Assembly (NCBI RefSeq): GCF_023701485.1
Contig: NZ_JAMQBK010000081.1
Coordinates: 62,001-126,000, forward strand
From: Aporhodopirellula aestuarii
Lineage (GTDB): Bacteria > Planctomycetota > Planctomycetia > Pirellulales > Pirellulaceae
Length of the DNA: 64,000 nucleotides
Direction: 5' to 3'
The position numbers were made by a program, and so were the translations under genes. This document shows positions 1 through 64,000 of the stretch, one piece after another. The notes under the pieces are model-generated. The model was not told the DNA's origin. It ran no database searches and was given only the letters and a program-made list of their open reading frames with translations. Positions within the stretch are counted from its first letter, which is position 1; each line of letters opens with the position of its first letter.

Positions 1-3000
1 TTCGTTGTAGTCCGTCGGCGGCGTGTAGTAGATGTTGTCAAAGTACCGCAGCGTTGTGCCGTTGACGGTCTCCTCTGCAATCGAGAATCGGAAGATTCCG
101 CCAGCATCGCTGACCAAACAAGCTTCATTCGGGCCACATGGATCCAGCGTTCCGATCGACGCCGGATCTGCCGATACCAACGCGGTATTGGTTTGCAGAT
201 TCAACGTACCGCCGGCCACGCTAAATTCGATGATACGTAGACCCGCGATCTGCTCGGCTTCGTTGAATGGAGCTCCCAGTCGCGGATCGAAATCACCAGG
301 GGCCGCGGGCAGTTCACCCGCGACGGCTTGGCTGAGAACTTGGATCGAAACCCGAGCCCGGTCAGCCGGCAACCCAAATGCTCCGATCTCCGCTGTTGCA
401 CCGAATCCGATGGAACGGAGTTGTTCTTGCAATGCGATGGCGACTTCATCGGCCGTATTTGCGGTCGTGAACGCAACGGCAACATCCGCACCCGTGGAAG
501 GTATTCCCGAGGTGTTGAACTCGACAACCGATTCATCGCCACCGGCATCGCGGATGCGAATCCGGTGACCATCCATCAACTGTGAACCGTCAGGCACGAC
601 GATATTCGTTCCGTTGATTTCTATGCTACTGGCCGCACGGTCGAGAGTGATTGACTGAGCATCGCTCAGTTGAACGCTTCCCGATTGTAAATTCGCACCA
701 ACACCGAGCCCCTGCAGCGCGGTCGCAAGTTCCGCGAGTACGGTACTGAGCGAACCGATCGGGTCGTATGCGATCGCGATCGTACTGCCCGCAGCTGGAA
801 TACCATTGACGTTAAATTCGATCACGAAAGCTTCTGCGTTGTCGTTGGTGATCGTGACCGTTTCGCCATCAATCATCTGAGCGAGAGGAGGCAGGATCAG
901 ATTCGTACCGTCGAACTGAATCGCCGACGCCGGATCGTTGATCACGACAGAAGTAACGTCATTGACCGTCACGTCCCAGACCACGAATGTTACCGGTGTG
1001 GCAGAGACCGCTGAGGCGTTCGGATCCGTCGCATCGTTGAGTGCAGCCGTCAACCGAGCGGTCAAATCAGCAACGTTGTCCGTCGACACATATGGAATGA
1101 AGACGTAAGACGAATCGCTAGCTGAACCGGTTCCGAACTCAACGGTGGTGGTTCCACCCGTGGAGTTCTCGATCAAAAGCAATTCGCCGTTTTGCAACAT
1201 CCCGCCGCTTGGCAAGACGACGTCACTGCCGATCACGCGAATGGCCGACGTGCCGGACTGGGCGGCAATCGACGCCGCACCATTGACCCGCACGCGGAAC
1301 ACCGTTTGAGCCGTTGCGGCGGCATCACCGCCAAACCCTTCGGAACGCATTGTGGACGAGAGAGCTTCGGCGATCTGCTGCGACGAATCCGCACTAGTGA
1401 TTGCAATCGGAATCACCCCGCTGGCAACACTTCCCGTCGTTGTGAATTCGAAGACATGGTCCACTCCGGCGGCGTCGCGGACCACGACGCGTTCACCATC
1501 AGCGAGGTCAGCTCCAGATGGGATCGTAACGACCTGCGAAGGTCCATCGACGTCGAGAGATGTCGGGCGAACCACTTCGTCGACCAAATTGGCATCGTTG
1601 AATGCAACTTGGTTACCGGTTGCTGTTCCGCCGAACCCGATCGCCCGCAAGGCTTGTTCGAGCCTCGTGGCGATATCCGTTGCCACGTCACCGGCCGTGT
1701 AACGCACGACCCGGTCAATGCCCAGGGACGCAACACCGGAGGTATTGAACTCGACCGCAACACGCTGACCGTTGACTGCCGTCAAGATCAAGACTTCTCC
1801 ATTGATCAAATCATCGGCATCCGGCAATGTGACGCCGAAGTTCGACACCTGAATTTGCGAAGATGCCGTCGGTGAACCGCTAAGCACTTCTGCTGCAGTG
1901 ATGGTTAACGGGGTGTCCTCGGCGGTTCGATGCAGTCGATCGTAGGCAACCGGAGCGTCGTTCACGGGCGCGACAAAGATCGTCGAAGTGATTGTTGACG
2001 TTCGTCCGTTGACCACGCGTGTTCCGCGATCATTAACATCAAACACATCGGTGACATCGGTGCCTTCGTCGATACCACTGTCCATCACGGTGTACGTGAA
2101 AGTGATTTCGCCGTAGACGTCATCCGCAGGTGTGAATGTGATCATGCCCGTGGACGGATCCAGCGAAATGGAACCACGGCTGAGCGTTTCGGGGCTGGCA
2201 TTGTCCATCCCCACCGCGACAACTCGAATGCTGGCATCGTTGCCGATTAGCGGGTCGGTTTCGTCCAACGCACCGGCAGGTCCCGTCGCATCGTTGTCGA
2301 GCAAGTAAGAGCTTGGGAAAACCAATACCGTGTCTTCGGTCGGGGTTGGTCGCGTGTTGGCATTCGGGAAGAAGCTCAGGTAGCGACTATTTGCAGCTCC
2401 CGTCGCGTCGGTCAAGCCGACGCAGTCGGCGGCCAATTCAGGGGCATCGTTCCGCGGGGTGACGCGAATCGTCGCCGTCGCTGTCGCTGCGGTCGCCGTG
2501 ACGGGTTTCCGCAAGAATTGATTTCGTTGACCACCACTGACGAAATACGGTGATGCACTGAGATCGTCGGCACCCAAGTTGAGTCCAGCGAGATTATCAC
2601 TGAGTTCCGTCGGCAACAATGAAATGCCATCGTCCATCAACGTAAACGTGAACTCATCGAGCAACAACGCATTGAGAGCGCCGACGTCACTGTTGAAGTC
2701 ATCCGCCGGTGTGTAGAGCACTCGCGTGATCCACTGAGGATTGGCAACGCTATTGAACTCCGCGACCAACGTACCACCACGACTCGTCGTGATCGTGTCG
2801 ACGGCTCCGCCAGCGGTGATCGTACCGTTGACCGTTGCGATCGAACGGATCAGGATGTTTTGGTTCGATTCATTCTGTGGAGTCGTCGTTTGGTTAGGAT
2901 CGAAGTCCGGGATCGCCGACGAAACCAAATCTGCCGCATCGATGATCAACGTCGGATCAGGTCCGTCGCTGGTAGGTTCAAACGTCACAAACGTTTCGTT

Positions 3001-6000
3001 GCTCGCTCCGGGATCGTCATTGTCTGGGAGGACGTTGATCGTCACCGTTTCGTACTGGACGTTGTCCGTATTGACTCCCGACGCGTTCTGTTGCGTGGAC
3101 AAGCGATATCGGAAGGTGTCCACACCATAGAAGTCTTTGGCAGGCGTGTAGGTGAACGCTCCGTTCAGATCATCTCCCGCTGCCAAGTCAACCATTATCT
3201 GGCCACCTTGCGGGGTGCGATAAACGAGCATCGTATCAGGGAACGTAGCTCCAGATTCATCAACAAGCAGTCGCGGCAGGTCGAGGAAATAACGAACCGG
3301 CAGAATCTGATTGCCCAGATTGTCGTTCGTCAGCAACGTCTTCCGGTTGATCTCCAATGCCGGATTGGACGCGCTCAAAGTAGCATCCACACGCAACGGG
3401 GTGTCCTCGATTGCGATGAATTGATCTCCGACGCCAGATGGCAACGGAATTTCAACGCGTCGGACGCTGACGAGGTAATCCTCGACTTCGCCACCGATGG
3501 CGACACCGGTTGGACTAGTATTGCCGGAATTGCTTAAACGGACACGCATCCAGGTATCGATGTCCGCCACGTCGCTAGGCGTCACAATACTCAGCGTGTT
3601 AAGACCATCGACAACTGGCTGATTGAACAGCACCTGTTCGGTGGTCCCAACATCAAAGACACCGTTGCCATTGAAGTCGACCCAAGCATCGATCAATCCA
3701 CCGCCGGTAACGAACACTTCCACGTTGGTACCAACGGGATCAGCCGGATTGAGGAATCCGAATACTTGACTCGACTGCGAAGCATCGAAGGTTTTTCCAT
3801 TATCCGCGTATCGTCCGAAGAAGTACGCCGGCGGATTGGATCCACCCTGATTGAACGTAATCACGGAAACTCCGTCTTCATCGTCGATCGCGGTCAAATT
3901 GACCTTCGCGGAGTTAGCGGAATCGATTTCCGACAGGATACTGCCACCAAACTCGTCGAGCCCAGACTCGATCGCATTCAACAAGGCTTCGGCGACCTGT
4001 TCGGTCGTGAACGAAGTCTGAATCAGAACCGGAACGCTGCCGGGTCGTGGGTTGGACGCCGGATCAACGAACTCATAGGTCCGCGTTCGGCTAGACGTGC
4101 GAAGCACCAACAGTTGCCCCGGAATGGGCACCGCCGAAAACGCAATCGATAGCGACGAGGGGTCAGAATTATCGACGGTGAAAGTTGCCGAAGACAGAAC
4201 CGATTGGGTCGCAAATGCAAACTCACGTGGTCGTGCGCCACCGACCGAAACCGAATTCAACTCGATCTGGTCTGGTTCCGCCGGATCGATCGAGGCGGTG
4301 AGGTCGGCCGCAGGACCGGTGACGTTCAACTCGATGGCGGCCAGCAAGGACGCGGCCACATCGTTGACACCATCGCCGGTTGCAATCTCAACCGCGAAAC
4401 CAGGACCACTCGGGGTCGATCCCGCGTTGACAAATTCAAATTGATAAGACGTCGAACTGGAGAAACTACCAGGATTTGCCGGATCAGGTGTGCGAACGGT
4501 CAATGTCATCACATCGCCGATGCGTGGCATCGCGGTAACGGTGATCCGTCCGAATGTAGGCGTGACGGCCTCCGCGGCAATCGACGTCGCACCGACCGTC
4601 AACAACATGTCGTCGGACACGCCGATGCCGGAACCCACAGGTTGGCCATCGGCTTCGGTGTCAACATATCGTCCCAAACGGCTTGACGAACTGCCGGTCA
4701 CGGCATGCCGTGCACCGTTGCCAGGAACATAGCCTGGATCGGTCGTATTCAACCCAGGCGTCGGGCTTTGTAGGAACGTGCCGTATTCTTGCGGTGCATC
4801 GCCGAAGTCGAATTGGACATCCGGCATGATGATCGTGAAGCGAGTTTCGTTGTTCGGTCGAGTCGGATTGACCGGATTTCCAGCCAAGTCGGAGATCGCC
4901 GAAATCGTTTCTGCGGTCGTTTCCACCGCGCCGACGCCACCCCGCGTGACAACGTTTTGGGTTCCAGCCAACAGCAACACGCCACCGCCTGGTGAGAACA
5001 CCTCGACACCGATCCCGGCTTCGCTGATCGCTTGTTGTACCTTCGTCGCCACCGACACGGCGGGGAACGAATCGCTAGGCGTGAATTCGACAGGAATCGC
5101 CCCACCACTGACGCCACCGACAACCAGGGCATCGCCGACCACCGCAGCCCCGGGAACGATATCAATCGTTGTGAACTCGCTGTTCTGTCCCGATCCGGTC
5201 TCGCCGAGAGTGATCACGGCACCGGTGCGTTGAACATTCAATTCGTTTTCAAACGCGAGATCCACGGCAGCTTCGAGTGCCTGAGCGATCGCAGTCGAAT
5301 CAGCAATTGGATTCACCACGACGGTGATGTTCGCCGAAGTGAGTTGTGGGTCGTTGGTGAACAAGAACGTTTCCGCCTTGCTGCCGACGGTAACCGTGAC
5401 AGTCGTTCCATCAATGGTGGCCCCGGTCTGTGTATCCGGTACCGTCACACTCAGCGAACGGGTAACACCCGGTGTGCCGGTGAGCGACATTTGCGAGTTC
5501 AGCAGATCGATCACGTCCCCTTCGAGACCGCCAACGGAGACCAAGCCGTCCCCGATCGCAACCGCACTGCTCAAATCGATATTCGAATTTCGAAGTGCAG
5601 CCGCAATTGCCAGTGCGATCTGGTCAGGCGTGTCCGTGCGGCTGAATTCGATTCGGCGCCGCGATGCCGTTTGGTCGGCAGGATCGAACGAGTCGTTGGA
5701 GTCGAACTCGAACGTGATCGCCATGTCGTCGCGGGTGTACGTGAACTGTGCACCGTCAACGATCGAATCCACCGTGCCCGTCTTGATCAAACCTGAGGAA
5801 ATGTTGGACATGTTGATCACGTGACCCGGCAACGTGGTCGTCGGCGGAACCGTTGTTGATTGAACCGCTGGCAAGGTCCCCAACTGTATCGAATCGTTTC
5901 CGACCGCCGCCGGAGCAATACCCAACAGGCTGGCATAGTTGGTCGCCGTTGGCGAACTATTGGAGAACTGCGTCGGATCGAGAACACGCAAGATCGCGTC

Positions 6001-9000
6001 ACGAACCTCGGTGACCGTGCCGGTGGCCGACAATGGGATGGCAACGTTGGCACTTGCCACCGTACCAGTCGTGTTGATCTCAAATGTGATCGTCGTCAGA
6101 CCGTTTCGCGATGTGATCGAGAACGTGTCGGTATCCCGGAAACCATTCTTGGTATCGGTCACGACGAACGTGTCATTCTGCGGTACACCGAGTGTGTAAC
6201 CGCTATCGAATTCGAGTACCGTTTCGCGGCCGGTGTCATCGGTCACGACAACCTGATCACCATCGGAAATCGAACCTCCCGATTGCAGTTCAACGATCCT
6301 TCGAACTTGGTTGTTGAGTGTGATCTCATAAACCGAGTCTTGATTCCAAACTCCGGCCAACGGTGTCAATCGGATCGTGCGACTGTTTTCGCTGTAACCG
6401 AACGTGAAGTCTCGATCAGGCAGCAACTGTTCGCCATTCTCGGTCATCAAAACCGTATCAACATTGATCGTCGAAGCGTCCAAACCGGTTCCCGCTTCGT
6501 CAATCAATTGGATTTCGAAGTACTCAACGAACTGGTCACTGTTGACTAAGCGAACGAACGATTGTTGTGGATCGGTATCACCGGTGGTATTCGGATCCGT
6601 TGCCGAACCCGCTGCGTCTTCGTCAGGGGCATCGAACGGGTTGTTCAATACCGCATTGGGTGCCCGGTCGTCTGCACGGTCGATGGCACCTCGGTCGATG
6701 TATGGGTTTGACCCCACGCCACCCCCGGCGTTCCCGGTGGCCGCATCGACGCGGCGTTGGCCGTAGATGTCAAACTCGGGAGCGTCGATCGGCGACGCCG
6801 CAATTCCGACGGGAGCCTTTACCGTCTGGACCAAATCGGGGCGGTCACCCAGCGAAGCGATCGAACTGTCGATCAACGAACTGCCCGCCGCAGGAATGTA
6901 GATCGAACGACTGGCGTCTTGGAATACCTCGACACCATTGGGAACGACAACCGAACTACCGCTAAGCGGCAACGTGCTGTTGACGGTGTTTTGTGAGAAC
7001 AGGTTACCGCTGACCCGTGTTCCCGAGGCCGTCGTCGTATCAACGTCGAACCCGGTATTGACGCCGACAACGACGTTGTTGAGTAACGTCGGAGCAGCCC
7101 GACCGGTGACCGAGACACCGACACCGCCGCCATCACCGACGATCGTGTTATTGACCACTCGGCTGAACAAGCTAGGCGTACCCAGTTCGGCGTTTCCGAA
7201 ATCACCGCCATTGATCTGGATTCCGGTCGTTCCGGATCGCTCGATCACGTTGTTGACAATCACGGCACCGGGAATCAAACCGGTCGTGTTCGCATTTCGC
7301 AACAAACGGGCATTGCCAGGCAGCGACGAGTCATTGCCGAGTCTTCCCGATTCCGAAGCGACCACCGATGAGATCCCCACGTCGGCTGAATCGCGAATGA
7401 AGTTTCCTTCGATGATGATCTGACCTTGATCGTCAACGCGGTTCTCGTCCGTGATACCGAACTGGTAATCCACCAACAACACGTCGCGTGCTGGCACACC
7501 AGGGTCACCGGTAGGTCGGATCGACATGAAGTAATCACCGAACTGTTTGTCGGTCAAACTCTGCGGCGCGATCTCGTTTGCCGGTGCTTCCGTTGTGAAA
7601 TAGGGAAGCACGCTGCTGATGACGACGTCGTAGTACCCCGACTCGGTCGGCGTGAACTGCAACGACGCTCCCGCCCGCGTCTCACCAACAGCCACGACTG
7701 GCTGATCCAAGCTCGATCGGGCCGAATTGGGATCCGATGTGATATTGAATTCACCCGTCGCGCGATCGTAAGCCGACGTCAATTGATTGTAGGTGAACAA
7801 GGTCCCTGTTGGCACGACCGCGACCACAGGCAATTCGAGTCCCGCTCCAACCTTGAACAGTCCCGTCGTGTCGAGATCGATATCGATCCCTTCCCCGGCT
7901 TCGAGATACACCCGCACCACGTCGCGGTCGAACGATGGGGTCGTACCGACGATCGTTCCATCATCAGTTTCGTCCACGGACAGGCCTAAGTGAATGGAGT
8001 CACCGATCTTGCCGACCGCAAACAGTGTGTCCCCACTGACGTACCCAGGAACGGCCGCCTGCTCCATCTCGAAACCATAGATGGCATAGTCGACAGCGCT
8101 GTTGGGATCAGAACTGTCGTGATCAATCACCGCTATCCGGCGACTGGTGAATCGCCCCGAAAAGGACTCTTCCTTAACGAGGTCGAGAGTGAGTGTTCGA
8201 TTCGAACCTGGGTTGACGAGGATTTCCCCTGACAACGCTCGCCGGTTCCCCAGTTCATCCAGAGCGTAATTATTTCCAAACAGTTCAATGCGACTGGAAG
8301 TTGAATTGCCACTGTCACGTGAATCTCCCGTTGCGGCAAGGATCGCGAGCACATCTCGGGCCTGCGCCGAGTTGATCGCGTCACGGATCGAAGTGGCAAC
8401 CGCCGCTGCTGTATCAACGGGATCGAACGGAACGGGCACGTTCCCCGACCCGGGTGTCACACCCGTCGCATAGCGACTGTCAAACTCAAACGTCAGACGT
8501 TGCGATCCGTCGTCGATCACAAAGGTGTCTCCGTCAAGGAGATCGCGGCCCGCTGGGGCAACAATCGTCACCGCGCCATTTACCAACCGATCATTGCTGT
8601 CAAAGGAACGACCTGCCGAGACATCCTCATCCAAGTACAAATTAATCGGATCATAATCCTCGGGATCGCCATACCCATCCGCGGTACGAATCTCGAGTGA
8701 ATAGCGACCGACGAGCAGTTCATCGGGGTGCTCCGGCTGGACGGCGTCGCCACGCGTGTCCGGGATGTAAGCCGGATCCATGATATACGTGCTATTGCCT
8801 GTCGGACCGCCGCCTTCATAGAGCACTGCCTCACCACGTTCAGCCATGCCGATAATGATGTCATCGATGTAGACACCCTCGACCACATTGTCGCTGGCTC
8901 CCGCCGACGACGAGGCCGTGAACGATGTTGACGTTGAAAGTCCAAATTCGTCTCCAGGCAGAACTGCGTTGAACCCATAGGGTCCTGAATCAAGCACCCT

Positions 9001-12000
9001 CACGATGGGGTCGACACCGGTAATGCTTGACAATGCCGAGTCGGCCGGATCCAAAGCCTCCGGAATATAGATTCGTATACGGTCCCCACCATAGAGCTTG
9101 TACTCTTCGATACCCGCCGTGGTGCGATAGTCAGTCAACTGCGCCGCGATGGTTCCTATCGAGAACGCCAACCCTCGACGCAATTCCTCAGCCACTTCAT
9201 TCGAATCCATCGCCGCATGGGTCAGCACGGGAACCGCCCGCGGAATGAATTCTTCCGTGACACCATTGATAATTTGCGTCAATGTCTGTTGTTTCGCCTC
9301 CCACGAGACGATCTTGGATGCCGGTTGAGTCGCCGTTTTCCGCTGGACCGCTATCGATCCCGCCTCGACGATCAACAGTTCGCGTCCCGAAGTGCCATGA
9401 AATTGGGAAACCAAACTCGGATCGAGTACCGCGAGGAGCTTCTGCGCGATTTCCTGCGGCGTATCCAAGGTCGTGTAGACAACTTTGTTGGCTGCCGGCG
9501 TGGGATCAGTACTGAACGTGTATTGGATTCCCGCGACATCCAAAGGAGCGTCTTTGCGATAGATCGTGATCGACTCGCCATCGATCAAGTTCGCACCCGA
9601 TGGCAGGGTGATCGGCACGCCATAAGTATCGAACTCAACGGTGCCTTGAGCAGTCACCGTCGGGTTAGTGATAACCAATGCCGACGAGTCAAAAATCGCG
9701 AGTCCAAACCCGTCGCTGGTGAACGAGTTGATTGCGGCAACTTGAGGCGCATCGGTTTGCAATCGCGTAACGATGCGGTCAGAAACCTCAGCCGCCGTCA
9801 AGCCTTCATTGAAGAACACTTGGATCGAGATCGTGTTCGGGTTCCCGTCATCGGGATCGGGTGCCAAATCGACCCCTTCGCGGACAAAGGTCACCGTGAC
9901 GGTTCGACCACCGCCTACCACCTGGAGTTGCTCTCCGGTGCGAAGTTCAGACCCCGCGGGGACGTCAATGATCGTGACCGGTTCGAGTTGGTACTCGACA
10001 CCGCTGTCAGGCACCGTCGTCGCGATGTTTTCGGCGACGACTCGGAAACGATTGTTGCTTCCGTTCACGGTGGACGCAAATTGCGAAAGTAACGTGATTA
10101 AATTCGTGCGCACGTCCGCAGCGGATTGAGTGCTGTCGAACGGCAGCACGTTGGGAGCCGAAAGGGCGGCCGTTGTGTTAGTGTTCGAATCGAGGAGCGT
10201 TACCTGCCCGTTGTTGATGAACAGCGAAAGTGCGGGATCAATGCCGATCAACTGGAACGTGTCACGGTCATTCAATTGAGCCCCCGTCGGAACCGTGATA
10301 TCTCGTGCATCCCGGTCCGTAACGACGATATTGCTATTCTCATTGAGAGTGGCCACGGTAACCGAATTGCCATAAACGATGAGGCTTCGGCCGTTGCGTC
10401 CGATATCAATGTTGTTGGGCAGAGCGACGTTCGCGAGCGAAGCCGCAACCGATGCTGCCGACGACCCGCCGGTGTAGGTAACCGATCCAGGCGACGACCC
10501 CGCCGTTGAGTTGTTGAAGATCACTCGCGTGGTAACACCATCGACCGTCACGTCGATTTCCTCACCGTTGATCAGACCCCCAATCGTATTGGGGAGGGTG
10601 ATCTGAACTGCTTGAATCGCACGCGAAGTAAAGAGATTCGGTCGCTGCGACAGCGTCACGTCGGGCAAGTCATCGTTGTTGGCGTCGTCGACCAAGACTC
10701 GCAACGTGTCGCCTTCACGGATCGGATCGAGCCCTGGCAGAGCGTTGGTATTGATTGCCGCCTCAAGAGCGTCAGTCAACTCCGTGATCGTGCTGGCGTC
10801 AGTGAACGAAATCGTCGCGTTTTGCGGGTAGGGAGCTAAGAGTGCAGCTGCAACTCCATCTCCATCATCGAAAGCAACCGCGAAGACGTTTCCGTCATAC
10901 CGCAAAATGAGCAGCTCATCGTCGTTGATTTCGCTTCCAGTTTTCAGATCGATACGGGTCCGTACTTGATCTTCGGGGATTGTCGTGATCACAACCGCGG
11001 TCGGTGCCGCCTCAACCGTGATGAGGACGTCTGGATCAACGAACACGACATTCCCGTCGAGATCAATGAACGCCGCTCCCACCGGCAATGCAGCGGTAAT
11101 GCGAGACGCAATCGTCGCGCGAGATTCACCGGACAGGGCGATAATTTGCAGATCCCCACTGGGATCCAGCGGGTCGATTGCGCGAACATATCGCAACGTA
11201 AAGGTGGAACCGAGTGACGGAAGGTCTACTGTCACTCGTTCGCCGATCGGAGCTTCGTCACCGTCGGGAATCAGCATCACAGGGAATTCACCTTGGAACT
11301 CCACCGGATTGGACTGACCGCCCTGCATCATCGCGTCGATTTGGATGTCCGTCGCTGATAACAGACTGAGTTTGCCGCTGTCGTCGACCCGTGGCCGCGT
11401 GGGGCCGGGAACTGCTGCGGCGACCGCGGCAGCCACTTGGCTGGCCGTTGCCGCCGGATTAATCAACACTTCAATTTCGGTCGCACCCGGTGTCAAAGCA
11501 TTGACAAATTTGACCGTCGCGGTGGAGGTTAGATTGATCGTATCAGCCGGATCGACGTAGGTGACCGTAAAGGAATCACCGTCCGCAAGCAGTGCCCCAG
11601 CGGGCAGTACCACGTCACGTCCGAGGATCGTTTGCAGCGTCGAGACGCTGCCGTCGTCGTTGCGGATCAACGTATTGGCGTTGTCCACAAGCAGTTCGCC
11701 ATCGACGCCTACCAATTCGATCGATCCAAAGTGGCTTCGCATCGATCCAGCGGTGCTGAAGTCAAATCGGATGCGGGCATCGCGACTGCCGGCCAGTGGA
11801 GAAAGGTCGACACGAACCTGACGCCATTGGTCTTCGGGATTGTCGTCGAAGACCGTTTGAACATCGATCCCGCTCGTCACATGTTCATCGTACTCGTCAT
11901 CAAGGGCTACCGAACGGAAATTATTGTTGGTTGCGAGCAGCTGCCACTGGCCATCATCGCCGGCGGCGAAAGCACGGAAGCTATCGTTTTGCAGGCGGTT

Positions 12001-15000
12001 GGGGAGGTAGTCGTCATTGTCTTCGACTTCGATGTAGTAGGAGAAATACAACGTCGGCTTATCTGCCGCGCTGTATTCACTCAGATCGATCGGTTCCGAA
12101 ATGACCGAACCATGACTACCGCCCGGGGCAACCTGACCAAGATTGTCGTCCTCGGCCCGAGCGATGGTATTTTGGTCTGCGCCGGCAACCTCAAAGCCGA
12201 AATAGAGACTTGAGCCACCGGAACCGTTGAGGCGGCTGTCGTCATAAGGATTCACGGTACCATGACCCGCATTGCCAGCGCGATCACCGGTTGTGTGCCA
12301 CGGATTGATTTCGAGGTTGCTAAACGCCAAACCACTCGGCTGCAGATTGAGCTGGACGCCGAAGTCGCCTGCCAAGGTCCGCAGACGGATCGCCGATCGG
12401 CCGTTGTAGAAAATATTTGCGGGCTCAGTCGTCGGTAATCCCGCGTCATCCGTCTCTAATGTGAACGCGTAAATCCAACCGTCAGATGTCGTCGCAAACA
12501 GAATGTCTGCATAGGCTCCGTCCTCAACGACTTGAGGACCGAGCGACAATCCGGTGAACACCGGGTAAGCTTCTCCGGTATCAGGATCCACTCGCAAATC
12601 GGTGAACACCCCTGGGGTTAATCCGCCGTCAAGAGCCAAGTGCTCAGGGTCAGCGACGAGGCGACCGTGGTTGGTCGTTGAAATCACACTGTTGTATCCC
12701 TCGGCGGGGGTTCCGATCGGTGCGGGCCCTCGCCTGTTGGGATTGAATACGTGGATACCGCCGTCGTCGGTTACGCCGACGAGGTCGCCATTCATATTGT
12801 TGTTAATCGCCGCGATGCCGGTGATGTTACCACCGTCTCCACCGGTCGTATCATCAATAAATCCGGTATCGATAATTCCGTACTCACGCTCGTCCGAGGC
12901 AGGACCCATCGAGGTGTTGTACACCGTATTGTCGGGATAATTTTGATCCGCCGTGTCAAGAAGACTGCCGCGTGAAGTGATCTCTCCGCTAGCGCCAGCA
13001 GCTTGATACAGGATGTTGGTTCTCAACTCGATCGGAATGTTATTTCTTCCTGACGAGTCGCGATTACCCACCAACCAGAATCGCTCGTTGTTGTCGGTGA
13101 TCGCGCTGCGGTTGATCGACCCACCCTGGAAATTGTTGGCATTGCGAGCAAAGGTCATCGCGTTGATGACCAATTGTGCGTTGGCATCAACCTCGGTGCT
13201 GGCACCGGCCGCATTGTTTTGCCGGAATACGATCCCGTCATCACCCTCTTGAGTGGTCGCCGAATTCACGGGGCTGACGTTGATGAAGTTTCCGGTGTTG
13301 GCACTGGTTACATTGCCCGATGGTGTGCTATACGTCAGCAATTCACCGTCGTCGCGGATGGCAATATCCCGCGTCGCAGGGCCGTAGCCACCGATGCCTC
13401 GTTCCAACGTTCCGGTGAAGGGGTTGAAACTCACCAGCGTGCTGTTGTTGTTGCCCGATCCACCGATAAGATTGACAAACAATCGGATATCGTCGAGCGA
13501 GTACGGCACAGCCGAGGCGTTAGTGAATAACGGTTCGATGACGGGTCTTTCTGCCGTGTAATCATCGTCTCGCGTTCCGGTAAAGGGAGTCAAGCCTTCG
13601 TCGAGGTTATCACGACTGATTCTTCGGACCGAGTTGATCGGCATCAATCGAACGTTCGGGTCGACTGGATCAGCCAGAAAGAATTGTCCCAGCATTTCGG
13701 GAACTGCGGCCTCGTTGCTAACGGCAACGTAGTAAGTGCCTTCGGGCAACTCGACAGGACCGATATAAGCATCCCGAATACTAGCGGAACCCGCTGCGAG
13801 ATTGGTCATGTCGACGCCTTCGAGCGGTCGACCTTGGTCATCGGTAATGTTGCTATCACGTCCCACCAGAATCAGTCGTCCGGCGGCATCGTAGACCGAC
13901 AAAACGGTGTTGACCCGTGAGAGTTCCGATCCGGCGTAATCGATGTCAAACGTCGTCGTGACGTATCGGTTTTCGCTATCAAAGACGTCCGGTTCGATTT
14001 GCTGAGCGACGAGATCGACCCGGTAGACATCAACGTCCTCGATTCGTTGATCGAGCTGCGTATTGGTCAGGTTTCCGATCTCACCGGTCACGATCAGCGA
14101 ACCGCGGTCGCTGGTCAGCAAGTTGCCGAGGTTCTGAGCATCGGCGGGATTGGCACTCAGTCGTGTGTTGACCGTTTCTCGCGTACTCTCGTCACCACTA
14201 TTTTGATCCCCAGGTGTGGGATCGATGTAAACCACTGATTCGCCAACGTCTCCAACCAGCGGACTGTGTAACGGCGATCCGGTCACCGATATCGCCGTGG
14301 TTGCGTAACGTATATCTGCTCCTCGAACGGTGGATCCAGCGACCTCGTCGGTCGCCCTGAGTCGAATCCCAAGTTCATACTGCCCCATCGTCTTGGCATT
14401 AGCACTGCGGACCCGCACAAAATAGTCCGTGCTTTCGTCCACGTTACCTGGCAACACGACGCGGAAACCCGCATCGAGGACATTGGGCGATTCCACGTTA
14501 CCGCTCGTCAGCGCCGTCGGTAGCGATCGCACATCTTCTTGACGAACACCATCTTGAAGTGCCGAGTTGACATAAATCGTCTGCGCACCGATCGCTTCTG
14601 CCAACGAGTTATCACTACTCGCAATGATTTCGCCGGCACTATTGACGAGTTCGATAACGGTATCGAGTCCCGACGATGTTTCATCGATGTCAAAATACAC
14701 CGCCGTCGCACCGGACGCATGGAACCGGTAGGTGTCAACGTCCTCTTCGGTCGCGAGAGTACCGCGAACCAGGAAACCGAGGCGATCGACCTCGTCTCCT
14801 GCGGTTTCGCCCACTGCGAGGTTTCCGAGAATTTGAGCATTGTTGGGATCTCGGTTGGTCGTGATCGCCCCCGGTTCAGCCCGTTCGCTTTCGTAGACAT
14901 AGGCCACATTGCGATCATTGGCATAAGCCTCCAATTGCAAGCCCACCCAATCGCCAGCGGCCGCGCTGATGATTTCGTTACCCGCTGCGTCGACGGGCAA

Positions 15001-18000
15001 GCCGCTGTTGTTGGTATCACGTTGCGAACGGCCATCAGGCGTGAACCCGGCTCCGATGCTGCTGTCATCGAGACTCGTCAGCACGACTGGGAACCCGGGC
15101 GTTCCGAGCACCTGCAACGTACCACCGATTCGATCGTCGATATCAAGCGGACGGCCACCACCAACAAGCGTGCCGTTAGGACCGAACTTCACAACGAGAG
15201 ACTGATCTGCATCGCTACGCAGCCGCAAGGCACCAAAGTAATGGTGTGTCAGCGAATAGATCGGACCTTCGACAACATGAACAATGTCGGTATCGTCCCA
15301 AACACTGTCCGTTGTCACGATCTCGCTGCGGACTCGCATCCCGTTGATCGCATTGTTGACCAATTCGTTGTCCAGCAATAACGGTCCCTGATTATCAGGA
15401 CGACTTGCGAAACGATCGATCAATCCGGTCGAGCGGCCTGGATCAGTGATCGCCTGGAACGTCAACGCGTCTGGGTTGATACTGATCGCGGCACCTTCGC
15501 CATCGGCGATCACGTTTCCGATCAAGATCGGCTGAGCACCTCGCACGAAAATCGTCGAAGCATCGTTGAAACCTCGCCCGACGCGGGTCGCGAATGGGCC
15601 CGTGTCCGCGCCGATTCCATCGGTGTCTTTTCCATCGGCATTGGACACGAAGGTCGAATTCACAACGCGGGCATCCGCCTGCAAAATTTCCAACGCGTTG
15701 AACTGGGTCAGTCCGCCGGACACGGGCGATTCGCCACCACCGTATCGGACATCGACATTGTCCAAACTCGCCGTCACACCTTGCCGCAACACGATTCCGG
15801 ACCAATGACCGGCCGCGCCAACGCTGGCGCCGTCGTTATTGGTATCAAACGTTCCGCCGATCCCGTACTCGTCGTCGCTGCGAGACGTAAAGATAATGGG
15901 GCTGCTCTCGGTACCTTCGGCATAGAAATCGGCGCCGAAGGTGGCTTCGATGCGTGCGGTTCCCAACTTCACGATGGTGCCCGGATCGATCGTCAAACGG
16001 GCATCGAATCGCGCCAACAGCTTCGCACCGTTATCGGCATTGGCGCCCAGTCTTCTACCAAGGAACGATCCCTCTTCATCGAGGGACCGTCCATCGTCGA
16101 GAATAGAGGTTTCCCCTAATCGCAGCTCAGCGATCAGGAAGTAATCGCCACTGTTCGGATCGAGTCGATAGACGTTCGTTCCCACGAATTCGCCCGGAGC
16201 GACCGGAATCGACGTTAGCATGATCGCGCCGTCTTGGCCCACCACAACCATTTCGGTCGCGGCGCTGGCGCGTGTCTCACCACCGAAGGCGTCGACAAAG
16301 GTGATCCGATAATCGTAGGCACGGTTCTGCTCAAGGGCTCCCTGACCGGGAACTTCAACAACATTGAGGCTGCCCGCGTCCGGGGCCGATTGAATTTTCG
16401 GTGCACCCGCTTGCGTTTGGCCGCTGTCGACGAACGTCCCCGTACGGCGGTCGAGTTGGTCGACGAGTTGGTATGTGGTCACACCCGCTGTTGTCGTACC
16501 GCGATAGAGTTTGCGTCCAACATATTCCGCCGTCGCCGAGGGTAGATTGCGGAGGGTGACTGATCCCAACCCGTCGGTAGCGTCGATGACGCTGACGTTG
16601 CTAGTCGGCACACTGACCAACGACTCATGGCCTTCGATCGTGACAAACGAAAGTACGTAGTGATATTGACCGGCGGCGAGGTTTCCGGTCGTCGATGGGG
16701 TCAGCGTGACGCTGCCGACGCTCGGACGAGTCTCCAACAAAATCGGACCACCCGGCGCCCCGGCGATGGTTAACACGTCACTCACGACGTGAACGATATC
16801 GGTGTCATCGAAGCGAGCACTTTGTGTCAACGCTTCGGCTTCTGTTGACGAACCGACTCGGACAAACAAACCATTGGTCGTGTTGTCCGTCAAATAGTTA
16901 CCGACGATTTCAGGACCAACACGATCGTAGTCGCTGGTATACAGTCCGCCGTTTTGGTGCAGGGGTGCGTGAAAATTATCTTCACGGAAACTATTCGGAT
17001 CGGCACTCATCGCAGCCTGTGCGCTGAATGAGATATTGTTGTAGATCAGCGTTGGACGGCTTTCATTCATTTGAATCGGCGAAACCACCTCGGCAAGTAG
17101 GCCGGGGCGTCCACCGCCGTAACGCATGTCGGCGTGAGAAACGTAGTCCAGGAATATCCCCCGGCGTTCCCATACTTTGCGGCCTTCGGCATAGTCGACG
17201 TCGTTCCGCAAATCGATCCCTGCCCAGTCACCACGGGCGGGCGATGTGTTGATCGGGTTGCTGTCGATCCCGACGCTTTGGTCGTTGAAACTGGTAAATA
17301 CCACCGATGCGAGCGGAGTGCCGAGCACTTGAATCGCCGCGAGTTCACGGTTGGCATCCACCGATTCACTACCGACACCAATCTTGGCATCACGGAGCTT
17401 AAGCAGCGCTCCGGCATCGACCATCACTGTCACGCCGCGTGGAACGTTAAACGTCTCACCATCGGAGAGCACATTGTTACCTGCACCTCCACGACCAAAC
17501 TCGTACGCTCGATTGTCTTTCTGCGCATTGAACGCTTCATCGACCGTTGGAGTCGCAGGATTGTCCACGGCTGTGACAATGCCATCGGCCCCGGCGGACG
17601 GCAACAGCCGCACGATATCGCCAGGTTTTGCAACGGCGAGTGCTTTGGCCACGGTTCCAAACGGCGAAGTGATTGCACCGTTATTGGAATCACTGCCATC
17701 AACGTCCTTGGTCACAAAGAGTGTTCGAACTTTAGTCGTGTCCGTCGTGGCGGGTGCGGTGCGGAACCAGAAATTGAAATCGCCGCCGGCTTCCCCATCG
17801 GCGTCGCCGTCGAGCCGGGTACCGTTGCGATCGACCAACGCATTGTCGCTCGCGACGCCGATCGATGAATCAAACGTCATCCGCAGTTCATAACGCCCCT
17901 CGCTGCGGCCATCGTTGCCGGTTCCCGCAGCTTCGCCATCGTACGCGTCATTGCCTGTGCTGGTGATACCGACGACATAATCGCCCGCGCTCAAGTCAAC

Positions 18001-20190
18001 GCGAACAAACGAATCATTGCCGTATGAGTCATCGTTTCTTGCGATCAGTTCGTAGTTCGATGTGCCACCTTGTCCTGGGGTCACACGATACAACTGAATT
18101 AACGTGTCGAGCAGACTGACGTCATCAAGTCGTTGAGCGAACGTTTCGAGCGACAACCGACCGAGAATCGCGTCGGCGGGAATATCAGCATCCGCCGGCG
18201 AATCAATCGTAAACGAATAGAAATCAACGTCGCTGCTTTCGGGTCGATGGAGTGCTTGGCCGAGCGTGATGTCGCTTTGGCTAAGGAAATCCGGTTCGCT
18301 CGGTAGCGACGGGAACCCGGCGACGCCCGCGGTTCCGTTGCCCGTGCTGGAGCTACCATCGTTGGTGTATCCTTCGCTGTCTGGTTCGTCCGGACTGCTA
18401 CCGCCGGCCGCGACACCATCTGGCAACTCGAACAGGTTGCCGATTCCGAGCAAGCTACCAATCCCTCGCAGCCCCTCGACAAACCAACTCGGGCGTGAAT
18501 CGGGCGACAGACCGTACCCGTCATACCAACCTTCATCCGCTTCAAGTACCAAGATGCCGCGTGAAGGATCACGTTCATTCACGCGGTACAGGCTGTACGG
18601 AGTACCTTCACCTGCGCCGGTGTCGACGCTCTGTTGGATGGCTCGCAGGTCTCCCGTCGCGATCTGTAGTCCCGAATTTTCAGTCTCGACAAACCGTATG
18701 CCGAGGTGCTGTTCGTAAAGATCAAAGATTTCACGGGCGCGCTGTTTTTGCGCCGGCGTGATCGCGTTGTCCAACGCGACACCGTCTGGATCTAAACCAT
18801 AGAGCTGTGCGAAGTTGTATGGGTAGATATTGATCCCGCTGGTGGTGTCGATCGGTTCGACCGTACTCGCGTCGCGACGATACTCTCGCGACCCCGGTGC
18901 GTCATACGCACCCGGCCACGGGGGCACGTAAGCCCCGGTGTTTTGAATCGAACCGCCCTGCACCAACACACTTTGAATTCCGCCAGCGGGGTCGAAACGG
19001 ATTTCTTCCGTCTTCACCGTTGGGGTGGGTCCGGCCACGGTATCGTCGATGACAACGACACCGCTGTTATCAAACGTGTCATTGGAAGGTACCGTGATCG
19101 GGCTACCACCGCTATCGAGAACGCTCGCTCCTTCCCCTGCAACTTCTAACACCGTCGGCGCACTTGGTAATGCATCGCCGCTGCCGACCCGCAAGCGGAA
19201 CGTTCCCACACCATCGGTTCTTCCCGTCAACACCGACAGATCGGCAGAGAATTGCAAAATTGCCAACGCCTGCGTCGGATCATAGATGACCGTATCGGGC
19301 TTCAGAGCGATGTCATCCTTGTTGTCGACCGTGTCCTGGGTCATGAACAACTGATAGAACTCAGGACGAACAACCGGCAGGGTTGATGTCGTTTGGTCGG
19401 GACCCGGTGTCGTGCTATTGGTGATCGTTCCGGCGTTCGGATTCGACAACGGATCGTTATTAAAATAAACGTGAATCTCGTTGCGTGCCTGCGCGCGACT
19501 GCCCGCAACCCCCGAAACCGGTTGTGGAACAACCGCAACAACGCGAGGACCAACTTCGACTTCGAAGTCGATATTCAGCGAAGGAGTTGGAGAATTAACC
19601 TGATCGGCCGGCAAGATCGCGTTGCCGTCCGTATCACGCAGCGCCGTGATGTTGGTGTTGATCGATCCGCCATTGGCGAACACGTCGTTATTGTTGACGT
19701 CGTCGTAGCCGGCGATTTGGATCCGATACCGATCATCGGGCAAGGCTTCGACAAAACGTGAAACAACGACACGGTCACCGACCTCATCGTCGGCAAAGCC
19801 TTGGAACCCAGGCTGAATCAAGAATTCGTTTCCATCATCGAAGGTTCCGTCCCCACCGGAACCAATGATCCGAATTCCCTCCAGCGTCGACCCATCGAGT
19901 CGGGACGTTCCGTCAAAACGGAAGGTCAACTCGCGCGGTGCCGAATCCAGCCGGTTTTGGACGCTCGACCCATCCAGGCGGATTTGTGAGTCCGCTCCCG
20001 CTTCGACGCTAACCAACCGTGGACCGCTGATGATCTCTGCAGCGAGCAGTTCACGACGCTCAAGGGTTTGATGCTGTAACCGACGGGACATGTCGGAGGA
20101 TTTACGACGCAGAGCGGCCTGATTTCGCCGAACATCTCGACGGGAAACAGTACGAGACGCTCGCGAAAGTGGGTTTCGTCGGTGGGTCAT
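1..20190 (-). CDS. Giant planctomycete surface protein A (C-terminus beyond window)
   Basis: The reading frame starts at ATG 20190 and is still open at base 1, giving at least 6730 aa. Residues 42-51 (TLERRELLA) carry the planctomycete extracellular N-terminal signature after a basic leader; there is no ordinary hydrophobic signal peptide. Then follow an Ig-like region, a metzincin-like fold with decayed zinc motif (about 18430-18815), a pre-peptidase-C-like domain (about 18000-18240), right-handed beta-helix segments (about 17500-15000 and 7560-6900), three arrays of 'FEFD/FEFN' modules, a GDAPD/GEVED region (about 4840-3450, containing GGEVEDYLV) and cadherin-like domains (about 3440-1880). 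It is co-linear with the neighbouring giant gene, so a tandem duplication is likely. The expected role is a secreted or cell-surface adhesin or scaffold. The C-terminus, where a dockerin would be expected, is not in the window. An in-frame ATG at residue 34 is an alternative start. The frame was spot-checked near bases 1, 2400, 10080 and 18450. Confidence 0.88.
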   Translation of the reverse strand, partial: MTHRRNPLSRASRTVSRRDVRRNQAALRRKSSDMSRRLQHQTLERRELLAAEIISGPRLVSVEAGADSQIRLDGSSVQNRLDSAPRELTFRFDGTSRLDGSTLEGIRIIGSGGDGTFDDGNEFLIQPGFQGFADDEVGDRVVVSRFVEALPDDRYRIQIAGYDDVNNNDVFANGGSINTNITALRDTDGNAILPADQVNSPTPSLNIDFEVEVGPRVVAVVPQPVSGVAGSRAQARNEIHVYFNNDPLSNPNAGTITNSTTPGPDQTTSTLPVVRPEFYQLFMTQDTVDNKDDIALKPDTVIYDPTQALAILQFSADLSVLTGRTDGVGTFRLRVGSGDALPSAPTVLEVAGEGASVLDSGGSPITVPSNDTFDNSGVVVIDDTVAGPTPTVKTEEIRFDPAGGIQSVLVQGGSIQNTGAYVPPWPGAYDAPGSREYRRDASTVEPIDTTSGINIYPYNFAQLYGLDPDGVALDNAITPAQKQRAREIFDLYEQHLGIRFVETENSGLQIATGDLRAIQQSVDTGAGEGTPYSLYRVNERDPSRGILVLEADEGWYDGYGLSPDSRPSWFVEGLRGIGSLLGIGNLFELPDGVAAGGSSPDEPDSEGYTNDGSSSTGNGTAGVAGFPSLPSEPDFLSQSDITLGQALHRPESSDVDFYSFTIDSPADADIPADAILGRLSLETFAQRLDDVSLLDTLIQLYRVTPGQGGTSNYELIARNDDSYGNDSFVRVDLSAGDYVVGITSTGNDAYDGEAAGTGNDGRSEGRYELRMTFDSSIGVASDNALVDRNGTRLDGDADGEAGGDFNFWFRTAPATTDTTKVRTLFVTKDVDGSDSNNGAITSPFGTVAKALAVAKPGDIVRLLPSAGADGIVTAVDNPATPTVDEAFNAQKDNRAYEFGRGGAGNNVLSDGETFNVPRGVTVMVDAGALLKLRDAKIGVGSESVDANRELAAIQVLGTPLASVVFTSFNDQSVGIDSNPINTSPARGDWAGIDLRNDVDYAEGRKVWERRGIFLDYVSHADMRYGGGRPGLLAEVVSPIQMNESRPTLIYNNISFSAQAAMSADPNSFREDNFHAPLHQNGGLYTSDYDRVGPEIVGNYLTDNTTNGLFVRVGSSTEAEALTQSARFDDTDIVHVVSDVLTIAGAPGGPILLETRPSVGSVTLTPSTTGNLAAGQYHYVLSFVTIEGHESLVSVPTSNVSVIDATDGLGSVTLRNLPSATAEYVGRKLYRGTTTAGVTTYQLVDQLDRRTGTFVDSGQTQAGAPKIQSAPDAGSLNVVEVPGQGALEQNRAYDYRITFVDAFGGETRASAATEMVVVGQDGAIMLTSIPVAPGEFVGTNVYRLDPNSGDYFLIAELRLGETSILDDGRSLDEEGSFLGRRLGANADNGAKLLARFDARLTIDPGTIVKLGTARIEATFGADFYAEGTESSPIIFTSRSDDEYGIGGTFDTNNDGASVGAAGHWSGIVLRQGVTASLDNVDVRYGGGESPVSGGLTQFNALEILQADARVVNSTFVSNADGKDTDGIGADTGPFATRVGRGFNDASTIFVRGAQPILIGNVIADGEGAAISINPDALTFQAITDPGRSTGLIDRFASRPDNQGPLLLDNELVNNAINGMRVRSEIVTTDSVWDDTDIVHVVEGPIYSLTHHYFGALRLRSDADQSLVVKFGPNGTLVGGGRPLDIDDRIGGTLQVLGTPGFPVVLTSLDDSSIGAGFTPDGRSQRDTNNSGLPVDAAGNEIISAAAGDWVGLQLEAYANDRNVAYVYESERAEPGAITTNRDPNNAQILGNLAVGETAGDEVDRLGFLVRGTLATEEDVDTYRFHASGATAVYFDIDETSSGLDTVIELVNSAGEIIASSDNSLAEAIGAQTIYVNSALQDGVRQEDVRSLPTALTSGNVESPNVLDAGFRVVLPGNVDESTDYFVRVRSANAKTMGQYELGIRLRATDEVAGSTVRGADIRYATTAISVTGSPLHSPLVGDVGESVVYIDPTPGDQNSGDESTRETVNTRLSANPADAQNLGNLLTSDRGSLIVTGEIGNLTNTQLDQRIEDVDVYRVDLVAQQIEPDVFDSENRYVTTTFDIDYAGSELSRVNTVLSVYDAAGRLILVGRDSNITDDQGRPLEGVDMTNLAAGSASIRDAYIGPVELPEGTYYVAVSNEAAVPEMLGQFFLADPVDPNVRLMPINSVRRISRDNLDEGLTPFTGTRDDDYTAERPVIEPLFTNASAVPYSLDDIRLFVNLIGGSGNNNSTLVSFNPFTGTLERGIGGYGPATRDIAIRDDGELLTYSTPSGNVTSANTGNFINVSPVNSATTQEGDDGIVFRQNNAAGASTEVDANAQLVINAMTFARNANNFQGGSINRSAITDNNERFWLVGNRDSSGRNNIPIELRTNILYQAAGASGEITSRGSLLDTADQNYPDNTVYNTSMGPASDEREYGIIDTGFIDDTTGGDGGNITGIAAINNNMNGDLVGVTDDGGIHVFNPNRRGPAPIGTPAEGYNSVISTTNHGRLVADPEHLALDGGLTPGVFTDLRVDPDTGEAYPVFTGLSLGPQVVEDGAYADILFATTSDGWIYAFTLETDDAGLPTTEPANIFYNGRSAIRLRTLAGDFGVQLNLQPSGLAFSNLEINPWHTTGDRAGNAGHGTVNPYDDSRLNGSGGSSLYFGFEVAGADQNTIARAEDDNLGQVAPGGSHGSVISEPIDLSEYSAADKPTLYFSYYIEVEDNDDYLPNRLQNDSFRAFAAGDDGQWQLLATNNNFRSVALDDEYDEHVTSGIDVQTVFDDNPEDQWRQVRVDLSPLAGSRDARIRFDFSTAGSMRSHFGSIELVGVDGELLVDNANTLIRNDDGSVSTLQTILGRDVVLPAGALLADGDSFTVTYVDPADTINLTSTATVKFVNALTPGATEIEVLINPAATASQVAAAVAAAVPGPTRPRVDDSGKLSLLSATDIQIDAMMQGGQSNPVEFQGEFPVMLIPDGDEAPIGERVTVDLPSLGSTFTLRYVRAIDPLDPSGDLQIIALSGESRATIASRITAALPVGAAFIDLDGNVVFVDPDVLITVEAAPTAVVITTIPEDQVRTRIDLKTGSEINDDELLILRYDGNVFAVAFDDGDGVAAALLAPYPQNATISFTDASTITELTDALEAAINTNALPGLDPIREGDTLRVLVDDANNDDLPDVTLSQRPNLFTSRAIQAVQITLPNTIGGLINGEEIDVTVDGVTTRVIFNNSTAGSSPGSVTYTGGSSAASVAASLANVALPNNIDIGRNGRSLIVYGNSVTVATLNENSNIVVTDRDARDITVPTGAQLNDRDTFQLIGIDPALSLFINNGQVTLLDSNTNTTAALSAPNVLPFDSTQSAADVRTNLITLLSQFASTVNGSNNRFRVVAENIATTVPDSGVEYQLEPVTIIDVPAGSELRTGEQLQVVGGGRTVTVTFVREGVDLAPDPDDGNPNTISIQVFFNEGLTAAEVSDRIVTRLQTDAPQVAAINSFTSDGFGLAIFDSSALVITNPTVTAQGTVEFDTYGVPITLPSGANLIDGESITIYRKDAPLDVAGIQYTFSTDPTPAANKVVYTTLDTPQEIAQKLLAVLDPSLVSQFHGTSGRELLIVEAGSIAVQRKTATQPASKIVSWEAKQQTLTQIINGVTEEFIPRAVPVLTHAAMDSNEVAEELRRGLAFSIGTIAAQLTDYRTTAGIEEYKLYGGDRIRIYIPEALDPADSALSSITGVDPIVRVLDSGPYGFNAVLPGDEFGLSTSTSFTASSSAGASDNVVEGVYIDDIIIGMAERGEAVLYEGGGPTGNSTYIMDPAYIPDTRGDAVQPEHPDELLVGRYSLEIRTADGYGDPEDYDPINLYLDEDVSAGRSFDSNDRLVNGAVTIVAPAGRDLLDGDTFVIDDGSQRLTFEFDSRYATGVTPGSGNVPVPFDPVDTAAAVATSIRDAINSAQARDVLAILAATGDSRDSGNSTSSRIELFGNNYALDELGNRRALSGEILVNPGSNRTLTLDLVKEESFSGRFTSRRIAVIDHDSSDPNSAVDYAIYGFEMEQAAVPGYVSGDTLFAVGKIGDSIHLGLSVDETDDGTIVGTTPSFDRDVVRVYLEAGEGIDIDLDTTGLFKVGAGLELPVVAVVPTGTLFTYNQLTSAYDRATGEFNITSDPNSARSSLDQPVVAVGETRAGASLQFTPTESGYYDVVISSVLPYFTTEAPANEIAPQSLTDKQFGDYFMSIRPTGDPGVPARDVLLVDYQFGITDENRVDDQGQIIIEGNFIRDSADVGISSVVASESGRLGNDSSLPGNARLLRNANTTGLIPGAVIVNNVIERSGTTGIQINGGDFGNAELGTPSLFSRVVNNTIVGDGGGVGVSVTGRAAPTLLNNVVVGVNTGFDVDTTTASGTRVSGNLFSQNTVNSTLPLSGSSVVVPNGVEVFQDASRSIYIPAAGSSLIDSSIASLGDRPDLVQTVKAPVGIAASPIDAPEFDIYGQRRVDAATGNAGGGVGSNPYIDRGAIDRADDRAPNAVLNNPFDAPDEDAAGSATDPNTTGDTDPQQSFVRLVNSDQFVEYFEIQLIDEAGTGLDASTINVDTVLMTENGEQLLPDRDFTFGYSENSRTIRLTPLAGVWNQDSVYEITLNNQVRRIVELQSGGSISDGDQVVVTDDTGRETVLEFDSGYTLGVPQNDTFVVTDTKNGFRDTDTFSITSRNGLTTITFEINTTGTVASANVAIPLSATGTVTEVRDAILRVLDPTQFSNSSPTATNYASLLGIAPAAVGNDSIQLGTLPAVQSTTVPPTTTLPGHVINMSNISSGLIKTGTVDSIVDGAQFTYTRDDMAITFEFDSNDSFDPADQTASRRRIEFSRTDTPDQIALAIAAALRNSNIDLSSAVAIGDGLVSVGGLEGDVIDLLNSQMSLTGTPGVTRSLSVTVPDTQTGATIDGTTVTVTVGSKAETFLFTNDPQLTSANITVVVNPIADSTAIAQALEAAVDLAFENELNVQRTGAVITLGETGSGQNSEFTTIDIVPGAAVVGDALVVGGVSGGAIPVEFTPSDSFPAVSVATKVQQAISEAGIGVEVFSPGGGVLLLAGTQNVVTRGGVGAVETTAETISAISDLAGNPVNPTRPNNETRFTIIMPDVQFDFGDAPQEYGTFLQSPTPGLNTTDPGYVPGNGARHAVTGSSSSRLGRYVDTEADGQPVGSGIGVSDDMLLTVGATSIAAEAVTPTFGRITVTAMPRIGDVMTLTVRTPDPANPGSFSSSTSYQFEFVNAGSTPSGPGFAVEIATGDGVNDVAASLLAAIELNVTGPAADLTASIDPAEPDQIELNSVSVGGARPREFAFATQSVLSSATFTVDNSDPSSLSIAFSAVPIPGQLLVLRTSSRTRTYEFVDPASNPRPGSVPVLIQTSFTTEQVAEALLNAIESGLDEFGGSILSEIDSANSAKVNLTAIDDEDGVSVITFNQGGSNPPAYFFGRYADNGKTFDASQSSQVFGFLNPADPVGTNVEVFVTGGGLIDAWVDFNGNGVFDVGTTEQVLFNQPVVDGLNTLSIVTPSDVADIDTWMRVRLSNSGNTSPTGVAIGGEVEDYLVSVRRVEIPLPSGVGDQFIAIEDTPLRVDATLSASNPALEINRKTLLTNDNLGNQILPVRYFLDLPRLLVDESGATFPDTMLVYRTPQGGQIMVDLAAGDDLNGAFTYTPAKDFYGVDTFRYRLSTQQNASGVNTDNVQYETVTINVLPDNDDPGASNETFVTFEPTSDGPDPTLIIDAADLVSSAIPDFDPNQTTTPQNESNQNILIRSIATVNGTITAGGAVDTITTSRGGTLVAEFNSVANPQWITRVLYTPADDFNSDVGALNALLLDEFTFTLMDDGISLLPTELSDNLAGLNLGADDLSASPYFVSGGQRNQFLRKPVTATAATATATIRVTPRNDAPELAADCVGLTDATGAANSRYLSFFPNANTRPTPTEDTVLVFPSSYLLDNDATGPAGALDETDPLIGNDASIRVVAVGMDNASPETLSRGSISLDPSTGMITFTPADDVYGEITFTYTVMDSGIDEGTDVTDVFDVNDRGTRVVNGRTSTITSTIFVAPVNDAPVAYDRLHRTAEDTPLTITAAEVLSGSPTASSQIQVSNFGVTLPDADDLINGEVLILTAVNGQRVAVEFNTSGVASLGIDRVVRYTAGDVATDIATRLEQALRAIGFGGTATGNQVAFNDANLVDEVVRPTSLDVDGPSQVVTIPSGADLADGERVVVRDAAGVDHVFEFTTTGSVASGVIPIAITSADSSQQIAEALSSTMRSEGFGGDAAATAQTVFRVRVNGAASIAAQSGTSAIRVIGSDVVLPSGGMLQNGELLLIENSTGGTTTVEFGTGSASDSSYVFIPYVSTDNVADLTARLTAALNDATDPNASAVSATPVTFVVWDVTVNDVTSVVINDPASAIQFDGTNLILPPLAQMIDGETVTITNDNAEAFVIEFNVNGIPAAGSTIAIAYDPIGSLSTVLAELATALQGLGVGANLQSGSVQLSDAQSITLDRAASSIEINGTNIVVPDGSQLMDGHRIRIRDAGGDESVVEFNTSGIPSTGADVAVAFTTANTADEVAIALQEQLRSIGFGATAEIGAFGLPADRARVSIQVLSQAVAGELPAAPGDFDPRLGAPFNEAEQIAGLRIIEFSVAGGTLNLQTNTALVSADPASIGTLDPCGPNEACLVSDAGGIFRFSIAEETVNGTTLRYFDNIYYTPPTDYNE
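70..1880 (-). repeat. Array of 'FEF(D/N)' modules inside a cadherin-like domain of protein A
   Basis: About 600 residues made of roughly five to six units of around 90-120 aa. Each unit reads approximately: loop 'DG(E/H/D)xxxIxxxxG', strand 'VxEFNxxG', a hydrophobic strand, a helix of the type 'DxxxxLxxAL' and a final variable strand. Examples of the core strand are VAVEFNTSG, HVFEFTTTG, TTVEFGTG, FVIEFNVNG and SVVEFNTSG. The flanks are the first strand of a cadherin-like domain (AEDTPLTITAAEVLSG, near 1935-1885) and its later strand (YYTPPTDYNE, near 30-1), so the array appears to sit inside that domain. Unit limits were placed by eye. Confidence 0.65.
4830..6270 (-). repeat. Second 'FEFD' module array of protein A
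   Basis: About 480 residues just before the GDAPD region, with core strands such as TVLEFDSGY, TITFEINTTG and ITFEFDSND, each preceded by a 'DGDxxxxT' type loop and followed by a helix of the type 'DQIALAIAAALR'. The same block, opening with a 'PLAGVW...YxIxLNN' lead-in, is found at the same place in the domain order of the neighbouring giant protein (about 23700-27060), which supports co-linear descent. Boundaries are approximate. Confidence 0.6.
8310..11600 (-). repeat. Third, more diverged module array of protein A
   Basis: Roughly 1100 residues between the middle jelly-roll-like segment and the second beta-helix of protein A. Recognisable units include DGDTFVIDDGSQRLTFEFDS near 8490-8550, several 'D(G/D)xxLxxxG...VxF' units between 9200 and 11000, and DGDSFTVTYVDP near 11570. 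Each is followed by a helix-like 'AADVRTNLITLL' or 'ATIASRITAALP' segment. The units are less regular than in the other two arrays and some may be other beta-sandwich modules. Confidence 0.45.
18430..18815 (-). other. Degenerate metzincin (M10-like) region in protein A
   Basis: The segment opens with the helix ITPAQKQRAREIFDLYEQ followed by 'GIRFVE', the usual lead-in of serralysin/matrixin-like domains in which a long helix precedes the strand 'I-x-F-x-E'. Where the zinc helix HExxHxxGxxH is expected the sequence is LRGIGSLLGIGN. The Gly spacing and 'LG(I/L)G' remain, but all three His and the catalytic Glu are replaced (R, S, N and G). Between the two parts lies an Asp/Ser/Gly-rich stretch. 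The fold assignment is inferred from the pattern. Confidence 0.55.
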
Positions 20191-20245
20191 GGTTTGACCG
20201 AAGCCTTGGAAGAAAAAATCGGTGGGGTAATAGCAGACGGAACTC

Positions 20246-20275
20246 GGACGGCGAAGGAATTCCCTTCAACCGTCC
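20246..20275 (-). terminator. Imperfect hairpin between the two giant genes
   Basis: The two nested arms GGACGG/CCGTCC and GAAGG/CCTTC enclose a 5-nt loop; the arms are separated by one unpaired base on one side and two on the other. It lies 22 nt past the stop of the upstream giant gene on the minus strand. No T-run follows at once; a TTTTTT stretch lies about 30 nt further on. It could end or attenuate transcription of gene B before gene A, or stabilise mRNA ends. Confidence 0.35.
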
Positions 20276-20296
20276 CTGGACGATTAGTAGACCAGT

Positions 20297-23200
20297 TTAG
20301 TCTGTCTCAAAACTATCAGAAAATAGATCCAGTAACGCAGAGTCATTCGCTTGTCCGGTCGTTTCCGATTCGGAAGCTTGTGACGATGACAGGTTCGATG
20401 CCAACGTGTCGGCAACTTCCTCCGCCTTCAATTGCCCCCCTGATTGGAGGTCCATGCCGAAGGTCAACAGCTTATCGAGCGATGCGGAGGCATCAATCGG
20501 CCCCTCTTCTTCAGCCGTTCGCAGCACGGTGTTTGCCGAACCGAGATTGGCTGTTGAACCACTCGCAAATGCCTGGGTCGATGCCAGCGAACTCTCGATG
20601 CCGCCGGCGACATTGGACGTCACCGTGGTCACCGAGGATGCTGATTGCGTCGCGAGCGGTTCACTCGAACCGTTGTTGCCGTTGGCATCACGACGGTTGA
20701 GCTCTTCGATGACCTGCAGCACGTCGACCGAGCTGATAAATCCGTCACCGTTGACGTCGTAGTAGTCCGGCGGCGAACTCGTCAATTCCGAGACGCTGAA
20801 GGCACTCGTATCGGCGCCGCGTGCATTCATCAGGTTCAAAATTCGCAGAGCATCCACGGCGGTGATGAATCCGTCGGCACTGACGTCGAACTTATTAATC
20901 GGGTTCTGATAACTCGATTGATTGAAAGTGATGTTCACGGTGATCGGGCCGCTGAGTCGTCCTGTGTTGTCGATCAAACGATACGTGAACGTATCCGTCT
21001 GACCGGCAACCGGAATCGAATTGCCGGTCTTGGTCGTCGTGAACGAGAACGCACCGTCTTCGCGTCCCAGCAGATCGACCGCTCCCGTTCCGCCAACCGG
21101 TTGGGTCAACGATCCTGGAGCGATTCGGATCGACGAACCCGGATCGGGATCGAAGTCATTGCGGAGCAGTCCGAGCGACGGATCCGTAATTCGCAACGTT
21201 CCTCCCACAGGCACGGAATAGGCATCCGGGCTTGCGACGCCGCTCGGCGTGACATTGCCCCGCGGAGCATCCTCAGTTGCCAACACGACGAAGTCAAAGG
21301 AGTGTGAGTTTACAAACGTTCCATCGGACGCTTCGATCTCGATTTGAACAGATCCGGATTGATCAGGCTTCGGAGTGATCTGCAGCGTGTCACCGAGGAA
21401 CTGAATCGACTGGACCAACGGGTGCGCGGCGATTTGGGCCGCCGTCGGGTTGCTGATCGAACCGAGTCGGCGAACGCGATACGTCAACACATCGTTGTCT
21501 GGATCGAAGAACAATCCATCACCGTCAACGGTCGGACGCCTCAGATTTGCTTGCCCGACGCCGTCCTCAAGAATCTGCAGCGGCTGCAAGCTGCCTGCGA
21601 CAACCGGTGGGTCATCCGATCCAAGCACGGTGACGGTAATTTCTTGAACCACATCGGGACTCAACGAATCCGTGGCACGAACAAACAAGGTCGTGGTTCC
21701 GAATGCGAACGGTTTGAAATTCAGCGTCAGCTGGCTGCCGTTCGTGGTCGCGGTAAACAGATCCGTGTTCTCCACAGTCGGCTGCGGGAACGTAAGCGAA
21801 TCGTCATCGGCATCCACAAACCACGACGTCAAGTCGAAGGTGGCGGTTTCGTCGGCCGCCTTGCGTTCATCGAACTCGAGAGTGGTTTGCCCTTCTTGGC
21901 CTCGGACCCCAAAGAACTCAGGCTGATTGTTCACACCACCGACATTAATGAAGGCGGTCGCCGTCGACTCCGCACCGAGTGAGTCAACAACAATGTAGGT
22001 GAACCGGTCGATGCCGCTGAAGTTCAATCGCGGCGTGTACTCCAAGTTATTTCCGACCAGAGCGATCCGGCCGCCACCACCTTCGGTACGTCGCGATTGG
22101 ACGATCGCACCGTTTTCGATGGACGTGAACTGCCCCGCTTTCAAACTGATGGTTTGATTTTGCGGCGGTTGCGTCTCGTCGAGTGGCCCGGCCGTATCGT
22201 TATCCAGAATACCAGCAACGCTTTGTCCGTTGATCACCGTAGGACCATTGATCGGGATGATCAAAATCGGATCGCTGTTCGAAACCCGTTCGGTTGTTTG
22301 ATACGTCTCGTTGTTCACCCGAGGGTTATCGTTGATCGCGTTGATCGTGATTTCCACCCGGCCGCTCACGTCGGCCGTTTGGCTGACGATCGTTCCTGGA
22401 AGAGTGCTCTTCAACCGATCCGCCACCGTGTAGGTGAACGTGTCCGCTGTCAGACCATTGTAATCCTGTGGTGGTGTGTAAAGGATTGTGCGACCATTCG
22501 AACTGATCGTCAACGATCCGCCCTGAGTCGTCCGGAATGGCGTCGTCACAGTACCGGCGGACAAGAAGAACAGATCTTGTTCGTCAGGTTCGGTACCCGG
22601 TCCTGCCGAGTAGAACGGATCGATCAGTTGGCTCGCGGTAAACACGACCGGTCCGAGACTAGTTTGATCGGCTTGGCTGACAACATTGTCTTCATTGATG
22701 GTGGTCGTCGTAACCACATCATCTTCGACGACACCGTCCTGCAGCGTTGGTCGATCGTTTACTGGTGTGACCGTGATCGTTGCGACGATCGGCGTCGGGC
22801 TCACCAATTGGTTCTGAGGAGCTGACGGGACAACGTCCGTTGCCAGAACGCTAAACGTTACCTGGCCTGAGAAGTCATCATCGGCATCGAAAGTAAACGT
22901 TCCGTTGCGTTGAACCTCGAGTGTTCCGGCGAATTGACCTGACTCGTCAAACAATTGCCGCACACCGATATCATCCGCATAGATCTGAACCCCACCCGGC
23001 GTTGCGGTCGTGACACCGACCAGCAGTCCGTTGTTGTTGGTGAACGCGTCCGTACCGGTGTCGTCGCCCGCCTGTAGGAAATCACCCTCACGGACGGTGT
23101 ACTGCGGACTCGGGTTCCCGATCGCTGGAGGTTGGCCACCGACCAAACGAACGAGATAGTCTTCGACTTCTCCGCTGAGTGCCAATCCGACCGGCGAGCC

Positions 23201-26200
23201 GGTGCCGTTGGTGGACACCCGGAAACGTGCGTACGTGTTGGCCGATTGACCGGCGAGTAGCTTGGTCGTCGTTGCCGGAATCGTTACCGGGAACGTGTGA
23301 GTCGTCGTGCCCTCACCGAAGATGGCGGGGTTTACCGTTCCATCGAATGCCAAATCGGGTGAGATCACCAGCTCGCCCGGATCATCCCAATCACCGTCGG
23401 CGTTGAAGTCGATCCAGCCCTCGAGGATACCGGCACCGGTCACGGTCACGCTTACTTGAGTCGTTAGGCTCGCGTTAAAGAGTCCCTCTGGGTTCGCGGT
23501 ACTCGTGAACGTGACACCGTCTTCGTCGTCACCGCTGACTTCGAACGTGACCGAACCTGGCGTTGCCCCTTCCACGGTCCTCGTGGATGCCGGATTCAAC
23601 GGACTCAGAGCAATCGCTTCCTCGATGCCCGTCGCAATTGCCGTCCGTGTCAGCAATGCACTGTCGGCCGCCGTCAGGATGCGATTTCCGGTGTAACCCG
23701 GAACCCAGATGTTGTAGTTGTCTTCGTCGAAGATGCCGTCGGTATCGAATTCGAACGTGGCAATCGCGGCCCCCGTATCGATCGTGAACGTCTCTCCATC
23801 GAAACGCGTGACGTCGAATAGGTTGTTCGGATTGATGTCAATCTTGACCACGCCATCTTCGAGCCGTGGGACAAACAGTGATCCCCCGCCGCTGACAGAA
23901 ATGGTGAAGTCGTCACCATCCGCGGTCCGCACCGAAAGGGCATCCACTTCCGCATCCACACTGGTCCCCAAGACAGGTCCCACACCAATGATGTGACGAG
24001 CACCGTTGTCAGCAAGTCGTGTCGGATAGCGTCCCGCAACCAATCCGACCGGATCGGGAGCGTCACCAAAGTCCAAGGCGATGTCGGACAGGTTAATCGT
24101 GAACTGCGTCGTCCGATCATCACGATTGGGTTGCAGCGGGTTGCCAACGACATCTTTGATCGCGGGCAGATAGTAGTTGCTGACCGGACCACTGATAATC
24201 GAAGCGTTCTCAACGAACAGCGTGTTTCCGCCGCGGTCCTCCGCTACCAACGTGGTCGTCGGCAATTCGCCAACAACGTTGACGCTGTTGAGTTGACGAA
24301 GCATGACCTGTTTCACTGCTTCGGGGCTAAACAACGGCGAGATCGCAATCGGGATCGCTCCGCCGGGAACACCCGTCACGTTCAAGGTCGGTGCGTCTGA
24401 GATATCCACTTGAGTTCCCGGCAAATCGTTCAAGATCACGCCGCCGGTTGGGATACCGTTTTCATCGAGTTCGGCGATCGGGTAGACGGTTCCGTCTTCA
24501 CCCGGTGTAAACCGTAACCCGCCACTGTTATTGCGAATCGCTGCCGCCAAAGCTTCGGCGATATCACCCGGAGTGCTGGTCGGCTGGAACGCGACCTGAA
24601 CATTACCCGGCTCCACGCCCCCACCGTTATCGACCGAATCGAATTCGAAGGAAACCGACACATCGCCTTGGCGGATCCGAAGAATCTCACCGTCACTGAC
24701 GATCCCGCGAACGATATCGATCGCCGGCGTGCCGCTGACGCCGGGTAATCCCGCGTTGCTCACGCGGTCTTGATCGGTACGTCCCAGCGAAACCTGCGTT
24801 CCGTTGACGACAGTTGCGGTCAAACCGGTAGCCGCTGCGCGGATGGCCGCCGCAAACTTCGTCGCCAAAACATCCGGGTCATCCGCGGTGCTGTAGTTGA
24901 CCACGTTCGCACCGACAACGGCTTGGGCAGGTGGCACAAAACCACCAATTCCGAACTGGAAGACGATATCGTTACCGTCGTCATCGGCAATCACAAAGAT
25001 GCCGCCGTTGGTGATGCTATTACCGCCGAGGACCGGCATCGACAACAACAGCGGTCCGAACACTTCGACCGTGCTGCTGCCACTGACGCCCGGTTCGCCG
25101 CGTATTTCGAGCGAACTGTCAATGGTCACCGACAAGGTCAACGGATTATCCGAACTGACGTTCACCGCAACCTGTCCTGGCGCGACCGGACTACTTCCCG
25201 GCAGCAACCCGTCGATCAAGGTGATCGCGTTGCCGGCATCGTCGACAGGATTCAGTGCCGCAGTAACCTTGTCCGCGAGTTCGGAAGATGTATCGGTGAG
25301 TGAATAAAGGATCGCCCGGTTGCCGGGTGTTACCCCATCACCGTTCGGATTTTCCGCGGTACTCAGATCGAATTCGAACGTGACTCGTTCTTCAAAGGTC
25401 GCGGTCTCCGTCAAACCGATACCATTGAATTCGGAAATGATTCGAGCGGTCTTTTCGGCAGGAACGGTCAGATAAATGAACTCATCTTGAGCCACCGGGC
25501 TGACATCGATTCCGCGAGCCTGGATCGCCTGAGCAATTCGGCGAGCCAATTCATCTCGCGAAACAAAATACTCACGCAAGACGCCATTTTCGTCTGCGAT
25601 CGTTTCCGTAACGTCAATCGGGAAATTACCCGGTGTGACTTCAGCAGGATCCGCATCGCTGGTGTCGAACTCAAAATTATAGAGTTCAGGCAGCAGATCG
25701 CCTTCGCGGAGTTCCAGCGTGAACACGGTGCTATCGATCTGCGCCACAATCGTGCCGACTTCAAATCCGGCTGGGAACGCATTGTTAATTGCGATCGCCG
25801 TGGACGGTGGCTCAGGAGCTTTGGCAACACGAATGATGTCCCCATCGAGCAGCGGACGCGACAAACCGAGCACACGCAACTGACCCGACGAGGCAGCGAC
25901 CAACCCGTTCGCTGGCAGGTCGAGATATACCGTTTCACCATCGACCGTTGGGGTCAATCCGAGGCCGGCTTCCTCGACCGTCTCGCGGATTAATTCGGCG
26001 ATCTCTCCTCCAGTCAGATTACCCAGCGTGGTGTCGAGGAAAATCTGCGTCGCGTCACTGTTGTCGAGCTGAGCATCCAAGGTGAACTCGAACACCTTTT
26101 CGCTATTGCCATTGCTGACCGTGAACGAGTCACCGTCCACAATACCGTTGATTCCGGTTCCGACGGTTGGCACTTGCAACGCCAGCGTCCGAGCATCTTG

Positions 26201-29200
26201 GCCGAGTCCGGTACCTGAAGTATCGACGACATAACCAGCCGGTGCACCGAGTACAACACGATTGGCATCAATCTTCACTTCAAAGTCAAACGCCGCAGCC
26301 CGATTCGACGGCAGATCACCTGTTTCATTCGTCTTGCGACGCTCTTGAGTGATCGCGGTTTGAATGCTTTGAGCGATCAGGTTGAGGTACTCTTGACGTT
26401 CCTGCCGTCCTGTCGGGGTTTCCTTGGCCGGCAAACTTTCCAATTGGAGAGAAATGCCTCGGGAAGGCGACGGGGCAGCGCCGGTCGAGAAGGAAGTCGG
26501 CTTGCTCGTAATCGAGACCGCGGGTCCGCTGGTTGCGGTCGTGATAATCAACGTGGTGAGATCATCATCGGCAACATCGACAACCACATTGATGCCGTTG
26601 TTTGCAAGCGTCTGCTGGATGACTCGGTAAAGTTCGAAAATACTTCCTTCAACCGGATCAGCAGGATTAAACGTGACGGCGATCGCGCCGCCGGTTGCGG
26701 AACCATTCTCTTCGACAAACTGGAACAAGAAATTATCGTTGCCAACTCTTAGTCCGACTTGTTGACCGACCAGCGACTCCGTAGGCAACGAAACACGCCG
26801 CGAACCGGGCAACAGAACGCCATCGTTATCGAATTCGAAGACGACCGCGTCGTTGATACCGTCGGAGATCAGGAAGATATCTCCATCGCTCAATCCGCCC
26901 ACTTCGGTGCCAACCGTGGGCACGATCAATGTCGGCGTTTCAGGCAAGAACAATTGGTAGCCCGAATCGAATTCGAACACCACGGTACCGCCATCGGAGT
27001 CCGTGATTCGAATTTGATCACCGTCGGTGACTTCACTCGGATCTGGCGCGATTAAGACGGTACGGTCACGGTTATTCAACGCGATCCGATACGAACGATC
27101 ATCACGCCACACACCCGCCAACGGGATCAGGGTGATCGTGTTGCTCGTTTCGTCATATCGGAACGTGTAATCGATACCTTCCTCGAGCAGTTCATCGTTC
27201 TCGAACACGGTCAGGTTGGCACCTTCCCGGCGGAGGCCTGGAATCTCGGCAACCTTCAACGTGCTGTCATCGATTCCGATGCCGGTGAACGGATTGGATC
27301 CGTCTCCGGTATCCACCAACTGGATGCGGAAGTCACCCAGCACGCCTACACCACGTTGGATGTAGGACACCGAAGTATCACGGTCGAGCCCAGCGGCGTC
27401 GTTATCTCGCGGATTCAATGCGATCGCGATGGGCCCAATAAAATCAGCGAGTTCCGAGCTACCACGATCCTTGAAGATCGATTGTCCCGATCCACCCGAC
27501 GTCACGAAGTTCGGATTATCAGCTCGCAGGACTCCATTGACGTCACGATTCGGTGCCAGAACGTTGCTGATCGGAAGACCGACGGCGGTTTTCACCGACG
27601 AGAACGAACTCCGCTCGTTCAGGCTGCTCGTCGCACTATCGATGACACGAGAGCCAGGCGCCGGGAGGAAGTTGTTTCCTTGCGAATCAACCAGCAAAAC
27701 ACCAGTCGGATCGATAAAGAAATTGAAGTCACCCGATTGCAACGTCACGTTCGTCGCGCCAACCACGTCGTCGGTCGACAACGAAGTATCAACGATGTCA
27801 AACGGCCCGGTCGGGTCGACCGGCCACGTCACGTCGAATCGGATTTCGCTGTTGCGAGATTCGTCGTGCTGGAACACGTTGCCGTTAACAACGACCTCTT
27901 GCGGTTTGATGAAGTCATTCCCGGCGACCCGCACCCGTTTTCCGAAACCGAAGAAGTTCGTCTCGTCAACAAGGATGCTTTGGTGCAGGTTCGACAACAC
28001 GTTGTTGAGCAAGGTCGGGGAAGCACCACCGGTGACCCAGATCCCGCTTTCAGCGATCAGCTGATCCGCATTCTCGGCAAACTCGACTCGGTTGTTGTTG
28101 TCTGAGTTCGGACGGAAGTCGTTCGTGCTCAGCTTCAATCCGGCGGCCATCGCTTGCGGACTCAGTTCGATTTCCGCGATGTTTTCAAACAGAACATACA
28201 GCTCGGTCGACGCAAAACCGTCCGTTAGTGTGTTGTTGGGGCTGAGCGTTGACGAGTTATTTTCAACACGATCATGTCCGAAACCCAACGGGAAGTCCGT
28301 GTCATTCCCTTGAGATTGAATCGGGAATAGCGTGCGAGTCTGCCCCGGCCGTCGGCTCGGGTCGGACAGGTTCACGATGCCCAAGTTGTCACCGCTTTGA
28401 CCACCCAACGCCGTGGCGCGGCCACGAGCAATCGGGCCGCTGCGTCCACCAGGACCGTTACCGTTTTCATTGTTGGGCAGTGCAGGGATGTCCGCACCGG
28501 AAATCGGATCTTGCAATCCGGTCACGGCGCTGGCGATCGCGTCCATGATTTCAGGAACGTTGTAATTAGCGATCAACGGGACGTTGTAGTTGCCGTTGCC
28601 CAGGACGATGCCGGTAACACTGTTCGTAAATTCGAACGTTAGTTGGTTTCCGACGGTTGTTGGTGTGCCGCCACTGACCGGGAAATTAGGCCAATTGCCC
28701 GCAAAATCCGCGATCTGCGTGACCGTAAACGTCGTGCCGACCAAATCGCTACCGACCGTGCCACCCCGCCGGCTTTGACCTTCGTTGCCGTCGTCAAGAC
28801 TCATTACGAATTGGCGAGGGGTGTAAACCTCAATGCCGATTTCGTAGTCACCCGTGGTAGTACCACCCGTTCGTCCGGAGAGGCTGTTGGGGTCATAACC
28901 CGCATTGCCCACGGAACTGACACCAATGAAATAGGTTCCTGTCTTCAAAGCGGTGAAATCAACGAACGGGTCGCGACCATTCAAGTTATCCGTCACCGTA
29001 CCTGCTCGACCGGCACCGGCAAATGCAGTTGATCGCGGATCGAGATAATCCGGCGCCGCACCATTGTCGGCAACCTTGGTTTCGTTGGGTGCACCGAAGT
29101 TCAAGACTTGTGACTCACCGAACTCATCGAAGATCCGGATAATCGTATCCGGACCATTTTCGATCGTATCGATGTCAACGATCAAGCGATCACCAACGAT

Positions 29201-32200
29201 CAATTCCACCTTATAGAGGTCGACATCGTTGGCATCCTCCACTCCGGCAAGAGCGGCAGGGAATTCTTGGGTTGGGAACTCGAGGCTGAGGAATAATTGA
29301 TCACTGGCGTCGATCGTCTGCCCACCGGTCAGGTTAACCAACAGTTGCGTATCGGTGAAGGAGACATCCACACCCACGGTTGACGCGTCGCTGACGTCGA
29401 CACCTCGAAGGTTGCTGAAATCCCCTTCGAAAACGTATCCGTTGAAACTGCCGTCGGCGACCACACCGGAACCGGTGTAATTCACCGAGATCGACGCATT
29501 ATTGACGTCGATGTTGGCGTTAACCGTCGTGGTCGGTGCACCGTCGGTCGCGAAGTTAGCAATGTTGCCAAACTCGACGCCGACACCGACCACGGCACTG
29601 CGTGCATCGGTCACGTTGGAACTGTCAAACACGGTTCGGAAGGTGATCGTTTGATCGGTCAGACCCTGTGGAATGTTGTAACCGATCGCCGCGTTTTGGA
29701 TGTAAGGACCTGCGTGATCACGTCCGACATAGGTCGTCGTCGCATCAGCAAGAACGTCGTTGTTGTCCAGTTTCGCGTCGTCAGGGAACAACGACTGCGT
29801 CCCATCGGAACCGTAGACGGTGTTGTTAACCACGCGAGCAAACGGCTGTGCCGCTTCGGCAACCGGTGCCGGACCGACCGAGAAATCAGTGATACCGCCG
29901 CCACTGCTTCCATAGGCGGTGGTGAAGTAAATATTACTAACACCTTGCAAGTAGACCGCGGCGTTCGGGAATGATTCCGGGTTAGCGGCAAATTGTTCTT
30001 CGAAACCGCTACGCTGCACCATCGAAGGGCCGAGATACGCAGTAACCACTTCGGCCATATCATTGGTCACAAGGATACTGCCTTGGATGGCCTGTTCAAT
30101 TGCGAGCATCAACTCGAACGACGAATACGGATAAACCGTTCCGGGTGCGTTGTTATAAGCTGCTGCACTGGATTGATGCCGATAGTAGATCGGCACGTGA
30201 CCGTCAATGAATCCATTTCCACCCGCGGTTCCGCTACCGCCCGCGACGACGGGTGCCCCACCAATGTCTTCAAATTCGAAGACGACCCGCGTTCCGGCGG
30301 CGTCAATCGCCATCGTGTATCCGTCATTGACGTTCAATGACAAAGCATCGATGACAAACGGTCGCGTTTCGCCTTCGACCTTAATGCCCGACATCCGAGC
30401 TTGATCGATCGTGTTGTTACGAATCACCACGCCCGACATCAACCCGCCGTCGACGGAGTTGTTCAGCGTCGGCAGGTTCCGAGCGACACCGGCAGCAGGA
30501 TTACCGACTGGGGGCAGTTGTAAGAATGGATGCGGTGAGTCGGTGCTCTGAGCGATACCGAATAACTCATTGAAGAAATCGACTTCCGACGGATCGCCGC
30601 GATAGTATTCCATGTCGGTACCACGATCGCCGGCTTCCGAATAGATACCGATGGCGTGGACATCGCTGATCACATTGTTCTCAATGATGACCTGGCCCTG
30701 AGTCCGCGTGTAATTGACGTCACCTGATCCGTTGTGCAAGACCGCAGGCATGAGGATGCGTCGGTTGCCTTGCGCGGTGAGTTCAAAGTCCAGCGTATCA
30801 GTGACTTGCGGTGCGTCGCTGTACGACGCCAACTCCGTGAACGAACCATTGACGGCACCAAACAGGTTCAACCGATTTCCGGTCATCGTTTCATCATCGA
30901 GTCCGGACGCGGAGGCAGCTTCCACATCCAACCGATTGGTCGCGTTGATCGCCGTGCGAATCCGCATTGCGAGTTCCGCTGGTGTGTCCGCGGTGCTAAA
31001 TATCAACCGTTGGTTCGTGAACCGGGTCGACCCGTTGTTGTCGAACTCGAAGACTTGCGTCGTCTTGCCATCATTGATTTCGAAGATATCGCCGTCTTGG
31101 ACCTGGGACCCGGCGGGCACGACGAGTGTGATTTCTTGAGCGTGACGGTCGTTGGTATCGAACGATCGCGTCAAACCTTGTGCGTTACCGGTAGGCGTGG
31201 TGAACGACGTCGCACGACGCATTTCGAGTTGGTACTCGCCGGTCGGCCCTTCGGCTTCACCGACGAACGTGGTGGCTCCCGGCGTGGAGTTGAACACCGT
31301 CTCGCCACGTTCGGCAAAACCAACGATAAAGTCGTCCAGATACAAACCTTCGGCTTCGTCAACGACGACCCCATCGCTCTCATATTCGAACTCAAAACGA
31401 ATATCAGTGTGGCCGGCAAAATCGCTCAGCGAGATTACCTTCTGACGCCATTGCGAATCACTGATAAAATCAGGATCCGGGTCGGCGGTCGGATCTAACG
31501 TCAAGTTCGGCTGGGTCTCATCGAACGTGATGCCAGCGGGGTTTTCCGCACTAGTGATCTTCAGCGTGAGCGAATCGATCGGGTTGCCGAGACCATCGAG
31601 CGGGCTATCCCAGAGATAGTTGAAGTAGAACCGCGGCAGGTCTTCGGCGGCGTATCCGACTAGGTCGAACGCGTTGCTGAGCAATTGACCGCGAGTTTCG
31701 ACGTTGCGATCGAAGTGGATGCTTTCGTTGGCGCCGTCGCCGATAACTTGATCCGCCGCTGAAACGTGCATCACGTAACGCCCCGTTGCCGCCTCGCCGG
31801 TGCGCGGGAACGTCAGCGTACCGTTCGGGGCGGTAACGATTTGAGTGTTCGCCTCCAAAATGCCGATGAAGTACACACCCTGGTCAAGGATGCCATCGAA
31901 GAAAGGGTCACTGCTGATCGAGAAGAACGTATCACCCGCACTGCCCGTTTGTCCTTCCGTCGTCAACGAGTTAAACACACGTCCGGGAGGATTGAGCAGA
32001 ACACGCGAAGCATCCAGGATGACCAGGTCGACATCCACGCTGCCGAGAGTCGGATCACCAAAAATTGATTGGAAGGGGTTTTCACCTTCGTCGACATCGA
32101 TGATCACGCGAGTGTTGTTTTCCGTGATCGTCAATTGATAGAAGTCGGCGGAATCGCCGTTCATCGACGCTTCGATCGAAACGTGAGGAATCGTCTGTGC

Positions 32201-35200
32201 GGTGAAGTCGTCGGTACCACCAATTTGCGGGTTGCTCGAAATCGACCAATCCAATGTATTCAGATCCAACGCACCGGCAGGCCCCGCGGTGCCTTCGGTG
32301 ATTCTCTGAATTCGCGTGTACGGCGACTCAACGTTTGTATCATCAGTCGTGTTGAACTCACCGCGGAATTCGCTGTAGAAAGTCTGGTTGCGACCGGTCA
32401 GCCCGAAATTCGTCTTGTCAAAGTTGTCGTTGACGCCGTGGCCGATGTCGTTGGCACGCTCAGTGGTCGTGGTGAACCCACCGCCGATGATCGCAGCATC
32501 GGAGAACAATTCGTCTTCACGCGGGCCACCAAAGACACTGTCGCCCGTCGCGGCACTATCAATCCGGTCTTCGAAGATCCGTTGGATCGAGTTAATCGGC
32601 TCCCGACGAACCGCCACATCGCTGAGTTGCTCAGGCAATCTTTCTCCCGCGGTAATGGCGACGTAGTACGCACCTTCGGGAAGCGAAACAGGACCGATCA
32701 GTGGATCGCTTGCCGAGATCGAACCACGGTCGAGGCGTTCGGCGAAATTGCCGTTCTCACCGAATGGGCTCGATTGATCTTCGGCCACGTTGCTATCGGC
32801 ACCGAACAATACCAATTGCGGGAGTGCAGGCCCGAACTCGCCGTCAGGATCATAGAACACACTGATATTGGTATCCGGACGTGTCAGCCCCGAGGCGTAG
32901 TCGACGTCAAAAATCGTCGACATGTAATTGGTATTCAAACCTTCGGTGCCGACCAGGGCCGCGATGTCGACTTGGTAGAAGTCCACATCGAGCCCATCGC
33001 TGATTGATCCGGCAACGCTGATGACGGGACGTTTACCGTCGAGCAGGTTTCCGACGTTCTGCGGTTGTTGCGCCGGTGCACGATTATCGTTTTGCAGAGA
33101 AACGGATTCGAGTACGTCGTTGGACGAGGCGATTCCGAACGGTGAATCATCGCCCACGACGGATTCGTTCTCACCGGCTTCACCCATCAAGGGTGACTCA
33201 CCCGGTAATCCGCGGACGTGAATCCCGTTGTTAGCCCAGCGGATATCGGTGTAGCGAATGACGCTGCCGGGATACTCTTGCGCTTCTTGCAAGCGAACTT
33301 GGACCAGGTAGGTGCCGTGACTGCCGCCGGCATTCGGATCGTTCGGGTTAGTCGATGCACTGCGAACACGGAAATAGTACGTACTGCGACTGTCGTTTCC
33401 GGTCGAATCGCCAGGCAATACGACTCGGAAACCGGCGTCGCGTGAGTTGATGCTGCCGATATCGAGGTAGTCACCGAACACATTCTTTTCGGTGTAAGTG
33501 TCGGCACGCGATTGCAACGGACTCACCAAACCGGCTACCGAAGGATCTGAGATGACCACGTCTCCGGCAATCGAATTGTCGCTACGTGCGAGCAACACGC
33601 CCTCGGCGTTGAGCAATTCCACAACGGTATCGAGGCCAAAGGACGTGCTGTCGATATCGAACCAAACCTCGGAACCGGCGCTGCCATCGAAGCTGTACGT
33701 ATCGACGTCGGTCGGACCCGATAGGTAACCGCTGACCTCGAAACCGAGCCGACGATTTTCATCACCGAGATTCAAATCGGCCGCGAGATCACCCAAGAAC
33801 TGAGCCTGATTCACGTCGCCGTTTCGTCCCGGAGCCACGTCGGTGGTGAGTTCTTCTTCCAGAATGAAATCGACGTTACGGTCGTTGCTGTATTGGTCCA
33901 GCAAAACGCTGCGCCAATCATTCGTCTCGGGACGTGATCCGTAGGAATCTCCGTTGGTGTCCGTGAAATGCGTTCCGTCGATCGCGAGACCCGCACCCAC
34001 CGTATCGTCTTTGAAACTCGTCAGAACAACCGGAGCTCCCGGCAAACCGACGATGTGAATGGTGCCGCCGAGCCGTTGGTCGCTATCGCTCGTTTCTCCC
34101 GTCGCGGTAAACCCGGTACCGAGCGTGGCACTGTTCGGCGTGCCCGCACCACTGAGTTTGACCACCAAAGATTCGTTGGCGCGGCTTTGCAATCGCAGGC
34201 CGCCGGAGCTTTGGATATTGCCAACAGTCACACTCTTATTGAGCACGTGAACGATGTCGGTGTCGTCCCAAATCGACTCCACGAGAAGCTCGCCACCGCG
34301 GATGACCAAGCCGCTGATTTGCTTGTCTTCATCATCATCGGCGGGAACGACTTCGAATCGGTTCAAGCGAACCAACGGACCGTGGTTGTCGTCGAATTCG
34401 GAGAACGTATCCACACTGCCCGTTTGACGACCGGTGTCTCGCAACAGATCGGCGACCATCGAGTCGACATCGATACCGATCGCGGCACCCCGGTTGTCCT
34501 TGAATTCGTTCGCGACAATCACCGGTTGGCTACCGCGAACAAAGATCACCGAAGGATCCACCGCGAGTCGACCACCACGGCCGGGACGACCCGAACCATC
34601 CTGTCCGTCTTCGTTGAACTCGAATCGCGTGTTCGTGATGCGACCATCGGCCTGTTGCAGTTCGAGTGGGGCAAACCCGCGACTCTCACCACCGGTCACC
34701 AAACTGATACCACCGGCGTATGAAACGACGGAGTGGTCCAAACTGACGTAAGCATTCGCGCCGGCGTAGATACCCGACCAATCACCTCGCTCGGCGATTT
34801 CATTTCCGTTCAGGGTGTTGGCATCATTGTTGGTATCAAACGTCCCGCCGGTTCCATAGCGATCGTCGAGCGAACTGGTGAAGATCACCGGTTGCGACAG
34901 CGTGCCTTCGGCGAGCAACTGGGTACCGTGTCCGAGTTCGATTCGAGCGCCCTGAAGCTTAACCACCATTCCCGGATCAATGACCAATGACGCATCGAGT
35001 CGACCACGTCGGCCCACGCGATTGAGATCCAACAGACCTTCGGATGACGCGCCACCATCGGTGTACGTCGAACTGAGACCATCGAGGCTGGCGATCAAGT
35101 GATAACCACCACTGATCAGGGCTCCGGTGGCGTCGAATTCGGCTCGATACAAGCGACGTGAAACGTAGTCGGTGCCATCAGGGATTCGTGGCAATCCTGC

Positions 35201-38200
35201 CAATTGAATGCTTGCTCCGGCGAGCGTTTCTCCGGTCGCGGCCGACAGACGCAAGGCGGCGGAGACGTCCGTCGCCGCCGACTCGAACCCGTTTCCGTCG
35301 ACGAACGTCATCAGGTACTCAACCGTCGACGTTCCGTTGGGGATCGCACCGCCCGTCAAAATCTGAGCAGAAGCTTGTGCCAAAGAAGGTCGGATTCCGT
35401 CTTGGATTGCACCACCGGGATCACCCGCGATCACGAGATTCTCAGCGATGAAGTGCACGACGCTGGTGTCATCGAATCGTGCCGATGACATGAGTTGCGT
35501 TGGGGCCGAATTCGGGGTCACAACGGTGCGGATGAACAGCCCGTTGAGACTGTTATTTGTTAGCACGTTGTTGTGGATGTCCGGTCCGACCCGGCTGTAA
35601 TCAGGCGTGAAGCTGCCTGCTTGCTGGAATGCGGGCGTACTAAACGTGGTCTCTTGGAAACTGTCCGGAGCCGCACTCATCGCGGCGTCCGCACTCCGAG
35701 TGATCTCGTTGAAAGAAATGTTCGGACGCAGATTGATCAACTGAATCGGGTTAACCAATTGTTGCACCGAATCGACCCGAATATCGCTACTCCCGCCGTA
35801 ACGGATTTCGGCATGATTGACCGTATGCAAGAAGATGCCTTCATCTTCCAAATCGAGTCGGCCCAATGCTTGATCGATATCGCGACGGAAAACGATCCCG
35901 CCCCAGTCACCGGGTTTGGGCGCGATGGAAGTCCCGGCACCGGCAGCGTCGGCGGCGCGATCGCGGGTGCTGGTGAAAATGACGCTTCCATCGTCATAGC
36001 CGAGACCGGCGTCGTTGACTTCGCCAATCAGGGAGGCGCCGGTGTCGGTAAAGCTTACCAAACGCGGCGTTCCGAGAACTTGCAACGCACCGCCGCTGCG
36101 GTCGATCTGGGTGCTGCTGCTTCCGACGCTGATGCGGGATGAACGCAGTTTAAAAATCGCGCCGGCATCGATCATGGTCGTGACCCCGGCGGGGATTTCC
36201 ATGTCGCGGCCGTCTTCGAGCGTCCGACCACCGACTTCGCTCAATCCAAATTCATAAGCGAAGTTATCCGCCTCGGTCACAATGTTTTGATCCGAGCCAC
36301 CGTTGCCCACGATCCGGACGATGTCGCCCCGAAGCGTTGAGTCGAAGGCGTTGACGACGGCGGGATTGTTGATGTTATTGAACGGCAAATCGATACTACC
36401 GTCCGCATTGGTCGCGGCGAGCTTGTCAACAAAGATCATTCGTCCGAACGATTCAACGCCGCGGAAACTATTGCTGAAGCTCACCGAACGCTCACCATCG
36501 AGCGTGATGCTGTCCGCATTCACCGTTGCGACAACACCCGTCGCGTCTTGCCGGCCATTGATCGCCGTCGCCAACAATTCGGCAAGGTTCTCAGGAGGCG
36601 AATCGTTTCCAGGCGTGCTGCTGTAACGGACAACCACGTTACCCGGTCGTGCCGAACCACCGCCAAACGGCAGGAACTCATACGTGCGGGTGTCGCCGTT
36701 GGCACCCGTGATCGTCATCGTCTGGCCCGGCGTGATCGATTCACCACCGAGTGTGAACTGCATCGTGCGTAGTTCCGGACGGGTCTGGAACCAGAAATTG
36801 TTCGCTCCGCGAGGCACGCCATCACCATCACCGTCGATCGGTGTTCCTGGAACTCCTGGACGTGTTCCGTCCCGGTCTCGAATCACATCGACCTCATCGA
36901 CCTGCGGCTCGAACTTGATCCGCAATTCATAATCGCCCTGCGTCAATCCACCAAAGCCGCTGTCCTTCACCATCGGGTCATAGGTATCGTTGCCACTGGC
37001 GGCAACACCGATGTAATAGACGCCCTCACCGAGCGACGCGGTCAGGAACGAATCTTCGCTGAAGTAATCGTCATTACGGCTGAGTTGATGGAGACCACCG
37101 CCGGACAAAATGATCGGCGTTGTGCGGAGGTTCAGACCGCTGATGTCGGTCGTTATCGAACCCTTCACGAGCTCGAGTTGGAAGAGGCTGCTGGCAAACG
37201 CGTCATTTTCGATGGCCGCGATCAGTTGGCCGACTTCGACAGCGTCGACAAACCGGCCCCGACGTGGCATATCGATCAGAATCGCATTGTTGACGAATCC
37301 GCCGGCACCATCATCAAGCCTTAGCACGCGGACTTGATCGTCGCCGGCATCACGGTCGCTCTCAATGAATTCGATACGCGCACCGTTGCCGCCTGTGCCG
37401 ACTTGCGTGGCTTCGACACGGAGCTGCAAGGAAGGCCCGATCTTCAAATCGGTCGACGCACTGGCGCGAACCTCTTCGAATAGCGTGACGGTTGTATCGA
37501 GGGCGCTGGAGTCCGACAGCCGCTCGGCAAACGTCTCGACACTGAGTTGACCGATCCGATTGGCATCGTCCAAATCGATTACGAATCGATACAGGTCGAC
37601 GTCGACGCTATCCGGCCGGTGTACGTATTGTCCGTGCAAGACATCGACGTTCGATGGGAAAACAGGTTCCCAATCTGGAAGGGAGAAATCGTCGAGATTA
37701 TCGGGTAGATAGACCAAACTACCTTCCGTCGTTGGCACATCCGCGGGCAGCGTGATCGGATCAATTAGATCATTGAGGAAGCCCCGGAATTCAGGATGTT
37801 CTTCAGCAAACCGTTGATAATCCGGCGAATTCGGATCGGTCGTTGGTGCTGTGATTGCAGGCCCAAGGACACCGTCGGTCGGTCGGCGAAGCAACGCCTC
37901 ATCATTAAACGCATTGAGCGCCATCAGCACTCGCGGAGCCTGATCGGGAGCGGCTAAAAGTCCCAGCAACAGCCCCACACCGGCTGCCGCCTTGCGGGTG
38001 AAGTCCTCGCCGTAATCGAATCCAAAGTTCGCTTGGTTGCTGAACACGATCGACGCGTTGGAGCTGCCCGCGGTCGCGTTGTCATTGATCGCCGGGTCGA
38101 CTCGCACCGACGCTTGCAATTGCGGAACCGCGGTAAAACGCAGATCGTCGGGCAGCGAAGCGGCCGTCAACAGATCGCTAGTCTCACCCAAAGCAAACGT

Positions 38201-39865
38201 GATCCCTTGGTCCGCGGTCTCAGTGAACTGCACACCGATTTTGTTGCTCCACAACTGCAGCACTTCACGGATCCGCAGCTTCTGCGTCGGAGTGATCTGA
38301 TTGAGCGAAGAGGTCGTTCCGTTCTGGAAATAGACGCCTTTGAAATTGTACGGGATCTCGGTGATACCAGACTGCAAGTCGGCACCGAACGCGTCATTGA
38401 TATGTTCGATCAACAACCGGTGCCCCGGATCGTCATCCCCACCGGGCAACTCAATATTGACCTGCTGTGGCGAGATCGACTCACGGATCACAAGGCTCGT
38501 TAGCGTATCGGCATCAAACGTTCCGATGTCCAATGACGTGCTGAGCGTGTCTCCGAGTCCGACCAGCGTGATCGGATCACCGCCGACCAAACGCTGGGGC
38601 AACTGCGTCGATAAGAAAGAACTGTTGACCGAGATCGAGATCAGACTGCTGATAATCGCATCGCCCTCGACCGCAGCGACCAAGTCACTAACCAAGGGAG
38701 TGCTGCCGCCGTAGTTGACGACGATCACACCCGACGTGTCTTGCGAAACCGACAAACCGGCGGTCCCGGTGTTCACAAAGCGGACCTGTTGGCCCGACGC
38801 GTTTTCGCCGACTTGACGCGAGACAAATTCAAACGACCCACTGTTCACGCCGAGCGAAACGGTTGCCGTCGGCGCCGTCAGCATTTCCGATGGTTCAACG
38901 ATCAGGTCTAACTTCGAATCGACCGCCGTTCCGATCCGCAACCGGAAAGTGCCGCCGCCGACGGGAACTCCAGGCAGGTTGTTGATGTCGGATTCGAAAA
39001 TCAAGCGAGCCGTGTGCGTGGTCGCGTCGTAGATCACTTCCTCAGGAAGATAGAACTCGTCGTCGGTCGTCCGCACCGAATCTTGCGTCAGCAATAACTG
39101 GTAGAAGCGTGGGTTCTCCGCTGAGCGTTCGGTCGGATTCCCCGCCGCGTCGTCCTCGACGAACAAAGGATCTTCGTTGAAATAGACAACGATCTCGTCA
39201 CGATTTTGAGTCAACGACCCGTCCGCGTTTCGGATCACCGGCTGCGGCACGACCGCTTCGATCAGTGCACCGAGGTCGAGCCGGAAATTGACCGTCTCGA
39301 CGCGTTCGCCGACCACCGAGGGCTGAATCAGCTCACCCTGGACGTTACGCAAGCCAACAATCGGAACAGGCGTCGCGTTCGGGTCGTCATAGCCGTAGAT
39401 GGTGATTCGATAATTGTCATCGGGCAGCGAATCGGCAAATCGCACGACGACTTCATTCTCGTTCGGATCACCGAGCGACACGAGCCCCGGTGTGATTCGG
39501 ACATCGTCGGTCGTCCCAAACAAGCCGTCACGACCGCTCCGGGTGAGCTGGATCGAATCGAGCGTGTTGGCGTCAAGCTGCTGATCTTGATCAAACCGGA
39601 ACGTCAAAACCCGTGGGGCAATTTGCCGAACCGCCCCGTTGTCGAGCAACTCGCCCTCATTGGGTTGGACCCCGATCAGTTCGGGACCGGCGAGCAATTG
39701 CCGGGCCTCAAGCGTTTCGAGCAAATGCCGACGTCGTTGTTGACGTGTGACGCTCGAACGCCGGCCCTCTCGATTTGAGCGGCGGGCGCGCGTGGGTTGA
39801 TCGGACGACGCTTGAGGGGTCGTGGAAACAGGAGAAGACGACGAATTTCGCTGACGCGAGGTCAT
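20297..39865 (-). CDS. Giant planctomycete surface protein B with C-terminal dockerin
   Basis: A complete 6522-aa product. Residues 49-60 are LETLEARQLLAG, the planctomycete extracellular signature, after an Arg/Ser-rich leader. Domains in order: Ig-like region; metzincin-like fold without zinc ligands (about residues 510-640); pre-peptidase-C-like domain; right-handed beta-helix repeats (residues about 1250-2250 and 3050-4120) with interspersed jelly-roll and further pre-peptidase-C-like segments; an array of 'FEFD' modules (about 4270-5390); a GDAPD/GEVED region ending in SGEVEDYLVRLVGG (near residue 5570); cadherin-like and Ig-like domains with 'YTPPQDYNG' strands (5600-6310); a type I dockerin pair (about 6320-6395); and a Ser/Ala-rich tail. 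The role is expected to be extracellular adhesion or scaffolding. Its neighbour 106 bp downstream is a co-linear paralogue. No enzyme active site was recognised. Confidence 0.92.
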   Translation of the reverse strand: MTSRQRNSSSSPVSTTPQASSDQPTRARRSNREGRRSSVTRQQRRRHLLETLEARQLLAGPELIGVQPNEGELLDNGAVRQIAPRVLTFRFDQDQQLDANTLDSIQLTRSGRDGLFGTTDDVRITPGLVSLGDPNENEVVVRFADSLPDDNYRITIYGYDDPNATPVPIVGLRNVQGELIQPSVVGERVETVNFRLDLGALIEAVVPQPVIRNADGSLTQNRDEIVVYFNEDPLFVEDDAAGNPTERSAENPRFYQLLLTQDSVRTTDDEFYLPEEVIYDATTHTARLIFESDINNLPGVPVGGGTFRLRIGTAVDSKLDLIVEPSEMLTAPTATVSLGVNSGSFEFVSRQVGENASGQQVRFVNTGTAGLSVSQDTSGVIVVNYGGSTPLVSDLVAAVEGDAIISSLISISVNSSFLSTQLPQRLVGGDPITLVGLGDTLSTSLDIGTFDADTLTSLVIRESISPQQVNIELPGGDDDPGHRLLIEHINDAFGADLQSGITEIPYNFKGVYFQNGTTSSLNQITPTQKLRIREVLQLWSNKIGVQFTETADQGITFALGETSDLLTAASLPDDLRFTAVPQLQASVRVDPAINDNATAGSSNASIVFSNQANFGFDYGEDFTRKAAAGVGLLLGLLAAPDQAPRVLMALNAFNDEALLRRPTDGVLGPAITAPTTDPNSPDYQRFAEEHPEFRGFLNDLIDPITLPADVPTTEGSLVYLPDNLDDFSLPDWEPVFPSNVDVLHGQYVHRPDSVDVDLYRFVIDLDDANRIGQLSVETFAERLSDSSALDTTVTLFEEVRASASTDLKIGPSLQLRVEATQVGTGGNGARIEFIESDRDAGDDQVRVLRLDDGAGGFVNNAILIDMPRRGRFVDAVEVGQLIAAIENDAFASSLFQLELVKGSITTDISGLNLRTTPIILSGGGLHQLSRNDDYFSEDSFLTASLGEGVYYIGVAASGNDTYDPMVKDSGFGGLTQGDYELRIKFEPQVDEVDVIRDRDGTRPGVPGTPIDGDGDGVPRGANNFWFQTRPELRTMQFTLGGESITPGQTMTITGANGDTRTYEFLPFGGGSARPGNVVVRYSSTPGNDSPPENLAELLATAINGRQDATGVVATVNADSITLDGERSVSFSNSFRGVESFGRMIFVDKLAATNADGSIDLPFNNINNPAVVNAFDSTLRGDIVRIVGNGGSDQNIVTEADNFAYEFGLSEVGGRTLEDGRDMEIPAGVTTMIDAGAIFKLRSSRISVGSSSTQIDRSGGALQVLGTPRLVSFTDTGASLIGEVNDAGLGYDDGSVIFTSTRDRAADAAGAGTSIAPKPGDWGGIVFRRDIDQALGRLDLEDEGIFLHTVNHAEIRYGGSSDIRVDSVQQLVNPIQLINLRPNISFNEITRSADAAMSAAPDSFQETTFSTPAFQQAGSFTPDYSRVGPDIHNNVLTNNSLNGLFIRTVVTPNSAPTQLMSSARFDDTSVVHFIAENLVIAGDPGGAIQDGIRPSLAQASAQILTGGAIPNGTSTVEYLMTFVDGNGFESAATDVSAALRLSAATGETLAGASIQLAGLPRIPDGTDYVSRRLYRAEFDATGALISGGYHLIASLDGLSSTYTDGGASSEGLLDLNRVGRRGRLDASLVIDPGMVVKLQGARIELGHGTQLLAEGTLSQPVIFTSSLDDRYGTGGTFDTNNDANTLNGNEIAERGDWSGIYAGANAYVSLDHSVVSYAGGISLVTGGESRGFAPLELQQADGRITNTRFEFNEDGQDGSGRPGRGGRLAVDPSVIFVRGSQPVIVANEFKDNRGAAIGIDVDSMVADLLRDTGRQTGSVDTFSEFDDNHGPLVRLNRFEVVPADDDEDKQISGLVIRGGELLVESIWDDTDIVHVLNKSVTVGNIQSSGGLRLQSRANESLVVKLSGAGTPNSATLGTGFTATGETSDSDQRLGGTIHIVGLPGAPVVLTSFKDDTVGAGLAIDGTHFTDTNGDSYGSRPETNDWRSVLLDQYSNDRNVDFILEEELTTDVAPGRNGDVNQAQFLGDLAADLNLGDENRRLGFEVSGYLSGPTDVDTYSFDGSAGSEVWFDIDSTSFGLDTVVELLNAEGVLLARSDNSIAGDVVISDPSVAGLVSPLQSRADTYTEKNVFGDYLDIGSINSRDAGFRVVLPGDSTGNDSRSTYYFRVRSASTNPNDPNAGGSHGTYLVQVRLQEAQEYPGSVIRYTDIRWANNGIHVRGLPGESPLMGEAGENESVVGDDSPFGIASSNDVLESVSLQNDNRAPAQQPQNVGNLLDGKRPVISVAGSISDGLDVDFYQVDIAALVGTEGLNTNYMSTIFDVDYASGLTRPDTNISVFYDPDGEFGPALPQLVLFGADSNVAEDQSSPFGENGNFAERLDRGSISASDPLIGPVSLPEGAYYVAITAGERLPEQLSDVAVRREPINSIQRIFEDRIDSAATGDSVFGGPREDELFSDAAIIGGGFTTTTERANDIGHGVNDNFDKTNFGLTGRNQTFYSEFRGEFNTTDDTNVESPYTRIQRITEGTAGPAGALDLNTLDWSISSNPQIGGTDDFTAQTIPHVSIEASMNGDSADFYQLTITENNTRVIIDVDEGENPFQSIFGDPTLGSVDVDLVILDASRVLLNPPGRVFNSLTTEGQTGSAGDTFFSISSDPFFDGILDQGVYFIGILEANTQIVTAPNGTLTFPRTGEAATGRYVMHVSAADQVIGDGANESIHFDRNVETRGQLLSNAFDLVGYAAEDLPRFYFNYLWDSPLDGLGNPIDSLTLKITSAENPAGITFDETQPNLTLDPTADPDPDFISDSQWRQKVISLSDFAGHTDIRFEFEYESDGVVVDEAEGLYLDDFIVGFAERGETVFNSTPGATTFVGEAEGPTGEYQLEMRRATSFTTPTGNAQGLTRSFDTNDRHAQEITLVVPAGSQVQDGDIFEINDGKTTQVFEFDNNGSTRFTNQRLIFSTADTPAELAMRIRTAINATNRLDVEAASASGLDDETMTGNRLNLFGAVNGSFTELASYSDAPQVTDTLDFELTAQGNRRILMPAVLHNGSGDVNYTRTQGQVIIENNVISDVHAIGIYSEAGDRGTDMEYYRGDPSEVDFFNELFGIAQSTDSPHPFLQLPPVGNPAAGVARNLPTLNNSVDGGLMSGVVIRNNTIDQARMSGIKVEGETRPFVIDALSLNVNDGYTMAIDAAGTRVVFEFEDIGGAPVVAGGSGTAGGNGFIDGHVPIYYRHQSSAAAYNNAPGTVYPYSSFELMLAIEQAIQGSILVTNDMAEVVTAYLGPSMVQRSGFEEQFAANPESFPNAAVYLQGVSNIYFTTAYGSSGGGITDFSVGPAPVAEAAQPFARVVNNTVYGSDGTQSLFPDDAKLDNNDVLADATTTYVGRDHAGPYIQNAAIGYNIPQGLTDQTITFRTVFDSSNVTDARSAVVGVGVEFGNIANFATDGAPTTTVNANIDVNNASISVNYTGSGVVADGSFNGYVFEGDFSNLRGVDVSDASTVGVDVSFTDTQLLVNLTGGQTIDASDQLFLSLEFPTQEFPAALAGVEDANDVDLYKVELIVGDRLIVDIDTIENGPDTIIRIFDEFGESQVLNFGAPNETKVADNGAAPDYLDPRSTAFAGAGRAGTVTDNLNGRDPFVDFTALKTGTYFIGVSSVGNAGYDPNSLSGRTGGTTTGDYEIGIEVYTPRQFVMSLDDGNEGQSRRGGTVGSDLVGTTFTVTQIADFAGNWPNFPVSGGTPTTVGNQLTFEFTNSVTGIVLGNGNYNVPLIANYNVPEIMDAIASAVTGLQDPISGADIPALPNNENGNGPGGRSGPIARGRATALGGQSGDNLGIVNLSDPSRRPGQTRTLFPIQSQGNDTDFPLGFGHDRVENNSSTLSPNNTLTDGFASTELYVLFENIAEIELSPQAMAAGLKLSTNDFRPNSDNNNRVEFAENADQLIAESGIWVTGGASPTLLNNVLSNLHQSILVDETNFFGFGKRVRVAGNDFIKPQEVVVNGNVFQHDESRNSEIRFDVTWPVDPTGPFDIVDTSLSTDDVVGATNVTLQSGDFNFFIDPTGVLLVDSQGNNFLPAPGSRVIDSATSSLNERSSFSSVKTAVGLPISNVLAPNRDVNGVLRADNPNFVTSGGSGQSIFKDRGSSELADFIGPIAIALNPRDNDAAGLDRDTSVSYIQRGVGVLGDFRIQLVDTGDGSNPFTGIGIDDSTLKVAEIPGLRREGANLTVFENDELLEEGIDYTFRYDETSNTITLIPLAGVWRDDRSYRIALNNRDRTVLIAPDPSEVTDGDQIRITDSDGGTVVFEFDSGYQLFLPETPTLIVPTVGTEVGGLSDGDIFLISDGINDAVVFEFDNDGVLLPGSRRVSLPTESLVGQQVGLRVGNDNFLFQFVEENGSATGGAIAVTFNPADPVEGSIFELYRVIQQTLANNGINVVVDVADDDLTTLIITTATSGPAVSITSKPTSFSTGAAPSPSRGISLQLESLPAKETPTGRQERQEYLNLIAQSIQTAITQERRKTNETGDLPSNRAAAFDFEVKIDANRVVLGAPAGYVVDTSGTGLGQDARTLALQVPTVGTGINGIVDGDSFTVSNGNSEKVFEFTLDAQLDNSDATQIFLDTTLGNLTGGEIAELIRETVEEAGLGLTPTVDGETVYLDLPANGLVAASSGQLRVLGLSRPLLDGDIIRVAKAPEPPSTAIAINNAFPAGFEVGTIVAQIDSTVFTLELREGDLLPELYNFEFDTSDADPAEVTPGNFPIDVTETIADENGVLREYFVSRDELARRIAQAIQARGIDVSPVAQDEFIYLTVPAEKTARIISEFNGIGLTETATFEERVTFEFDLSTAENPNGDGVTPGNRAILYSLTDTSSELADKVTAALNPVDDAGNAITLIDGLLPGSSPVAPGQVAVNVSSDNPLTLSVTIDSSLEIRGEPGVSGSSTVEVFGPLLLSMPVLGGNSITNGGIFVIADDDGNDIVFQFGIGGFVPPAQAVVGANVVNYSTADDPDVLATKFAAAIRAAATGLTATVVNGTQVSLGRTDQDRVSNAGLPGVSGTPAIDIVRGIVSDGEILRIRQGDVSVSFEFDSVDNGGGVEPGNVQVAFQPTSTPGDIAEALAAAIRNNSGGLRFTPGEDGTVYPIAELDENGIPTGGVILNDLPGTQVDISDAPTLNVTGVPGGAIPIAISPLFSPEAVKQVMLRQLNSVNVVGELPTTTLVAEDRGGNTLFVENASIISGPVSNYYLPAIKDVVGNPLQPNRDDRTTQFTINLSDIALDFGDAPDPVGLVAGRYPTRLADNGARHIIGVGPVLGTSVDAEVDALSVRTADGDDFTISVSGGGSLFVPRLEDGVVKIDINPNNLFDVTRFDGETFTIDTGAAIATFEFDTDGIFDEDNYNIWVPGYTGNRILTAADSALLTRTAIATGIEEAIALSPLNPASTRTVEGATPGSVTFEVSGDDEDGVTFTSTANPEGLFNASLTTQVSVTVTGAGILEGWIDFNADGDWDDPGELVISPDLAFDGTVNPAIFGEGTTTHTFPVTIPATTTKLLAGQSANTYARFRVSTNGTGSPVGLALSGEVEDYLVRLVGGQPPAIGNPSPQYTVREGDFLQAGDDTGTDAFTNNNGLLVGVTTATPGGVQIYADDIGVRQLFDESGQFAGTLEVQRNGTFTFDADDDFSGQVTFSVLATDVVPSAPQNQLVSPTPIVATITVTPVNDRPTLQDGVVEDDVVTTTTINEDNVVSQADQTSLGPVVFTASQLIDPFYSAGPGTEPDEQDLFFLSAGTVTTPFRTTQGGSLTISSNGRTILYTPPQDYNGLTADTFTYTVADRLKSTLPGTIVSQTADVSGRVEITINAINDNPRVNNETYQTTERVSNSDPILIIPINGPTVINGQSVAGILDNDTAGPLDETQPPQNQTISLKAGQFTSIENGAIVQSRRTEGGGGRIALVGNNLEYTPRLNFSGIDRFTYIVVDSLGAESTATAFINVGGVNNQPEFFGVRGQEGQTTLEFDERKAADETATFDLTSWFVDADDDSLTFPQPTVENTDLFTATTNGSQLTLNFKPFAFGTTTLFVRATDSLSPDVVQEITVTVLGSDDPPVVAGSLQPLQILEDGVGQANLRRPTVDGDGLFFDPDNDVLTYRVRRLGSISNPTAAQIAAHPLVQSIQFLGDTLQITPKPDQSGSVQIEIEASDGTFVNSHSFDFVVLATEDAPRGNVTPSGVASPDAYSVPVGGTLRITDPSLGLLRNDFDPDPGSSIRIAPGSLTQPVGGTGAVDLLGREDGAFSFTTTKTGNSIPVAGQTDTFTYRLIDNTGRLSGPITVNITFNQSSYQNPINKFDVSADGFITAVDALRILNLMNARGADTSAFSVSELTSSPPDYYDVNGDGFISSVDVLQVIEELNRRDANGNNGSSEPLATQSASSVTTVTSNVAGGIESSLASTQAFASGSTANLGSANTVLRTAEEEGPIDASASLDKLLTFGMDLQSGGQLKAEEVADTLASNLSSSQASESETTGQANDSALLDLFSDSFETD
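20690..20905 (-). other. Type I dockerin pair at the C-terminus of protein B
   Basis: Two calcium-loop plus helix halves are visible: KFDVSADGFITAVDALRILN and YYDVNGDGFISSVDVLQVIE. Both keep the D-x-N/S-x-D-G-x-x-x-x-x-D calcium ligand spacing typical of type I dockerins, with a 30-aa linker between them. Dockerins bind cohesin domains; a cohesin-like protein is encoded at 57883-59193. Confidence 0.85.
23700..27060 (-). repeat. 'FEFD' module array of protein B
   Basis: About 1100 residues with at least eight units. Loops 'DGD(Q/I/S)F.I.DG' lead into core strands VVFEFDSGY, VVFEFDNDG, FLFQFVEENG, KVFEFTLD, VTFEFDLST, IVFQFGIGG, VSFEFDSVDN and ATFEFDTDG, then a helix such as PGDIAEALAAAIRNN and a closing strand. 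Isolated copies also occur near 31030-31110 (QVFEFDNNG) and 30250-30320 (VVFEFEDIG). The last unit is inserted between the GDAPD and GEVED parts. Limits were set by eye. Confidence 0.65.
37950..38340 (-). other. Degenerate metzincin (M10-like) region in protein B
   Basis: The helix ITPTQKLRIREVLQLWSN and strand GVQFTE match the entry to serralysin/matrixin-like domains. 'SNASIVFSNQ' then stands where the strand before the zinc helix belongs. The zinc helix position reads AAAGVGLLLGLLAA in place of HExGHxLGLxH: the Gly and Leu framework is kept, but zinc ligands and the catalytic Glu are absent. Peptidase activity is therefore not expected. The fold assignment is by pattern only. Confidence 0.6.
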
Positions 39866-39996
39866 AGACCGAACCTTCTAGGCAGAGCGGACGGCAAGTC
39901 GGTTGTTACAGGCGAAAATGCATGAAAAAACCGCAATACCATTGCACTTGATGTGAATCTCGGAGCTTCGCACGACCTCAGTTCGATCTCACCAGA

Positions 39997-40017
39997 GGGT
40001 TATTTTTTCAATAACCC
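39997..40017. promoter_or_regulatory. Perfect 8-bp inverted repeat upstream of gene B
   Basis: GGGTTATT and AATAACCC flank a 5-nt loop (TTTTC). The centre is about 142 bp upstream of the start codon of gene B, in an AT-rich patch of a GC-rich region. It could be an operator, a leader hairpin or a terminator; the sequence does not decide. Confidence 0.35.
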
Positions 40018-40163
40018 ACAAGCGGAAACCGGCCTAAAAGCGGACGAAGATCAGTCGTGAATGACAAGGCTGAACGCCCATCAGCACTCCACTCGGGGGT
40101 CAGGAAAGGATCCCTATCCGTCATAGGAGCTAAGGCGTACAGTTCGCCGAGTATAGTTAGGGC

Positions 40164-40195
40164 TAGCGGTGTCGCAAATTTTTGCTGCACCGCTA
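40164..40195. promoter_or_regulatory. 32-bp interrupted palindrome
   Basis: Outer arms TAGCGGTG/CACCGCTA and inner arms GCAAA/TTTGC with a 2-bp mismatch between them and a central TT. It lies about 310 bp upstream of the start of gene B. This kind of dyad is typical of protein binding sites or stable RNA hairpins; no partner gene can be named. Confidence 0.35.
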
Positions 40196-40817
40196 CTTAC
40201 CGCAACGAACACGTTGGCGAACGGATGTACCAGTCGCAACGACGCTGGCGCCGAGATACTCCCCGTCACTCACCCTGCCATCAGGTGGCAAAAGTGAATC
40301 TGACAAGCCTCAGAGACGTTTCAACGCGCATAACCGGCACGATTCCGCGCCCACTTGGACGCTCGAATACGCAGAAAGTTCCACAAAGCATGCATGTGGC
40401 CCCTCTTCGACGGAGGTGAATGTCTGTCGATCCGCCGAAATTGCGGACCGATCCCCCTCTGCGGGCTTCCCCGCCGGTGAATAGCGGCCACGTCAAGTCA
40501 GAAGTGAGCAACTACCTCATTCTGAGCATGGGACTCTTGGTCCCGAGTGGGTAATACGCCACAGCGATTGCCCCGAAAATTAGGTCGATGCGTTCCAGAC
40601 ATCGTTCGGTGGCGGAAGAAACGACCGATGTCGGTTGGTTTTTTCCCGTCGGCCTCGCGGGGCTCGACGGCGGAATTCATTCGACAGCCTCCGTCTCTTG
40701 ACCGGGCTGTCGGTGATTCCCGCATGGCGGCTGACCAAGCCGCAACGCCAAATCTTTGACTCGCACAATGGTGACCTGAAGCGTCAAATCCGCTGGATCA
40801 CCGCGGGTGCTTGCCTG

Positions 40818-42035
40818 CTATTCTCCAACTTCGAACCCTGATTCCTGCAGTTGTTCGCTGATCGCGTCAGAGAATGCGTCGCCGAGGGTGATCGCTCCGG
40901 GCGCAGCGGGCTGGGCAGCCCGCTGTTGCTCCAAAGCGAACGCGTCCCGCTTCTTGCTCGCTTCGGCGAGTTGCTGCTTGATCTCGGCCCGGCGTTTGGC
41001 CATTTCCTCGATACGGCTCATCCGCTCCTGGACCGAAAGACCGCGAAGTTCTTCGGGCAATTCCTCGTCTTTCAACTCTTGGACCACGCTCGCATCTTCC
41101 AAGTAGGTGTCGACGAGATCCCGGCCGACGTTGCGATACAACGAACTCGACTTGATCGCCGCTCGGCTACTCAATCCCCGCCCCGCGTTCGAGTCTTGCA
41201 TGGCTTGGTTGGTAGCGTAACTCTGGCGTTTGGACTTGGAACCGTACCACAGGTAGGTCTTATTGAGTTCGGCGTTAAGCTCGATGATGATTTTGTCGTG
41301 CGGTGTTTTGATGTGCACGACCTTTTCGTCTTGGTTGATATTCAGAAATTTGCCTTCGGCGAGCTTAGCCCCTTCTTGCCATTTACCTCGCACCCCCTGG
41401 TCATAATTTCCACAATGGATTGTGTTGACCACGACGCCGTCACCGATCGCCTTTTTGCACGCCGATCGGTAATCGACTGGCCCCTGATCGAATGGCTCGT
41501 TGCCGGCAATGAAGATCGCCTTGTAGGCGTTCGGCTCGCTACTCCAATCGAGACGCTTGATCGCTTCGGTGATCACGGACCCGCAATACTCATCCCCGCC
41601 ACTGGTGCTCAATGCGAACAGCGCCTCGGAAACTTTGTCGAGGTCATCGGTTAGCGGCACGACCTGACGGATGTAATCTTCCGAAGCTGGTAGACGAGAA
41701 TTGCCATATTCAAAGATCGACACTCGCAACAAAGGCGTTTTGCCGCTTTTCTTCGCTTTCGCAAATTCCTGAACGATGTTCCACAATTGGTTTCTCGCCT
41801 GATTGATCAGCCCATCCATCGAATTGGAGGTATCCAGCAGGATCGTGACGTCGACGGCGGGACGCTGGCCGGTGAACGGTTCCTTGGCATCGGACGAGGT
41901 CACCGTGGCGGTCGTATTGGAACCGGTTTCGATCGTGATTTTCACGCCTTGCGCCGACACCAGACTGAGTCCAGTTCCGCCCCAAAAGAGACACGTGGGC
42001 AACAACAACAGACCGAGTTTTTGCAAGATTTTCAT
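40818..42035 (-). CDS. Secreted von Willebrand factor A domain protein
   Basis: A 405-aa product. The frame is open further upstream, but the ATG at 42035 begins a clear signal peptide (KILQKLGLLLLPTCLFW, cleavage near SAQ-G, residue 29) and avoids overlap with the gene before it. The A domain covers about residues 60-270, with the metal-ion adhesion site D68-x-S70-x-S72 in ILLDTSNSMDGL. The C-terminal third (about 335-395) is highly charged and likely coiled coil (ERMSRIEEMAKRRAEIKQQL). Such domains bind ligands or partner proteins through a divalent metal. It lies downstream of three genes of unknown function in the same direction, with a 119-bp gap to the nearest, so it may share their transcript. 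The exact role is unknown. Confidence 0.85.
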   Translation of the reverse strand: MKILQKLGLLLLPTCLFWGGTGLSLVSAQGVKITIETGSNTTATVTSSDAKEPFTGQRPAVDVTILLDTSNSMDGLINQARNQLWNIVQEFAKAKKSGKTPLLRVSIFEYGNSRLPASEDYIRQVVPLTDDLDKVSEALFALSTSGGDEYCGSVITEAIKRLDWSSEPNAYKAIFIAGNEPFDQGPVDYRSACKKAIGDGVVVNTIHCGNYDQGVRGKWQEGAKLAEGKFLNINQDEKVVHIKTPHDKIIIELNAELNKTYLWYGSKSKRQSYATNQAMQDSNAGRGLSSRAAIKSSSLYRNVGRDLVDTYLEDASVVQELKDEELPEELRGLSVQERMSRIEEMAKRRAEIKQQLAEASKKRDAFALEQQRAAQPAAPGAITLGDAFSDAISEQLQESGFEVGE

Positions 42036-42154
42036 CGTAGTTCTTTGCGTGAGAGAAGAGACGTCACGGGAACGCTGGCCAGCGTCGTGGCCCGAATTCA
42101 TTCTAGCGGTCGACTCTCGCCGGGGCGAAAAAACTTGCCCGATCGATCGACTTT

Positions 42155-42775
42155 TCAACCACCATCCTTGCGGACATTCATCTCGATCCATTCCTTGGCC
42201 GAATTGGCCCGGTGACTGGAAACGGTCTTTTGTGCGACCGACTCTTGGGCCGCGCGGATGCGGCGCGAAACCAAAGCGCTCTCGATCGCTTCATTGTCGC
42301 TCATCCCCATCCTTTTCATGACGCTCTTCATGTAATCGCCAGCGAAGAGCTGCATCACCGCGTCATCCAACGAAGTGCAAAAGCTCACTCGGCATTGGCA
42401 GGGCAGGTCTTGTACAAATTCGTTGATGACCCGATCGTCTTCCTCGGCGAGTGGATGGTGTTCGGTAACGATGCACTCGACCCTGCTGGCTTCATTGAAC
42501 TGCGATCCCGTCGCGATCCGAGGTGACAAGTCGTTCGTGCGAACCGCCATCGCGGGCACCTGACCGCTGTAGTTGGTCAGCAAGCGTTCAATCTTGGCGT
42601 GCGTCTCGTCAAAATGCGACACGACCAAGATCGCTACCGCGTCGCCCTGCCCTTTTTCGTTCACCGCCGCGAGGATGCCGTTGAGTTTGCCCGCTTCTGT
42701 CATCCAGATCAAATCCGGTGGCGTCTGCAACTTGGACGAGTTCGAACCGCCAAACAGAAAGTCAAAAAGTCCCAT
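42155..42775 (-). CDS. Conserved-looking protein of unknown function, 206 aa
   Basis: Not recognised. The product starts MGLFDFLFGG, has no signal peptide, and shows an alternating alpha/beta pattern: strands DLIWMT, AVAILVVSHF, PAMAVRT and RVECIVTEHHP separated by helices. This suggests a Rossmann-like or helicase-like sandwich of about 150 residues, followed by a helical C-terminus (residues 150-206) rich in Arg, Ser and Glu. A cytoplasmic location is likely. It lies 60 bp downstream of the lipoprotein gene and 119 bp upstream of the von Willebrand A gene, all on the minus strand. The length and position support a real gene; function is open. Confidence 0.7.
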   Translation of the reverse strand: MGLFDFLFGGSNSSKLQTPPDLIWMTEAGKLNGILAAVNEKGQGDAVAILVVSHFDETHAKIERLLTNYSGQVPAMAVRTNDLSPRIATGSQFNEASRVECIVTEHHPLAEEDDRVINEFVQDLPCQCRVSFCTSLDDAVMQLFAGDYMKSVMKRMGMSDNEAIESALVSRRIRAAQESVAQKTVSSHRANSAKEWIEMNVRKDGG

Positions 42776-42835
42776 CGTCGGCTCCGATCACTGATGATTC
42801 AAAACACCGCGATTTGTTCGCGAATGACGCAATCT

Positions 42836-44293
42836 TTAATTTGAAGTCAAGTTCTGACGCAGCGACGATTCGTAGTCGCGAATGATCGAGTCGTAATCGA
42901 CTCGAATCTTCTTGGGAACGTCGACGCCTGACAGCGAGTCGCGAATAACGGCGAGCGCATTGCCGATCGTACTCGCGTCTGTCGCGTTCTCGGTCAACAA
43001 CAGCCTACCCGATTTTGGTTGCCGATCGGAAACGTCGAGCAGCGCAAATGAGTTTTCGCCTAAACGGAGTTGCCGCAGTAGTTGATTCACTTCTCGCGGT
43101 TGAATCACCGACACGAGGGAGGATGGTAATTGATTCAGAGCGTCTCCGACCGATCGATCTGATGTGGCGAACACGAGATGTGCCGGTCCCATCGTGGGCG
43201 ACGCGATCATCGGCAACACGGACGTCCAAGTTGGCATCCAAGTACGTAGACTCCCATCGTCCGATGGCGGCAGAGCGATCAGGACAAACCGAGCCGTTTT
43301 CAAACCGTCCGATCCGCGAGTTCCCGACGCAGCGAACACGGAATCGATTTGAAAACTGCGTCCCAGCAATGGTGACGGAGGAGGCGGTGGCATCGGCACG
43401 AACTGTCGAACGAGCTTCGGTTCGAACCGTGGCCGGGATTCAAATTCGACGTCACTCTGTTGTCCTGCGCGTGGCGGTTGAAAACTGGCAGATTTGAGTT
43501 CAAGGCTTAGCGACCATTCGTCTTGCCCGCTATCCATCGCCAAAGGCACAGGCAGCTCGACGCGTCGCACGAGACTCGTCGCCGGATGGATCCAAAACAC
43601 AAACCGCTCACGATCCGACGTCACAGCGATGCGTTGCAGCGAGACACCGTCGATCGCTTCCGAATCGAGCCACTCGAACTGCGATTCCGGTTCGAACAGT
43701 TTTTCCATCGGCCGATCGGCGAGTAACCACTCGAGCTGCGGAGGTGGACCGGCCAAACCAGCCGACAAACGCGAACGCAAGACTTCGTCGGCGAGTACTC
43801 GCTCCAGCCGCAGTCGATCGGCAGATGCGGATTGCCACTGTTGTTTCAGAACTTGCGCGTCGAAATGAGAACTCTCGGGTTCGTCGAACCACGCGATCAT
43901 ATCGATCCGCTCGCTGGCACCGGATGACGCATTCGAGACCACGTTCACACGTATCCGCGCCATGTACGCGTCGACATTGAGTTCACGTTGGTCCAAATGA
44001 ACTCTCAGCGGCGCGGATTGCGTTTCGCGGGAAGTCGCGTTTCGGCCAGCGGCGAAGGATCGCGATCCAGACGCCCGGATCACGACTTCGCCATCGTCCT
44101 CGTAGTAGGAACAGACTTGGTATCTCTGAAAGACTTCTCGCAAACGACTTTTGGCGTCAATACGTGGACGGGTTTGCTCGGATTGCGAGTTCGACGTGCT
44201 ATTTTCCCGAGTCGTTGATGCCGACGGCTGACAACCGACCACGGAGAGCGAGACAGCAATGGTGGTCGCGGCGAACAACAGGTGGAAATTCAC
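42836..44293 (-). CDS. Putative lipoprotein, 485 aa
   Basis: The N-terminus is a lipoprotein signal: a hydrophobic stretch to residue 20 ending in VVG-C21. A Ser/Thr/Gln-rich linker follows. Residues about 50-290 are rich in beta strands with motifs such as 'RYQVCSYYEDDGEVVIRA' and 'FVFWIHPATSLVRRVELP', reminiscent of LolA/RseB-like outer-membrane-protein sensor folds. The last 180 residues are alpha/beta: 'ARFVLIALPP', 'GPAHLVFATSD' and 'FALLDVSDRQ' look like strands of a thioredoxin-like or Rossmann-like domain. The start codon overlaps the stop of the small Cys protein (ATGA), indicating translational coupling. A location at the cell envelope is expected; the function is unknown and the fold comparison is inference. 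Confidence 0.75.
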   Translation of the reverse strand: MNFHLLFAATTIAVSLSVVGCQPSASTTRENSTSNSQSEQTRPRIDAKSRLREVFQRYQVCSYYEDDGEVVIRASGSRSFAAGRNATSRETQSAPLRVHLDQRELNVDAYMARIRVNVVSNASSGASERIDMIAWFDEPESSHFDAQVLKQQWQSASADRLRLERVLADEVLRSRLSAGLAGPPPQLEWLLADRPMEKLFEPESQFEWLDSEAIDGVSLQRIAVTSDRERFVFWIHPATSLVRRVELPVPLAMDSGQDEWSLSLELKSASFQPPRAGQQSDVEFESRPRFEPKLVRQFVPMPPPPPSPLLGRSFQIDSVFAASGTRGSDGLKTARFVLIALPPSDDGSLRTWMPTWTSVLPMIASPTMGPAHLVFATSDRSVGDALNQLPSSLVSVIQPREVNQLLRQLRLGENSFALLDVSDRQPKSGRLLLTENATDASTIGNALAVIRDSLSGVDVPKKIRVDYDSIIRDYESSLRQNLTSN

Positions 44294-44490
44294 GATTTCG
44301 TTTCATCCTTCGAAAGTAGCGGCTGCAGTTTCATGGGCTTGCATAGCAAACTTTTTTCGGAGGCCGCACGTCCACATTTTCGACAGACCAACGTCGCTCC
44401 CGCTATCTGATCTGCCAAAAGCGGTAAAGCGTTCTCCAACGTGCGACGGTCCCATTTACAGATCGATTTTTTCGGCAATTTCTTGGTCAT
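44290..44490 (-). CDS. Small Cys-motif protein, 66 aa
   Basis: The product MTKKLPKKSICKWDRR... carries C11, then C36-R-K-C39 and C51 in VCRKCGRAASEKSLLCKP. This looks like a small zinc-ribbon or metal knuckle. The ATG at 44490 was chosen over the in-frame ATG at 44526 because the Lys-rich start looks like the natural N-terminus; neither has a clear ribosome binding site. The stop codon overlaps the start of the lipoprotein gene, so it is the first gene of that operon. Function is not known. Confidence 0.65.
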   Translation of the reverse strand: MTKKLPKKSICKWDRRTLENALPLLADQIAGATLVCRKCGRAASEKSLLCKPMKLQPLLSKDETKS

Positions 44491-44692
44491 CGGCACTTGT
44501 TCGAGTTTACGGAAAAGCAGCGACACTGCGGGTTACGGGGCATACCGGGGTTACTTGGCTTGCCCCGCTGATCACGGTTGCACGCCCCCTGCGCGGCCAT
44601 GTTTAGGTCTTCGGCGCGTCTCTCATAGAGCGTCTGGGTGTGACCAGACGATAGCAGAAAAGGTATTTCATGGACGAAATTCACCTAGAGCG

Positions 44693-46201
44693 ATGGATCG
44701 CGATATGCTGCGACGCCGCCCCCACGGGCAATCTCATTACCGTAAATCGACCGGCCGTATTCTCGTCGCGGCACTGGCGTTGAATTTGGCGTCAACATCG
44801 GGACCGGCGATCGGTGAAGGCTGGACGTCGACTACCACCACCACTCCAACCGAATCAGGTGGACATGCGGTTTGGCAGCCACGACCGCTAGCGCTTCCGG
44901 CAACTTCTGACACTGCCACCCCATGGAGCCCGCCGCCACGAGTTGCGTCTGCGCCGATTCCCCAGGCGACCACGATCGTTATCCAACCACCTGCTCCTGC
45001 GCCACCACCGACTGCGCCGGAACCCGAGCCTGAGCCACCCACACCGGCTGAAATCCGGCAGCAGAAACTGCTGCAAAAACGGGCTGTCGAAAAGCGATCC
45101 GAATATGACGCCGCCCAGCTTCCTGACCGGCCGCTACCACCGACGGACGAAATCAATCTCGGATCTCGAAAATCACAACTTGCCGCAGCGGCCGTTGGAC
45201 AACTTCGGATCGCACACTGGGCGGCGCAGCGTGGCGCCACCGAATCGGCCAAACAGGCCGCTATCGAAACGCTCCGCACAATCGCTGCACTTCGTGACGC
45301 TCAAAACGGCGACAACGCCTACACCCAAGAACTCAACACGGCTTTCGTCGCGATCCGTGAATCCATGGATTTTTCGGGCCGTTACGGCCCCGTCGATACC
45401 GCCGCTATCGGTCGTCTGATCGACGTGCATCAAACTCCGGTCCTCAAGGGTGTTGCCACCACACACTTAACGTCGGCACGCGCCGTGGACGCCTACCTGC
45501 AATTTGCGCAGCGCCGGCTCGTCAACGCCACCTCGGGTGGCCCGTTGGCTGCCGAAGCGGCGATGATTTTGGCCGATTTGGAATCGATCGCTGCGAATGC
45601 GGGACGATCCATCGATTCGCTGCCGGAGTTTTCACCCCTGCATTCTGCCGAACTGGGGTTGACGTACCGCCGAGCCGCGGTCGAGATCGCTCCCGAAAAC
45701 GCAGCGGCAGCCGCAGACCTTGGCCGAACTTTGTTGAAACGCTCTATCCCAAACGCCGCGAAAGAACTGTTGCTGCAAAGCGTACGGGTTGCTCCGACAC
45801 GCCAACGTGTCGAATCGTTGCTCGAAGCCGCGGCGAAATCCGGTGACTTCGTTTTGGTTGATCAGTGCGAAAAACAACTCGCGACGCAACAACTCCCCAG
45901 CGAACTGCCGGTCCAGATGATGTCGCCGCAAGCCTTCGCGCGAACCGGTCAGATGTTGCCTAACACGACGATGCCATCGTCAGTCGCATCGACATCGGTG
46001 CCGATGAATCAGGCCACCCCGTCCCAGCAATACCGGGTCGCAACTCGACCCGCCTACGGGAACATTCCCGGCAACCGTCAGCCGATGTCTTCGCCCGGGT
46101 ATGGCAATCAAATCGTTGACCCGACGCTGCCTGACAACTGGACATCCAAGCCTTCGGCATCACCCGCGCCGACGCAGCCCGCACGTCGCCTGTTTTGGTA
46201 A
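44693..46201 (+). CDS. Exported proline-rich, TPR-like protein
   Basis: A 502-aa product. The frame is open from 44441, but the ATG at 44693 gives a proper signal sequence (basic start, then GRILVAALALNLA, cleavage near 35). A linker rich in Pro, Thr and Glu (residues about 45-125) leads to a helical body (about 150-410) with Ala-rich helix pairs, such as 'AAAAADLGRTLLKRSIPNAAKELLLQS', that read like tetratricopeptide repeats. The C-terminus (420-502) is low-complexity, rich in Pro, Asn, Gln and Met. Its stop lies 4 bp before the polysaccharide export gene, so the two are probably co-translated and this protein may serve in envelope assembly. The specific role is inferred from context only. 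Confidence 0.75.
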   Translation: MDRDMLRRRPHGQSHYRKSTGRILVAALALNLASTSGPAIGEGWTSTTTTTPTESGGHAVWQPRPLALPATSDTATPWSPPPRVASAPIPQATTIVIQPPAPAPPPTAPEPEPEPPTPAEIRQQKLLQKRAVEKRSEYDAAQLPDRPLPPTDEINLGSRKSQLAAAAVGQLRIAHWAAQRGATESAKQAAIETLRTIAALRDAQNGDNAYTQELNTAFVAIRESMDFSGRYGPVDTAAIGRLIDVHQTPVLKGVATTHLTSARAVDAYLQFAQRRLVNATSGGPLAAEAAMILADLESIAANAGRSIDSLPEFSPLHSAELGLTYRRAAVEIAPENAAAAADLGRTLLKRSIPNAAKELLLQSVRVAPTRQRVESLLEAAAKSGDFVLVDQCEKQLATQQLPSELPVQMMSPQAFARTGQMLPNTTMPSSVASTSVPMNQATPSQQYRVATRPAYGNIPGNRQPMSSPGYGNQIVDPTLPDNWTSKPSASPAPTQPARRLFW

Positions 46202-46205
46202 TCAC

Positions 46206-48251
46206 ATGATGCGAACACCACCCTCTTTCCTTTTGTGTATTTCGGGTCAGATCGTTACGCCACGTCGCGGCGTCGTCGGTCTGCTCTCGCTGGTATGCGC
46301 GGTGGCGGTTTCCACCGGCTTGTCCGACAGCAAAGCGGTTTCCGCTCAAGAGCTCATCGCTCCCGGCACGCCAGCTTCCGAGTTGCCCGCGCCGCGTTCG
46401 AATCAGCCCAAGGAGCCGACACCCAATCCGTTCTTTCAACAGGATTCGCGTCCAAAGGCGACGAAAGCCAAAGCGGCCGACGCCGCAGTGGACCCGATGG
46501 AAGAATATCGCCGCTCGCTCGAAGAGCACATTTTGCGAAAAGAGAAGGCAAAGGCCGAGGCGCGTGCACGTTTTGAATCACGTTCACTCGATCTGATTCC
46601 GAGACTGACTCCGACGAAACCGAAAACGAACCAACGAGGTACCAGCGACCTTACCGGAGACGATGATTTGTTGCCGACACCTCGCCGAGGATCGGCCGAC
46701 GAAATTGCATCACCGAGCGATCTCCTCGATCCGCCCGATCGCGACTTGGACGATCTGCTGTTGCCGCTCCAGCCCCGGGATCGCGACATTTCGGACCTCC
46801 CCGATCGCAAGCTCCCTCCACCGCTGTCACGAGATAGCGAAAACTCGAACGAACGCCCCAGTCGATTGGGCGGCGACCGGTCAGGACCATCCACACCGAA
46901 TTCGGATCCGCCATCGAAGTCCAACGATTCATCACGCGGCTGGAACCGCGACCGCGATTCCGATGACGATTCGGCAGACTCCCGTCGCACCAACTCCGGG
47001 AACAACGTAGATCGCAACGATCATTCGCAGTCGGTTCTCGAAACACCCATCGACCCAAACTCCACCAGTTCGACGCACTGGACCGGGCTAGTTGAAAACG
47101 AAATGGCTCGGTGGCCGATGCCGGCGAGCTTTCGACCAAACATGCCGGTTTCGCAAGTCACGTGCTCGTCATGTGGCGGGTGCGTGGACCGGCACGGCGT
47201 TGGCGTGTGCGATAAGGTCGGCGTCTACGTGGGGGTGGGAACTCGTGAGAAACCCGCATGCCAGTGCTGGAGATGCCCTCAAAGTGCCCCGTTCAACCTC
47301 TACGGCCCCGGTGGCTACGCCGGTCCAGCACGATCGGCACCGTTACCCGAGTACCGATTGCGGGCCGGCGACCAAGTTCAGATGACGTTTCTGATCAAAA
47401 CGATTCGAACCGTTGGGTCCTACCGGTTGGTCGTTGGTGACGAGTTGTTGATCGAATCCGATGCCGATGAAAACTTGACCCGCGGCACGCTCGAACGTGG
47501 TTTGGAAATTCAACCCGACGGGACGCTGACGCTGCGGTTTATTGGGCAGGTTCACGCCGCCGGCCAAACGATTGAACAACTGCGAGACTTACTCAACGAA
47601 CGTTACGAAGAGTACTATCCGGACCCGTCGATCGACGTCACACCGGTCCGAACCGGGAACGTCGCCCGACAAATTCGCGAAGCGATCAGCGGCTCGGAAG
47701 GTTTCAACCCGCAACAAACCGTGCAAACCGTGACCCCGGAAGGAACACTTCGTCTGCCGCGTCTGGGTGCGATCCCGACGCAAGGTTTGACGATGGCCGA
47801 ACTCAAACGCGAGATCAACCTTCGATACGAATCGCTCGGCGCCGGTCTCGAAGTCGAAGTCATGCTTGAGGAGCAGGCTCCGCACTACGTTTACGTCCTC
47901 GGCGAAGTCGCCACACCGGGCCGTTTCGAAATCGATGCCCCGACGACCGTGTTGGGCTCGCTCAGCCTCGCGGGCAGCTACGTGCCGGGTGCGAACCTTC
48001 GTCAGGTCGTTGTGTTCCGCCGCGGTCCGAACTGGGAATTGCTCTCCACGGTGCTTGACCTGCGTGCCGCCTTGCTCGCCAAAGCGTCGCGACCTGCGGA
48101 CGAGATTTGGGTCCAAGACGGGGACGTGATCATCGTACCGCCTGCCCCGATCCGGTTGTTCGATCGATTTGTGACCCAGGTCTTCACCGAAGGGGTCTAC
48201 GGCATCGTGCCATTCGGCGGGGTCTCGTTCTCTTTTGGCAACAACAACTGA
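46206..48251 (+). CDS. Polysaccharide export protein (Wza/BexD type)
   Basis: A 681-aa product starting at ATG 46206, 4 bp after the previous stop. A hydrophobic signal is at residues 20-45. Residues 75-310 form a charged, Asp/Arg/Ser/Pro-rich low-complexity region. Residues 318-358 contain seven Cys (CSSCGGC, VCDK, CQCWRC). From about 381 (EYRLRAGDQVQM) two polysaccharide export/SLBB segments follow: 'IQPDGTLTLRFIGQVHAAG' and 'VTPEGTLRLPRLGAIPTQG', then 'VYVLGEVATPGRFEI'. This is the family of outer-membrane channels that export capsule or exopolysaccharide. It is longer than usual (about 350-400 aa) because of the N-terminal extension, and no lipobox Cys is obvious. Nucleotide-sugar genes occur at 54979-57228. 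Confidence 0.88.
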   Translation: MMRTPPSFLLCISGQIVTPRRGVVGLLSLVCAVAVSTGLSDSKAVSAQELIAPGTPASELPAPRSNQPKEPTPNPFFQQDSRPKATKAKAADAAVDPMEEYRRSLEEHILRKEKAKAEARARFESRSLDLIPRLTPTKPKTNQRGTSDLTGDDDLLPTPRRGSADEIASPSDLLDPPDRDLDDLLLPLQPRDRDISDLPDRKLPPPLSRDSENSNERPSRLGGDRSGPSTPNSDPPSKSNDSSRGWNRDRDSDDDSADSRRTNSGNNVDRNDHSQSVLETPIDPNSTSSTHWTGLVENEMARWPMPASFRPNMPVSQVTCSSCGGCVDRHGVGVCDKVGVYVGVGTREKPACQCWRCPQSAPFNLYGPGGYAGPARSAPLPEYRLRAGDQVQMTFLIKTIRTVGSYRLVVGDELLIESDADENLTRGTLERGLEIQPDGTLTLRFIGQVHAAGQTIEQLRDLLNERYEEYYPDPSIDVTPVRTGNVARQIREAISGSEGFNPQQTVQTVTPEGTLRLPRLGAIPTQGLTMAELKREINLRYESLGAGLEVEVMLEEQAPHYVYVLGEVATPGRFEIDAPTTVLGSLSLAGSYVPGANLRQVVVFRRGPNWELLSTVLDLRAALLAKASRPADEIWVQDGDVIIVPPAPIRLFDRFVTQVFTEGVYGIVPFGGVSFSFGNNN

Positions 48252-48257
48252 TCGCCA

Positions 48258-48287
48258 GCCTTCGGCGGGTGCCCGCTCGCCGAAGGC
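48258..48287 (+). terminator. Hairpin after the export gene
   Basis: Perfect 10-bp arms GCCTTCGGCG/CGCCGAAGGC with a 10-nt loop, starting 7 nt after the stop codon. There is no T-run behind it, so it may be a weak or factor-dependent terminator or an mRNA-stabilising stem. Confidence 0.5.
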
Positions 48288-48386
48288 AACGGTGTTCTCC
48301 GGTTTTCCAAACTTGCCACCGAGACTATCCTTCCTGGTACGTCTGACGTGTCACCCTCTTTCGGTTTGGACCCTCGAAGTTACCCC

Positions 48387-49670
48387 ATGGCCGCTAAAAC
48401 ACTGCCTTTCGATCGCCCTTTGATCGACCGCATCATTTCCGACCACCCGACCCCGTTCGTCCTTTATCACGAAGACGGCATTCGCCAACGTGTTCGGGAT
48501 CTGACCGCGGCATTCGCCTGGAACGAAGGTTTCCAGCAGTATTTCGCGGTCAAAGCGACCCCGAATCCGCACATCGTCGCGTTAATGGCCGAAGAGGGCA
48601 GCGGCGCCGACTGCAGCAGCGTGGCGGAACTGATCACCTGCGAACGGCTCGGCATCACCGGCCACGACGTGATGTTCACGTCCAACAACACAACCACCGA
48701 GGAATTCGCGATCGCCGCCCGACTCGGTGCGATCATCAACCTCGACACGCCGCATCACATCGACCAACTGTTGCAACTTGAACAGATGCCTGAAATGGTT
48801 TCGTTCCGGTTCAACCCCGGTCCCGAACGCCAGGGCAACGTCATCATCGGCGATCCCAAGGAAGCAAAGTTCGGATGCACGCGCGAACAGATTTTCGAAG
48901 GCTACGCGAGATGTGCCGAACTCGGCGTGACGCGTTTTGGACTTCACGCGATGGTCGTTTCCAATGAACTCAACGTGGACGCATTGCTGCAAACCGCGGA
49001 GATGCTGTTCGACTTGGCGGTTCAAATCCACGAACAAACCGGCGTCGCCGTCGAATGCATTAACCTCGGCGGTGGCATCGGCGTTGCCTATCGTCCCGAA
49101 CAAGACGAAATCGACATCGCCGAATTTGGACGTGGCGTGCAGGCGTTGTACGAAGCGAAACTGACACCCTCGGCCCTTCCACCCGTTCGGCTAATGATGG
49201 AGAACGGGCGTGCTATGACCGGCCCGTTCGGCTTCTTGATCACGGAAGTCATCAACCAAAAAACGTCCTACAAAAATTACGTCGGTGTCGACGCTTGCAT
49301 GAGCAACCTGATGCGACCGGGCATGTACGGCGCCTACCACCACATCAGTGTCCTCGGCAAAGAAAACGCCCCCGCCGAAAAAACCGTCGACGTGGTCGGT
49401 TCGCTCTGTGAGAACAACGACAAGTTCGCGATCGATCGTGAACTTCCTCAAACCGAAGTCGGAGACATCCTTGTCATTCATGACGCGGGTGCTCACGGCC
49501 ACTCGATGGGCTTCCAGTACAACGGCCGATTACGTTCGGCTGAAATCCTCTTTAACAACGCGGGCGATGTCCGCGAAATTCGCCGAGCAGAAAACTTCGA
49601 CGATTACTTCGCAACGGTGGATTTCGCCAGCGTCCAATGCAACCGAAAGCAAACCGCCCCAGCCCTGTAG
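48387..49670 (+). CDS. lysA: Diaminopimelate decarboxylase-like PLP enzyme
   Basis: A 427-aa product, the usual length for this family. It is a fold-type III PLP enzyme: residues 53-60 (FAVKATPN) hold the Schiff-base Lys56, the Gly-rich phosphate loop is ECINLGGGIG, and the decarboxylase catalytic Cys lies in GSLCENND near the C-terminus, with HDAGAHGHSMGFQYN closing the active site. The barrel Glu-x-Gly-Arg motif reads ENGR instead of EPGR. The most likely reaction is conversion of meso-diaminopimelate to lysine; other group IV decarboxylases (ornithine, carboxynorspermidine) share the motifs, so substrate is inferred. ATG 48387 (MAAKTLPF) was preferred to the open frame from 48348. The gene is followed by a probable terminator and a ferredoxin gene. 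Confidence 0.82.
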   Translation: MAAKTLPFDRPLIDRIISDHPTPFVLYHEDGIRQRVRDLTAAFAWNEGFQQYFAVKATPNPHIVALMAEEGSGADCSSVAELITCERLGITGHDVMFTSNNTTTEEFAIAARLGAIINLDTPHHIDQLLQLEQMPEMVSFRFNPGPERQGNVIIGDPKEAKFGCTREQIFEGYARCAELGVTRFGLHAMVVSNELNVDALLQTAEMLFDLAVQIHEQTGVAVECINLGGGIGVAYRPEQDEIDIAEFGRGVQALYEAKLTPSALPPVRLMMENGRAMTGPFGFLITEVINQKTSYKNYVGVDACMSNLMRPGMYGAYHHISVLGKENAPAEKTVDVVGSLCENNDKFAIDRELPQTEVGDILVIHDAGAHGHSMGFQYNGRLRSAEILFNNAGDVREIRRAENFDDYFATVDFASVQCNRKQTAPAL

Positions 49671-49685
49671 GGCGGCCCGCTTTTT
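49654..49685 (+). terminator. Probable intrinsic terminator of the decarboxylase gene
   Basis: Arms CCGCCC/GGGCGG with a 10-nt loop overlap the stop codon and are followed by CCCGCTTTTT, a short T-run six bases after the stem. The short distance and GC stem fit a rho-independent terminator. Confidence 0.45.
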
Positions 49686-49766
49686 GCACGACTCGCCAGC
49701 ACGCGGTTGCCAACCGGTAAACGCGTGACGTTCCCTTCCTCCTCAAACCGAGCCCCCACTCCCACC

Positions 49767-50129
49767 ATGCCGAAACTCACTGTCGAAAATGTTGGTACGT
49801 TTGACGTCCCCGCTGGCAAACGATTGGTCCAAGCGTTAACTCAAGATGCCGGAACCGACCAACTGCACGCGTGTGGTGGTTCGGCCCGATGCACGACCTG
49901 CCGTGTCGAATTCATCGAAGGTGAACCGGACAAGATGACCGTCGCGGAACAGGAAACTCTGCGTGCACGCGAAATCACCGACCCCGGTGTTCGACTGAGT
50001 TGCCAGATCGCCTGCGATCATGACATGTCGGTGCGTCTGATCAGCCGTCTCGAAGGCAGCGGTCGGAAAGACCAAGGCGGCGCCGTCGCCGACGAGATCG
50101 AACCGACACCGCAATGGACGACAAAGTAA
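49767..50129 (+). CDS. 2Fe-2S ferredoxin
   Basis: A 120-aa product with the C36-x5-C42-x2-C45...C79 cluster ligands (HACGGSARCTTCRVEF and RLSCQ). The x5 spacing is that of adrenodoxin/bacterial-type [2Fe-2S] ferredoxins rather than the plant x4 spacing. It should act as a soluble one-electron carrier in the cytoplasm. The ATG at 49767 (MPKLTVENVG) starts the first beta strand of the fold directly; the frame is open from 49707 without a better start. The C-terminal 25 residues are a charged tail beyond the normal fold. No partner reductase or oxygenase is in the window. Confidence 0.85.
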   Translation: MPKLTVENVGTFDVPAGKRLVQALTQDAGTDQLHACGGSARCTTCRVEFIEGEPDKMTVAEQETLRAREITDPGVRLSCQIACDHDMSVRLISRLEGSGRKDQGGAVADEIEPTPQWTTK

Positions 50130-50466
50130 ATCCACTTCGTTTGAATTGATTCGAATCGCTCGACGACTTACTGACGAGTGATTCACAATCAGAAACGCAT
50201 CAAACGCTGTTACGAAATCGCAAACAAACTCAGCGTTTCGTGGACGTCCGTAAGCAGCACAAACTCACCGCCGGATGACCATTTGAACGACACGTGATTG
50301 TCGCTTTGGTCGGTGTCGTCATCTGACCAGATCGTCAGCTAACTGCCCGAGTGATCGTGAATCCGTCAGAGAACTGCCACTGTGCCGGATCGGCGTTGTC
50401 GTCCGTCCGGTAAAAAGACCTCGGGCGTATGGGACGTCGATTGGATTACTGAAGGATTTCAAAAGT

Positions 50467-50524
50467 AGCGGAACGGCGCGAGCCGTCCGGTGACTCGGGA
50501 CCGGACGGCTTGCGCCGTTCCGCT
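50467..50524. repeat. 58-bp near-perfect palindrome, REP-like
   Basis: Two 25-bp arms (50467-50491 and 50500-50524) match as inverted copies at 24 of 25 positions, with an 8-bp loop GACTCGGG. The left arm begins AGCGGAACGGCGCGAGCCGT. It is in intergenic DNA between convergent genes, where repetitive extragenic palindromes usually lie. It could also act as a bidirectional terminator; A- and T-rich bases flank it on both sides. Confidence 0.7.
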
Positions 50525-50591
50525 AAAAAAGGCACTAAAACAATCAACGTCCCTATGACCTCGTGGCAATGGCTTCTATTCAAGGTTGATG

Positions 50592-50643
50592 GACCCACCC
50601 TCGATTGGGATCCAGTTTGCAAGCATTGAACGCTGGGTGGGTC
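50592..50643. repeat. 9-bp inverted repeat with long loop
   Basis: GACCCACCC and GGGTGGGTC are separated by 34 nt. The right arm is followed by GATTTTCG on the plus strand. It may be a second dispersed element or a weak terminator of the minus-strand gene that ends at 50702. Confidence 0.35.
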
Positions 50644-50701
50644 GATTTTCGTCATTCGGATCAAAACGGGGCCACCAATGTCTCTTCGTTTTTTCCGGGG
50701 T

Positions 50702-51340
50702 TTAGGCCACGCGGTCGAGGAACGATCCACTGGAGCCAACTCCGCTGCTGAGGGATTGTTGAAACTGATCGAAGTTAACTCCGTTTTCTTCAAACAGATT
50801 CGTCAGTGCCGAACGGATGTCGTCTTGGGAAACACTGCTACTCGATTCACTGGACAACTCTTGAAGCGTTTCAATGATCTGACTGATCAGGTCGTCAGTC
50901 GACGACTCATCTACGCCACTGCTAAGCAGAGCGGATTCCACGGCACTGGTTTCACTTTCATCGTCTCGGGGCGGTGGAGGCGGTCCGTTGGGTCGTCCGC
51001 CACGCGATGGTCCGCCAGTACCCGATGGGCCATCCACGCCACCGGCTTGAATCGCTTCCTCGACTTCCGCCGAATCGATTCCGTTGGCCTTGAGCACCTC
51101 GTTGATCGCAGACTTGAACGCGGCACGACTCGTCGTTCCCGACGCGGAGTCTGACTCCAAAGCCGAGATGGCTTCATCGATTTGATCGAGCACGCTTGCG
51201 GCCGTCGAATCATCCACGCCGATCGACTTCAGTGCAGAGGAAAGTTGCTCTTCGCCTTTTTGCGGCGGAGGGCCCTGTGGACGAGAACTTGAGGACGACG
51301 CCTGGCTGGCGTATGACGCATTCAAATTGGAGATATTCAT
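50702..51340 (-). CDS. Serine-rich, internally duplicated protein, 212 aa
   Basis: Not recognised. ATG 51340 (MNISNLNASYASQASSS) was chosen over the open frame to 51397 as upstream residues look non-coding. No signal peptide or membrane segment is visible. Two helical units of about 65 aa can be aligned: residues about 33-97 (SALKSIGVDDSTAASVLDQI...) and about 131-195 (SALLSSGVDESSTDDLISQI...), joined by a Gly/Pro linker with a run of prolines. Each unit reads helix, Ser-rich loop, helix with 'SRAAFKSAINEVLKANGI' or 'SQDDIRSALTNLFEENGV', which recalls EF-hand-like pairs without clear calcium ligands. The neighbour at 51734, transcribed away from it, is also Gly/Pro-rich and carries an EF-hand. 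Confidence 0.65.
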   Translation of the reverse strand: MNISNLNASYASQASSSSSRPQGPPPQKGEEQLSSALKSIGVDDSTAASVLDQIDEAISALESDSASGTTSRAAFKSAINEVLKANGIDSAEVEEAIQAGGVDGPSGTGGPSRGGRPNGPPPPPRDDESETSAVESALLSSGVDESSTDDLISQIIETLQELSSESSSSVSQDDIRSALTNLFEENGVNFDQFQQSLSSGVGSSGSFLDRVA

Positions 51341-51733
51341 GGGACGGCTTTGAGTTTGGGTGTGGTGTGAGATGAGCCTTGCAAAGGCGATCAGCACTTT
51401 CCTTGTCGGGACAAGACCACCTCAATCTTGCGGACAAAACGAGCCCAAATAGCGGAATTCACGTTGTTTTCTGAGGTTCCCGCTATTCCCGAAAAAGTTC
51501 TGAAAAGCGTGGCCCACTGCTCGTGCGAACAACGCATTAATCTATCCGGCGGTTGCTAATTCGCTTCTCATCGCCTCCTCACTAAGCAACGCAAGAACAA
51601 CACCGGGCGTAACGCAACTCATTTGGAGTTTCGTTTCCTTCCCTCCGAAAGCCTTGACGACTTCCGCTACTTAGCAGATGCGTCACGTGTTGATCTCGCG
51701 TTCTGATCGCTCGTCACTTACCGGAACCGAATC
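51341..51733. other. Divergent intergenic region with a small palindrome
   Basis: A 393-bp region between two divergently transcribed genes, so it should hold promoters for both. The only clear element is the palindrome CTTGTCGGGACAAG at 51402-51415, with perfect 6-bp half-sites (CTTGTC/GACAAG) 2 bp apart, about 62 bp upstream of the leftward start. That size suits a dimeric repressor site. No promoter consensus could be assigned. Confidence 0.4.
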
Positions 51734-52294
51734 ATGAATCGTCGTCTCCAGCTCATTGCCAACTTCGGCATCGCACTCAGTGCCAGCCTCTTGTCGGGAA
51801 CGAGTTATTTGCTTGCCCAGCCTCCTGGCCGTGGCGGTCCTCCCGGGATGAATCAAGGCGGCGGACCGCCGACAGAAATGATTATTCAGTTGTTCACGCA
51901 AGCGGACGCCAACGGAGACGGCTGCGTCACCAAGGCGGAATTGACGGCGGTTCTGCAGTACCAAGGGCGGGCCAACCAATACGGTCGAGGCGGACCACCA
52001 CCGCAAGGCGGAAACGGAGGACCACCCAACCAACAAATGAACCCACCGCCACAAGACGGTGGCCAACATGGCCCTCCGCCACAACCCGGACAAATCCTGC
52101 CCGAACCGGTCGCCGAGTCTCTCAACTTAAGCACCAAGCAAACGCGTCAACTTGCCGCGTTGCAAGCCGATGTCGATAAACGCCTCGCCGCGATTCTGAC
52201 GGACGAACAAGAAGATCAACTCGAGAACTCGCATCCACCTCAGCATCCAGACCACGGTGAAGAAGCTGGCGGCAGACCCCAACGTCCGCAATAG
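51734..52294 (+). CDS. Exported EF-hand protein, Gly/Pro-rich
   Basis: A 186-aa product. The N-terminal signal peptide (RRLQLIANFGIALSASLLSG, cleavage after LLAQ) is clear. One canonical EF-hand loop, DANGDGCVTKAE (around residue 57-68), has D, N, D and the final E in the right places. A Gly/Pro/Gln-rich low-complexity region (75-120) follows, then a C-terminal helix 'LSTKQTRQLAALQADVDKRLAAILTDEQEDQ' that resembles the helices of periplasmic metal-sensing or chaperone proteins of the Spy/CpxP type, and a His/Pro tail. A role in calcium or metal binding outside the cytoplasm is likely; the exact function is open. Confidence 0.75.
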   Translation: MNRRLQLIANFGIALSASLLSGTSYLLAQPPGRGGPPGMNQGGGPPTEMIIQLFTQADANGDGCVTKAELTAVLQYQGRANQYGRGGPPPQGGNGGPPNQQMNPPPQDGGQHGPPPQPGQILPEPVAESLNLSTKQTRQLAALQADVDKRLAAILTDEQEDQLENSHPPQHPDHGEEAGGRPQRPQ

Positions 52295-52360
52295 CTAACG
52301 GTCGAGCGGAAAATCACTGTCCGATCTGGAAGTGAGATTCGCCTAAATGCCCTACCGCGA

Positions 52361-52378
52361 GGATTTCGGGCGAAATCC
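52361..52378. repeat. Small inverted repeat
   Basis: GGATTTCG and CGAAATCC are separated by GG, between the EF-hand gene and the beta-propeller gene. It may be an operator or a minor terminator. Confidence 0.25.
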
Positions 52379-52513
52379 GCTGCGTCATTTCACTCCCGTT
52401 TGGATTGAACTGACGTAGTGGCCAAGGAGACGAGTTCTTGCGTGGTATATTCGCGGGACTCGCAACCACGTTCCCGACTCACCGGAATACCTTTTTCACT
52501 GGCGAACTTTTCC

Positions 52514-53770
52514 ATGCAACGATACTTCTTCGCATCACTGCTAACGCTCTGTCTCTTCGTTCCCGCTCAGGGAAACGATTGGCCCGAATTCTTAGGCCCT
52601 AATGGCGCCGCACGCTCTACCGAAGTCGTGCCGAAAACCTGGGACGAAACGAAGAACATGGCATGGAAAGTCGACCTGCCGGGAACGGGTTCGTCCAGCC
52701 CGGTTATCGTCGATGGAAAAGTCATTGTGACGTGCTACATTTCCGGGAACGACCTCGCGAAACGTCAAGTGCTGTGCTTCGATCAGAACAGTGGCGAGCA
52801 GCTCTGGTCGGTCGATTTCCCGATCGACTACCGCGAAGACGGTTACCGTGGCTACATCACCGAACACGGTTACGCCAGCAACACGCCCGTAACCGATGGT
52901 GAAAACGTCTACGTCTTTCTAGGAAAAGGTGGCGTGCATTCGATCAGCTTGGATGGCCAAACGAACTGGAGCGTCGATGTCGGAAAAGAATCCAGCAATC
53001 GGCAATGGGGTTCGGCAGCGAGTTTGATCTTGTACGAAAACAGCATTATCGTGAATGCTGCCGAAGAGGCCAAATCAATCATTTCGCTCGACAAGCAAAC
53101 CGGCGAAGAACTTTGGCGGCAGGAAGCAGGTATGCTCGAACTGACCTATGGCACACCGCGGCTGGTTCAGTTGGAAAACGGCACTCAAGAACTCGTCATC
53201 AGCGTGCCGGGTGAGATTTGGTCGATGAATCCCAAGACCGGTAAACTGAATTGGTATGCCGAGTCACCCATGACCGGAAACGTCTCGCCTTCGGTGATCG
53301 TCGACGGCGACACCGTTTACAGCTTTGGCGGCTATCGGGCTTCGGGCAGCATCGCCGTCAAAGCCGGGGGCAAAGACGACGTGACGGATTCGAATGTGTT
53401 ATGGACGAACCGATCGAGCTCCTACGTCGCCACACCGTTGTTGCTAAACGAACGATTCTATTGGATCGACGATAGCGGTATCGCGTTCTGCACATCCGCC
53501 AAAGATGGCGCGGTGATCTACCGCGAACGAGTTCAAAACTTGCAGAGCGGTCGCCCGGTTTATGCTTCGCCCGTCCTGATCGGAGATCACATCTACGTGG
53601 TCACCCGGCGTAGCGGGACGCTCGTCTATGACGCGTCCGAATCATTCAAACCGCTCGCTCAAAATGTTATCGCCAGCGACGAGACGGACTTCAATGCATC
53701 ACCGGCAGTGTCCGATGGCAAGCTTTACCTTCGCAGCAACCAATCGCTCTACTGCATTGCCAACCACTGA
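52514..53770 (+). CDS. Exported PQQ-type beta-propeller protein
   Basis: A 418-aa product. A signal peptide (residues 1-20, RYFFASLLTLCLFVPAQG) is followed by NDWPEFLGPNG, the planctomycete variant of the 'W-P-x-F-x-G-P' opening of PQQ-like propellers. Blade motifs recur: 'SSPVIVDGKVIVTCY', 'CFDQNSGEQLWSVD', 'SLDKQTGEELWRQE', 'SMNPKTGKLNWYAE' and 'ASPVLIGDHIYVVT'. Six to eight blades are expected. No quinoprotein dehydrogenase active-site residues could be identified, so it is more likely a binding or structural protein in the periplasm. The ATG at 52514 fits the signal peptide. It converges with the next gene, with 23 bp between stop codons. Confidence 0.85.
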   Translation: MQRYFFASLLTLCLFVPAQGNDWPEFLGPNGAARSTEVVPKTWDETKNMAWKVDLPGTGSSSPVIVDGKVIVTCYISGNDLAKRQVLCFDQNSGEQLWSVDFPIDYREDGYRGYITEHGYASNTPVTDGENVYVFLGKGGVHSISLDGQTNWSVDVGKESSNRQWGSAASLILYENSIIVNAAEEAKSIISLDKQTGEELWRQEAGMLELTYGTPRLVQLENGTQELVISVPGEIWSMNPKTGKLNWYAESPMTGNVSPSVIVDGDTVYSFGGYRASGSIAVKAGGKDDVTDSNVLWTNRSSSYVATPLLLNERFYWIDDSGIAFCTSAKDGAVIYRERVQNLQSGRPVYASPVLIGDHIYVVTRRSGTLVYDASESFKPLAQNVIASDETDFNASPAVSDGKLYLRSNQSLYCIANH

Positions 53771-53793
53771 CCTAACGGGGCCGCAACGGGTCG

Positions 53794-54729
53794 TTACTCT
53801 TTCCTTCCCGTCTTCAGGGTCGAAGCAACCGCGGAAGTCAACTTCGCAAACGTTTCAGGAGTGTAGTTTTTCAAGGCCGCAACGGCCTGCATCTCCTCGT
53901 TCATTTCGAAGGCCACACCCTGTGGAATTTGCACCAACGCGAACGCGTCTTTGGAAGGGATACCGAACAGATTGAATTTATCCGCGTCCACATTCATCAC
54001 GCGGTTCTCCTGCATGTTCGGCGGCAAGAGCTGAATGGTCGTGTCGGCGACGCTCAACTGAGACTGGTCTTTGGACGACTGAAGCAACCACACGAGCGTT
54101 CCAATGTTTCCGTTTTCGGGGAATACCCAGATGTAGTACCGCACGACCATTTCGGTGTGTTGGCCGTTTCGTAGCAGGATCGCAGGGGCGTCGATGACGA
54201 GACTATTCTTAGTCCTCGCGACTTGCTCAACCTTCGACAACGATTCCACATTGCCATCCAAGACGGTGCGCCCGATGATCGACAGATCACCACCAAGATC
54301 CTCTTGGGTGTCCGAGGTCACGACCGTGTTCTTACCATCGATCAACATCGAAAAACCAACGGCGACCTGGTCGAGTTCATACTTACCATCCGCGTTGGTG
54401 TCGGTGTTGGCGAGCATCACCAGATTAAAAGTCTCGGCGTAGTATTTGACGGTCTCGGAAACCGCATCCACGTCACCACTGGACAACTTTCCACGCACAA
54501 AGGAAATCAGGTTGGACCAACCTGCAGGCGGTTTTTCCTTGAATCGGGTGCCCGGCGGAATCTTCGGCAACGGTTGTCGCTCGAAAAGCACTCGTTTGGA
54601 TTTTGGGGTCACATCGTGTTTCACAAAACCGTTTTGGGCGTAAACCGGCTTGCTGCTCACGAGTACCACACTCAGACAAACCGTCGTGATCGCGACAAAA
54701 ACATGTCCGTGGTTACAAAATAAACGCAT
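53794..54729 (-). CDS. Exported protein of unknown function, 311 aa
   Basis: A hydrophobic signal (HVFVAITTVCLSVVLVSS, cleavage near YAQ-N, residue 33) directs export. The mature protein starts with a Lys/Arg/Pro-rich region (LPKIPPGTRFKEKPPAGW) and has an alpha/beta body. One calcium-like loop DTNADGKYELDQ occurs near residue 110, with D/N/D ligands but Gln instead of the final Glu. Strands such as 'VAVGFSMLIDG' and 'TEMVVRYYIWVFP' suggest a soluble periplasmic domain. No known family was recognised. It stands alone, convergent with the propeller gene and with a 249-bp upstream region in which nothing specific was seen. Confidence 0.7.
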   Translation of the reverse strand: MRLFCNHGHVFVAITTVCLSVVLVSSKPVYAQNGFVKHDVTPKSKRVLFERQPLPKIPPGTRFKEKPPAGWSNLISFVRGKLSSGDVDAVSETVKYYAETFNLVMLANTDTNADGKYELDQVAVGFSMLIDGKNTVVTSDTQEDLGGDLSIIGRTVLDGNVESLSKVEQVARTKNSLVIDAPAILLRNGQHTEMVVRYYIWVFPENGNIGTLVWLLQSSKDQSQLSVADTTIQLLPPNMQENRVMNVDADKFNLFGIPSKDAFALVQIPQGVAFEMNEEMQAVAALKNYTPETFAKLTSAVASTLKTGRKE

Positions 54730-54978
54730 CGGGCAAATTCCAGAAATTGAAACGAGGGGGAGACGGCAGTGTCGACGCTGACTCGCAAGTATTCGCGCCG
54801 ACTAGTCATTCGTCCAGACCTCGCGCCAGAAACGGTTTTGAACACGCCGCGTTTAGATACGAAGCGCTGCACCCATCGTCCACGTGCGGCAGACGCCCCA
54901 TCCCGCCTGGAACTGCCCCTCGATACCGAAAAACGGTAGCAGCCCTCACGAAATTAGCCGGGCCGATGATCGCCGTGG

Positions 54979-55959
54979 TCAGGGCAACAATAGTTCGCTG
55001 GACCAGGGTTGATGTTCGCGATACCACGCCACCGATGCGTCGATGCCCTCGTCGAGTTCGACTTTCGGCGTCCATCCGAGTAACTCGCGGGCTTTGGTAA
55101 TGTCAGCGGATGTCGTTTTGATGTCGGCTTTGTGGAACGTTTTATGATTGAGCTTGGCTTTCTTGCCGAGTCGTTCTTCTAGCATTTCAATCACCGTGTT
55201 GAGCGACACGGGCGTCCCACCGCCACCGAGATTGACGATCTCGTATCCGACGGGTTTCAGTGCTGCGATGGTGCCCGAAGCGATGTCCGACACGTAAGTA
55301 AAGTCGCGTGCCTGCTCACCGTCGCCGAACAGCTCGATCGGTGTGCCCTCATCGATCCATTTGATGAAACGGAAGATACACATGTCCGGCCGCCCGGCCG
55401 GTCCATACACGGTGAAGTATCGGCAAATGGTGACATCGATGTCATAGAGGTGATGGTAAGCGTACGCCATCGCTTCAGCCGATTTCTTGCTGGCTGCGTA
55501 CGGCGAGATCGGGGTGTTGACGGGTAGCGTCTCGACAAACGGCATGGGCTGGCCGGCGTAAAGCGACGACGTGGACGCCAACACATATTTCTTGACACCG
55601 TGGCGCTGCATTTGATCGAGCAGATTCAAACTGCCCATCGCGTTGGTCGTCATGTAGACATGTGGATTTTCCATGCTGTACCGAACACCCGCTCGGGCGG
55701 CGAGATTCAACACGCCGTCAAACGAATACTTATCAAACAATTCCGCGAGCGTTTCTTGGCTTTCGATATCGCCCCGAACGAATTCGAATTGATCCGGTCC
55801 GAGCGATTGCAAACGCTCCAGGCGATGCTCTTTAAGTCGCACGTCGTAGTAATCGTTGACATTGTCGATTCCGACGACTTTCGCTCCAGAATCGATCAAC
55901 TGAGCAGCGACTTCGCTGGCGATAAAACCGGCACAACCGGTTACGAGATAAGTGGTCAT
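54979..55959 (-). CDS. NAD-dependent sugar epimerase, UDP-glucuronate 4-epimerase type
   Basis: A 326-aa extended short-chain dehydrogenase. The NAD loop T7-G-C-A-G-F-I-A14 is at the N-terminus, with Ala in place of the third Gly. The catalytic residues are Ser131 or Ser132 (STSS), Tyr154 and Lys158 (YAASK). DNVNDYYDVRLKEHRL and NLAARAGVRYSMENPH are typical of the UDP-glucuronate/galacturonate 4-epimerase (CapI/GAE) branch. The expected reaction is interconversion of UDP-glucuronate and UDP-galacturonate for surface polysaccharide. It is divergent from the UDP-GlcNAc 2-epimerase gene with a 111-bp shared upstream region, which suggests joint control. Other UDP-hexose 4-epimerases cannot be excluded. 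Confidence 0.87.
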   Translation of the reverse strand: MTTYLVTGCAGFIASEVAAQLIDSGAKVVGIDNVNDYYDVRLKEHRLERLQSLGPDQFEFVRGDIESQETLAELFDKYSFDGVLNLAARAGVRYSMENPHVYMTTNAMGSLNLLDQMQRHGVKKYVLASTSSLYAGQPMPFVETLPVNTPISPYAASKKSAEAMAYAYHHLYDIDVTICRYFTVYGPAGRPDMCIFRFIKWIDEGTPIELFGDGEQARDFTYVSDIASGTIAALKPVGYEIVNLGGGGTPVSLNTVIEMLEERLGKKAKLNHKTFHKADIKTTSADITKARELLGWTPKVELDEGIDASVAWYREHQPWSSELLLP

Positions 55960-56070
55960 TCAACAATCATCATCAAAAGCATACTTACTGCGACTTGAGA
56001 GATACCGTGGCGGCAATCAGACTACGGGCCCAAATCCCCCTCTCCAGCCTTGAGCCCGACAGTTTAATCC

Positions 56071-57228
56071 GTGCACCGACCAAAAATAGCGGTCTTCTTT
56101 GGCACTCGCCCCGAAGCCATCAAGATGGCGCCGCTTATCACGGCTCTTGCGTCGGACGATCGATTCGAGCTGCTGTCGGTATCGACCGGTCAACACCGCG
56201 AAATGCTCGATCAAGTGGTCGATATTTTCAATCTTCCCGTACATCACGACTTGGAAGTCATGACGCCCAGCCAAACGCTGGCGTCACTTTCATCAAAATT
56301 GATGACCAAGATCGACGCACTTTTGGAAGCGGAAAAACCCGATTTTTCTCTCGTTCAGGGCGATACGACGACGGTTTTGATGGCATCGCTTGCGTGTTTC
56401 TACAGGCGAATTCCGACCGGACACGTGGAGGCGGGCTTGAGAACCGGCGACATCACGAGCCCCTTTCCCGAAGAAGCCAACCGGGTCCTCGCAGCACCCC
56501 TGTCCACGCTGCACTTCGCCCCGACGAATGTGAGCGAAAAACATCTGCTCGACGAACGGGTCCCGAAAGAGAGAATCTTTATTACCGGCAATACCGTGAT
56601 CGACGCGTTGCATCTCGAAGTCGCACGACAAAGCGAACCCGCGATCGCCGCCGAAATCGAAACGCATCTCGGCAGCGTCCTACCTTTGGATTGGCGAGAA
56701 AAACGGTTCGTGCTAATCACAGGACATCGCCGTGAAAACTTCGGGGGCGGGTTCGAGTCGATCTGCGCCGCGATCGCTGAGCTCGCCGAGCGATTCCCCG
56801 ACGTTCGCTTCGTTTACCCCGTGCATCTGAATCCGAACGTGCAAGGACCGGTCGAAGAAACCCTCGGCAATCTCGACAACGTGCTCTTGCTGCCTCCGCA
56901 ATCGTACCGACCGTTCGTCGCATTGATGAAGGCATGCGAATTTTTGCTGACCGATTCGGGCGGCGTCCAAGAAGAGGCCCCGGGGCTCGGCAAACCGGTC
57001 CTGGTCATGCGTAACACCACCGAACGTCCCGAAGGCGTCGACGCCGGTACCGTTCGACTCGTCGGCCCGGTCCGTGAAAAAATCGTTGAAGGTGTGAGCG
57101 AATTGCTGACCAAGCCGGCGAGCTACCACGCGATGGCGCAGGCCAGTAATCCGTACGGTGACGGCAAAGCGAGTGCTCGCATTCTGAACGCGATCGCCGA
57201 CTACTTTGAGTTGGCGAAATGTTCATGA
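56071..57228 (+). CDS. wecB: UDP-N-acetylglucosamine 2-epimerase (non-hydrolysing)
   Basis: A 385-aa product with a GTG start at 56071. The opening FFGTRPEAIKMAP and the active-site residues of the WecB family are present: Asp98 (QGDTT), Glu120 (GHVEAGLRT), Glu134 (PFPEEANR) and His219 in GHRRENFG; 'LTDSGGVQEEAPGLGKPVL' forms the UDP-binding loop. It converts UDP-GlcNAc to UDP-ManNAc, a precursor for surface polysaccharides. The length equals that of the E. coli enzyme. It is divergent from the sugar epimerase gene and convergent with the DNA glycosylase gene, whose stop is only 8 bp away. Confidence 0.93.
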   Translation: MHRPKIAVFFGTRPEAIKMAPLITALASDDRFELLSVSTGQHREMLDQVVDIFNLPVHHDLEVMTPSQTLASLSSKLMTKIDALLEAEKPDFSLVQGDTTTVLMASLACFYRRIPTGHVEAGLRTGDITSPFPEEANRVLAAPLSTLHFAPTNVSEKHLLDERVPKERIFITGNTVIDALHLEVARQSEPAIAAEIETHLGSVLPLDWREKRFVLITGHRRENFGGGFESICAAIAELAERFPDVRFVYPVHLNPNVQGPVEETLGNLDNVLLLPPQSYRPFVALMKACEFLLTDSGGVQEEAPGLGKPVLVMRNTTERPEGVDAGTVRLVGPVREKIVEGVSELLTKPASYHAMAQASNPYGDGKASARILNAIADYFELAKCS

Positions 57229-57236
57229 ATTAGTCG

Positions 57237-57905
57237 TCAGGAAGACCGCTGGTTGATCTGACCGAGCACATCCCGTCTCGGTCGAGAATGCTGGCGAGCG
57301 AGCCCGCTGACATAGCGGTTTCCATCGACGAAAAACCGCAACGGCAAATCAGCCGCTTCACGTATCCCAATGCGCGGTGTGGCAATGACTTTGTGATTCA
57401 CTTGATGACCAACACCGAGTATCCATTCGCTTGATCGCGTGACATCGATCCCGTCACTGGAACGGTCCACCCGCATCGCCGAGCAAATCATGCCTGGTCC
57501 GGATGTGATGCGGCGTGGATCCGTCGTCCCACGATTCTGCATCATGATATCGATCCCCCAAACCGGTTCGATCGCCCGAATCAGCACCGCGGAACCGATA
57601 TCGACACCTTCCGTCACTAGGTTGACGCAGAACTTCGCGTGAATCGGATAGACGTACAGCGAGCCGGCCTCAGCAAACATCGACGCGTTGCTGCTCCCGG
57701 GTCCCCGGGCGCCATGGCAGGCCGGATCGTCGTTGGCGAGATACGCTTCGGTTTCGACAATCCATCCGCCGAGCCATTCGTCACCACAACGGTGTGCGAA
57801 CCCGCAACCGAGTAATTCTCGGGCGACCGTTTCCGGATCGCGTTGAAAGAAATTCCGCTGGAGCCGATTCGACTCGGGCAGATCAAAAGAGTTGAGATTC
57901 TTCAC
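57237..57905 (-). CDS. 3-methyladenine DNA glycosylase (AAG/MPG family)
   Basis: A 222-aa product from GTG 57905. The frame is open further upstream but there it overlaps the coding end of the neighbouring surface protein and has no family similarity. The catalytic Glu53 and Tyr55 lie in VETEAYL; His64 is 11 residues later as in human AAG. The pocket strand reads SLYVYPIHAKFCVN, where the position of the intercalating Tyr in AAG appears to be His89. 'GPGMICSAMRVDRSSDG' fits the conserved helix of the family ('GPGKLCQALGI'). It removes alkylated purines from DNA. The gene overlaps the end of the upstream gene by 23 bp, so translation may be coupled although functions are unrelated. Confidence 0.85.
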   Translation of the reverse strand: MKNLNSFDLPESNRLQRNFFQRDPETVARELLGCGFAHRCGDEWLGGWIVETEAYLANDDPACHGARGPGSSNASMFAEAGSLYVYPIHAKFCVNLVTEGVDIGSAVLIRAIEPVWGIDIMMQNRGTTDPRRITSGPGMICSAMRVDRSSDGIDVTRSSEWILGVGHQVNHKVIATPRIGIREAADLPLRFFVDGNRYVSGLARQHSRPRRDVLGQINQRSS

Positions 57906-59193
57906 GGCGAAGTGCGCGTGCTTCCGAATCGGCCAACCACGCCGTGGCAAAATCATCGAGCCACTTCTCAGTCGCTTCGACGTCATCCAAAGCCGGCACC
58001 GCAATGCATGGATGCGAGAACGCAACCGTTTCGGCTTCCGTCGCGTCTTCATCGGATTCCGCTTCCGCCGAGCCTTCTGGGGATGCCGCAACAGCGACGG
58101 TGACTGGCGCGGATGCAGAAGCGGCCTGAACGTTGATCAGTCCGAAGTCAGACAAATCAAAGACCCCATCGCCGTTAAAGTCAAACGACAAAACCGCATC
58201 CACCGCATCGGCGTGGTTCTCGACCGGATCGGCTGAATCGACGATTTCGGCGGGAGACTCAACGGCCGGCTGCGTTTCAGATGACTCGATTGGGATCACC
58301 GGCGACGAGACTGCGGGTGATTCGATGACTGGGCTGACGAGCTCGGGGACTTCAATCGCCAGCGTTTCGATCGGTTCGCTCACTACCGGTACTTCGGGAA
58401 CCGCAGTTTTTTCGACCGGTTCCGATGCGGCAGGCGACTTGACCACGACATCAGTTGGCTCGGTTTCTTGCGGAAGAGGCGTCTCGAGATCGGTCTGCTC
58501 CTCATCCGCTGAAACGGCTGTTTCTACCGTCTCGGTTTTAGGCTCATTCGAATCAATTGTCTCTGGGTCAGATGCTACTGGTACCTCTGGCTCGTTCGCC
58601 GCCGCAACAATCGTGATGGTCTCGTGATCAAATCTCAGGTGCCGTTCGCCCAACGAAGCCGTTGGGGACGTGATCGTTTTCGAATTTCCTTTATGCAGAT
58701 CTAACGTCGCGGTACCGGGCTGATCACCAGCTCGCATGCGGATGAGCACGAAAGTTTCCGGAACGGCATTTCCGATCGGACGGCCAGACCCCAGCGCCGA
58801 TAAGGACGTGCCGCTGAGTCCCTCGATCACACCAGCTTCTTGATCGAGCGACCCTTTTTGCAACACCGGGAGGTTTGATGTGATGATCGTATCGAGCTGA
58901 AAATCCTCTTCGACGACATCGAGCAGACTGGCATCCCATTCGATGTCCAGACCGACGGACTGCAGCCCGTAACGAGTGGGATCAAATTCTTGCGCCGTCA
59001 CCCGGAGGAAAAACGTTTCTCCCGCCGTGATCGTATTGTCAGCGATCACCGCGCCGGGTACGCCACCGTTGTCGGTCAATAATTCGGATTCGAACGCAGC
59101 AACGGCCAACAGACGGCGACTCTCGAGTGATTCGAGCCGTAGAGAATGAGCGTGTCGGCGGCGCGATCGGTTGCGATTGACTTTCCGTGTCAT
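57883..59193 (-). CDS. Surface protein with cohesin-like domain and dockerin half
   Basis: A 436-aa product. ATG 59193 was chosen because AAGGGATCGAC lies directly upstream as a good ribosome binding site and the basic leader follows. Residues 20-31 are LESLESRRLLA, the planctomycete extracellular signature. Residues about 35-190 look like a cohesin: 'TITAGETFFLRVTAQ', 'GLQSVGLDIEWDASLLDVV', 'GVIEGLSGTSLSAL' and 'TFVLIRMRAGDQPGTATLDL' match the jelly-roll pattern. Residues 195-330 form a Pro/Glu/Val/Ser-rich linker. At about 335-360 one dockerin-like calcium half occurs (FDFNGDGVFDLSDFGLINVQ). The acidic C-terminus ends in 'WLDDFATAWLADSEARALRR'. It lies 126 bp downstream of another dockerin protein gene. 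Cohesin and dockerin in one chain suggests self-assembly; this is inference. Confidence 0.8.
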   Translation of the reverse strand: MTRKVNRNRSRRRHAHSLRLESLESRRLLAVAAFESELLTDNGGVPGAVIADNTITAGETFFLRVTAQEFDPTRYGLQSVGLDIEWDASLLDVVEEDFQLDTIITSNLPVLQKGSLDQEAGVIEGLSGTSLSALGSGRPIGNAVPETFVLIRMRAGDQPGTATLDLHKGNSKTITSPTASLGERHLRFDHETITIVAAANEPEVPVASDPETIDSNEPKTETVETAVSADEEQTDLETPLPQETEPTDVVVKSPAASEPVEKTAVPEVPVVSEPIETLAIEVPELVSPVIESPAVSSPVIPIESSETQPAVESPAEIVDSADPVENHADAVDAVLSFDFNGDGVFDLSDFGLINVQAASASAPVTVAVAASPEGSAEAESDEDATEAETVAFSHPCIAVPALDDVEATEKWLDDFATAWLADSEARALRREESQLF

Positions 59194-59319
59194 GTCGATC
59201 CCTTTGCCATCCTTGGCAGAGTGTCGATGGGAGATTGTTATGTTGCGGAGTGTCGAGTCGCTCCGTGGTGACGTCAAGAGAGATTTGCGGCCAAATCACG
59301 TGAAACACCGTGAAACCGG

Positions 59320-62300
59320 CTAAACCAGCATCCCGATCACCGAATCGACCGATCGGGCGTGTTCCTCATCTTCGTCTTCCCGATGGTTCGCACCGCTGGA
59401 GTCGCACCAATGCCAATCAAGCTCGAGATCGGCCGCGGGTGTGAGACTCTCATCGTCATGCTGGGCTCGAAACACCTCATCCAACGACACGTGGGAAGCG
59501 ACGGGCGTCGTCTCAGCTTCGTCCGTTCCCAAGTTTGCGGGGCATGATTCCTCGAATGAATGCAGGGCAGCTTCGGTGACACTCGTGTTTGCAATCGGTT
59601 CCCCACCGACCAACGCGGATGACGAGGCCGGGCTCTCCAAAGACGGCGGTGGCAATGTGACTTCAAACGGGATCGCGGTCCGCACGGACTGATCGATCTC
59701 GACGTTGATCGGTCCAAAGTCGCCCAATGAAATTTCGCGTGCCGGAGTTCCGCCGACAAGGAAGACGCACGTACCGGTCGCTTGATCCGCCCCGTTAGGA
59801 CAACGAACGTTAATGTCTTTGCTGGGATCGAATCGAACCGCCTGCTCGCGAATCACCGATTCCCGAATCAAAAGATCATTGAGAAAGACCGCATCTTCAA
59901 CGTCGACGACGCCATCGTAGGTAATATCGCTGTCATAGGTAGAGCCGCCGATCAATCGCACCGGGAACCGCAAATCCGCATCGGTAACAACTTCGATCCG
60001 TGCATCGGCCGCAAAGGTATGGGCGACTCGGTCGACGGGCGGACCTAACCAATCGGGCTGCTGGGCGAGGACTTGACCAGCATCATTTCGTTGCACCGGA
60101 GCATAAAAGACAAGAAGCTCGGCTGAACCCTTCGCTTCGACACGGATCGGGAAAACCGGGTCGACCAAACTTCCATCGGCCGCGACTTGTTTGACGGAAA
60201 CATAGTCCACTTCACGAGCATCAAGGTTGAGCGTGTTGATACCGGTGATGTTGAAACTGCTGCCGCTTTCGTTTTCAATCGTGATGGATTGCGTCGTCGC
60301 GAGAGCACGTTGCAGGAGCGGATATTCGGTCAACCAATCCTGGTACACGTCAGCGGGCCGGACGTATCGACCGATTTCCATCGCACCAAAATTCGGAGCC
60401 TGTGCGGTTCCTCGTGCCGCCTGCACGACAACTCCGCCACTGACGACGACGGTGTGTGATGGAGCGAGACCGTCAGTGGCGGTTTGCGGGAACGTCGAAA
60501 TCAATACGGTACCGCCCCCCGGATTGAGCACGTTCTCCCGCTCGAAATCGGCCTCGCGAACGACATAGCTATCTGGCGAGAGGGCACTGAAGCGATAACG
60601 ACCCTCGTCGTCGGTGACCGAAGTCGGCTCGAGTTGCGGATCGAACACACCATCGTTATTCAGATCCAAGAAATACTGAACGCCTTTGCGAACGTTTTCG
60701 TCCGCCTCCCAAACACCGTTTTGGTTTACGTCAGCCCACGAATAACCGAGGATCGTTCCAATGTCATTGGAGGGTGAGTTAACGAAGTCCTGTGAAATTC
60801 CGAAGTTCGTTGCAGATGTCTCAGTGGCCGAAGGCAGCCTCGGTGTGCCGATCGGTCGCGAAGCAACCGGTGCGGTTTGGTTAATCTCGATTTCCAGCTC
60901 ACCGGCACCGGGGAACGTGGTGTTGACCGCACTCGGAAGTTCGACGCGGATTTGATAAATGCCGTCAGGAACCGAACCGCTCGCAAAGAAATAAATACCT
61001 GTCTCCGTTGCAGCGTCGATTATCCCGTTTCCGTCGAGATCGAACGAACCGGTTTGGGATGAACCGAACAAGGTTGTGCCTTGGAACAGGCTCACTGTGA
61101 CGCCGTTGACCGCTGATTCGGACGCGTCCCAAACTCCATCCTGATTGGCATCATTCCAGACGAACCCCAAGGCGGCGATCTGTGACGGGGCCGGCAAGAC
61201 CGGGGTGCCCGCCCGAAAGACGCTCAGGGGCGCGATGAACTGAACCGTTTGAGTTTCGATCGGTTGCGGCGTGATTGTTTCGGTATCGGTATTGTTGCTC
61301 GGTTCAGGGTCGTCTTGTTCACCGTCAATGACCGCCGTGTTGGCGACCGGCGTTCCTGCCGTCCCACCATTGACGGAAACAGTGAGCGTCAACGTTTCAG
61401 ACGCACCTTGACCGAGAGCTCCTATCGTCCACACCCCGGTGGCTTCGTCGAAAACTCCGGCCGTGATGGTGAACGAATCCAGCGTCACGCCGGCCGGTAG
61501 AACATCCACAACTGTTACTCCGGTTGCGGAGCTTAGCGACGAAGCCGAATTGCTCGCGATGATCGTGTAGACGACCTGACTGCCTTCGATTGGTGCGGGA
61601 TTACTAGCCGATTTATCTACTGACAGATCCGCGGACGGTTGTGGTTGCGGGACGACCTCTGTTGTCGATTCATTATTCGTCGGATCTGGATCCGTTTCTT
61701 CCGCCGTCACACGCGCAAGGTTCACAAGATTCTGCAAAGCGGTGTCTAAATCGGCGCTAGCGACCACCGACACTGTCGATTGCTCTGCTGCACCGATATC
61801 GGGAAGGAGCCATGTAATTGTGCGGTTCACGGGATCGAATACGCCGCCGTCGCTCGCTGAAACAAAAGTCAAACCGTCAGGCAGCACATCGACGAGGGTC
61901 ACACCGGTCGCCACCGCATTGGATGTCGGTGCGTTTGCCACAACGATCTCAAACGTGACCGTGTCGCCGACAGTTGGCGTATCATTATCCACCGTCTTCG
62001 TCGCCGAAAGGTCAACGCTATTGACGGTCGCTGGCAGCTCCACCTCGTTGTTGGTCAGGTCGGGATCCTCTTGATCGCCCACGATCGTCGCCACGTTAAC
62101 CAGCGTACTTCCTGAAGTTTCAGCAGACACGATCACGCTGAGGGTGAGGGTCTGAGACTCACCCGGCGACAACTCCACTCCACTCCAAACGCCCGTGGTT
62201 GGATCGAAATCACCTTCGCTCGCCGCCGCTGACTCATAAGTCACACCAACGGGTAGAACATCGGTCACCGTGACGCCGGTCGCGGTCCCGACTGAATCGG

Positions 62301-63822
62301 CGGAATTGGTCGCGGTGACCGTATAGACGATGAGTTGGGATTCGTTCGGAGTCGCATCGTCAACGGCCTTTGCAACCGACAGATCCGCTGTGAGCGGCGC
62401 AGGTTCAGCGACATGAACGATCACAACGTCGTCGACATACCAACCCTCAGGATCTTCCCGAACGGGGTCGCCTGAATCGAACTCGAAGTCGACCGATATT
62501 GTTTGACCGGCGTACGCCGAGAGATCATAAGTCGCCGTCAGCCAGTCACCCGCGGTCTCAGGAAGCGTACCCGCCGCGCGGCTCAAGATGGGGGTGATCG
62601 TCGTGCCATCGTCCACCAAAACGGTCACAAAATCACGGGTCAGCTCCGGCCGGGTATCGAGCAAATAGCTGAAACTGAGGATCGATGTTCCCTCCGCGGG
62701 CAGCGTCACTTCCGGTGACGAAATCACACCTCGGTGATAACGATCGAGAATGGTACTGCCACCGCCGGTCGGCCCTTCAAATAATCCATAGTAGAACGAT
62801 CCCCTTAACGAGTGATTGAGTTGATTGTCCTCGCGTCGGCCCAGCGAACGGTGCCAAAGTCCACCCACTTCTCCACCCGAATTATCAATGACAAAACCGT
62901 CGGAGCCTTGATTGAAGTTGGCATAAAACAATTGGCGAACATCATCGGAGTCGCGTCGTGTGGCAAAGGCAAGGTCGCCCGAGACTCCACGCAGTGGCGA
63001 TTGAGTCGTTAGAAATGTTCGCATCCGGGTTATTGGATCGATCGTAAAGAAACGTCCCAAATGCGATTCGCTGCCATACAACAAACCCGATTCGGGATTG
63101 ACCGCGAGCCCAGTTGTGAATCCGTACGGAGTTTCATCGATGATCGAATGGGAATCGATCACACTCGCGTCGGTTACGTCGATGCGGTGTAAGGTCAAAG
63201 GCGAGAACCCGCCATCTTGCGAGGTCGCGTACAGCGTCCCGTCAGGATGCATTGCGATGGAAACCTGCCCCACCAATCCGGTGTCTCCGATCAGCGTCGC
63301 TTCGCCCGTGACCGGATCGATCGCAACTAATTTCGCCGACTCGGTTGGCCCGTTTAGTGACGCGGTGACTCCAAACACATGACCGGTCGAATCGCTGGTC
63401 AAATCGGCGATCGCGATAGGGCTACCGCTTAAACGCACTGCGACTCGACGAACGACGGCACCCTCGAGTGATTCGCGGACAACCAATTCACTGACCCGAG
63501 ACGCGTCCTGTCCTGACTGAGTGCTGGCGGCGGTGACGACGGTTCCATCGGGCAAAACGGCCAAGCCGGAAATGCCTTCATCGGAATCACTCACACCCAT
63601 CTGCAAAAGGCTGGCCGGCACGACCGGAGAAACCTCGTTGTCACGCAGATCAATTAAAGAGAGCACCGAGTGGTTGGCATCACCGTTCGTCGGCGCGTCG
63701 ATCGCGGAGACGAGGATGTCAGAAGCAAGTAGTTTCCGAGACTCGAGCGACTCAACCCGCAATCGCCGCGGGCGTCCTAAGTGTCGTATGGCGGTCGTCG
63801 ATTTTCTCGGCATCGCGGGCAT
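59320..63822 (-). CDS. 1500-aa surface protein with DUF11, SdrD-B-like and dockerin-like modules
   Basis: ATG 63822 starts MPAMPRKSTT; residues 22-34 (LRVESLESRKLLA) are the planctomycete extracellular signature. Residues about 40-320 look like an NHL/SMP-30-type propeller ('SIAMHPDGTLYATSQDGG', 'GLAVNPESGLLYGSES'). A jelly-roll follows (about 325-470, ending WYVDDVVIVHV). Three DUF11 repeats begin near 474, 604 and 727 (ADLSVAKAVDDATPN, VDLSATKTVDNDTP, ADLSVDKSASNPAP). Two SdrD-B-like domains begin near 880 and 1024 (GFVWNDANQDGVWD, GYSWADVNQNGVWE). A dockerin-like half is near 1298 (SDITYDGVVDVEDAVFLNDL), with a Cys pair and 'SLGDFGPINVEI' after it, then an acidic tail. It is a secreted structural or adhesive protein, probably co-transcribed with the cohesin-like gene. 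Confidence 0.88.
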   Translation of the reverse strand: MPAMPRKSTTAIRHLGRPRRLRVESLESRKLLASDILVSAIDAPTNGDANHSVLSLIDLRDNEVSPVVPASLLQMGVSDSDEGISGLAVLPDGTVVTAASTQSGQDASRVSELVVRESLEGAVVRRVAVRLSGSPIAIADLTSDSTGHVFGVTASLNGPTESAKLVAIDPVTGEATLIGDTGLVGQVSIAMHPDGTLYATSQDGGFSPLTLHRIDVTDASVIDSHSIIDETPYGFTTGLAVNPESGLLYGSESHLGRFFTIDPITRMRTFLTTQSPLRGVSGDLAFATRRDSDDVRQLFYANFNQGSDGFVIDNSGGEVGGLWHRSLGRREDNQLNHSLRGSFYYGLFEGPTGGGSTILDRYHRGVISSPEVTLPAEGTSILSFSYLLDTRPELTRDFVTVLVDDGTTITPILSRAAGTLPETAGDWLTATYDLSAYAGQTISVDFEFDSGDPVREDPEGWYVDDVVIVHVAEPAPLTADLSVAKAVDDATPNESQLIVYTVTATNSADSVGTATGVTVTDVLPVGVTYESAAASEGDFDPTTGVWSGVELSPGESQTLTLSVIVSAETSGSTLVNVATIVGDQEDPDLTNNEVELPATVNSVDLSATKTVDNDTPTVGDTVTFEIVVANAPTSNAVATGVTLVDVLPDGLTFVSASDGGVFDPVNRTITWLLPDIGAAEQSTVSVVASADLDTALQNLVNLARVTAEETDPDPTNNESTTEVVPQPQPSADLSVDKSASNPAPIEGSQVVYTIIASNSASSLSSATGVTVVDVLPAGVTLDSFTITAGVFDEATGVWTIGALGQGASETLTLTVSVNGGTAGTPVANTAVIDGEQDDPEPSNNTDTETITPQPIETQTVQFIAPLSVFRAGTPVLPAPSQIAALGFVWNDANQDGVWDASESAVNGVTVSLFQGTTLFGSSQTGSFDLDGNGIIDAATETGIYFFASGSVPDGIYQIRVELPSAVNTTFPGAGELEIEINQTAPVASRPIGTPRLPSATETSATNFGISQDFVNSPSNDIGTILGYSWADVNQNGVWEADENVRKGVQYFLDLNNDGVFDPQLEPTSVTDDEGRYRFSALSPDSYVVREADFERENVLNPGGGTVLISTFPQTATDGLAPSHTVVVSGGVVVQAARGTAQAPNFGAMEIGRYVRPADVYQDWLTEYPLLQRALATTQSITIENESGSSFNITGINTLNLDAREVDYVSVKQVAADGSLVDPVFPIRVEAKGSAELLVFYAPVQRNDAGQVLAQQPDWLGPPVDRVAHTFAADARIEVVTDADLRFPVRLIGGSTYDSDITYDGVVDVEDAVFLNDLLIRESVIREQAVRFDPSKDINVRCPNGADQATGTCVFLVGGTPAREISLGDFGPINVEIDQSVRTAIPFEVTLPPPSLESPASSSALVGGEPIANTSVTEAALHSFEESCPANLGTDEAETTPVASHVSLDEVFRAQHDDESLTPAADLELDWHWCDSSGANHREDEDEEHARSVDSVIGMLV

Positions 63823-64000
63823 GGTCTCGTTTGAAACTCAATACTACCAACCCTCCCTGTCGTCCCCTGAAGAAAACGATTCATTCAGAATCCACACGCC
63901 ATCATAAGCAAAACATTTGCAAAGATAGCAGTCTTCTCGATAAGTCAACTCAGATTCTTGGGAACCGCGACACCGGGCGATTCGGTCAGCCAAACTGCGG
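63823..64000. promoter_or_regulatory. Upstream region of the 1500-aa surface protein gene
   Basis: A 178-bp stretch, AT-richer than the neighbouring genes, that should include the promoter for the minus-strand gene pair. No clear ribosome binding site precedes the start, and no promoter consensus could be assigned. Confidence 0.3.

Follow-up and report, generated by a model that had tools for sequence, protein, structure and literature searches.

Giant genes are an old puzzle of the planctomycetes, and most are annotated by the name of a repeat or as hypothetical. In the available portions of the papers that describe them, their products are regarded as probable surface or adhesion proteins (PMC5177795, PMC7717043), and PMC5177795 cites the giant surface-protein genes of Reva and Tummler (2008); a giant gene of R. 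baltica, RB11769, is mentioned in PMC2754498. Table 2 of the Stieleria varia report (PMC7717043) contains three consecutive locus tags for proteins of 6271, 7630, and 6858 aa, the last of which is named "Matrixin". A peptidase complex of cohesin and dockerin proteins, the "planctosome", was proposed as a hypothesis for freshwater planctomycetes (PMC6461901). As far as the accessible text of that paper goes, the complex is non-cellulosomal, its reprolysin-like, metzincin-type peptidase is taken as active, and its anchoring protein has 2,210 aa. Animals have inactive ADAM-type metzincins, extracellular proteins of several domains that retain a metzincin domain devoid of catalysis (PMC11266112).

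We analyzed a window of 64,000 nucleotides from Aporhodopirellula aestuarii (positions 62001-126000 of contig C146 in genome G000, a 9.07 Mb draft assembly of 165 contigs). Two giant genes were found in it, with A as the upstream member and B following after 106 bp:

39865..20297, minus strand: gene A, complete, a giant protein of 6522 aa with a surface motif (open reading frame list; frames of orthologues open)
20190..1, minus strand: gene B, the N-terminal 6730 of 8177 aa (open reading frame list and adjoining sequence)
C146:57657-82190 of G000: whole gene B, the remainder lying downstream, beyond the window edge

The initial annotation had described two co-linear giant genes of surface type, related by tandem duplication, and the ordered BLASTP matches, the intact frames, and the 106 bp gap bear this out. 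Its size for A was correct, whereas B, given as at least 6730 codons, in fact has 8177 aa and ends at C146:57657 in the adjoining sequence. A near-continuous chain of BLASTP matches joined A 28-2465 to B 21-2223 at 36-50% identity. It began with A 28-313/B 21-337 (38%), 474-561/426-514 (37%), and 728-797/628-702 (50%), continued with 914-1030/702-813 (37%) and 1123-1610/798-1262 (36%), and ended in the strongest match, A 1516-2465/B 1293-2223 (39%, E = 2e-145). Beyond about residue 2450 the matches were interrupted and weaker; the main ones kept their order (A 2830-3045/B 3766-3993, 4053-4361/4417-4719, 4799-5324/4667-5199, and 5448-5823/5463-5860), and three weaker off-diagonal matches were also present. 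The diagonal was near-continuous for the first ~2450 residues and was broken thereafter. The short passages quoted in the initial annotation were located at corresponding places of both translations, with IVH in B against VVH in A. Dot-plots of both proteins and genes had been suggested; the protein diagonal appeared over the same ~2450 residues, but the DNA diagonal was absent, since blastn returned scattered short pieces alone (best, 51 nt at 84%, E = 3e-8; longest, 150 nt at 65%, E = 0.33). No frameshift was detected, both frames being open here and giant frames being open in the 13 other genomes read (G001 with B alone, and G022 with its first gene truncated by the contig start). Taken at the level of sequence, A and B evidently descend from an old duplication, not a recent one.

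Residues 1-1723 of A, used as a query, gave matches in 29 of 40 genomes (the window genome plus 39 relatives). In 13 of the 14 loci read, the window's own included, two or three giant co-directional members of the family followed one another in open frames. The pair was carried by 12 of the 13 genomes of the genus (in G007 and G009 as judged from match coordinates alone), and G001 had a B-type gene only. Outside the genus, pairs occurred in G023 and G022, and three consecutive giants were found in G018. The view that a tandem duplication of such genes is unusual is thus not supported. In a family-wide search, the N-terminus of B matched at least 49 of 60 genomes, and co-directional neighbours with estimated ends and starts within 2.5 kb were present in at least 12 of the 25 genomes scored; the true figure is probably higher, given how fragmented many of the assemblies are. 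The closest named relatives among the best 80 of 298 loci were Rhodopirellula rubra, R. sallentina, and R. solitaria. A misassembly or a pair of decayed pseudogenes is hardly credible as an explanation of these genes: the assembly is a draft, but the open-frame arrays recurred in 13 of 14 loci, including those of the single-contig G002, G004, G018, and G023, and dN/dS (given below) was well under 1.

Within the genus, the best BLASTP segments showed identities to the window's copies of ~49-87% for A-type and ~52-74% for B-type genes, compared with ~36-50% between A and B; the duplication therefore appears to predate the genus. A-type and B-type genes formed separate supported groups, each including other genera, in a core-region tree built by a quick method from part of the core (102 rows, SH-aLRT support only). 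A search for fused or lost copies had also been suggested, and G001, with B and without A, provided such a case. There, other genes lie between the conserved upstream 485-aa gene and B, replacing A, a VWA gene, and a 206-aa gene, and the GGDEF gene downstream of B is retained; no remnant of A upstream of B was detected by tblastn. G001 evidently lost or replaced A. Markers flanking the locus could be detected in G000, G001, G003, and G012 only, with one further partial sulfatase match in G023.

Both proteins have the same layout, in which the extracellular motif is followed by a pseudo-metzincin domain, the core, modules, a GEVED domain, cadherin/Big-type repeats, a dockerin, and a C-terminal tail. 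The main features outside the pseudo-metzincin and dockerin domains were as follows:

39686..39739, minus strand: A, LExRxLLA planctomycete extracellular motif (PF07595; genome search, above cut-off)
20032..20085 (C146:82032-82085), minus strand: B, LExRxLLA planctomycete extracellular motif (PF07595; genome search, above cut-off)
32471..36499, minus strand: A, conserved core (aa 1123-2465), where A matches B best (BLASTP)
13522..17799, minus strand: B, conserved core, aa 798-2223, matching A (BLASTP)
9391..11616, minus strand: B, hypervariable array of ~85-aa modules, aa 2859-3600 (module HMM)
373..1833, minus strand: B, five consecutive modules at ~100-aa spacing, aa 6120-6606 (module HMM)
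23582..27055, minus strand: A, stretch rich in modules, aa 4271-5428 (module HMM)
23150..23422, minus strand: A, GEVED domain (Pfam)
3469..3690, minus strand: B, GEVED domain (Pfam)

When protein fragments were scanned, PF07595 scored 25.1 bits in A and 21.9 bits in B, both under the 25.5 cut-off. GEVED, Cadherin_5, Big_9, and the type I dockerin exceeded the Pfam cut-offs in both proteins, as did Cadherin_4 in the C-terminal part of B; NCBIfam additionally reported tandem-95 repeats, and PPC and Beta_helix matches in the core of A were under the Pfam cut-offs. The C-terminal pattern was picked from the tails of the first genome and then tried on a second genome. A and B thus resemble the planctomycete giants of PMC5177795 and PMC7717043, which, in the portions available, are likewise very long, carry cadherin-like and calcium-binding domains, and are predicted to act in adhesion. 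The three Stieleria varia giants presumably belong to the same family as A and B. When a profile of the core region was compared with the PDB at a limit of E = 0.1, a single match was obtained: positions 329-423 of the 532 in the profile aligned with a virion-associated phage protein (E = 1.4e-7).

The ~85-aa module is unnamed, with the consensus DGetftitd...tvtfeF. A module HMM, trained iteratively on the A and B proteins themselves, detected 14 copies in A and 20 in B, some of them partial, and the module was present in 76 of the 80 named loci (best 80 of 298). The ten B-type pair genes of the genus had 16-22 copies, and B of G001 had 17. The module stretches gave no Pfam or NCBIfam matches at E 0.01-0.05, the module profile found no convincing relative among PDB sequences (best E = 0.85), and the module model (pLDDT 84) gave no significant fold match (best E = 0.09).

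Near the N-terminus of both proteins lies a domain that resembles a metalloprotease with a degenerate active site:

37919..38455, minus strand: A, pseudo-metzincin domain, aa 471-649 (alignment and family HMM)
37952..37984, minus strand: A, degenerate zinc motif AGVGLLLGLLA replacing HExxHxxGxxH (alignment and family HMM)
18403..18921, minus strand: B, pseudo-metzincin domain, aa 424-596, with an MMP-like fold in the model (family HMM and model)
18436..18468, minus strand: B, degenerate zinc motif RGIGSLLGIGN replacing HExxHxxGxxH (alignment and family HMM)

Alignment with intact relatives showed that all zinc ligands and the catalytic Glu are gone from both domains. HExxHxxxxxH was present in the aligned domain of three relatives (G022_2, G018_3, and the C96 paralogue), whose intact domains had Matrixin or Reprolysin matches in Pfam; A and B had no Pfam match at this domain. 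A family HMM was seeded with 27 intact copies, and its first round gave 106 aligned stretches. After iteration, the motif was readable in 107 of 110 proteins, and the domain was found in A and B. HExxHxxxxxH was kept in 27 of these 107 scored copies and missing from the other 80. At least four genes are represented twice among the 110 proteins, once from each of two sources, and the set is biased toward A-type copies because its 80 named loci were the top scorers against an alignment with A at its head. None of the scored A-type or B-type copies kept the motif, the maximum remnant being one His in G023_2.

In the PDB, a profile of 45 active and inactive copies matched MMPs, karilysin, and serralysin (best E = 1.8e-7). 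Residues 424-596 of B were modeled with AlphaFold2 at a pLDDT of 82, and all 50 of the 50 Foldseek matches listed for this model were MMPs or karilysin (best E = 8.9e-5, TM ~0.4-0.5); the comparison with MMP-11 gave a VIA Z of 11.1 and an rmsd of 3.5 over 125 residues. The alignment from which the model was built included the intact relatives, so the model leans to their fold. The predicted metzincin fold comes from the model for B and from sequence alone for A. The position of the Met-turn follows the zinc motif and falls at or past the end of the modeled residues. Both profile and fold relate the N-terminal domain to matrixins and serralysins (M10) and to the bacterial MMP karilysin; in contrast to these, A and B lack the zinc ligands and the Glu.

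The intact or lost state was mapped onto the core-region tree, which excludes the pseudo-metzincin domain (99 scored rows, 27 of them intact), and required at least 14 changes, seven of which were forced by starred branches. B-type copies belonged to a supported group that includes the intact G022_2, G018_3, L181, L203, and L208, whereas A-type copies belonged to another group without intact members. The losses of the zinc site in A and B therefore look independent, assuming that loss is never reversed.

Across 10 genomes, the domain of B had a mean pairwise identity of 79% with no gaps, the top level in the gene; the overlapping 250-aa window 501-750 likewise reached 79%, and the other 250-aa windows of B ranged from 38 to 75%. 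The domain of A, with 67% identity, was middling for a protein whose 250-aa windows ranged from 53 to 75%. The dN/dS of the domain was 0.007-0.037 (computable in 8 of 10 comparisons), compared with 0.041-0.101 for the whole genes, and that of the B domain was 0.007-0.021 (computable in three of five); these values are rough because dS, at 0.9-2.7, was near or past saturation, and it was undefined in two of the 10 domain comparisons. On these figures, the dead protease domain appears to be under strong purifying selection and not decaying. The conservation bears directly on a purely structural reading, in which the giants are envelope or fibre parts and the pseudo-metzincin is just a folded spacer. 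Their great length, repeat modules, and dockerins would suit such a role, as would the A domain, whose identity is no better than that of the rest of A. However, the B domain is among the best conserved parts of its protein, gapless and low in dN/dS, and we consider the structural reading rather unlikely.

We regard it as less probable still that the giants are secreted enzymes which, in the manner of the proposed planctosome, form an active complex that degrades polypeptides or polysaccharides (PMC6461901, as far as its accessible text describes it). The intact motif in a quarter or so of the scored family members (27/107), the weak beta-helix match in the core of A, the cohesin and dockerin proteins of the same genome, and the proposal of the freshwater complex itself speak for it. 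Against it, all scored A-type and B-type copies are without the motif, with one His at most. Moreover, Pfam and NCBIfam detected no glycoside hydrolase or lyase family in A or B at E 0.01-0.05, and a single match of B to an M4 thermolysin model (NCBIfam, E = 8e-4) was far below the cut-off and fell on the GEVED region. The planctosome and the present locus have in common non-cellulosomal cohesin and dockerin proteins and a metzincin-type component; the former has a peptidase taken as active, whereas A and B contain a dead domain within a dockerin-bearing giant.

The dockerins, which scored 42.6 bits in A and 43.3 bits in B (cut-off 22.9), were placed as follows:

20696..20890, minus strand: A, type I dockerin (Pfam)
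C146:58149-58229: B, type I dockerin, beyond the window (Pfam)

Genome G000 contained 28 dockerin matches and three cohesin matches; the latter fell in genes next to one another at C57, where a wider search gave two. These genes encode a protein of 2022 aa, with PF07595, 13 cadherin stretches, and a cohesin that was seen in the genome search and not in the protein scan; a 388-aa cohesin/SdrD_B protein with a weak PF07595 match; and a 200-aa cohesin protein with an LExRxLLA-like motif at its start. Cohesin (PF00963) matches were found in 12 of the 13 genus genomes (all but G001) and in 17 of the 40 relatives, and dockerin matches in 33 of the 40, with 20-47 per genus genome. G001, which has no A and no detectable cohesin, kept B and 29 dockerin matches. 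We infer that the giants dock onto cohesins of the C57 type; a PF00963 match was absent from 16 of the 33 dockerin genomes, including the giant-bearing G022 and G023, and docking onto cohesins may therefore not be general.

We think it somewhat better than an even bet that A and B arose by an ancient duplication, have been conserved together in Rhodopirellula and its relatives, and act as giant extracellular, dockerin-tethered adhesins or matrix proteins in which the dead protease serves as a binding module. Both giants would be exported via the planctomycete surface signal and fixed to the surface by the dockerin, possibly also by the C-terminal tail, on cohesin proteins encoded elsewhere in the genome. 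The cadherin, GEVED, and module stretches would extend each giant outward to form an adhesin or matrix protein. Close to the end distal to the dockerin, the pseudo-metzincin would bind a peptide, an inhibitor, or another giant as its partner without cutting it, and the module arrays would provide length and surface variation, with B as the variable member. The sequences themselves show a surface signal, a protease domain that is dead yet conserved, a dockerin, and the variability of B. Surface location, partner binding, docking, and adhesion are the roles we infer for them.

The initial annotation had suggested that recombination between A and B could generate surface variants. The two genes are adjacent, co-directional, and co-linear, as a recombination substrate would be, and they share more short words within than between genomes: 39 against 28 14-mers per A-B pair (~36 without an overlap in G011), 13.5 against 6.3 16-mers (~11), and 3.7 against 0.7 20-mers (~1.5). 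Common codon usage may account for this excess, which persists without the G011 overlap. However, the mean A-B bit score was equal within and across genomes (526 vs 521.7), the longest shared words were alike (16-23 nt in the same genome vs 14-29 nt across genomes), the A-type and B-type genes fell into separate clades, and almost no DNA similarity exists between A and B. The mutual exchange of sequence between A and B is thus very improbable. A 43-nt word shared by A and B in G011 was rejected as a case of exchange, as it corresponds to a physical overlap of two extended reading frames, and gene conversion between A and B was rejected as a main force, the bit scores and word lengths giving no clear sign of it.

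Recombination evidently does create variants, but among B alleles of different lineages. The B proteins of the window and of G003 shared 86% identity over residues 1-500 and 84% over residues 4500-8177, but only 61.5% over residues 750-4450, where the window's B was nearer to that of G008 (71.6%); no comparable drop in identity occurred in A. In segment trees made by a quick method (10 rows for B and 9 for A; B residues 2700-3750 left out for poor alignment), G000 grouped with G003 and G012 for B residues 1-500, B residues 4500-6700, and the whole of A (SH-aLRT 97, 100, and 100, respectively). For B residues 750-2700, G000 grouped instead with G008 and G006 (SH-aLRT 100), and G003/G012 with G010/G001 (96); for residues 3750-4450, G000 again grouped with G008/G006 (99). 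The G000-G008 identity was steady (0.716 in the middle of B, 0.711 after it, and 0.733 in A), whereas that of G003 and G008 was lower in the middle of B (0.628 vs 0.713); the replaced stretch therefore most likely sits in the G003/G012 lineage. The placement of G010 also differed, with G004/G011 for A and with G001 for B. The most variable 250-aa windows of either protein were those at B 3001-3500, within the module array, with 38-40% mean identity and 36-39% gaps across 10 genomes. The sources of variation are the number of ~85-aa modules in B and the allelic replacement of the B interior between species.

A wider proposal, which we offer tentatively and place a little short of an even chance, is that Pirellulaceae display non-catalytic binders of MMP fold on cohesin-docked giants, with many independent losses of catalysis that include both members of the pair, and that the pair forms two non-redundant arms of a single surface system, B being the variable arm with an interior traded between species. 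If true, this would give bacteria a parallel to the catalytically dead animal ADAMs, some of which act in adhesion; animal ADAMs differ from A and B in architecture and organism, and we claim no homology past the metzincin fold. One conserved pair among the giant genes now gains an ancestry, an anatomy, and a mode of variation. It also has a testable part, a dead protease of ~170 aa under strong selection inside proteins of 6500-8200 aa, in which one can study why evolution repeatedly retains a protease fold without catalysis. A cohesin/dockerin surface system may be connected with the giant genes, and this could be tested in a cultured marine bacterium. Giant planctomycete surface proteins are already known as a kind, because PMC5177795 and PMC7717043 describe such giants as likely surface or adhesion proteins; the text available from these two papers contains neither the adjacency and its conservation nor an inactive metzincin or a mosaic history. 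Neither this pair nor dead metzincins in planctomycetes were found among titles and abstract openings of the open-licence literature. Within that literature, the recurrent pseudo-MMP, the conserved pair, and the exchange of B segments appear to be new.

Possible expression signals were located around the gap between the genes and before both starts:

20246..20275, minus strand: intergenic stem-loop just past the stop of A (folding)
39867..39877, minus strand: leader AAGGTTCGGTC preceding the A start, with a similar one in B (leader comparison)
20196..20207, minus strand: leader AAGGCTTCGGTC before the start of B (leader comparison)

A consensus scan of positions 20000-20500 detected no sigma-70-type promoter or intrinsic terminator. 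The sequence AAGG(C)TTCGGTC was common to the leaders of A and B; a scan of 23 further PF07595 genes, covering the 24 bases ahead of each chosen start, did not find it. A stem-loop near the stop of A was present in all 10 of the A-B gaps folded (14 had been extracted), with a sequence that varied between groups. The z value of the gap fold was -1.6 or lower in 8 of the 10 (G010, +0.34; G002, -1.06); in G001, which lacks A, the region preceding B had a z of +1.99. It is possible that A and B form an operon whose transcript is partly terminated or processed between the two genes.

A short C-terminal pattern was found in proteins carrying a dockerin: a hydrophobic residue, D, any residue, two hydrophobic residues, any two residues and a further hydrophobic residue, located inside the last 30 residues. 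The pattern was picked on the tails of the A. aestuarii genome (G000) and then applied to the related genome G018 as a held-out genome. Tails belonging to a second dockerin match in one protein, or lying in a fetched flank without a stop, were excluded, which reduced the dockerin matches from 28 to 22 in G000 and from 25 to 19 in G018. The pattern was present in 7 of the 22 tails from G000 (loci L083-L110) and 7 of the 19 from G018 (loci L216-L240), compared with 9/276 C-termini of other proteins. A cohesin protein on contig C57, a putative docking partner, likewise ends in AVDEVFANSLF. The pattern is possibly a sorting signal. The cohesin locus comprises three adjoining surface-type genes, one of which is oriented away from the other two, and cohesin matches were detected in 12 of the 13 genomes of the genus.

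G000:C57:51135-59397, cohesin locus (L243), three adjoining surface-type genes
Window 20246-20275, stem-loop in the gap between the giant genes A and B
Window 59320-63822, additional 1500-aa protein of the surface type, combining DUF11 and SdrD_B domains with a PF07595 motif

When other A-B gaps were folded, a stem-loop was again present with a different sequence; it was weak ahead of B in G001, a genome without A. The placement of G010 (L059-L061) conflicted between the A tree and the B tree, suggesting that one of its giants, or a large part of it, may come from another lineage. The profile of the core region common to A and B (alignment A2, positions 329-423) matched PDB entry 8jov, a phage protein associated with the virion, at E 1.4e-7.

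G000 has additional giant open frames that match a dockerin or PF07595 model on C142, C96, C87, C99, and C110, with lengths of 5654, 4535, 4726, 5967, 6149, and 9102 codons; the PF07595 score of the 9102-codon frame was below the cut-off. The 4535-codon copy on C96 retains the zinc motif as HEIGHALDVFH.
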